Shown here piece after piece: positions 1 to 32,797 of a stretch of DNA of 32,797 nt (position 1 is the first letter of the stretch; the number at the start of each line of letters is the position of its first letter). The translations under genes and the position numbers were made by a program. Location of the stretch: positions 1 to 32,797 of the forward strand of contig CAISHQ010000172.1 in assembly GCA_903885195.1 (NCBI GenBank). Direction: 5' to 3'. The notes below the pieces were generated by a model. The model was not told the origin of the DNA, did not search any database, and was given only the letters and a program-made list of their open reading frames with translations. Origin of the DNA: an uncultured Pseudomonadota bacterium (GTDB lineage: Bacteria > Pseudomonadota > Gammaproteobacteria > Steroidobacterales > Steroidobacteraceae).

Positions 1-1217
1 ATGATGTCGTTGTCGATCACGAGACTCTCGAGCGAGTAGCCGAGCAGACTCGCGTGCATGCCCGCCGACTCGTAGATCATGTTCGCGCCCGAATTGCCGA
101 CGAGGGCATGATTGAGCGCCTTCTCGCCCGCTGCCTGAGCGTCGGCGACCTTGGAGTCGGTCATACCCGAGGCAGTACCGACCGTGAGGTCATAGAAGTT
201 GCCCATCTGACCCGCGGCCGCAGACAACAGCGCCTGCTCGGGGCTGCCGCCCGACATTGCGCCGGTGCGCAGATCCGATACGAAGCACCAGGTGCCGAAG
301 ATCGCGGGATGGCCCGGTTTGATCGCATTCACGTAGACGATGCCCGCGAGCACCTCGGCCACTTCCTGCGCCAACGCGCCGGCGAGGGCCGCAGGCGCCG
401 TAGCGCCCGCCTGCCCCGCCGACAGCAACAGCACGGGCATGCCGCCGCGCACCGCCATTTCGAGGCACTTACAGGCATCGGCTGCGAACTTCATGGGCGG
501 AACCACGAAGCAATTGGACTGGCTGACGAAGGGCCGCTCGCGCCACTTGTCCTCGCCGCCCGCGATCGCATGCAACATCTGCAGCGAGGCTTCGAGGTGA
601 TCCGGATGGACCCAGCTGCTGCCCACGTGCTTGGTGGTACTCATCACCGCGGCGTAGCAGGTGTTGAAGTCCATCTCGAACGGATCAGGGATGTCACGCG
701 GCACGACGGCGCGCTGGAAGAAGTGAATGTGCTCCATCTGATCGACGATGCGACCGATGTCGTAGAGATCACGAATGGTCGACTCGCGGTATACGCCGTT
801 CGCATCAACCATGTTGACCGCAGCCCCGGCCGTGCCGAAGTACGCACGCTTTTCCCAGGGCTCCAGATCGTGGCGCGGATCCTGACCGTGCAACACGAAC
901 TTGCGACCGGCCTTGGCGACCATGTCCTCGACGAGCGAGCGCGGAAACAGCAAGCGACCCGTGTCACTCAAGGTGCAGCCGGCTGCGGTCATGATCTCGA
1001 TGCCCGATTCGGTGGCATCACCCAGACCCACCTCAGCAAGCAGCCGCAACGCCGTTTGATGGATTTGATCAATGCCAGACTGCGTCAGCGGTTGGAAACG
1101 GCCGCTTTGCATACCGGGGCGCACCGGCCGCAGGTGCTCCGGCAAGGGACCTGAACGCTGGGCTCGACGGGCATCTCGTCCGGACGGACGGCGGGCAACT
1201 TGGGCGGCTTCACTCAC
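1..1217 (-). CDS. MttB-family (trimethylamine methyltransferase-like) protein, 3' end cut by window edge
   Basis: The reverse complement from a GTG at 1217 reads open for 405 codons to the left edge, so the C-terminal part is missing. The start ([10 protein letters not shown]) follows a strong GGGGGAG ribosome site at 1227-1233. A short basic tail is followed by family-typical text such as [36 protein letters not shown] and [11 protein letters not shown]. Family members are TIM-barrel methyltransferases that move a methyl group from a quaternary or tertiary amine to a corrinoid protein. The visible part has no in-frame amber codon, so it is not a pyrrolysine-type TMA enzyme; glycine-betaine-type MtgB-like activity is possible but not shown. 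It differs most from the other three family members here. It diverges from cobS. Family assignment is firm and the substrate is unknown. Confidence 0.9.
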
Positions 1218-1288
1218 GATTTAGATCTCCCCCGGGATTTGACGTTAGTATGGCACCTGACTCACGAATATTCAGCCGAACGATCGCA
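1218..1288. promoter_or_regulatory. Divergent promoter region between the MttB-family gene and cobS
   Basis: The 71 bases between the two start codons contain TAGTAT at 1246-1251 on the plus strand. Its overlapping complement reads CATACT at 1253-1248 on the minus strand. Both resemble -10 elements. The minus one leaves a short leader carrying the ribosome site at 1227-1233. The plus one would fit a cobS start at 1289. A TTGACG at 1239-1244 is too close to serve as the -35 for either. No operator or riboswitch is obvious; in particular there is no room for a cobalamin riboswitch of about 200 bases. Confidence 0.3.
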
Positions 1289-2272
1289 ATGTCAGACACC
1301 GATTTGCTGCTGCAGTTGCAACCCGATACCGAAGTTTCCGCACGATCCTTCGGCGTTGCGATCGACCTGGCCGTGCCTGCCTTCAGCACCCGCACCGAAT
1401 ACGTCCCCGACATCGACCCGGCGTACCACTTCGACCCGGAGACGACGCTGGCGATCCTCGCCGGCTTCGCCCACGATCGGCGCGTGATGGTGCAGGGCTA
1501 TCACGGCACCGGCAAATCCACGCACATCGAGCAGGTCGCCGCCCGCCTGAACTGGCCGCTGGTGCGCATCAACCTCGACGGCCATGTCAGCCGCATCGAT
1601 CTCATCGGCCGAGACGCCATCGTGCTGCAGGAGGGTCGGCAAATCACCGAATTCCGCGAGGGACTGTTGCCCTGGGCACTGCAGCGACCGGTCGCGCTGC
1701 TCTTCGATGAATACGACGCCGGTCGGCCGGACGTCATGTTCGTCATCCAGCGGGTGCTTGAGGCGAGCGGCAAGCTCACGCTGCTCGACCAAAACAGGGT
1801 CATCACGCCGCATCGGTATTTCAGGCTCTTCGCGACCAGCAACACCATCGGGCTTGGCGATGCGTCGGGCCTCTACCACGGCACACAGCAGGTGAACCAG
1901 GGACAGATGGATCGCTGGTCGATCGTCGCCATGCTCAATTACTTGCAGCACGAGGTCGAGGTCAACATCGTCTCTGGCAAGGTGCAGGGTTACGCCGACG
2001 AGGCCGGGCAGCGCACTATCAAGGCTATGGTCCGGGTCGCAGACATGACGCGCAACGCCTTCATGAATGGCGACATCTCCACGGTCATGAGTCCGCGCAC
2101 GGTTATCACCTGGGCGCAGAACGCGACCATTTTCCGCGACGTTGCCCTGGCCTTTCGCGTGAGTTTCCTCAACCGCTGCGACGAGCTCGAGCGCCCCACC
2201 ATTGCCGAGTTCTACCAGCGCGCCTTCGGCGTCGAGCTGCCGCTCGTCTCGCCGCAATTGAAAGTGCTCTGA
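1289..2272 (+). CDS. cobS: Aerobic cobaltochelatase subunit CobS
   Basis: This 327-residue AAA+ ATPase belongs to the CobN-CobS-CobT complex that inserts cobalt into hydrogenobyrinate a,c-diamide in the aerobic cobalamin pathway. Walker A is GYHGTGKS at residues 70-77 and Walker B is LLFDEYD at 137-143. Family-diagnostic text includes [59 protein letters not shown] and [12 protein letters not shown] chose the ATG at 1289 because known CobS proteins begin close to this point; an in-frame ATG at 1250 would add 13 unconserved residues and overlaps a possible -10. It is the first gene of a plus-strand run that ends with cobT about 8 kb downstream. CobN, the large chelatase subunit, is not in the window. 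Confidence 0.95.
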
Positions 2273-2282
2273 ACCGCGCACT

Positions 2283-3809
2283 ATGGGCGCAGCACAGCCG
2301 ACATTACTGCTCACTCACGCGCGGGAGTCCTCTTCCTGCCCGCGCCGCGCGCTTGCCGTAGTTGCGCTGCTCTGCGTCGCATTTACGATGCTCACCGGTT
2401 GCGCGAGCACCGAAGAGATCGCCGACGAACCCGAGCCCACCTACATCGCCGAGACGACCGACGAGGTTTTGGCCGCTCCGACCTCGGTGCCATTGAGCGG
2501 CGGAACCGAGGCGGCCCGAGCCTCAGACGAGACGGTGCGGATCGATCGCCCGAAGAACGGACTCGCGGAAGTTGTCGTCGAGACCAAGGCGGACGATCGG
2601 CACGAGGTGATCCGCGATCTCGTTGTCGAAGCTCGCAACCTGCTGCGCAAAGTTGAACTGCAATACGTCTTCACCGGCAAGGGGCGTCGCGAGACGCTAC
2701 GCGGTCGTCCCGTGGCGTTTGCGCTGTGGAGCGAGGCCAGTCAGTCGTGGTCGGTTGCCCATGTGGAAATTCCCCGTCCCCCCGTCCGGTGGCGACCGGG
2801 TGGTCGGCCCATGCCCTTCGTGCTGCGCGCCCCCGGCATCACGGCGCAGCACGTCAAAGGCACGGGCGCTGAGCGGCTGATGTTCTCGTTCCGCAAGGGC
2901 GATGAGCCACTCAAGGTGTATGGCCGCAAGTTCCCGGTATTCGACAGCAAGCTGATCGCCAAGCGGCGCTGGCGCGCAGTCGCAGAGACCGCCAAGCCCA
3001 TCGTCTACCTGCCTTTCACGGCCGACACCCTCGATCCGCGCTTCGTGACCGACGGACGTGACTACCTTCGGGCCACGGCAACACGGGCCATCGAGGAGTT
3101 GCGTCGTGCGGCCGTGCCCTCCAGCGCGTTCCCCGGCAAACTGTTGGCCGACGTCGTGCCCGCTGAGGTGATCATGACGCTGGCGGTGATCGAGCAGACG
3201 GACGACATCGATTTCCGACGCACGCAGCTGAAGGCTTTCGAGGAGGTGCTCAGCCAGTACGGTCTCAAGCGCGAGGAGGCCTACCGCTTCAGCATCTCTC
3301 GCGCCAAGGCGATCGGCCCGATGCAGTTCACCAATCGTCGCGGCAATGGCACCTACGCCCTCGTCGTGCGCCGCTGCCCCGGTGCGCGACTGGATCCGAA
3401 TTTCGAGCGGGGGGCGACCGACCTGCTCAACGCCATGAAAGCGGCGATTTGCCTCTTCGATATCGAACTGAGGCAGATGCCGGCGCAGATTCGCGAGGCC
3501 TATTGGGACAACAAGACCGTGCTCGGTATTTTCCCGGTGGCCGCCTACAACGGCGGACCGCGCAACGTCACGCGCCTGCGGCGCGTGCTCGATCGCATGG
3601 GCGTCAGCATCACGGCACTGCGCGCGGCGCCAGCAACCGGCACTCAGCCGGGGACGATCACCAGTGATTTGGCCGTGCCCTGCCCCTGCGTGTGGCGCGA
3701 GGGACCGGATGGCGTCACCCCGGTGACCATACCGAGCTACAACAACGAGAACCGCTGGTACATCGAAAAGTACCAAAGCATCATCAACCTGCTCGGGGAG
3801 CGCTCGTGA
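2283..3809 (+). CDS. Outer-membrane lipoprotein with a lytic-transglycosylase-like (SLT) domain
   Basis: This is a 508-residue protein with a lipoprotein signal: a basic stretch, a hydrophobic segment at residues 23-36, and lipobox LTGC with Cys40. Residues about 60-290 match nothing I recognise. The C-terminal part resembles lytic transglycosylases that cleave the peptidoglycan glycan backbone: TLAVIEQTDD with candidate catalytic Glu304, AIGPMQFT at 343-350 (the usual GLMQ-type motif) and AAYNGGPRNV at 420-429 (the AAYNAG motif). The usual ES pair is EQ here. It starts ten bases after cobS stops and its last four bases overlap the next start, so it is probably co-transcribed. Why a cell-wall enzyme sits in a cobaltochelatase run is unclear. 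Enzymatic activity is an inference from motifs. Confidence 0.75.
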   Translation: MGAAQPTLLLTHARESSSCPRRALAVVALLCVAFTMLTGCASTEEIADEPEPTYIAETTDEVLAAPTSVPLSGGTEAARASDETVRIDRPKNGLAEVVVETKADDRHEVIRDLVVEARNLLRKVELQYVFTGKGRRETLRGRPVAFALWSEASQSWSVAHVEIPRPPVRWRPGGRPMPFVLRAPGITAQHVKGTGAERLMFSFRKGDEPLKVYGRKFPVFDSKLIAKRRWRAVAETAKPIVYLPFTADTLDPRFVTDGRDYLRATATRAIEELRRAAVPSSAFPGKLLADVVPAEVIMTLAVIEQTDDIDFRRTQLKAFEEVLSQYGLKREEAYRFSISRAKAIGPMQFTNRRGNGTYALVVRRCPGARLDPNFERGATDLLNAMKAAICLFDIELRQMPAQIREAYWDNKTVLGIFPVAAYNGGPRNVTRLRRVLDRMGVSITALRAAPATGTQPGTITSDLAVPCPCVWREGPDGVTPVTIPSYNNENRWYIEKYQSIINLLGERS

Positions 3810-5326
3810 TCTCGCGCCGGGCGGTCACCGCGGCCTCGCTCGCGCTGACCGTACTGGCGCTCGCCCCCGCCGCCCTCACCCAGCCTGCGCCGCTTGAGCT
3901 GCGCGTCATGACTTTCAACATTTGGTACGGCGGCGAGCAAGTCAATTTCGCGAGCGTCGCCGAAGTCATTCGCGCCGCCAAAGCCGACGTGGTCGGCATA
4001 CAGGAGCCTGACGGCAATCTGTATCGACTCGCCGATGCGGTCGGGTTCGCGCATGTCGACCCGCGGCGTAACCTGATCTCGCGATTTCCGCTCTTCGACT
4101 CAGGCCTCGGCCGGCGTACCGGCAGCGACCCGGTGCCCTCAAGCATCACCGCACTCGATGCCTCGCATCTGTACGCGTGGGTGATGGTGAGGCCGGGTGA
4201 AGTTGTCGCCATTGCCAACACCCACCTTTCCAGCGCCGACTACGGACCGGAAGCCGTGCGCGATGGCGCACCGCTCGCAGCCGTGCTCGAACTCGAGCAG
4301 CGCGTCCGCGTGCCGCAGGTCGAGCCGTTTCTCGCGCTTCCCGAAATACTCAAGGACATCCCGCTGTTTTTGACCGGCGATCTCAACACGCCCTCGCACC
4401 GCGACTGGTCGAGCGCCGTGCAGCCGGTACGTTCCGAAGTCATCCGATATCCGATCGAGTGGCCGGTGACACGGCGTCTCGAGAACTCGGGCTGGCGCGA
4501 TTCGTTCCGTGAAGCGCACACCGATCCCGCGCGTCGTCCTGGATTCACCTGGACAGCCGGCATGCCGCATCCCTACGTACGAGCGCGTGAAACCATCGAT
4601 CGCATCGACTTCGTATTCGCAAGCGGTGCCGCCGAGACACTGCGCAGCGAGATCGTCGGTGAGCCCGGCGGGGACGGCGTCGATATCAGCGTAGCGCCCT
4701 ACCCGAGCGATCATCGTGGTGTGGTGTCGAGCTTTCGGGTCATACCTGCCCCCGCACCGCCGCTCGTGAGCGTTGAGCCGCGCACGGTGGCGCGGGGCGC
4801 GGATCTGCTGGTGCGCGGCTTTGACCCCCAATCGGAAGGTTGGCGTGTGACGATCGTTCCCGCTGACGCCGCGCTCGACAAGTCGCTGCTGCGCATAGTC
4901 GAAGACGTCGGTGCGTGGCGCCGGGCGGCGCGCATCTCTTCGCGCCAGTGGCTGCCCGGTGAGTACGACGCCGTCCTGCTCGATGCACGCGATGCCGAGC
5001 TCACCCGCACGCGGTTCGTGGTACGCGATGCGGGAGCGCCAGTGATGCTGCAAGCCCTGTCCGGTCGCGTGCGGGCCGGCGAGCCGGTGCGCGTACGTTG
5101 GTCAAATGCCCCGGGACATCGCCACGACTGGATCGGCGTGTTCCGCGCGGGTGCCGCTGCGGGCGACGCCCTGAGCTTCACGCACGTCGATGCACGGTAC
5201 TCGGGCGAGATCAGCCTACCAACCTTAGTAAGGGGTGAACCCCTATCCGCCGGCAGCTACGAGTTGCGCTTCATGCGCGATGACTCGCACACCGTGGAGG
5301 CGAGTGCATGGTTCGACATCCGGTAG
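3806..5326 (+). CDS. Secreted endonuclease/exonuclease/phosphatase-family protein with C-terminal beta domains
   Basis: Translation from the GTG at 3806 (four-base GTGA overlap with the upstream stop, GGGGAG at 3795-3800) gives 506 residues. Residues 1-26 look like a signal peptide (ISRR followed by a hydrophobic run). The EEP metallophosphoesterase fold follows: MTFNIWYGG with Asn38, GIQEP with Glu67, ANTHLSS, TGDLNTP with Asp192 and Asn194, RIDFVF, and YPSDHRGV with Asp302 and His303. These are the metal and catalytic positions of DNase I, sphingomyelinase and inositol-phosphatase relatives. Residues about 315-506 look like two beta-sandwich domains; the second contains HDWIGVFRAG. A periplasmic or extracellular phosphodiesterase acting on lipid, nucleotide or sugar phosphate is likely; the substrate is unknown. 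The upstream in-frame extension to 3692 is rejected because it lies inside the previous gene and would destroy the signal peptide. Confidence 0.82.
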   Translation: MISRRAVTAASLALTVLALAPAALTQPAPLELRVMTFNIWYGGEQVNFASVAEVIRAAKADVVGIQEPDGNLYRLADAVGFAHVDPRRNLISRFPLFDSGLGRRTGSDPVPSSITALDASHLYAWVMVRPGEVVAIANTHLSSADYGPEAVRDGAPLAAVLELEQRVRVPQVEPFLALPEILKDIPLFLTGDLNTPSHRDWSSAVQPVRSEVIRYPIEWPVTRRLENSGWRDSFREAHTDPARRPGFTWTAGMPHPYVRARETIDRIDFVFASGAAETLRSEIVGEPGGDGVDISVAPYPSDHRGVVSSFRVIPAPAPPLVSVEPRTVARGADLLVRGFDPQSEGWRVTIVPADAALDKSLLRIVEDVGAWRRAARISSRQWLPGEYDAVLLDARDAELTRTRFVVRDAGAPVMLQALSGRVRAGEPVRVRWSNAPGHRHDWIGVFRAGAAAGDALSFTHVDARYSGEISLPTLVRGEPLSAGSYELRFMRDDSHTVEASAWFDIR

Positions 5327-5333
5327 GTGACCC

Positions 5334-6590
5334 ATGAAAACGCTGCGCATTCGCTGGTGGATCTACGCGTACATGTTCGCCTTCGCTGCTATGGCCTATG
5401 TGCAGCGCACCACCATCTCAGTGGCGGCTCCCGAACTCACGGCGACACTGCAGTATTCGACGCAGCAGATCGGCTGGTTATTCTTCGCCTTCACCACAGC
5501 CTACGCGCTCAGCCAACTACCGGGCGGCGCCCTCGGTCAGCGGCTCGGGCCACGCGTGATGTTCACTGTGGCCGGGATCATCGGCGTGATCGCAACGCTC
5601 GGCACTGCGTTGCTTCCCTATGTGTTAGCTGGCGCAGCGCTGTTGATCGTGCTGATCGTCGCGCAAAGTCTGCTCGGCGCCGGTCAAGGCCCCGTGTTCC
5701 CGGTGCTGGCCGTAGTGATCGAGCGCTGGTTCCCGTCGAGACAGTTCGCCATGGCCAATGGCGTAGTCAGCTCCGGCATGCTGCTGGGCGGTGCCTTGAC
5801 CCCGCCGCTGCTCGTGGCGCTCACCGCGACACTCGGCTGGCAGCAGGCCGTGCTCGTCACGGCGATTCCCGCCGTGCTGCTGACTCTCGGCTGGTGGCAC
5901 TACGGTCGTGATCGACCGCAGCAGCATGCACGGGTGACAGCGGAGGAACTCGCCGAACTCGATAGCGTGCCACCCGCTCCGCCACTCACCTTTGCGCGCA
6001 TGGGCGAGGTACTGCGCAACCGGAACATCGTGCTGCTCGCCGTCTCATATCTATGCATGAACTTCGTGTTTTACATGATCAGCTTCTGGTCGTTCATGTA
6101 TCTGGTTCAGGAGCGCAAGTTGAGCGGGCTCGAGAGCGGACTGACCGCGATGATTCCGTGGATCGGCGCCGCGATCGGCGCCGCGATCGGCGGCGTGCTT
6201 GCCGATCGCTTGGCCACTCGTCTCGGCGCCACGCGCGGTTATCGGCTCGTACCGATCTTCAGCCTGCCCGCCGGCGCCCTGTTGCTGCTCGCCATTCCTG
6301 TCGTCGACAGTGTGCTGCTCGCCGTGGCGGCCTTGGCGCTGGCGTTCTTTGCCATGGAGCTCAACGAGGGCCCGTACTGGGCCGCTACGATGAACCTCGC
6401 TCGTGCCGACACCGGCGCAGCCACTGGCGTGCTCAACACAGGCGGCAACGTCGGTGGAATGATCTGTCAGCCCGTCGTGGCGGCGCTCGTGGCGGACGGC
6501 CACTGGAACGATGCGTGGATCGCAGGGGCCGTCTTTGCCGCCGTCGCGGCGGCGCTCTGGGGTCTGGTGCGCTGCGAGCGACCCTCGTGA
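5334..6590 (+). CDS. MFS transporter, ACS (anion:cation symporter)-like
   Basis: This 418-residue inner-membrane carrier has about twelve hydrophobic segments in two halves and a short charged central loop near residues 195-225. Early text TISVAAPELTATLQYSTQQIGWLFFAFTTAY and the GxLxxRxGxR-type loop (GALGQRLGPR) fit the hexuronate/tartrate/organic-anion (ACS) branch of the major facilitator superfamily. The ATG at 5334 is preceded by AGGTGA. It starts seven bases after the phosphoesterase stop and is followed 16 bases later by an MttB-family gene, so it may import that enzyme's substrate or a carboxylated relative such as a betaine. The specificity is inference only. Confidence 0.85.
   Translation: MKTLRIRWWIYAYMFAFAAMAYVQRTTISVAAPELTATLQYSTQQIGWLFFAFTTAYALSQLPGGALGQRLGPRVMFTVAGIIGVIATLGTALLPYVLAGAALLIVLIVAQSLLGAGQGPVFPVLAVVIERWFPSRQFAMANGVVSSGMLLGGALTPPLLVALTATLGWQQAVLVTAIPAVLLTLGWWHYGRDRPQQHARVTAEELAELDSVPPAPPLTFARMGEVLRNRNIVLLAVSYLCMNFVFYMISFWSFMYLVQERKLSGLESGLTAMIPWIGAAIGAAIGGVLADRLATRLGATRGYRLVPIFSLPAGALLLLAIPVVDSVLLAVAALALAFFAMELNEGPYWAATMNLARADTGAATGVLNTGGNVGGMICQPVVAALVADGHWNDAWIAGAVFAAVAAALWGLVRCERPS
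6161..6196 (+). repeat. Short tandem repeat of 12 bases inside the MFS gene
   Basis: The unit GATCGGCGCCGC occurs perfectly at 6161-6172 and 6173-6184, with a degenerate third copy at 6185-6196. It encodes an IGAAIGAAIGG stretch in a membrane helix, a small-residue helix-packing motif. It keeps the frame, and copy-number change would lengthen the helix by four residues. Confidence 0.6.
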
Positions 6591-6606
6591 GCGGCACGGT
6601 GCCGTC

Positions 6607-8148
6607 ATGACGGAAGGCAAATTGGCGGCGCGACGCGGACGCGAGGTGCGCCGGGCGGCGCGCGCGCAAGGCGATCTCGTTAAGCTCGGCGCGATTCATC
6701 GCCGGATCCCGGCCGTGGAGCTACTGCATTCCGAGGCAGTCGAAATCATCGAGCACAACGCTGAGACGATCCTCGAAGAAATCGGCATCGAGTTTCGGCG
6801 TGATCCCCCCTCGCTGCAGCTTTGGCGCGATGCGGGTGCGGACGTGCAGGGCGAACGCGTCAGGCTGCCTCGCGGCTTGTGTCGACACCTGCTACGCAGC
6901 GCACCGTCCGTCTTCAAAGTACACGCGCGCAATCCGACCCGTACGGTGCAGTTTGGCGGTGACGTCACTGTGTTCTCGCCGGTCGGCGGTCCGCCCTTCG
7001 TCACCGATCTCGACCGCGGTCGTCGCTACGCCACGCTCGAGGATCTGGTCAATTTCATCAAGCTTGCACAGATGGCTCCGGCGATTCATTTTTCAGGTGG
7101 CAGCGCCTGCGAGCCGATGGACATCCCGCCGGGCAAGCGTCACCTCGACGTGCAGTACGCGTACTTCCGCCACAGCGATCAAGCCTGCGAGGGCACGCCC
7201 GAAACACCGGGACACGCCGCCGACGCCGTGCGCATGGCGCAACTCGTGTTCGGTGCCGACTTCGTCGATACGCACGCGGTGCTGCTCGGCAACATCAATT
7301 CCAACTCGCCGCTGACGTTCGATGGCCGCATGCTCGGTGCACTGCGAGAGTTTGCAGCGCACAATCAGGGCACGATCGTCGTGCCCGCCGTGCTCGCCGG
7401 GGCCATGGGACCGGTGACGCCGGCCGGCTGCATGGCGGAGATCCTCGCCGAGACGCTCGCCGGCATGGCGCTCACCCAACTGGTACGGCCCGGCGCACCC
7501 GTGATCATGGGCTCGTTCGTCGGTGCCGTCTCCATGCGCTCCGGTTCACCGACCTTCGGCACGCCGGAGGCCACGCAGATGATCTTCGCGACCGCGCAAC
7601 TCGCGCGACGTCTTGGTATCCCGTGTCGCAGCGGTGGCGGCCTGTGTTCCTCGAAGATGGTCGACGCCCAAGCAGGCTACGAGAGCGCCAACACACTGCT
7701 GCCCACCGTGCTGGCGGGCGTACACCTCGTGACCCACGCGGCCGGATGGCTCGAAGCGGGACTCGTCGCGAGTTACGAGAAGTTCGTCATGGACGCAGAC
7801 CAGCTCGCGATGCTGCACAGCTTGGCCGGTGGAATGGATCTCAGCGAACGCGGCCAAGCCATGGATGCCATTCGCGAGGTGGGTCCCGGCAGCCATTTTC
7901 TAGGCTGCGCGCATACGCTCGCCAACTTCGAAAGCGCCTTTTATCAGTCGACGATTGCCGACTATTCCTCGTTCGAACAGTGGTCAATCGAGGGCAGCTT
8001 GAGCGCCGAGCAGCGCGCGAATCGTGTGTGGAAGAAGATGCTCGCCGACTACGTGGACCCAGGTCTCGATCCGGCGATCGACGAAGCGCTGCAAGCGTTC
8101 ATGACCCGGCGCCGGGCGGAACTTGGCGATGCGGTAGAGGAAGATTGA
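6607..8148 (+). CDS. MttB-family methyltransferase-like protein (second copy)
   Basis: This 513-residue protein is full length for the family. A basic N-terminal tail (KLAARRGREVRRAARAQ) precedes the TIM barrel. Typical text includes ILEEIGIEFRRDP, GNINSNSPLTFDGRM, MGPVTPAGC, VRPGAPVIMGSF, SGSPTFGTPE, DAQAGYESANTLLP and AGWLEAGLVASYEKFVMDADQ. It is visibly closest to the gene at 19342 and further from the other two. The reading frame has no amber codon. The ATG at 6607 is chosen because the open frame upstream lies inside the MFS gene. The ribosome site is weak, so translation may be coupled to the MFS gene. It probably demethylates a quaternary or tertiary amine using a corrinoid acceptor that must be encoded elsewhere; substrate unknown. 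Confidence 0.9.
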   Translation: MTEGKLAARRGREVRRAARAQGDLVKLGAIHRRIPAVELLHSEAVEIIEHNAETILEEIGIEFRRDPPSLQLWRDAGADVQGERVRLPRGLCRHLLRSAPSVFKVHARNPTRTVQFGGDVTVFSPVGGPPFVTDLDRGRRYATLEDLVNFIKLAQMAPAIHFSGGSACEPMDIPPGKRHLDVQYAYFRHSDQACEGTPETPGHAADAVRMAQLVFGADFVDTHAVLLGNINSNSPLTFDGRMLGALREFAAHNQGTIVVPAVLAGAMGPVTPAGCMAEILAETLAGMALTQLVRPGAPVIMGSFVGAVSMRSGSPTFGTPEATQMIFATAQLARRLGIPCRSGGGLCSSKMVDAQAGYESANTLLPTVLAGVHLVTHAAGWLEAGLVASYEKFVMDADQLAMLHSLAGGMDLSERGQAMDAIREVGPGSHFLGCAHTLANFESAFYQSTIADYSSFEQWSIEGSLSAEQRANRVWKKMLADYVDPGLDPAIDEALQAFMTRRRAELGDAVEED

Positions 8149-8158
8149 GGCGCGCCTC
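8147..8158. repeat. 12-base perfect palindrome over the stop of the second MttB-family gene
   Basis: GAGGCGCGCCTC is self-complementary and starts inside the TGA stop codon. It is followed within four bases by a possible -10 (TATACT). It could be a small operator or chance in GC-rich DNA. No T-run follows, so it is not a rho-independent terminator. Confidence 0.35.
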
Positions 8159-8161
8159 ACC

Positions 8162-8167
8162 TATACT
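8162..8167 (+). promoter_or_regulatory. Possible -10 element upstream of the fatty acid hydroxylase gene
   Basis: TATACT matches the sigma-70 -10 consensus at five of six positions and lies 31 bases before the ATG at 8199, with GGAG in between as a ribosome site. No convincing -35 is visible. Confidence 0.35.
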
Positions 8168-8198
8168 TCATGGCGACCTGCATTCCGGAGATACGTGA

Positions 8199-9113
8199 AT
8201 GTCGATCCGTTCCCTAGGCTCAGCCGAATGGCTGGTGATCGCGCGCTTCGCGCTCATGGGACTTGAGATGCTGCTCGTCAAGGCGCATCTGGTGCGTGGC
8301 CACTACGAGTGGCGTGACACCCTCGCCTCCATCGGCATGCGCGCCGGTAACTACCTCAGCAACGTGCTCCTCGCAGGCGCGGTGGTGGCCGTGTTCGCCG
8401 TTCTCTACGAGCACCGGCTGTTCGAGATCTCCTCTGCCTCACCCTGGGCGTGGGCTGCGCTCGTGGTGCTCGATGACTTCGCCTACTACTGGTTCCATCG
8501 CGCAAGCCATGAGTGCCGATTCTGGTGGGCCGCCCACGTCAATCACCACTCATCGCAGCACTACAATCTGTCGACCGCGATCCGTCAGCCGTGGACGGGC
8601 GTGCTGGTCGGTACCTGGGCACCGTGGTTTCCGTTGGTGCTGCTCGGCTTTCCGCCGGAGATGATCTTCGTGCAAAGCGGCTTCAGTCTGCTCTACCAGT
8701 TCTGGTTGCACACCGAATCGATTCGACGGATGCCGCGCTGGTTCGAGTATCTATTCAATACACCGTCGCACCATCGCGTACATCATGCCGCCAATCCGCG
8801 CTACGTCGATCGCAACTATGGCGGCACACTCATGGTCTGGGATCGACTGTTCGGCACCTTCGCAGCTGAGAGCGACCAGGAGCCCTGCCGGTACGGACTC
8901 ATCAAGAACATCGATACCTACAACCCCATCAAGATTGCCTTTCACGAGTGGGCGGCCATCGTCCGCGACGTTCGCTCCGCACGCTCGCTGCGTGAGGCCT
9001 TTCGTTACGTCTTCGGACCGCCAGGCTGGCAACCCGATGGTCGCGGTCCCACCGCAGACAATCTTCGAGCGAGTTGGCTCGCGGCTCAGTCCCGACCCGG
9101 CGTATCGACTTGA
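8199..9113 (+). CDS. Sterol desaturase / fatty acid hydroxylase-superfamily membrane protein
   Basis: This 304-residue integral membrane protein has hydrophobic segments near residues 10-28, 50-70, 82-98 and 135-170. It carries the complete histidine signature of the non-heme di-iron hydroxylase superfamily: His100-x3-His104 (HRASH), His113-x2-His116-His117 (HVNHH) and His192-x2-His195-His196 (HRVHH). Members use oxygen to hydroxylate or desaturate lipids such as sterols, carotenoids or alkylglycerols; this one's substrate cannot be assigned. GGAG lies about ten bases before the ATG. Its end overlaps the start of cobT, so the two are probably translated together. A role in the methylamine pathway is not evident. 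Confidence 0.88.
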
Positions 9114-10984
9114 CCGTTTCCGGCGTAATCAAATCCGGCACCGCGAGTCCCTTCGAACGCGTACTCGCCGAGGCGACCCGAGCACTCGCCGGCGATGCGG
9201 CACTGAAGGTCGTGTTCGGTCCTTCCGGGCCGCGGCTCGAAGGCGATCGACTCTTGCTGCCTGTGCCGCCTGCGGAGTTATCGGCCACCCAGCGCGCGCT
9301 GCTACGCGGACACGCCGACCGACTCGCGCTGCGCCGGGCTTATCACGACCCGACCGTGCACGCGCGTTATCGTCCACCCGGCTACCGTGCTCGAGCCGTG
9401 TTCGACGCGCTCGAAGAAGCGCGCTGTCTGTCCTTCGGAGCGCGTGACCTTGAAGGCGTTGCCGCCAATATCGCTGCGGTCCAGCATGAAGAACTGCAAC
9501 GCAGCGGCGTGCTGCGCGGGCCCGGCGACAACTCCGAGGCCATGACCCACGCCCTCGCCCTGCTCGTTCGCGAGCAGCTCGCCGGACTGTCAGTACCTGC
9601 AGAAGCACAGCCGCTGGTGGATCGCTGGCGGCCGTACTTCGACAAGCGGCTCAAGGACGGGCTCGCAACCCTCGAGCGCACGTTGAACGACCAGGACGCC
9701 TATGCCCGCGAGCAACAGCGGGTGTTGCGCTCCTTGGGACTGGGACATGAGCTCGCCGAACCCCGAGTCGTGCCCCCCGCACCCGCCAAGACCAAGGCGG
9801 CGCCCCCACCGGCATCGCCCGGTTCAACCGCAGCCGGCACATCAGGCGAAGACTTGGGCGTGCAACGCGCACACGAAATCGCCGAAGAGGACGAACCCGA
9901 CATCGAACCGCGCACGCCGCAGGCGCAAACACGCTCGCCGCAGCCGCCGGCGGAGGGTGAACAGACATCAGACTCACCCGAGGGCAGCCGCCTGAGTCGC
10001 ATCGGTGAACTCGATCGCGATCATCCGAACCGCTCGTATCGAGTATTCACCCGAGCCCACGACGAGGTGTTCGAGGCCGAGGAACTCAGTGACAGCGCGA
10101 CGCTCGCTCGTTTGCGAGCTACGCTGGACGAGCAGGCGCGGCAACTGCCCGGCATCGTCGCGCGTCTCGCCCGCCGACTCGAACGCGCGCTGCGTGCGCA
10201 GCAGCGTCGTCGCTGGCAGTTCGATCTCGAGGAGGGAATTCTCGATCCGGCGCGACTTGCGCGCGTGCTGACCGAGCCGCTCGCTCCGCTGTCTTTCAAG
10301 CAGGAGACCGAAACCGATTTCAAGGATACGGTGGTCACTCTGCTACTCGACAATTCCGGCTCCATGCGCGGCCGGCCTATCCTGCTCACGGCTCTTTGCG
10401 CAGATCTGCTCGCGCGCACCCTGGAGCGCTGCGGCGTACGTACGGAAATTCTTGGCTTCACCACACGCGAGTGGGATGGCGGAAGATCGCGCGCCGACTG
10501 GATTGCCGCAGGCGCGCCGCGTAACCCTGGGCGACTGACGGACGTGCGTTACATCGTCTACAAGACGGCCGACACGGCGTGGCGCCGCGCACGTGCCAAC
10601 CTCGGTCTGCTGCTTCGCGATGATCTGATGAAGGACAACATCGACGGCGAGGCGCTGTGGTGGGCGTATCAGCGACTGCTCGCACGACCTGAGCGACGGC
10701 GGATACTCATGACCATCTCCGACGGCGTACCACTCGATCAAGCCACGCTGTCAGCCAACCCGGGGGGCTACCTCGACCAGCACCTGCGTCAGGTCATTCG
10801 CTGGATCGAAAAAGACGCCGCCGTCGAACTCGTCGCCATAGGCATCGGTCACGAGGTCGGCGATTACTACCGCAGGGCCGTAGCCATTGGCAGTACAGAC
10901 GATCTCGGCCCAGCGATGATTGGTGAGCTCGGCGGACTATTCGAGAACAGCCGGGAACCCGGCCGCGCGCAGGTCCGTACCTAG
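9074..10984 (+). CDS. cobT: Aerobic cobaltochelatase subunit CobT
   Basis: This protein of about 636 residues is the CobT partner of CobS in cobalt insertion. An N-terminal helical region carries [19 protein letters not shown] and the EEARC segment. A Pro/Ala- and acid-rich linker lies near residues 235-310. The C-terminal von Willebrand A domain has MIDAS motif DNSGSMRG starting at Asp426, then [42 protein letters not shown] and [15 protein letters not shown], all strongly CobT-like. The start is uncertain: TTG at 9074 gives the longest frame, while TTG at 9110 forms a TTGA overlap with the hydroxylase stop and would drop 12 residues. Its 3' end overlaps a convergent gene by 48 bases. It is separated from cobS by five genes, which is unusual because cobS and cobT are normally close together. 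Confidence 0.93.
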
Positions 10985-11845
10985 CGCATCCTCGAGCAGC
11001 TTGACGATCTGCGTCGACTGCGCGTCACCACCGTACTGCGAGCGACCACGGCGGAAAATCTGCTCAGTGAGCCCCGCAATCTCGAGCGGTACGCCGAACT
11101 TGCGGCCGTACTCGTAGGCAAAGCCGAGGTCCTTGCAGGCGAGGTCCATGGTGAAGTTGATGTTGTAGCTGCCGTTGAGCACGAGCTGACTCTCGGTCTC
11201 GTGCACGAAGCTTGTGCCCGAACTCGCCTTGATGGCGTAGAACGCCTGCGCGAGATCAAGGCCGCCACGCTTGGCGAGCATCAGCGCCTCACCGGCTGCA
11301 ACGAGGTGGATGAAGGCGAGCATGTTGGTGATCACCTTGATCACGCTGGCCTTGCCGAGCTCGCCCATGTAGAAAATTTGCCCACCCATGGCCTCTAGCG
11401 CCGCGCGGTGCTGCTCGAACACTGGCTGCTCGCCACCGACGAGCACCGTGATCTTGCCGGCCGCAGCCAGATGCACGCCACCCGTCACCGGACACTCGAG
11501 CGTCGCGACGCCGCGCGCCGCTGCGATGTCAGCCACCCGCTTGATCTCGCGCTCGTCCGTGGTGCTCATTTCGATCCAGGTCCCGCCGCGACGCAGGCCC
11601 TCGAGCACGCCATCCTTACCGGTCAACACGGCATTCGATGCGCTCGGTGACGGCAGACAAGTGATAACGCAGTCCACCTGCTCGGCCAGTGCGCGCGGCG
11701 AATCGGCCCACAGACATCCCGCATCGAGCAAGGGCTGTGCCGTTTCACGGTTCAAATCATTGACCACCACGGTGAAGCCCGCACGCCGCAGACTCGCCGC
11801 CAGATGTTTGCCGAGATTGCCAAGACCGATGTAGCCGTATTTCAC
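10937..11845 (-). CDS. NAD(P)-dependent beta-hydroxyacid dehydrogenase (3-hydroxyisobutyrate dehydrogenase family)
   Basis: A 302-residue protein from a GTG at 11845 with GGGG just upstream. The Rossmann fold starts at once (GLGNLG at residues 7-12). The family substrate motif [13 protein letters not shown] lies at 118-130, and the catalytic Lys170 sits in [10 protein letters not shown] with Asn174. Family enzymes oxidise 3-hydroxyisobutyrate, tartronate semialdehyde, 6-phosphogluconate-like or other beta-hydroxy acids. It follows the enolase-superfamily gene by 36 bases in the same direction, suggesting that a dehydratase product is later reduced or oxidised. Its last 48 bases overlap the convergent end of cobT. 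A methylmalonate-semialdehyde dehydrogenase-like gene at 27359 would fit a 3-hydroxyisobutyrate route, but it is 15 kb away. Confidence 0.88.
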
Positions 11846-11881
11846 TGTGTGCCCCGTTTGGATGTTGTGTATGACGTTGGC

Positions 11882-12979
11882 TTATGCCGCGCGACGATGC
11901 TCTGCGCGGGCCAACCAAGCTGGGTTGATTTCCACACCCCAGCCCGGTGCCGAAGGAATTTGTACCCGACCTGCCTCTACGCGATACGGATCACCGATGA
12001 ACAACTCCTGCTGCCAAGGGTAGTAATCCGCGCCTTCGATGGAGAGCTCGAGGTATTTGCCCGCGTTCGGAATTGCACCGAGCAGATGCATGGTGCACAT
12101 CGTCACCAGAGACAGGTTGGCACTGTGTGGCGTGACCGGCAGACCGGCTGCGGCCGCCATGCGCGCGACGGTCAAGGTGCGCGTCATGCCACCCATGTAC
12201 ATGACGTCCGGCTGCACGATGTCCACGGCACGCAGGTCGATCATGCGTTGCCATGTGGCGAGGTCCCAGTCCTGTTCGCCGCCCGTCACATCCAGCGACA
12301 GTGCCGCAGTGACTTCGCGAGTCTGCTCGAGATGCCAGTAAGGACAGGGTTCCTCGAAATGGCCGACGCCCTCCTGCTCGAGCAGCCGACCGACTTCGAT
12401 GGCCCGGCGCGGCGAGTAGCCACTGTTGGCGTCGACGAGCTTGTCGATGCCATCACCCAGGGCTCGCGCGACGGTAGGCACGATCTTCTCGGTGCGCCCC
12501 GGCCACTCGTCGATGTCACGACCGCATTCGGCGGCCACCCGCCACTTGAAGGCGGTGAAGCCGAGTTCATCGCGCAGACGAACCAGCCGCTCCGCCTCGG
12601 CCTCGGGAGTAATGTCACGTTTCATGGAGGATGCGTAGGCACGCAACCACCCCGGCTTGCCACCGAGTAATTCGACGACCGGCTTGCCAGCCACGCGACC
12701 GTGCAAATCCCATAGTGCCGTGTCGAGACCCGCCAAAGCACGGCAGCGATAGCTGCCCGGGAACTTATGCTCCTTCTCCTCGACGCGATCGATCAACGCC
12801 TGGATGTCGTCGGCCCGCTGCCCCAGTGCCCAAGGCACGACCTGACGATGAAATACCTGTGCCGTGATGTCGGCGTTGTAGGTCGAAGTCTGGCCCCACC
12901 CGATCGCCCCATCATCCGTCGTCAGTTTGACGAAGCAGACGAACTCGTTAGCGAAGGTTTCAAGTTGCGCGATCTTCAT
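11882..12979 (-). CDS. Mandelate racemase/muconate lactonizing enzyme (enolase superfamily), acid-sugar-dehydratase-like
   Basis: A 365-residue enolase-superfamily protein. The N-terminal capping domain is residues 1-115. In the barrel are FKWR (Lys145, Arg147), metal ligands Asp183 (VDANSGY), Glu209 (FEEP) and Glu235 (GGEQD), Asp258 (VQPD) and His285 (TPHSAN). The Lys-x-Arg plus His/Asp set belongs to the mandelate-racemase subgroup, which abstracts a proton next to a carboxylate. Most members dehydrate sugar acids such as galactarate, tartrate or fuconate. The ATG at 12979 lacks a ribosome site but has a -10-like TAGCAT eleven bases upstream. It forms an operon with the dehydrogenase downstream and diverges from an SDR gene. 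The exact substrate is unknown. Confidence 0.87.
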   Translation of the reverse strand: MKIAQLETFANEFVCFVKLTTDDGAIGWGQTSTYNADITAQVFHRQVVPWALGQRADDIQALIDRVEEKEHKFPGSYRCRALAGLDTALWDLHGRVAGKPVVELLGGKPGWLRAYASSMKRDITPEAEAERLVRLRDELGFTAFKWRVAAECGRDIDEWPGRTEKIVPTVARALGDGIDKLVDANSGYSPRRAIEVGRLLEQEGVGHFEEPCPYWHLEQTREVTAALSLDVTGGEQDWDLATWQRMIDLRAVDIVQPDVMYMGGMTRTLTVARMAAAAGLPVTPHSANLSLVTMCTMHLLGAIPNAGKYLELSIEGADYYPWQQELFIGDPYRVEAGRVQIPSAPGWGVEINPAWLARAEHRRAA

Positions 12980-13091
12980 ATTGCGGCCGGATGCTAGCCC
13001 ACGGACTGGTCATCACACGACTGGAAAGCGACTCTGGCTTGCTAGATTGCGCCCCGCTCCCTTTCGCACCTGCCGGCATAATCTGCGAGCA
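12980..13091. promoter_or_regulatory. Divergent promoter region between the enolase-superfamily gene and the SDR gene
   Basis: In 112 bases, the minus strand has TAGCAT (plus coordinates 12991-12996) eleven bases before its ATG. The plus strand has CATAAT at 13077-13082 nine bases before the ATG at 13092, and an alternative TAGATT at 13043-13048. Neither gene has a clear Shine-Dalgarno sequence, so the close spacing suggests leaderless or nearly leaderless transcripts. No clear -35 or operator symmetry is visible. Confidence 0.35.
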
Positions 13092-13883
13092 ATGAACACG
13101 CAGATGCGAACGGCAGTCATCACGGGTGCGGCTCAAGGTCTCGGTCGGGTCACGGCCGAGACACTCGCGGAGGCCGGCTTTGCGGTCATGCTGCTCGATC
13201 TGCAACCGCTCGATGCAATCGTGACGGAGCTTCGCGCGAAAGGCCACACGGCGCACGGTCTGAGTGGCGACATCGCCGACGAGGCGTTCGTGCAGCAAGC
13301 GGCCGCCGAAGTGGCCCTGACGATGGGCGGCGCCGAGGTGCTGGTGAACAACGCTGGTATCAGCCAGATCATCCCCGCCGAGCAACTCACGGCGGCGCAA
13401 TGGCGTCGGGTCATGGACGTCAATCTGCTTGGCCCCTTCCTGCTCTGCCGCGAGTTCGGTCGTCAGATGCTCGCGAAGGGTCGCGGCAGCATCATCAACG
13501 TCGCCTCGGTCGCAGGCCTTGGTGCGGTCGCGCACCGTAGTGCCTATAACGCCTCGAAACACGGTCTCATTGGCCTTACGCGAACGCTCGCCGCCGAATG
13601 GGGCGGCCGCGGAGTGCGCGTGAATGCCGTGTGCCCGGGTTGGATCAAGACCGAGATGGACGTCGCCGATCAGGGTTCCGGCAACTACAGCGACGCCGAC
13701 ATCATCGATCGTGTGCCCATGGCCCGCTTCGCCTACCCGGGTGACGTCGCGGCGGCGATCAACTTCCTCGCGAGCGAGCACAGCGCGTTCATCAACGGCG
13801 TCAGTCTGCCGGTGGATGGCGGTTGGTCGTCGGACCTCGGCTGGGAGTCGTTGCGACGTCGAACGCGCCATCCCGGCAGCTGA
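13092..13883 (+). CDS. Short-chain dehydrogenase/reductase (classical SDR)
   Basis: A 263-residue classical SDR. Motifs are TGAAQGLG at residues 11-18, an acidic Asp36 after the second strand that favours NAD(H), NNAG near 86-89, catalytic Ser139 in NVASVAG, Tyr152 and Lys156 in YNASK, and the C-terminal FINGVSLPVDGGWSSD. It oxidises a secondary alcohol or reduces a ketone; substrate unknown, as usual for the family. The ATG at 13092 is chosen because the SDR fold begins directly after it; the frame is open further upstream but that text is not conserved. It precedes the MttB-FAD dehydrogenase group by 64 bases and may share its induction. Confidence 0.9.
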   Translation: MNTQMRTAVITGAAQGLGRVTAETLAEAGFAVMLLDLQPLDAIVTELRAKGHTAHGLSGDIADEAFVQQAAAEVALTMGGAEVLVNNAGISQIIPAEQLTAAQWRRVMDVNLLGPFLLCREFGRQMLAKGRGSIINVASVAGLGAVAHRSAYNASKHGLIGLTRTLAAEWGGRGVRVNAVCPGWIKTEMDVADQGSGNYSDADIIDRVPMARFAYPGDVAAAINFLASEHSAFINGVSLPVDGGWSSDLGWESLRRRTRHPGS

Positions 13884-13894
13884 GTCGAACCGGA

Positions 13895-13900
13895 TACACT
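13895..13900 (+). promoter_or_regulatory. Possible -10 element before the third MttB-family gene
   Basis: TACACT matches the -10 consensus at four of six positions. It lies just after the SDR stop, 47 bases before the ATG at 13948, and leaves a leader with GAGGAC as ribosome site. A good -35 is not visible, so a separate promoter for the demethylation genes is only possible. Confidence 0.25.
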
Positions 13901-13947
13901 GCGCCTTGCGATCAGGATCACCGAAATTCGAATGAGGACGACAGCCG

Positions 13948-15510
13948 ATGAATGACCCCGCGCAGGACGCTCCGTCAACGGCCGAGCGCCGTCCGCGTCG
14001 CCGCGCCGCCGCGCCGGTCGCCGACACACCCGCTCGGCAATCGCGTTACCGGCACCTCGTCAATCCGTTCGAGCCGCTCAAAGTATTCTCCGACGATCAG
14101 GTCGCCGCCATCCACGCGAGCGCTCTGACCATGCTCGAAAATCAGGGCATGCGGGTGCTGCTGCCTGAGGCCCGCGAAACCTACCGCCGCGGCGGCGGGC
14201 AGGTGGACGAGTCGACGCTGACCGTGCGCCTGGATCGCGGACTTGTCGAACAGTGCCTTGCGCTTGCGCCGCGCGAAATCGTGTTGCGTGCTGCACGGCC
14301 GGAGTTCGACATGCCGGTGTGGGGCAAGCACGTGATGTTCGCGCCCACCTCGGGCCCGCCAAACATCATGGACACCACGCGCGGCAAACGCGCCGGGTCC
14401 TTCGAGGACTTCTGCAACATCATCAAGATTTGTCAGAGCTTCGAGGTCATGCACGGGCTCGGCGGCTTGGTCGAGCCGCAGGACATTCCGGTCCAGTTCC
14501 GCCATCTCGAAACCACGCGCGCAATGCTGTTGATGTCGGACAAGATCCCGAAGGTGTATGCGCGCGGCCCCGGACAGACCGTCGACAACTTCGAGATGAT
14601 CCGCATCGCCTACGGACTGACCGAAGAAGAATTCCGGTCGCGGCCCTGCGTCACCACCATCATCAATACGAACTCGCCGCTGCAGCTCGACATCCCGATG
14701 GCGAACGGCATCATGGATTACGCGGCAGCGGGTCAAGTGCTGATCATCACGCCCTTCACGCTCGCCGGAGCGATGGCGCCCGTGACCATTGCGGGGGCGC
14801 TCACTCTCGCGCACGCCGAGGCGCTGGCCGGGCTGTGCCTTGCGCAAATGGTGAGACCGGGCGCGCCCATCATCTACGGCAGCTTCACCTCGAACGTCGA
14901 CATGAAATCGGGCTCGCCGGCCTTCGGTACCCCGGAGTACGTGAAGGCCGCGTTCGGCGCGGGGCAACTCGCCCGACACATCGGCCTGCCCTGGCGCTCA
15001 TCGAACGCGACCGCATCCAACTGCGCCGACGCGCAGTCGGCCTACGAGTCGCAGATGAGCCTCTGGGGCGCGTTGATGGGCGGTTGCAACTACATCCTGC
15101 ACGCGGCCGGATGGCTCGAGGGCGGCCTGACCACCTCGTACGAGAAATTCATCCTCGACATCGAGATGCTGCAGATGTTCGCCGAGGTTTTCCAGCCCGT
15201 TGGCGCGAGCGCGGACGACATCGCCCTTGATGCCGTGGCCGAGGTCGGTGCTGGCGGACATTTCTTTGGTTGTGCCCATACGATGGCGCGCTACCGAACG
15301 GCCTTCTACGCCCCGCTTGTCTCGGACTGGCAGAACTTCGGCCAGTGGGAGGCTGCCGGCGCAAAGACCGCCACCGAGCGCGCCGCCGAGATCTGGCGGC
15401 AGGTGGTCGATGCCTACCAGCCCCCTGCGCGTGACCCGGCCATCGTCGAGGCACTCAATGATTACGTCGCCCGCCGCACGGCTGAAGGTGGCGCGCCCCC
15501 GGTGAGTTAA
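13948..15510 (+). CDS. MttB-family methyltransferase-like protein (third copy)
   Basis: A 520-residue protein with a basic, Ala/Arg-rich N-terminal tail of about 40 residues followed by the MttB TIM barrel. Typical text includes MLENQGMRVL, FAPTSGPPNIMD, IINTNSPLQLD, AGAMAPVTIAGAL, VRPGAPIIYGSF, SGSPAFGTPEY, CADAQSAYES and AGWLEGGLTTSYEKFILDIEM. It keeps the family frame but differs clearly from the copies at 6607 and 19342 (SSNATASN where they have SGGGLC), suggesting another substrate. There is no amber codon. It stops 21 bases before the FAD-GcvT dehydrogenase, the tightest link in the window between an MttB homologue and an enzyme of methylglycine breakdown. A glycine-betaine or related demethylase is plausible but unproven. 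Confidence 0.9.
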   Translation: MNDPAQDAPSTAERRPRRRAAAPVADTPARQSRYRHLVNPFEPLKVFSDDQVAAIHASALTMLENQGMRVLLPEARETYRRGGGQVDESTLTVRLDRGLVEQCLALAPREIVLRAARPEFDMPVWGKHVMFAPTSGPPNIMDTTRGKRAGSFEDFCNIIKICQSFEVMHGLGGLVEPQDIPVQFRHLETTRAMLLMSDKIPKVYARGPGQTVDNFEMIRIAYGLTEEEFRSRPCVTTIINTNSPLQLDIPMANGIMDYAAAGQVLIITPFTLAGAMAPVTIAGALTLAHAEALAGLCLAQMVRPGAPIIYGSFTSNVDMKSGSPAFGTPEYVKAAFGAGQLARHIGLPWRSSNATASNCADAQSAYESQMSLWGALMGGCNYILHAAGWLEGGLTTSYEKFILDIEMLQMFAEVFQPVGASADDIALDAVAEVGAGGHFFGCAHTMARYRTAFYAPLVSDWQNFGQWEAAGAKTATERAAEIWRQVVDAYQPPARDPAIVEALNDYVARRTAEGGAPPVS

Positions 15511-15531
15511 CCCAGACGGAAGAGATCGAAC

Positions 15532-17943
15532 ATGAAGAACACGGCACAGGTGGTGGTGATCGGCGGCGGCGTGGTCGGCGTCAGCGTGCTGTATCACCTG
15601 ACCAAGGCAGGCTGGCGGGACGTGATGCTCATCGAGCGGGCCGAACTCACCTCGGGCTCGACGTGGCACGCCGCCGGCGGCATGCACACGGTCAACGGTG
15701 ATCCGAACGTCGCCAAGCTGCAGCAGTACACGATCAACCTGTACCGCGAGCTTGAGCAAATTTCGGGGCAATCTTGCGGTCTGCACATCACTGGCGGGCT
15801 GATGCTCGCCGGCACGCCGGAGCGTCTCGACTGGCTGAAGATGACGGTAGCCCGGGGCCGATACCTCGGCATGGAACTCGAGCTCATCGATATGGTGGAA
15901 ACGAAGAAACGTTATCCGCTGCTTGATGAGCGGCATTTCGTGGGCGCGATCTACGATCCGATCGAAGGACATGTGGACCCGTATGGCGTCACCCACGCCT
16001 ATGCCAAGGCAGCGCAGATTGGTGGTGCCGAGATCGTGCGCCAGTGCCGAGTCACTGACCTACGGCAGCGCGCCGACGGCAGCTGGGATGTGATCACCGA
16101 GCAGGGCAACGTGCATGCCGAGCACGTCGTCAACGCCGGCGGCCTTTGGGCCCGCGAGGTCGGTCGCATGGTGGGGCTCGAGTTGCCCATCCTCGCGATG
16201 GAACACCAGTACATCATCACCGACGATTTGCCGGAACTCGCCGGACAACCCGAGTTGCTGCACGTCATCGACTTCGAGGGTGAGATCTACATGCGCCAGG
16301 AGCGCGGTGGCGTGCTGCTCGGCACCTACGAGCGCGCCGGGGTCCCCTGGTCGCCGCGCACGACACCCTGGGACTTCGGGCAGGATCTGCTGCCGAATGA
16401 TCTCGAGCGCATCGCGCCGAGTCTCGAAGTCGGCTTCAAACATTTCCCGCGCCTCGGCGAGGTCGGCATTCGCAAGATCGTCAACGGCCCGTTCACGTTC
16501 GCACCGGATGGCAACCCGCTCGTCGGGCCTGTGCCCGGACTGCGCAACTTCTGGGTGGCCTGCGGCGTCATGGCAGGTTTCAGCCAGGGCGGCGGCGTTG
16601 GCCTCGCGCTCTCGCACTGGATGGTCGATGGCGATCCGGGCGCCGACATCTGGGCGATGGACGTCGCCCGCTATGGCGAGTGGGCCACACGCAGCTACAC
16701 CAACACCAAGGTCCGCGAGAATTACTCGCGTCGCTTCCGCATCCGCTTCCCCAACGAGGAGTTGCCGGCCGCACGACCGCTGAAGACCACGCCGATCTAC
16801 GAGCCCTTGAAGGCGGAGAATCCGCTGTGGGGCGATTACTGCGGTCTCGAGCATGCCTTGTGGTTTGCGCCGCAGGGCAGCGCAGCGCACGAGGAGGTGA
16901 CCTTCCGACGCTCCAATGCGCACGAACATGTGGGCGCCGAGTGCCGAGCGGTGCGCGACGCTGTCGGCATGATCGAGATCTCCAATTACGGCAAGTTCGA
17001 AGTCACGGGCCGGGATGCCGAACGCTGGCTTGGACGCGTCATGGCCAACAAGGTGCCAGCCAAGGGCCGAGTCACGCTCACACCGATGTTGAACGAGCGT
17101 GGCAAGCTCATCGGTGATTTCACCATGTGCCGCATCAACGCCGAACGCTTTTTGCTGATCGGCACCTACGCCGCCGAACGCTTCTACCAGCGCTGGTTCG
17201 AAGCACGCACGGCGGGCTTTGACGTGCAGGTTCGAGCCTGCGCGATGGAGTGGCTGGGGCTTGCGTTGGCAGGTCCCGCCTCCCGCGAAGTGCTGCAGAC
17301 GCTCGTCGATGAGGATCTGTCGACCAAGGCATTCCCGTTCATGTCCTTCGGCGCGATGGACGTGGGACTCGTGCCTGCGCTCGTCGGTCGACTGTCCTTC
17401 ACGGGTGAACTCGGCTACGAGATCTGGGTGAAGAACGAATTCCAGCGCGAGCTCTACACGCGGCTCGTCGCCGCGGGTAAACCGTTCGGGCTGCGGCACT
17501 TTGGCGGGCGCGCTCTCAACTCGCTGCGCATGGAAAAAAGCTTTGGCAGCTGGGCCCGCGAGTATCGGCCGATCTACGGCCCGTACGAGGCGGGACTCGA
17601 TCGGTTCGTCGACCTCAACAAGCCCGAGTTCGTCGGCCGCGAGGCCGCCGTCGCCGAGAAATCACAGGGCGGCGCGCGCAAGCTCATCACCCTCGAAATC
17701 GACGCGCGCGACTGCGATGCGATCGCCGATGAGCCGATTTGGCTCGACGGCAACGTCGTCGGCTGGGTGACCTCGGGTGCCTACGGTCACGCCTCGCGCA
17801 AGTCACTCGCCCTCGGTTACGTGGATGCCGCCTGCGCGCAGGCCACGAGTGGTTTCGAAGTCGAGCTCATCGGCGAGCGTCGACCCGCCCTGCGCCTTGC
17901 AACACCCGCCGTGGATCCGACCGGCCAACGCATGCGCACCTAA
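15532..17943 (+). CDS. Dimethylglycine/sarcosine dehydrogenase-like FAD oxidoreductase fused to GcvT domain
   Basis: An 803-residue two-part enzyme. Residues 1 to about 380 form a DAO-type FAD domain: GGGVVG at 11-16, and STWHAAGG, in which His46 is at the position covalently joined to FAD in dimethylglycine and sarcosine dehydrogenases. After a linker (YSRRFRIRFPNEE..RPLKTTPIYE), residues about 430-803 are an aminomethyltransferase (GcvT) fold with SNYGKFEVTG, RGKLIGDFTMCRI, FTGELGYEIWV and LRMEKSFGSWAREY. Such fusions oxidise an N-methyl group and pass the carbon to tetrahydrofolate, or release formaldehyde when folate is absent. GGAAGAG precedes the ATG. It lies between an MttB-family gene and a homocysteine methyltransferase-like gene. 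Dimethylglycine, sarcosine or another N-methyl amino acid are all possible substrates. Confidence 0.9.
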   Translation: MKNTAQVVVIGGGVVGVSVLYHLTKAGWRDVMLIERAELTSGSTWHAAGGMHTVNGDPNVAKLQQYTINLYRELEQISGQSCGLHITGGLMLAGTPERLDWLKMTVARGRYLGMELELIDMVETKKRYPLLDERHFVGAIYDPIEGHVDPYGVTHAYAKAAQIGGAEIVRQCRVTDLRQRADGSWDVITEQGNVHAEHVVNAGGLWAREVGRMVGLELPILAMEHQYIITDDLPELAGQPELLHVIDFEGEIYMRQERGGVLLGTYERAGVPWSPRTTPWDFGQDLLPNDLERIAPSLEVGFKHFPRLGEVGIRKIVNGPFTFAPDGNPLVGPVPGLRNFWVACGVMAGFSQGGGVGLALSHWMVDGDPGADIWAMDVARYGEWATRSYTNTKVRENYSRRFRIRFPNEELPAARPLKTTPIYEPLKAENPLWGDYCGLEHALWFAPQGSAAHEEVTFRRSNAHEHVGAECRAVRDAVGMIEISNYGKFEVTGRDAERWLGRVMANKVPAKGRVTLTPMLNERGKLIGDFTMCRINAERFLLIGTYAAERFYQRWFEARTAGFDVQVRACAMEWLGLALAGPASREVLQTLVDEDLSTKAFPFMSFGAMDVGLVPALVGRLSFTGELGYEIWVKNEFQRELYTRLVAAGKPFGLRHFGGRALNSLRMEKSFGSWAREYRPIYGPYEAGLDRFVDLNKPEFVGREAAVAEKSQGGARKLITLEIDARDCDAIADEPIWLDGNVVGWVTSGAYGHASRKSLALGYVDAACAQATSGFEVELIGERRPALRLATPAVDPTGQRMRT

Positions 17944-17967
17944 GGCGCTGCGGGTCCGCCATCGCAC

Positions 17968-18891
17968 ATGCGCAACGCCGCCTACGCCGCACTGCTGCAA
18001 CGCCTGCGAGCGGGCGAGTGCGTGCTGCTCGATGGCGGCGTAGGCACCGAAATCCAGCGTCAAGGCGCGCCGATGAGCACCGCGCTCTGGTGCGCTGAGG
18101 CCAATCTCAGCCACCCCGAGATTGTCCTTCGCGTCCATCGCGACTATCTGGCAGCCGGTGCTGAGGTCGTCACCGCCAACACCTTCGCCAGCAGCCCATT
18201 GCTGCTCGAACACTTCGGTCGGTTGGACGAGATGGAACGCATCGATGCCGTCGCGCTCCGTGTTGCGCGCGAAGCGGCGAGCAGCAGCGGCGCCGTGGTC
18301 GCAGGCTCCATGTCGACGATGCGCCCGACCGTCCCCGGCTCCGACCGCACGCAGCAGAGCCACGGGTGGACCGAGGAGGCTGCACGCGCCCTCTTTGCAC
18401 GCAAGGCTGCGAGCCTGCGCAACGGCGGCGCCGAATTCATCCTCATGGAGATGATGCGCGACCTCGACTACTCGCTCTGGGCCTGTGAGGCAGCGCTCGC
18501 GAGCGGGTTGCCGGTGTGGATCGGTCTTTCAGTCGAGCGCAACGCCGAGGGTCGGCTCGTCGGCTTCGGGCGGCAAGACTGCGAACTGGAGCCTGTCGCG
18601 GCCGGCCTCGCCGCGCTGCGGCCCGACGCCATGGCGATCATGCACACCTCGGTGGACGACACGCTGCCCGCGCTCGAGGTCCTGCGACGCCATTGGTCAG
18701 GACCCACCGCCGCTTACCCGGAATGCGGACGCTACGAAGCGCCAGACTGGAAGTTCATCGGCGTCGCACCCCCCGACGAATACGCGGCTCTATCTCGCCA
18801 GTGGCGGCGGCTCGGCGCGCATGCGCTCGGCGGCTGCTGCGGCGTCGGCCCCGAGCACATCGCCTCGCTGCGTCGGGAACACCCGCGATGA
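17968..18891 (+). CDS. Homocysteine S-methyltransferase-family protein with altered zinc triad
   Basis: A 307-residue barrel of the Hcy-binding (BHMT/MmuM/MetH N-terminal) family: LLDGGVGTEIQRQG at residues 20-33, VVTANTF at 67-73, LMEM with Glu161, and GGCCGVGPEHI with Cys290-Cys291. Family enzymes bind zinc through three cysteines and activate homocysteine to accept a methyl group from betaine, S-methylmethionine or methylfolate. Here the first cysteine (INC in relatives) aligns with His226 in AIMHTS, giving a His-Cys-Cys set, so zinc binding may persist but reactivity may differ. It follows the FAD-GcvT gene by 24 bases and overlaps the next start by four. Betaine:homocysteine methyltransferase is one possibility; a non-homocysteine thiol acceptor is another. 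Confidence 0.82.
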   Translation: MRNAAYAALLQRLRAGECVLLDGGVGTEIQRQGAPMSTALWCAEANLSHPEIVLRVHRDYLAAGAEVVTANTFASSPLLLEHFGRLDEMERIDAVALRVAREAASSSGAVVAGSMSTMRPTVPGSDRTQQSHGWTEEAARALFARKAASLRNGGAEFILMEMMRDLDYSLWACEAALASGLPVWIGLSVERNAEGRLVGFGRQDCELEPVAAGLAALRPDAMAIMHTSVDDTLPALEVLRRHWSGPTAAYPECGRYEAPDWKFIGVAPPDEYAALSRQWRRLGAHALGGCCGVGPEHIASLRREHPR

Positions 18892-19271
18892 AAACCGGCT
18901 CCTGTCTCTGCGGTGGCGTGCGCTTCGAGCTGCGTGGCCCACTCGATGAGGTGATCGCCTGCCACTGCACGCAGTGTCGCAAGCAGACCGGTCACCACTG
19001 GGCCTCAACCCACACGGCCGATGCCGACCTGCACCTGATCAGCAGCGACTCCCTGCGCTGGTACCGCTCGAGCGAGCAGGCCCAACGAGGGTTTTGCGAC
19101 CGCTGCGGGTCGTCGCTCTTCTGGAAGCGCGTGGGCGCCACGGTCACCTCGGTGTGCGTCGGCTCGATCGATGGCCCCTCGGGCCTGACGCTGGGCGGCC
19201 ACATTTTCGTCGCCGACAAAGGCGACTATTACTACATCAGCGGGGGCGACTATGCGAAAGAGCAGTACTGA
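18888..19271 (+). CDS. GFA-family (glutathione-dependent formaldehyde-activating-like / CENP-V) zinc protein
   Basis: A 127-residue protein that starts at the ATGA overlap with the upstream stop; the longer open frame on the left lies inside the previous gene and is rejected. Zinc-binding cysteines appear as SCLCGG (Cys6, Cys8), CHCTQCRKQTG and CDRCGSSLFW, with the closing SGGDY, all typical of the GFA fold. One family member promotes S-hydroxymethylglutathione formation from formaldehyde; most are uncharacterised. Its position directly behind an N-methyl-amine dehydrogenase that can release formaldehyde makes a formaldehyde role reasonable here, but this is inference from context. Confidence 0.88.
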   Translation: MKTGSCLCGGVRFELRGPLDEVIACHCTQCRKQTGHHWASTHTADADLHLISSDSLRWYRSSEQAQRGFCDRCGSSLFWKRVGATVTSVCVGSIDGPSGLTLGGHIFVADKGDYYYISGGDYAKEQY

Positions 19272-19274
19272 CGC

Positions 19275-19335
19275 GGGCAGGCAAGTCGATGCCGCTTCTG
19301 GGTCAGTCCCCACCCCCCGGCCTGCCCATAATTTT
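19275..19335 (+). terminator. Possible terminator or structured leader between the GFA gene and the fourth MttB-family gene
   Basis: GGGCAGGC at 19275-19282 pairs perfectly with GCCTGCCC at 19320-19327. The 37-base loop contains a small TGGG/CCCA hairpin, and the distal arm is followed by ATAATTTTT. The long loop makes this weaker than a classical rho-independent terminator. It could end or attenuate the upstream operon. Confidence 0.35.
19327..19332 (+). promoter_or_regulatory. Possible -10 element for a leaderless fourth MttB-family transcript
   Basis: CATAAT (five of six consensus bases) lies nine bases before the ATG at 19342, and no Shine-Dalgarno sequence fits between them. The start of transcription would fall at or next to the start codon. 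No clear -35 is visible. Confidence 0.35.
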
Positions 19336-19341
19336 TGAATC

Positions 19342-20910
19342 ATGAGCGATACCTCGACAACGACGGCAAGCAGCCGGCGCCCAAACGCCCGAGACGCCAA
19401 GCGTGCCGCACGCACGGCGCGAGGCGCCGCCTCCCAGCCGTACATCTTGCGCAAGATCCCGCGCTTCGAAGTACTCGGCGAAGAGGGCCTCGCGATCATC
19501 GAGGACAACGCCGATCGCATCCTCGAAGAGGTTGGCATCGAATTTCGCGAGGACCCCGAAGTTCTCGAGATCTGGCGCAAGGCCGGAGCGAACGTCGATG
19601 GTGAACGCGTGCGCATGCCGCGTGGCATGTGCCGACAGCTCATTCGCGAACACGCGCCACGCGAGTTCACGCAGGTGGCCCGCAACCCCGCTCGTGATGT
19701 GCGTATCGGTGGCGATGCGACGGTCTTCGTACCCGCGTACGGTTCGCCGTTTGTGCGCAACCTCGATGAAGGGCGTCGCTACGCGCGCATCGAGGACTTC
19801 CGCAACTTCGTCAAGCTCGCCTACATGGCGAACTCGCTGCACCATTCAGGCGGCACCATCTGCGAGCCTGTGGATTTACCGGTCAATAAGCGCCACCTCG
19901 ACATGGTCTACAGCCACGTCAAGTACAGCGACAAGGCGTTCATGGGTTCGGTGACCGCACCGGATCGCGCCGCAGACTCGGTGGAGATGGCCAAGATCGC
20001 ACTCGGCGAGCGGCACATGGATCCGCTCACGGGTCGCCCGAACACGGCCCTCGTGAACCTGATCAACGTCAACTCGCCGATGACCTATGACGCGACCATG
20101 CTCGGCGCCCTCAAGGTCTACGCGCGCGCCAATCAGGCCTGCCTCGTCACGCCGTTCATCCTGGCCGGGGCGATGGCGCCGGTCACTGTGGCCGGCACGG
20201 CGACCCAGACACTGGCCGAGGCCTTGGCCGGCATGGCGCTCGTACAATTGCTGAATCCGGGCGCACCGGTGATCTTCGGCAGCTTCGCCTCGTCGATGTC
20301 GATGCAATCAGGTGCGCCGACGTTCGGTACACCTGAACCCGCGCTCGTGCTGTACGTGATGGGCGCCCTCGCCCGACGTCTCGGCGTACCGTTTCGTTCG
20401 GGCGGTGGGCTTTGCGCCTCCAAGATCGCCGATGCGCAGGCAGCGTATGAGTCGGCGCAAACCATGCTGCCGACCTGTCTCGCCGGCGTGAACTTCGTGT
20501 TGCACACCGCCGGCTGGCTCGAGGGTGGGCTCACCATGGGCTACGAGAAGTTCATGATGGACGTCGACCAGGCGGGCATGTTCCACACCATGCTCGCGGG
20601 CGTCGACGTCACGCCAAACGGTCAGGCCATGGACGCCATCGCGGAAGTCGGTCCAGGGAAGCATTTCCTTGGCTGCGCGCACACCCAGGCCAACTTCGAG
20701 ACGGCGTTCTACCGCTCGCCACTCGCCGATAACAACAGCTTCGAACAGTGGGATGCGGAAGGCGCTCTCGACATGGCGCAGCGGGCGAACCGGCAGTACA
20801 AGCGGATGCTCGAGGACTACGTGCCCCCGCCGCTCGACCCGGCGATCGACGAGGCGCTGCTCGACTTCATGGCGCGGCGCAAGGCCGCAGCCCCCGACTC
20901 GAACGTCTAG
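19342..20910 (+). CDS. MttB-family methyltransferase-like protein (fourth copy)
   Basis: A 522-residue, full-length member. A basic N-terminal tail (SSRRPNARDAKRAARTARGA) precedes ILEEVGIEFREDPEVLEIWR, LINVNSPMTYDATMLGALK, AGAMAPVTVAGTA, NPGAPVIFGSF, SGAPTFGTPE, SGGGLCASKIADAQAAYES, AGWLEGGLTMGYEKFMMDVDQ and FLGCAHTQANFETAFY. Line-by-line comparison shows it is the near relative of the copy at 6607, including the shared C-terminal FEQW and DPAIDEAL segments, so the two probably arose by duplication or act on related amines. No in-frame amber codon. It has no visible ribosome site. A TPR-sulfotransferase gene follows after 29 bases. Confidence 0.9.
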   Translation: MSDTSTTTASSRRPNARDAKRAARTARGAASQPYILRKIPRFEVLGEEGLAIIEDNADRILEEVGIEFREDPEVLEIWRKAGANVDGERVRMPRGMCRQLIREHAPREFTQVARNPARDVRIGGDATVFVPAYGSPFVRNLDEGRRYARIEDFRNFVKLAYMANSLHHSGGTICEPVDLPVNKRHLDMVYSHVKYSDKAFMGSVTAPDRAADSVEMAKIALGERHMDPLTGRPNTALVNLINVNSPMTYDATMLGALKVYARANQACLVTPFILAGAMAPVTVAGTATQTLAEALAGMALVQLLNPGAPVIFGSFASSMSMQSGAPTFGTPEPALVLYVMGALARRLGVPFRSGGGLCASKIADAQAAYESAQTMLPTCLAGVNFVLHTAGWLEGGLTMGYEKFMMDVDQAGMFHTMLAGVDVTPNGQAMDAIAEVGPGKHFLGCAHTQANFETAFYRSPLADNNSFEQWDAEGALDMAQRANRQYKRMLEDYVPPPLDPAIDEALLDFMARRKAAAPDSNV

Positions 20911-20925
20911 CCGCTGCCTTTCGGG

Positions 20926-20931
20926 TAGCAT
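20926..20931 (+). promoter_or_regulatory. Possible -10 element upstream of the TPR-sulfotransferase gene
   Basis: TAGCAT lies eight bases before the ATG at 20940, the same arrangement as upstream of the genes starting at 19342, 13092 and 12979. A leaderless or very short-leader transcript is suggested. Confidence 0.3.
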
Positions 20932-20939
20932 TCGGCCTC

Positions 20940-22763
20940 ATGGGCGAGGCAAGGGCACCCACAGGCTCGGTCGACACCGCGTTGGAGCATGCGCGGCGAT
21001 TGGCTGCAGACGGCCAGGGCGACGCTGCCCTCAAAGCCCTCTTCGAGATCGTCCGACTGCAACCTGAGCACCCGGAGGCCTGGCGTGTACTTGCTGATCA
21101 CCTTATGGCGATCGGTCAAACCGCGGAGGCCGACCTCGCCTACTCGCGTCACATTCAATGCGCGACGCGCGACCCGATGTTGCGCCAAGCGGCTACCGCC
21201 ATGCTGGCCAACGACATCCCGCAAGCCGAGCGACTACTCAAGAGTCACCTCAAATCCGCGCCCACCGACGTGGCGGCGATTCGCATGTTGGCTGAGGTCG
21301 CGGTGCGCTGCGGCCAGGATCAGGCGGCGGAGCATCTACTCAAGCGCTGCCTAGAGCTCGCGCCGAACTTCGCTGCAGCCCGCTACAACCACGCGGTGTT
21401 GCTGCACCGGCGCAATCAGGCGGCCGAGGCACTCGCCGAACTCGAGCGATTGCTCGCCATCGATCCGCAGAATCCGGGATACCGGAACTTGCACGCCGTA
21501 GTGCTAAGCCACGTTGGCGAAGTCGAACGCTCCTGCGCCATCTACGAGCGCCTGCTGCGTGAGTACCCGAGTAACGCGAAAGTCTGGTTGAGTTACGGCC
21601 ATGTGCTGAAGACCGCTGGTCGGCAGCAGGACTGTATTGCCGCCTACCGGCGGTGCATCGCGCTCGAGGCGAAACTCGGCGAAGCGTACTGGAGTCTCGC
21701 CAACCTAAAGACCTTCCGCTTCACGGCAGAAGACCTTGCGACCCTGCGCGCGCATCTGGCCGATGCATCGCTGAGCGACATCGATCGGCTGAACTTCCAC
21801 TTCGCGCTCGGCAAGGCCCACGAAGATGCCGGTGAAGCGGAGCTCGCCTTCGAGCACTACGAGCGGGGCAACGCCCTGCAGCGCAAACGCCTGCCCTACG
21901 ACCAACCACTGAACACGGCACGCATGCGCCGTCTCAAAGCCCTGTTCACGCCGGAATTCTTCGCGCAACGCAAGGGACAGGGTCACGAGTCGAGCGAGCC
22001 GATCTTTATCCTCGGTATGCCTCGAGCGGGCTCGACGCTGATCGAACAAATCCTCGCCAGCCACTCCGCGGTGGAGGGAACCTCGGAGCTACCCAACATC
22101 ATCACCCTCGCCCGGGACCTGCGCGCCCGCGCTGATGATGCGGAACTTCGCGGCTACGCAGAGGTGCTCGCCCGCCTGGATGCGTCGAGCCTGCGGGAAC
22201 TCGGCGAGCGCTACCTGCGCGGCACGCGGATCTACCGCAAGACCGACCGTCCCTACTTCATCGACAAGATGCCGAACAATTTCCTGCATGTCGGCCTGAT
22301 CCACAGCATTCTGCCCAACGCCCGCATCATCGATGCGCGCCGTCATCCGCTCGGCTGCTGCTTTTCGAATTTCAAGCAGCTGTACGCGAAGGGTCAGCGC
22401 TTCAGTTATGGACTCGCGGAGATGGGCGGTTACTACCGCGACTACGTCGAGCTGATGGCGCATTTCGACGCCGTGCTGCCCGGGCGGGTGCACCGGGTCA
22501 TCTACGAGCGGCTCGTCGAGGACACCGAGAATGAGGTGCGCCGTCTGCTCGATTACTGCGGCCTACCCTTCGAACCGGGTTGCCTACGATTTTTCGAGAA
22601 CGACCGGCCGGTACGCACCGCAAGCTCCGAGCAGGTGCGAAGACCCATCTACCGGGATGGGGTCGACCAGTGGCGGCAATTTGACCCCTGGCTTGACCCG
22701 CTCAAGAGCGCCCTTGGAGAGGTTCTCGAGGCCTACCCCGAGGCATCGGCAGACCTCCGCTAG
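20940..22763 (+). CDS. TPR-repeat sulfotransferase-family protein
   Basis: A 607-residue protein. Residues about 10-330 are tetratricopeptide repeats (for example ALKALFEIVRLQPEHPEAWRV, AEHLLKRCLELAPNFAAARY, ALAELERLLAIDPQNPGY). The C-terminal part is a sulfotransferase domain: the PAPS 5'-phosphosulfate loop IFILGMPRAGSTLIEQIL with GMPRAGST at 359-366, IDKMPNNFLHVGLIH, and the 3'-phosphate-binding region IIDARRHPLGCCFSNFKQ. Such proteins would sulfate a sugar, lipid or peptide, with the TPRs binding the partner; none of this is shown for this one. The ATG at 20940 is the first start after the previous stop. It directly precedes a TonB receptor, an arrangement often seen in Gammaproteobacteria. 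Confidence 0.88.
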   Translation: MGEARAPTGSVDTALEHARRLAADGQGDAALKALFEIVRLQPEHPEAWRVLADHLMAIGQTAEADLAYSRHIQCATRDPMLRQAATAMLANDIPQAERLLKSHLKSAPTDVAAIRMLAEVAVRCGQDQAAEHLLKRCLELAPNFAAARYNHAVLLHRRNQAAEALAELERLLAIDPQNPGYRNLHAVVLSHVGEVERSCAIYERLLREYPSNAKVWLSYGHVLKTAGRQQDCIAAYRRCIALEAKLGEAYWSLANLKTFRFTAEDLATLRAHLADASLSDIDRLNFHFALGKAHEDAGEAELAFEHYERGNALQRKRLPYDQPLNTARMRRLKALFTPEFFAQRKGQGHESSEPIFILGMPRAGSTLIEQILASHSAVEGTSELPNIITLARDLRARADDAELRGYAEVLARLDASSLRELGERYLRGTRIYRKTDRPYFIDKMPNNFLHVGLIHSILPNARIIDARRHPLGCCFSNFKQLYAKGQRFSYGLAEMGGYYRDYVELMAHFDAVLPGRVHRVIYERLVEDTENEVRRLLDYCGLPFEPGCLRFFENDRPVRTASSEQVRRPIYRDGVDQWRQFDPWLDPLKSALGEVLEAYPEASADLR

Positions 22764-22823
22764 CCCTTTGCCAGCGAGCGCAGTTGGCGTAGTCTTCGGT
22801 CAAGGATCGATTCACTCGGGGAG

Positions 22824-22829
22824 AAGAGG
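22824..22829 (+). promoter_or_regulatory. Ribosome binding site of the TonB receptor gene
   Basis: AAGAGG five bases before the ATG at 22835, within GGGGAGAAGAGG, is the strongest Shine-Dalgarno sequence in the window. It supports both that start and high expression of the receptor. Confidence 0.7.
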
Positions 22830-22834
22830 TCGTC

Positions 22835-25336
22835 ATGAAAACACGTCGCAGCACGCGTTCACGTTCTGTCATGCCCGTCGCACGCGTTTACTCACCCATT
22901 GCCGCCGCCGTGATCGTCGCGCTGGGCGGGCAAATCGCCGCAGCCCAAGACAGCGGTGGTCTCGAAGAAATCGTCGTCACCGCGCAAAAGCGCAGTGAGA
23001 ACCTGCAAGACGTGCCCATCAGCATCGAGGCAATCGGCGCCGAGAAGCTCGAAGAACTGAACATCCGCAACTTCACCGACTACGTGCGCATGCTGCCAAG
23101 CGTGGCGACAACACCGAGCATTGGTGCCGGAGCCGGTTTCTCCGCAATCTACATGCGTGGCATCGTCACTGGCGGTGACGGACAAGCGACCACCTCGCTG
23201 CCGAGCGTCGGCACCTATCTCGACGAGCAGCCGGTCACCACCATTCAGGGCAACCTTGATCTGCACCTCTACGACATCGCCCGCGTCGAGGCACTCGCCG
23301 GACCGCAGGGCACGCTGTACGGCGCCAGCTCGCAGGCAGGCACGATCCGCATCATCACCAACAAGCCGGAAGTCGGTAAGTTCTCGGCGGGCTACGCCCT
23401 CGAGGGCAATCGCGTCAGCGAGGGCAGCAACGGCTACGTGGCCGAGGGCTTCGTCAACCTCCCCATCAGCGAGCGCGCAGCCGTTCGGCTGGTTGGTTGG
23501 AAAACAAAGGAAGCGGGTTGGATCGACAACCTGAAGGGCACGCGGCTCTACCCGGGCGATGTGAGCACCAATGCCGACAACTTCACGGTCAACAATTCCG
23601 CACTCGCGCGTGACGACTACAACACGCTCGAAACGATTGGTGCGCGCGCCGCGCTGCGCATCGAGCTCGACGACAACTGGACGATCACACCATCCGTGCA
23701 GTATCAGGATCAGGAGAGTGTGGGCTCTTGGGGCGATGACCTGAGCAACTTTGCCGCGGGGCAGTATGCGGTCAAGCACTTCCGCGAGGAGTACTCGCGC
23801 GACAAGTGGTATCAGGCAGGACTCACCATCGAGGGTCAAGTGGGCACCTTCGATGTGACCTACGCCGGTAACTACCTCAATCGCGATGTCGACGCCTCGT
23901 TCGACTACTCGGACTATTCGTACTGGTACGACAACCTGTACACCAGTGGTTACTTCGCCGGCCTCTTCCTCAACAACGCGGGCGGTCGTCCGAACCCGGC
24001 ACATAGCTTCATCAACAATGACGGCTATACCAAGACCAGCCACGAGTTGCGCCTCAGCTCCGACTCGACGAAGCGGCTGCGCGGCTTGATCGGCTTCTTC
24101 TACCAGAAGCAGAAGCACGATTTCGAACAGCCCTTCGGCAACATCGTTGGGCTTGCCGATGCCATGCTGCTCAACCGCGATGAGCCGAACGGCCGAAAAT
24201 ATCCGGGCGTTGTGTATTTCAACAGCTTCGACCGCATCGATACTGACAAGGCTGTGTTCGGTCAGTTGGCGTACGACATCACCGACAACCTCGAGTTGAC
24301 CGTCGGAGCCCGCTTCTTCAAACCTGAAGTGACCGTGGATGGCTTCTTCGGCTTCGGCCTTGGATTCAGCCCTGCGCGAGCGCCCTCGGGTTCCGAACCG
24401 GGTGCCGTGGCGAACGGCGGCTCGGGCGCCTTCTCACCCGTGGGTCAGGGCTGGTCGCGCAATGGCGAGTACCGCTGCAAATCGCAGGCTTCGTACAAAG
24501 ATGCTCCCTGCCGCAACGTCAACAAGGGCATCGCTGAAAGCGAAAACATCGGTCGCGTCAACCTGCGCTGGACGGTCAACGACGATGTGATGCTGTACGC
24601 GACCTGGTCAGAGGGCTACCGCCCCGGCGGCATCAACCGCAACCCGTTCGCCGGCGATTACATCTCGGACTTCCTCACCAACTACGAGTTGGGTTGGAAG
24701 ACCACGTGGTTTGACAATCGCCTGCAGTTCAACGGCGCGCTCTTCCTACAAAGCTGGGATGATTTCCAGATTTCCTTCCAGGGTGCCAATGGCATCACGC
24801 AGGTGGCGAACGGGCCCTCGGCAGAGGTCAATGGCCTCGAAACCCAGCTGCAGTGGCTGGCCACCGACAGTCTGTTGCTGTCGGCCACGGCTGCCTTCTA
24901 CGACTCCGAGTTGAAGAACGATTACGCGAACTTCGACGCGGCGGGCAATGTGGTGTCGGTCAACGCCCCCAAGGGCACCCAGCTGCCCATCACGCCCAAG
25001 TTCAAGGGCAACGTGGTAGCGCGCTACAGCTTCAATCTCGGCAGTTTCGATGCCCACCTGCAGGGCTCGGTCGCGCACTCCGGCAAGGCGCCCTCGCGAC
25101 TCGCGCTCGATGCCAACGCCATCATCGGCGACATCGAAGCGAACACGACGGCTGACCTCAGCGCCGGCATCGGCAAGGACAACTACACGATCGAGCTGTT
25201 CGTGCAGAACGTCGGTAACGAAGACGCCGCCCTCTACAAGACCTCGCAGTGCGCGGAGTCGGTGTGCGGTGTGCAGCCCTATGGCGTGCGGCCTCAGCCG
25301 CGCACCTTCGGGCTTAAGTTCACGCAGAAGTTCTAA
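22835..25336 (+). CDS. TonB-dependent outer-membrane receptor
   Basis: An 833-residue receptor. A basic n-region and hydrophobic core end at AAA-Q near residue 37, a likely signal peptidase I site. EEIVVTAQKR at 44-53 is the TonB-box-like segment, followed by the plug domain (QDVPISIEAIGAEKL, IYMRGI, VEALAGPQGTLYGASSQAGTIRIIT). The remainder is a 22-strand barrel rich in aromatic and Asn/Asp positions, ending in TFGLKFTQKF with the terminal Phe used for outer-membrane insertion. Two Cys pairs (RCKSQASYKDAPC and CAESVC) probably form loop disulfides. It imports a ligand against a gradient using TonB-ExbBD energy. The ligand is unknown; the neighbouring carrier and catabolic genes point to an organic substrate rather than iron. 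Confidence 0.95.
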   Translation: MKTRRSTRSRSVMPVARVYSPIAAAVIVALGGQIAAAQDSGGLEEIVVTAQKRSENLQDVPISIEAIGAEKLEELNIRNFTDYVRMLPSVATTPSIGAGAGFSAIYMRGIVTGGDGQATTSLPSVGTYLDEQPVTTIQGNLDLHLYDIARVEALAGPQGTLYGASSQAGTIRIITNKPEVGKFSAGYALEGNRVSEGSNGYVAEGFVNLPISERAAVRLVGWKTKEAGWIDNLKGTRLYPGDVSTNADNFTVNNSALARDDYNTLETIGARAALRIELDDNWTITPSVQYQDQESVGSWGDDLSNFAAGQYAVKHFREEYSRDKWYQAGLTIEGQVGTFDVTYAGNYLNRDVDASFDYSDYSYWYDNLYTSGYFAGLFLNNAGGRPNPAHSFINNDGYTKTSHELRLSSDSTKRLRGLIGFFYQKQKHDFEQPFGNIVGLADAMLLNRDEPNGRKYPGVVYFNSFDRIDTDKAVFGQLAYDITDNLELTVGARFFKPEVTVDGFFGFGLGFSPARAPSGSEPGAVANGGSGAFSPVGQGWSRNGEYRCKSQASYKDAPCRNVNKGIAESENIGRVNLRWTVNDDVMLYATWSEGYRPGGINRNPFAGDYISDFLTNYELGWKTTWFDNRLQFNGALFLQSWDDFQISFQGANGITQVANGPSAEVNGLETQLQWLATDSLLLSATAAFYDSELKNDYANFDAAGNVVSVNAPKGTQLPITPKFKGNVVARYSFNLGSFDAHLQGSVAHSGKAPSRLALDANAIIGDIEANTTADLSAGIGKDNYTIELFVQNVGNEDAALYKTSQCAESVCGVQPYGVRPQPRTFGLKFTQKF

Positions 25337-25348
25337 GGCCCAACGCTC

Positions 25349-26563
25349 TTGATTCAGCCGGCCAGTTCCGCCACGAGGGTCACCCTCGTGGCGGCGCTGG
25401 CCCTCTTCATCAGCTACGTCGATCGCGGCAATCTCGCCACAGCCGCCACGCTCATCCAGCAAGAGTTCGCGCTATCGCCTGAACGTCTTGGCCTGTTGCT
25501 GTCAGCGTTCTACTTCACCTACGTCGCCGCAATGATTCCGGCAGGCTGGCTCGCCGAGCGCTACGGCGCGCGGCAAGTGCTGGCCGCCGGGCTCGTGATC
25601 TGGTCGATCGCCACGCTGACGACCGGGTTCGCCGCGTCCTTCGTCGCCCTGCTGCTGCTTCGACTGTTACTGGGTCTCGGCGAGAGCGTCTCCTTCCCCT
25701 GCATGTCGCGCCTACTCGCCGTAGGCGTACCTACGGCGCACTTGTCGGCTGCGAATGGGGTCGTGGCCTTCGGTTATCTGATCGGCCCTGCCGTCGGCAC
25801 GCTCGTCGGTGGTTTGTTGATGGCGGAATACGGCTGGCGGCCCGTATTCCTGCTGTTTGGCGCGCTCTCGCTGCTGTGGCTACTGCCTTGGCGCCACCTC
25901 GTGGTGCACGAGCCTCGCGCCGTAAAGGGCACGGTCGAAGCGGGCCCGCCGTTCCGCCGCCTTCTCGGCGAGCGCGCCGTGTGGGGCACCTCGCTCGGCC
26001 TTTTCTCGATGAACTACTCGTACTACCTGATCCTCGCCTGGCTCCCGGCCTATCTGGTTAGCGCGCGCGGCTTCTCGCTCGCCGCCATGGCGACCGTGGC
26101 CGCAGGTGCCTACCTCATCAACGCGCTGTCGGCTTTGGGTGCGGGCTGGGCCATCGACCGCTGGATCGCACGGGGCCACTCGCCGAGCCTCACCCACAAG
26201 TCGATCATGGCGGCGTACCACCTGTTCGGCATCGTCTGCATGATCGGCATCGTGGCGCTGCCGGTGGAAGGTGCGATCGCCTGCCTGTATTTTTATCAAC
26301 TCATCATCGGCATCGGCTCGCCTGGGACGTATGCGATTCCACAGATCCTTGCGGGCCCAGCCGCGGCGGCGCGTTGGGTAGGAGTGCAGAACATGTGCGG
26401 CAATCTGGCCGGGCTGATCGCCCCGGCGGTGACGGGCTTCATCATCGGAGCAACAGGTGAGTTCGATCGTGCCTTCCTGCTGGCGGCTGCGATCAACGTC
26501 CTGGGGCTGATCGGTTGGGTGGTGATGCTGCCGAAAATCGCGCCGATCGAGTGGCGTCGATGA
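25349..26563 (+). CDS. MFS transporter, ACS-like (second carrier)
   Basis: A 404-residue inner-membrane carrier with about twelve hydrophobic helices. FISYVDRGNLATAATLIQQEF, GLLLSAFYFTYVAAMIPAGWL and LAERYGARQVLAAG are typical of the organic-anion branch of the MFS. The start is a TTG at 25349 thirteen bases after the receptor stop, with AAGG as a weak ribosome site; a GTG at 25388 is a less likely alternative because it removes the residues before the first helix. The gene overlaps the next start (ATGA). Together with the receptor it makes a two-membrane uptake route. It differs in sequence from the carrier at 5334. Confidence 0.87.
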   Translation: MIQPASSATRVTLVAALALFISYVDRGNLATAATLIQQEFALSPERLGLLLSAFYFTYVAAMIPAGWLAERYGARQVLAAGLVIWSIATLTTGFAASFVALLLLRLLLGLGESVSFPCMSRLLAVGVPTAHLSAANGVVAFGYLIGPAVGTLVGGLLMAEYGWRPVFLLFGALSLLWLLPWRHLVVHEPRAVKGTVEAGPPFRRLLGERAVWGTSLGLFSMNYSYYLILAWLPAYLVSARGFSLAAMATVAAGAYLINALSALGAGWAIDRWIARGHSPSLTHKSIMAAYHLFGIVCMIGIVALPVEGAIACLYFYQLIIGIGSPGTYAIPQILAGPAAAARWVGVQNMCGNLAGLIAPAVTGFIIGATGEFDRAFLLAAAINVLGLIGWVVMLPKIAPIEWRR

Positions 26564-27321
26564 CAGGCTCAGCAGCCCACGGTGAACTCCCTCGACTGCG
26601 CGCGGACCTCGCCGCCTGCTACCGCCTGCTCGCCCATTACCGGATGACGGATCTCATCTACACGCATTGCACGCTGCGTGTACCCGGCCCCGAGCGGCGT
26701 TACCTCATCAACCCCTACGGGCTGATGTGGGACGAGATCACGGCCGACGATTTGGTGCTGATCGATGCCGAGGGCACACCGGTCGAGGCCGACGCGGCGC
26801 CGATCAATCTGGCGGGCTTCGTCATCCACGGCGCCATTCACGCCGCACGCGAAGATGCGCACTGCATCATCCACACGCACACGCTCGCAGGGTGTGCCGT
26901 AGCCGCGCAGCGAGACGGTCTGCAGCCTGTCAACCAGATCGCGCTCGAGTTCCACGGTCGCGTGGCGTATCACGACTACGAGGGCATCTCGTACGATCTC
27001 GCCGAACGAGAGCGGCTGGTGCGCAATCTCGACGACAAGCCGGTAATGATCATGCGCAATCACGGCTTGCTGACCGTCGGCACTACGGTGTCGCAGGCGT
27101 TCCAGCGAATGTACTACCTCGAGAAAGCCTGCCAAATCCAGATTGCTGCACAGAGCGCAGGTCAGCCCCTGGTGCTGCCGTCAGAGGACATCTGTCGCAG
27201 AGCGGAGCGGCAATTCAACGCGCCGCCTGCAACCGACGCGGCCCATCTGGTCAGCGACCCGAACGCCGCCGATCTCGTGTGGCCCGCACTGCTGCGGCTG
27301 CTGGAGCGTCAGCGCCACTGA
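26560..27321 (+). CDS. Class II aldolase/adducin-family protein
   Basis: A 253-residue protein started by the ATG at 26560, which overlaps the upstream stop. Zinc ligands are visible as His105 and His107 (IIHTHT) and His168 (RNHGLLTVG). The catalytic glutamate found in fuculose-phosphate-type aldolases (EWRFH) is replaced: the aligned text is LAGFVIH. This is the adducin-like branch, whose members often act as decarboxylases, lyases or remain unassigned, so aldol cleavage should not be assumed. Translational coupling to the MFS gene links it to the transported compound. Confidence 0.85.
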
Positions 27322-27323
27322 GG

Positions 27324-27329
27324 TAGAAT
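27324..27329 (+). promoter_or_regulatory. Possible -10 element before the aldehyde dehydrogenase gene
   Basis: TAGAAT (five of six consensus bases) directly follows the aldolase-family stop and lies 29 bases before the GTG at 27359. The upstream spacing offers only a weak -35 (CTGGAG at 27301). Confidence 0.3.
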
Positions 27330-27358
27330 CGCGCTGGGGTCACTACGAGACATACAGC

Positions 27359-28861
27359 GTGAAAACTATCGGGCATTTCATCGGCGGTGCATCGAGCACT
27401 GCTTCGGGCGGACGTACATCACCCGTTTACAACCCAGCAACCGGCGAGCACACGGCCAACGTCGCGCTGGCCGACCAGGCGACCGTTGATGCCGCCGTCG
27501 CTGCGGCCCGCGCTGCCTTTCCCGGCTGGGCCGCGACGAGCCCCCTGCGTCGCTCACGACTCATGAATAAGCTGCGCGAGTTGCTGGAAGCGCACGCCGA
27601 CGAACTGGCTGCGCTGATCAGCTCCGAGCACGGCAAGGTGGTCTCCGATGCGCGCGGTGAAGTGACCCGCGGGCTCGAGGTTGTCGAGTTCGCCTGCGGC
27701 GCGCCACAACTGCTGAAGGGTGAGATCACCGACAACATCGGCCCCGGCATCGATAGCCACGCGCTGCGGCAGCCGCTCGGTGTCGTCGCCGGTGTCACGC
27801 CGTTCAACGTCCCCGCCATGGTGCCGATGTGGATGTTTCCGGTCGCACTCGTCTGCGGCAACACCTTCATCCTCAAGCCCTCCGAGCGCGACCCGTCCGC
27901 CTCGTTGCTGCTCGCCCGACTCGTCAGCGAAGCGGGCTTTCCGCCGGGCGTATTCAACGTCGTGCAAGGCGACAAGGACGCGGTCGATGCGCTGCTGCAT
28001 CACCCCGGTGTCGATGCGCTGAGTTTCGTTGGCTCTACGCCGATCGCGCGGCACATCTACGCCACGGGCGCGGCGCAGGGCAAAAGAGTGCAGGCGCTCG
28101 GGGGCGCCAAGAATCACATGGTGGTGATGCCGGACGCCGATCTAGATGTCGTGACCGATGCGCTCATGGGCGCTGCCTTCGGCTCGGCGGGCGAGCGCTG
28201 CATGGCCATCTCCGTCGCGGTCCCGGTGGGCGCTGCAACGGCAGAGGGACTACGCCAACGCCTGGTGGCCCGCCTTGCCGCACTGAAAATAGGCCCGGGG
28301 ACGGATGCCGCTGCCGAAATGGGTCCGCTCGTCACCCGCGCTCACCTCGATCGGGTTCGCGGTTACATCGATCGTGGCGTGGCCGAAGGCGCGGAACTCG
28401 TGGTCGATGGACGCGGCTTCGTCATGAACCGCAGCGGCTTCGAGAACGGGTTCTACATCGGCGCAACGCTCTTCGACCACGTGCAGTCGCAGATGGCTAT
28501 CTACCGCGAAGAAATCTTTGGACCAGTGCTCTGCATCGCCCGCGTCAACGATTACGCAGGCGCCGTCGATCTGATCAATCGGCACGAATTCGGCAACGGG
28601 ACCTCGATCTTCACGCAGGACGGCGGCATCGCACGGGACTTCGCGCACCGCATCCAGATCGGCATGGTCGGCATCAACGTGCCGATTCCCGTACCCATGG
28701 CCTTTCACAGTTTTGGCGGTTGGAAGTCGTCGCTGTTTGGCGACCATCACGTGCATGGACCCGAGGGCGTGCGCTTCTACACGCGCCTCAAGACGATCAC
28801 CTCACGCTGGCCGGGCGAAGGGCGCGAAGGCACGAGCTTCGCCATGCCGACCATCAAGTAG
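27359..28861 (+). CDS. mmsA: CoA-acylating methylmalonate-semialdehyde dehydrogenase-like protein
   Basis: A 500-residue aldehyde dehydrogenase, the normal length for MmsA/IolA. The GTG at 27359 is chosen because IGHFIGGA matches the usual N-terminus; the frame upstream lies in the previous gene. Text of the family includes [65 protein letters not shown], the nucleophile Cys281 in [16 protein letters not shown] and [14 protein letters not shown]. It oxidises methylmalonate or malonate semialdehyde to propionyl- or acetyl-CoA with CO2 loss, in valine, inositol or beta-alanine breakdown. Here the aldehyde may come from the neighbouring decarboxylase or from the beta-hydroxyacid dehydrogenase at 10937; both links are inference. 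It converges with the next gene with only three bases between stops. Confidence 0.92.
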
Positions 28862-28864
28862 CGC

Positions 28865-30469
28865 TCAGTCCTGCGGAAACTGCGCCGCATCCACCTCGAT
28901 CACCGTCGGGCCGGGGTGGTGCTGCGCAGCGCGCAGCGCTGCGGTCAATTGCGCCGCATCGCCCACCCGCTCGCCTCGTGCACCCCACGCCTGCGCGAGT
29001 GCGACGAAATCGGGGTTGTGTCCCACCACGCCGATCGGCGCGATGCCCGAAGCGATCATGTCATCGCGGATCTGACCGAGAGCTGAATTGTTCCAGACGA
29101 TGATCGGCAAACTGCGGCCGAGTTCCACTGCCGTGCCGAGCTCCTGCACCGTGAACTGCACGCCGTAGTCACCAGCGAGTGCCACGACGGCACGATCGGC
29201 GTACGCCACGCGCGCACCGATTGCCGCAGGCAAGGCGTAGCCCAGCGTCCCGTAGCCCGAGGGGTGGTGCCACAGACGTGGCTGGTCACAGGCGAACGCG
29301 TAGTTGCCGAGGTAGGCGATCTGCGTCATGTCGGAAAACACGAGCGCATCGGCCGGCAAGGCCGCGCGGATGGCGTTCAGCACGTTGCGCAAGCGCCGAG
29401 TCGGCGCATCAGCCGCCACATCGATGGTGGCGCGCGTGAGCGCCGCGCTGCCAGAGCTGCTGCGCCAACCCTGCCGCGGCGCACACCGCTGCGCGAGACT
29501 CGCAAGCACCACACCCGCATCAGCACACAAGGTGACTGCTGCCGGATGTCGTTCGTCGGGCCGCGGATCAAGGTCGATCCGGATCATCTGGCCACCGAAC
29601 GTGAGTCGATCGCCCGTATAGATGTCGGTCTCGGACAATCCCGTGCCCACGGCGAGCACGACATCGGCCTCGGCGATTCGCTGTTGTGTCGGTGCATACG
29701 GCAACGAGCAGCCGAGGTTGGCCGGGTGCGATTCGGGCAGCAATCCTTTGCCGGCCGCCGTCGTCACGAGGTAAGCATCGGTCGCCTCGACGAGTGCGCG
29801 CAGTGCCGCAGCAGCCTCGCGCGCACCACCGCCAGCGATGACGAGAGGTCGCTGCGCGGCATTCAGCAGCACCACGGCCTGCTCGAGCTGTTGCGTCGAT
29901 GCGATCGCTCGTGAGGGCAACGACGCCGTTTCAACGGGTAAATCGGTCGACTCCGCCAAAACGTCGAGGGGCACACCCAGATAGGCCGGACGCGTGCGCC
30001 CAGCGCGATATTCAGCGAATACGCGATGCAGGAAGTCGCGCGCTTCCGTGGCACTGCCTGCTGTCGCGGTAAGGTCGAGGCCTGCGGCCATGATGGCCTG
30101 CTGATCATGCAGCTCGTGCAACATCCCCCAGGAGCGGCCGAGTGATCGGCGCACCGGAGTGCTCGCGATCACAATCAAAGGCACCGAATCCGAAACCGCT
30201 TGCAAGGCAGCCGTCAGCACGTTGCTCACGCCGGGGCCGGAAATAACAAACGCTGCGGCAGGCCTGCCGGTGCTGCGCGCATAACCGTCCGCCGCAAAAC
30301 CCGCGCCCTGTTCGTGACGCACCAGCACGTGTCGCAGCTGGCGATGACGGTCCAGTCCGCGATACAGCTCGAGGTTGTGCACCCCGGGAATGCCGAAGAT
30401 GGTGTCGATGCCATGCGCTGCGAGCAACTCGGTCAGATAGCAGCCCAACGGTCTTGCTGATACGCTCAT
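28865..30469 (-). CDS. aruI: Thiamine-diphosphate 2-oxoacid decarboxylase, AruI-like (5-guanidino-2-oxopentanoate decarboxylase)
   Basis: A 534-residue three-domain ThDP enzyme. The N-terminal pyrimidine-binding domain has TIFGIPGVHNLELYRGL and the proton-relay Glu53 in RHEQGAGFAADGYAR. A central Rossmann-like domain follows. The C-terminal diphosphate domain has the Mg/ThDP motif GDYG...WNN. The text IFGIPGVHNLELYRGL and HEQGAGF closely recall AruI of the Pseudomonas arginine transaminase pathway, which converts 2-ketoarginine to 4-guanidinobutyraldehyde. The divergent neighbour resembles AruH, the arginine-pyruvate transaminase, supporting the assignment. An acetolactate-synthase-like activity on another 2-oxoacid is the alternative. 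Its ATG is four bases from the opposite start and has no ribosome site. Confidence 0.82.
   Translation of the reverse strand: MSVSARPLGCYLTELLAAHGIDTIFGIPGVHNLELYRGLDRHRQLRHVLVRHEQGAGFAADGYARSTGRPAAAFVISGPGVSNVLTAALQAVSDSVPLIVIASTPVRRSLGRSWGMLHELHDQQAIMAAGLDLTATAGSATEARDFLHRVFAEYRAGRTRPAYLGVPLDVLAESTDLPVETASLPSRAIASTQQLEQAVVLLNAAQRPLVIAGGGAREAAAALRALVEATDAYLVTTAAGKGLLPESHPANLGCSLPYAPTQQRIAEADVVLAVGTGLSETDIYTGDRLTFGGQMIRIDLDPRPDERHPAAVTLCADAGVVLASLAQRCAPRQGWRSSSGSAALTRATIDVAADAPTRRLRNVLNAIRAALPADALVFSDMTQIAYLGNYAFACDQPRLWHHPSGYGTLGYALPAAIGARVAYADRAVVALAGDYGVQFTVQELGTAVELGRSLPIIVWNNSALGQIRDDMIASGIAPIGVVGHNPDFVALAQAWGARGERVGDAAQLTAALRAAQHHPGPTVIEVDAAQFPQD
30458..30466 (+). promoter_or_regulatory. 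Possible extended -10 for the aminotransferase gene, inside the start of the decarboxylase gene
   Basis: TGATACGCT has the TGN extension before TACGCT and ends seven bases before the GTG at 30474. If real, the transcript begins at or next to the start codon, and the promoter lies in the opposite gene's first codons. Confidence 0.25.
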
Positions 30470-30473
30470 AGCG

Positions 30474-31655
30474 GTGAAATTCTCGAGCTTGGTTCAACGA
30501 ATTGGCGGCGACGGCGCGGACGCCTGGCTCATCCACTACGCCGCACTCGCCGCGCGCGAGCGCGGCGAAGACGCCATCATCTTAAGCGTTGGCGACCCCG
30601 ATTTGGCCACCCCGGAAGCCGTGGTCGCCCGAGCCGTGGAGGCGCTGCACGCCGGCGACACGCACTACACGCCGGTTCGCGGTCGGATGGCGCTGCGCAC
30701 GGCGATCGCGGAGCAGCATTACCGGCGCTGCGGTCAACTCGTGAACCCAGAGCAGGTCGTTGTCCTGAGCGGCGCCCAAAATGCGCTGATGGTTGCCTTG
30801 TTGTGCCTGTCGGAAACGGGTGACGAGGTTCTCTCGCTCGATCCCATGTATCCGACCTACCCCGCGACGCTCGAAGCCTCGGGCGCCCGAGTCATCCGTG
30901 TACCGCTGAACCCGCAAAACGGCTTTCGCTTCGATCTCGATGCCATGCGCCGAGCCATCACGCCACGCTCGCGCGTATTGACGTTCGCCACGCCGGGCAA
31001 CCCGACGGGCCTGATCCTGAGCGAAGAGGACCTTGCGGGAATCGCCGACGTCGCGCGCGAACATGACCTTTGGATCGTCGCTGACGAAGTCTATGCGGGG
31101 CTTGCACCGGGGGGCTCAGTGCCGAGCCTTGCGCGCGAGTTACCCGAGCGGGTGGTGACGATCGGCAGCCTATCGAAGACGCATGCCATGTGCGGATGGC
31201 GCCTCGGCTGGATGGTTGGCCCGCGCGAACTCATCGACCACACCGAAAATCTCGTGCTGTGTATGTTGTATGGTTTGCCGGGCTTCATTCAGGAAGCGGC
31301 GGTGACGGCACTCGGCATCGCAGGCGAGGCAGAGCAACGCGCGCGCGAATACTGTGATCGACGCGCGGCACTGATGCTCGAGCACATGCAGGGTATCCCC
31401 GGTATTTCTGCGCTGGTTCCTCAGGCCGGCATGTTCATGTTGCTCGATGTGCGAGGCACTGGACTGCAGGGTCGCTCGTTCGCCGAGGGCTTGTTTCAGG
31501 AACAGCGGGTTTCAGTTATTCCCGGCGATGCTTTCGGTACGCAAACGCTCGGCTTCGTGCGCGTGGGTTTCGCGACCGAAGAGGCCTTGATCGTTGAAGC
31601 CTGCCGACGGATGCGTCTCTACTGCGAGGCGCTCGCCGCCAAGCGCGAGCGATAG
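30474..31655 (+). CDS. aruH: PLP aminotransferase, AruH-like (arginine-pyruvate transaminase)
   Basis: A 393-residue fold-type I aminotransferase from a GTG at 30474. Conserved points are LSVGDPDLATPE, THYTPVRGRMALR, the PLP-region GNPTG (Asn176), Asp204 and Tyr207 in ADEVYAGL, and the Schiff-base Lys235 in GSLSKTHAMCGWRLGWMVGP. The opening FSSLVQRIGGDGADAWLIHY and the segment ENLVLCMLYGLPGFIQEAA closely recall AruH, which transaminates L-arginine with pyruvate. Beside the AruI-like decarboxylase, this makes a two-step amino acid to aldehyde route. The true amino donor could be a methylated or other basic amino acid. Its last 37 bases overlap the convergent esterase gene. Confidence 0.85.
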   Translation: MKFSSLVQRIGGDGADAWLIHYAALAARERGEDAIILSVGDPDLATPEAVVARAVEALHAGDTHYTPVRGRMALRTAIAEQHYRRCGQLVNPEQVVVLSGAQNALMVALLCLSETGDEVLSLDPMYPTYPATLEASGARVIRVPLNPQNGFRFDLDAMRRAITPRSRVLTFATPGNPTGLILSEEDLAGIADVAREHDLWIVADEVYAGLAPGGSVPSLARELPERVVTIGSLSKTHAMCGWRLGWMVGPRELIDHTENLVLCMLYGLPGFIQEAAVTALGIAGEAEQRAREYCDRRAALMLEHMQGIPGISALVPQAGMFMLLDVRGTGLQGRSFAEGLFQEQRVSVIPGDAFGTQTLGFVRVGFATEEALIVEACRRMRLYCEALAAKRER

Positions 31656-32797
31656 ATCTCGCAGAGCCTCGGCTCGGGCGTATCGATGACGCTTGGCCTT
31701 GTCGACCACTCCAGCACGTTGGTTGGGCCGGTCGATCGGAACTGGGGCCAGTGCGGGAGACCCTCGCCCTCGGGCGAGCCGGTTGCGGCAAAGTTCACCC
31801 AAGTGCGCATCATCGTTCGCGACAGTTGCCAATCGATGTCCGATGTCGGCAGCCACGCATCGTGCGTGCCCAACACGTAAGGCAACTCGGCGCCGTGATA
31901 CGCGCCCAGCTGCGCCGCAGTGGCACCATCGCGAACTCGCGAAAACCAGTACATCCAAGTCGGAATCCGCTCTCTTGCGGTGGCGCTCGCCAGCAGTTGT
32001 GCGGGGCACAGCATCGACTCGGCCGTCTGCAGTCGATCGATGGCGTTCGCGACGTGCGAGTCCTTGCTCAACTCGAAGCGAACCTCCGGGGAATTCAACA
32101 CTTCTGCCGAGGCCAGCGTCCGCTCGAAGGCCTCGTTCGCTGCCTGCGGCGCGACGGGCGCGTAGTACTCGTTGGAGTTAGTACCGATCAGCAAGCTGCC
32201 GAGAGGCACATTGCCTTGCGCCAACTGTCGCTCGATCGATTGTATGACCAGCACGCCGTCTTGCACGGGCGCATGGTAGTGGTCGCGGAACACCTCCTCC
32301 GCAATCTGCAACAGACGCCGCGCATCGAGCGCACGCAGCGCAGCCAGATCGGGCGGCGCGGCGGCATCGACCGCCGCAGCGAGTTGCAGGCCCCGTGCGC
32401 GCTCGGCGGAGAGTGAACGCAAGCCGGGCCAAGCGAAGTCGCCGCCGCTTTGCACGATGGCGCGATGCAGCAGCCCACGCGCTTGAGGAGCAACCATGAG
32501 CATTGCGATATTGCCCGCACCTGCGGACTCGCCAAACACGGTCACGCGCTGCGGATCCCCGCCGAAGCGCGCAATGTTGCGCTGGATCCAGCGCAACGCC
32601 GCGAGTTGATCCCACAGACCGAAATTCGCCGCCACCGGCTGTGTCACGAGATCCGGATGGGAGAAGAAACCGAACACGCCGAGGCGATACGCGATGCTGA
32701 CCACCACGGCGCCCTCGGCCGCAAGCCGATGCCCGTGATAGTTGGGTTCGAATGACCAGCCACTGCGATTGCTGCCACCGTGGACGAACACCATGAC
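31619..32797 (-). CDS. Type B carboxylesterase, 5' end cut by window edge
   Basis: 392 codons are visible, running in from the right edge; the first roughly 100 residues of a normal type B carboxylesterase are missing. The oxyanion-hole text VMVFVHGGSN, then VSIAYRLGVFGFF, the nucleophile elbow VFGESAGAGN, FGGDPQRVTVF, and the C-terminal YHGAELPYVLGT with the likely catalytic His are all present. It hydrolyses carboxylic esters; signal sequence and location cannot be judged from the fragment. The 3' end overlaps the aminotransferase end by 37 bases. The apparent ATG at 32792-32794 is internal. Confidence 0.88.
   Translation of the reverse strand, partial: VMVFVHGGSNRSGWSFEPNYHGHRLAAEGAVVVSIAYRLGVFGFFSHPDLVTQPVAANFGLWDQLAALRWIQRNIARFGGDPQRVTVFGESAGAGNIAMLMVAPQARGLLHRAIVQSGGDFAWPGLRSLSAERARGLQLAAAVDAAAPPDLAALRALDARRLLQIAEEVFRDHYHAPVQDGVLVIQSIERQLAQGNVPLGSLLIGTNSNEYYAPVAPQAANEAFERTLASAEVLNSPEVRFELSKDSHVANAIDRLQTAESMLCPAQLLASATARERIPTWMYWFSRVRDGATAAQLGAYHGAELPYVLGTHDAWLPTSDIDWQLSRTMMRTWVNFAATGSPEGEGLPHWPQFRSTGPTNVLEWSTRPSVIDTPEPRLCEIYRSRLAASASQ

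Follow-up and report, generated by a model that had tools for sequence, protein, structure and literature searches.

The window, which is the whole stretch of 32,797 nucleotides analysed here, is one contig (C172) of a draft genome of 201 contigs that is 97% complete with an estimated contamination of 3.87%. Four genes of the MttB family of methyltransferases, MttB1 to MttB4, were located in it by matches to Pfam family PF06253, and they share the island with the other genes listed below.

3..1217, minus strand: MttB4, MttB-family methyltransferase, 5' part of 405 codons (PF06253, 289.8 bits)
1250..2272, plus strand: CobS-like AAA+ ATPase (TIGR01650, 595 bits, cut-off 558.55; PF07728, PF12556)
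5334..6590, plus strand: MFS transporter (PF07690)
6607..8148, plus strand: MttB2, MttB-family methyltransferase (PF06253, 705.1 bits)
9074..10984, plus strand: CobT-like VWA protein (PF11775, PF06213; TIGR01651, 673.9 bits, below its cut-off of 759.05)
13948..15510, plus strand: MttB3, MttB-family methyltransferase (PF06253, 657 bits)
15532..17943, plus strand: FAD/GCV_T protein (DAO, FAO_M, GCV_T, GCV_T_C)
17968..18891, plus strand: homocysteine S-methyltransferase-family protein, C-terminal GGCCG motif kept (PF02574, 157 bits)
18891..19271, plus strand: GFA-family protein (in Pfam, glutathione-dependent formaldehyde-activating enzyme; PF04828, 73.9 bits)
19342..20910, plus strand: MttB1, MttB-family methyltransferase (PF06253, 774.6 bits)

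All four MttB reading frames scored far over the Pfam cut-off of 25 bits and none held an in-frame amber codon, the TAG of the MttB1 gene being its terminal codon, which bears out the first-pass annotation in its claim of four MttB-family genes without pyrrolysine. Its assignment of the gene at 1-1217 to this family also held, while the strand had to be corrected, as the gene lies on the minus strand and is truncated by the contig end. Outside the window, further PF06253 pieces were found on contigs C106 and C167 of the same genome, and the piece on C167 was the missing end of MttB4. Joining C167 to the window via an exact end overlap of 141 bp gave an MttB4 frame of 519 codons, the product of which was 97% identical to its orthologue in the sister genome G015. 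Internal stops were absent from the three complete genes, MttB1 to MttB3, and the joined MttB4 frame was likewise open over its full length. In the column of Pyl334 of the pyrrolysine enzyme of Methanosarcina barkeri (PDB 7XCL), MttB1 to MttB4 have Leu, Leu, a gap and Met, with no amber codon at the site. An NCBIfam scan of the MttB proteins matched no substrate-level model; the sole match was the pyrrolysine MttB model TIGR02369, with scores of 258.5-311.3 under a cut-off of 525 (MttB4 was scored as a partial protein).

In a tree of 78 rows, each MttB copy fell in a separate supported group (MttB2 and MttB3 each in an orthologous group of its own, MttB1 in a clade with support of 95/75), and each had orthologues in several genera. 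Identity to MttB1 was 57% for MttB2, 40% for MttB3 and 27% for MttB4, in agreement with the three lineages previously discerned by eye, in which the copies at 6607 and 19342 were close, that at 13948 distinct and that at 1-1217 the farthest. MttB1 was nearest to the Sinorhizobium meliloti protein of PDB 4YYC (66% identity). When compared with MtgB of Desulfitobacterium hafniense (PDB 2QNE, 9YCE), described in the available part of PMC12478193 as coming from an anaerobic Gram-positive host, MttB1 and MttB2 were both 46% and MttB3 37% identical, and the three grouped with MtgB in the tree, whereas MttB4 was 27% identical and lay outside that group. The Methanosarcina MttB belongs to the same Pfam family, but its identity to MttB1-4 was 24-30%. 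Residues at the corrinoid interface, to which the first-pass annotation had attached weight, were compared at Gly110, Thr111, Glu225, Tyr364, Gly372 and loop 396-452 of 7XCL, with roles taken from the accessible part of PMC9842639. They were not fully conserved, as MttB1-4 differ from the Methanosarcina enzyme at several positions; however, so does the proven enzyme MtgB, and the interface was therefore dropped as a test of corrinoid use.

Adjoining MttB2, in G015 as well as here, is the gene for the MFS transporter, possibly an importer. The FAD/GCV_T protein would be named a dehydrogenase of the dimethylglycine/sarcosine type, with no NCBIfam model above its cut-off among the 25 matches listed; a separate FAD/GCV_T pair neighbours MttB4 on C167. 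The homocysteine S-methyltransferase-family protein was under every NCBIfam cut-off and is a possible counterpart of MtgE. Both this gene and the FAD/GCV_T gene of the window lie between MttB copies, an addition to the first-pass annotation, in which the CobS/CobT pair had been overlooked.

No gene for MttC or RamA was found within the window, and PF02607, PF02310 and PF14574 had no match on its contig or in the 24 scanned window ORFs. The reported lack of these genes and of a second methyltransferase did not extend to the genome. Contig C181 of the same draft carries, in a row on one strand, genes for an MtgC-like corrinoid protein, a DUF1638 protein (104.9 bits), a Virulence_fact protein, an MTHFR C-terminal protein, MetF, an MtgD-like pterin-binding methyltransferase (Pterin_bind, 108 bits) and a RACo/RamA-type activase (RACo_C_ter, 298.9 bits). 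The MtgC-like product is a stand-alone protein of 235 aa that combines a B12-binding_2 domain with a B12-binding domain and has the DxHxxG motif, a further likeness to the Methanosarcina system. The remaining B12-domain proteins above cut-off were a MetH, which is complete, methylmalonyl-CoA mutase, a MerR-type regulator and a 294-aa protein adjoining a PAS/Fis regulator; as these are of non-MttC types, C181 carries the only MttC-like candidate in this genome. The B12-domain frames on C32 and C153 were rejected as rival partners, being the MerR-type regulator and the protein beside the PAS/Fis regulator. The corrinoid partner of the four MttB enzymes is thus very probably encoded on another contig of the same draft genome, the partner genes being absent from the window because the contig ends where it does.

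In the sister genome G015, genes of the C181-type operon and all four MttB orthologues lie on one contig, about 35 kb apart, and C181, C172 and C167 are collinear with a single G015 contig, at 80-84% DNA identity over the large blocks. This gene content supports the earlier suggestion of a shared corrinoid protein encoded elsewhere. The MttB1 orthologue adjoins the operon in G025, G040, G042 and G055, so that MttC/RamA-type genes beside an MttB copy, a layout raised by the first-pass annotation, do occur in relatives, while in the genome under study they are on different contigs. The complete operon adjoins an MttB1-like gene in cultured, named relatives (Pseudomonas borbori, Halomonas lysinitropha and HTCC2148); MtgC, MtgD or RamA was present in the fetched flanks of only 40 of 80 named-collection loci. 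Across 60 genomes, MttB and RACo occurred together in 22, MttB alone in one, RACo alone in two and neither in 35 (p=4e-13, for species that are not independent). The activase was thus present in 22 of the 23 MttB-bearing genomes, and the alternative of another methyl acceptor is not supported. MtgC-like proteins of at least 68% identity were found in 21 of the 60, one per genome and every one with MttB. Such a match was absent from G010 (77% complete) and G014 (97% complete), both with MttB and RACo, and G053 has MttB and MtgC and lacks RACo. In G056 and G053 the MtgC match includes a TGA, and in G028 it is split in two.

We consider it highly probable that the island forms part of an aerobic, corrinoid-dependent system of the MtgBCD type for the demethylation of quaternary amines, and that it supplies the substrate-specific arms, which share the one MtgC-like protein of C181. 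In the scheme that we infer, the genes would be expressed and each MttB paralogue would demethylate an N-methylated compound of its own, such as glycine betaine or a related betaine, and all would pass the methyl group to this common corrinoid protein. The MtgD-like enzyme would then transfer the methyl group to tetrahydrofolate, for oxidation by MetF and the MTHFR-C-like protein, while the activase, with DUF1638, would restore Co(I). The FAD/GCV_T dehydrogenases adjoining the MttB genes may demethylate the products further.

By analogy, the system resembles a many-armed form of the recently described aerobic betaine demethylation of Ruegeria pomeroyi, where MtgBCD(E) demethylates glycine betaine alongside a split methionine synthase (Mausz et al. 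2025, PMC12478193, as far as the available part describes it). The premise that MttB enzymes belong mainly to anaerobic systems has been outdated by that work. The two systems have in common an MttB-family donor, a separate MtgC-type corrinoid protein and a pterin-binding MtgD, with RamA, DUF1638, a MetF paralogue and downstream demethylation genes nearby. Unlike that of R. pomeroyi, the genome under study has four or more old MttB lineages and a fifth MttB fragment, its island includes a CobS/CobT pair, and its homocysteine enzyme is a candidate MtgE only. MetH is also present here alongside the MtgC-like system, whereas in the part of PMC12478193 available MtgBCD was reported in only 28 of 239 metH genomes. 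A similar economy is described in the accessible part of PMC8604678 for the anaerobic acetogen Eubacterium limosum, with 42 MttB homologues, in which the non-pyrrolysine paralogues MtpB, MtcB and MtyB work with a single corrinoid protein (MtqC), a THF methyltransferase (MtqA) and an activase (RamQ) encoded apart; sharing of the corrinoid protein is proven there, whereas here it is inferred. The portion of PMC7857596 consulted makes no mention of RamA, DUF1638 or MtgB.

The placing of MttB4 might suggest that use of the C181 protein is confined to MttB1, and perhaps MttB2 and MttB3, and that MttB4 works separately with free corrinoid or another acceptor. Its 24-27% identity to the other copies, its position outside the MtgB group and its own FAD/GCV_T pair are consistent with this, as is the loop aligned to the MttC-contacting loop, which is 19-28% identical to those of the other copies. 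However, the residue differences seen in MttB4 occur in MtgB too, the B12-domain profile search of this genome brought up no further MttC-like protein, RACo was present in all 12 relatives whose MttB4 orthologues are in the tree, and in G055 mtgC lies between the MttB4 and MttB1 orthologues. We therefore regard a separate MttB4 as improbable. Lower still stands the view that the MttB copies are relics, or catalyse another reaction without a corrinoid step: MttB gene pieces do occur in some relatives (e.g. G032:C33, with TGA) and these lineages have no described activity, but the open frames and the orthologues in several genera make this very improbable. Finally, C181 might be a binning error and the organism lack partner genes, its MttB copies using another acceptor. 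The contamination estimate and the separate contigs would allow for this, but the collinearity with G015 and the frequency of the activase among MttB-bearing genomes leave it the slightest likelihood of all. Sharing of the C181 corrinoid protein by all four copies remains the preferred reading.

The CobS/CobT pair also lies inside the island; CobS was over its NCBIfam cut-off, and CobT was under that of NCBIfam but over those of Pfam. In the 60 genomes, CobT_C and MttB occurred together in 12, MttB alone in 11, CobT alone in none and neither in 37, with a marginal CobT match in G034 left out. A class-wide sample of 229 genomes gave seven with both, five with each alone and 212 with neither (p=1e-7; five weak CobT matches in MttB-lacking genomes were left out of the count). 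A CobN-family match was present in three of the 12 strong-CobT genomes of the wide sample, including the genome under study, whose sole PF02514 match was rejected as CobN, being BchH-like by its DUF3479 N-terminus and its ChlI- and ChlD-like neighbours. No CobN was thus found by the PF02514 search in this genome, although at 97% completeness a CobN gene may conceivably have been missed. In G020, G032 and G076, of three genera, CobST adjoins the MttB4 gene. The pair could be envisaged as AAA+/VWA proteins dedicated to assisting the aerobic MttB/MtgC system (e.g. in loading, remodelling or reactivation of the corrinoid protein) and not as a cobaltochelatase, a reading that we hold to be tentative and rather unlikely. 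Against it, CobT_C finds matches in Caulobacter vibrioides and Bacillus subtilis, neither of which matches PF02514 or PF06253; in addition, CobT occurs in five genomes of the class that lack MttB, and CobST did not adjoin MttB outside the family. Among the papers listed, no title or abstract shown described such an orphan CobST pair. That CobT tracks MttB, although the sole CobN-family match of this genome looks like BchH, is the most novel lead; should the link prove causal, it would assign a role to two proteins that are commonly annotated as cobaltochelatase.

These results add an uncultured family of gammaproteobacteria to the known range of the aerobic MtgBCD route, and the evidence points to one corrinoid hub for at least four old MttB lineages. 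With such a hub, these organisms may strip methyl groups from several quaternary amines in oxic waters or soils, habitats suggested by the record titles of relatives (K_Offshore_120m, bog_1223 and palsa_1201).

The draft Steroidobacteraceae genome (2.72 Mb, 201 contigs, 97.13% completeness, 3.87% contamination) was analysed for the MttB-family genes of the window, which makes up all of its contig C172, and for partner proteins. A Pfam scan of 24 window ORFs found PF06253 in all four genes located by the first-pass annotation and, in agreement with its report of no in-frame amber codon, the complete genes MttB1, MttB2 and MttB3 had no internal stop. MttB4 is interrupted by the contig end, and contig C167 overlaps the reverse complement of the window exactly over 141 bp at its end; MttB4 joined across this overlap encodes 519 aa. 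The features concerned are as follows.

19342-20910, plus strand: MttB1
6607-8148, plus strand: MttB2
13948-15510, plus strand: MttB3
3-1217, minus strand: MttB4
L020 (contig C106) 1-471, contig start: fifth MttB paralogue, C-terminal fragment of 156 aa, PF06253
L021 (contig C167) 487-5385 and 5399-10223: FAD/GCV_T gene pair immediately following MttB4

The N-terminal part of the fifth paralogue was not found in the genome; its C106 fragment faces an FAD/GCV_T gene. On C167, past the FAD/GCV_T pair, candidate spermidine/putrescine-type ABC transporter genes and a binding protein were noticed by eye.

The absence of a corrinoid partner, as first reported, held for the window and not for the genome, where an MttC-like protein, an MtgD-like protein and an activase are all present on another contig, C181. 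The B12-binding domains PF02607 and PF02310 both matched frames on C181, C79, C32 and C153, with PF02310 additionally matching C40; two further hits, on C47 and C15, were below cut-off. Downstream of the gene for the C181 protein (235 aa, two B12 domains, DxHxxG motif), and in the same orientation, lie genes for DUF1638, Virulence_fact, MTHFR C-terminal, MetF, Pterin_bind and RACo_C_ter proteins, the last being the sole RACo_C_ter protein of the genome; upstream are genes for an AraC-type regulator and, divergently oriented, for an FAD/GCV_T protein. The other candidates above the cut-off were rejected as partners, being a complete MetH (C79), a methylmalonyl-CoA mutase (C40), a MerR-type regulator (C32) and a protein of 294 aa next to a PAS/Fis regulator (C153). 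The latter pair (L014 31-2343), in which the B12-domain protein adjoins a PAS-PAS-Fis regulator, is presumably reminiscent of the AerR/PpsR photosynthesis regulators.

In the sister genome G015, a single contig (C48) carries the operon at 3.9-10.1 kb and MttB1, MttB3, MttB2 and MttB4 at 45.5-65.5 kb, and keeps most other window genes in unchanged order; C181, the window and C167 match it collinearly, with 80-84% DNA identity across the large blocks. From this synteny we infer that the C181 operon is probably linked to the window MttB genes. One contig of G020 holds the operon with MttB1, MttB3 and MttB4, and an MttB1 orthologue adjoins the operon in G025, G040, G042 and G055.

Among 60 genomes (our own and 59 relatives), MttB was present in 23, RACo in 24 and both in 22 (p=4e-13, for species that are not independent); G053 has MttB without RACo, and G044 and G058 RACo without MttB. 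MtgC-like proteins (>=68% identity) were found in 21/60 genomes, one per genome and each with MttB, the matches of G056 and G053 carrying TGA and that of G028 being split in two; no such match was found in MttB-bearing G010 (77% complete) and G014 (97%). MttB-bearing genomes have 1 to 8 PF06253 matches, gene pieces among them. Those in G032:C33, G021:C43 and G012:C247 lie in adjoining pieces, one with TGA, which could reflect either gene decay or misassembly.

An MttB1 search of genome contigs gave at least 582 confirmed matches; among the best 80, chiefly in proteobacterial MAGs, the flanks retrieved held at least one of MtgC, MtgD and RamA for 40 and all three for 23, with at least one at 35 of the 65 loci spanning 10 kb or more (MtgC counted without identity filter in this last figure). 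The seven-gene operon adjoins an MttB gene in Pseudomonas borbori, Halomonas lysinitropha and HTCC2148. An island-bearing stretch titled as a Klebsiella pneumoniae MAG (L077, CAMAQZ010000006.1) has 61,362 bases, as does G004:C6, and its title thus looks mislabelled.

The separate lineages proposed by eye were borne out. Identity to MttB1 is 57% for MttB2, 40% for MttB3 and 27% for MttB4, and a tree of 78 rows (four window copies, 71 from relatives, three solved structures; gene pieces and the matches of G010, G012 and G021 left out) placed each copy in its own group with orthologues from several genera. Support was 100/100 for the MttB2, MttB3 and MttB4 groups and 98/90 for MttB1 with relatives, or 95/75 once PDB 4YYC was added. 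Desulfitobacterium MtgB falls in a large group of MttB1-3 (100/99); the deep branching order is unsure, since long-branch joins were flagged. Against the pyrrolysine enzyme 7XCL, MttB1-4 and MtgB respectively have Leu, Leu, gap, Met and Leu at the pyrrolysine column; Gly, Gly, Gly, Ala and Gly at Thr111; Gly, Gly, Gly, Leu and Phe at Gly372; and Thr, Thr, Gln, Lys and Lys at Glu225. Full interface conservation with classical MttB, which the first-pass annotation had named as a refutation, is therefore not seen, yet MtgB deviates too, and these contacts cannot tell corrinoid users from others.

CobT_C was found in 12/23 MttB genomes vs 0/37 without MttB (a marginal G034 match dropped). Class-wide (n=229), seven genomes had CobT and MttB, five MttB only, five CobT only and 212 neither, five weak CobT matches from genomes without MttB being excluded. 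Caulobacter vibrioides and Bacillus subtilis, as control genomes, have a CobT_C match without PF02514 or PF06253; thus orphan CobT also exists beyond MttB-bearing genomes. PF02514 matches did not track CobT (7/24 with, 5/36 without, p=0.19). CobS adjoins CobT in 13/13 further loci checked, G020 having them adjacent; in the window and G015 an MFS transporter and MttB2 separate CobS (1250-2272) from CobT (9074-10984), a block that looks like an insertion. CobST beside MttB was not seen outside the window's family in the stretches retrieved. Our own PF02514 match (G000:C2, L068 4776-11914) was rejected as CobN, being BchH-like; with ChlI-like and ChlD-like AAA proteins and also a methyltransferase as its neighbours, it forms a magnesium-chelatase-type cluster, which suggests bacteriochlorophyll synthesis and a photoheterotroph.

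Mausz et al. 2025 (PMC12478193) describe aerobic Pseudomonadota that carry the same gene set and give genetic evidence on MtgC and MtgD, and in Ellenbogen et al. 2021 (PMC8604678) one corrinoid protein is methylated by three MttB paralogues encoded apart from it. Both halves of the original puzzle therefore have precedent. Compared with the systems as described there, our genome differs in MttB paralogue number, in the additional presence of MetH and in having CobS/CobT in the island. The four MttB genes are thus a real feature, the explanation of which is largely known: the island supplies an enlarged set of predicted substrate arms for an aerobic corrinoid methyltransferase system, the hub of which lies outside the window.
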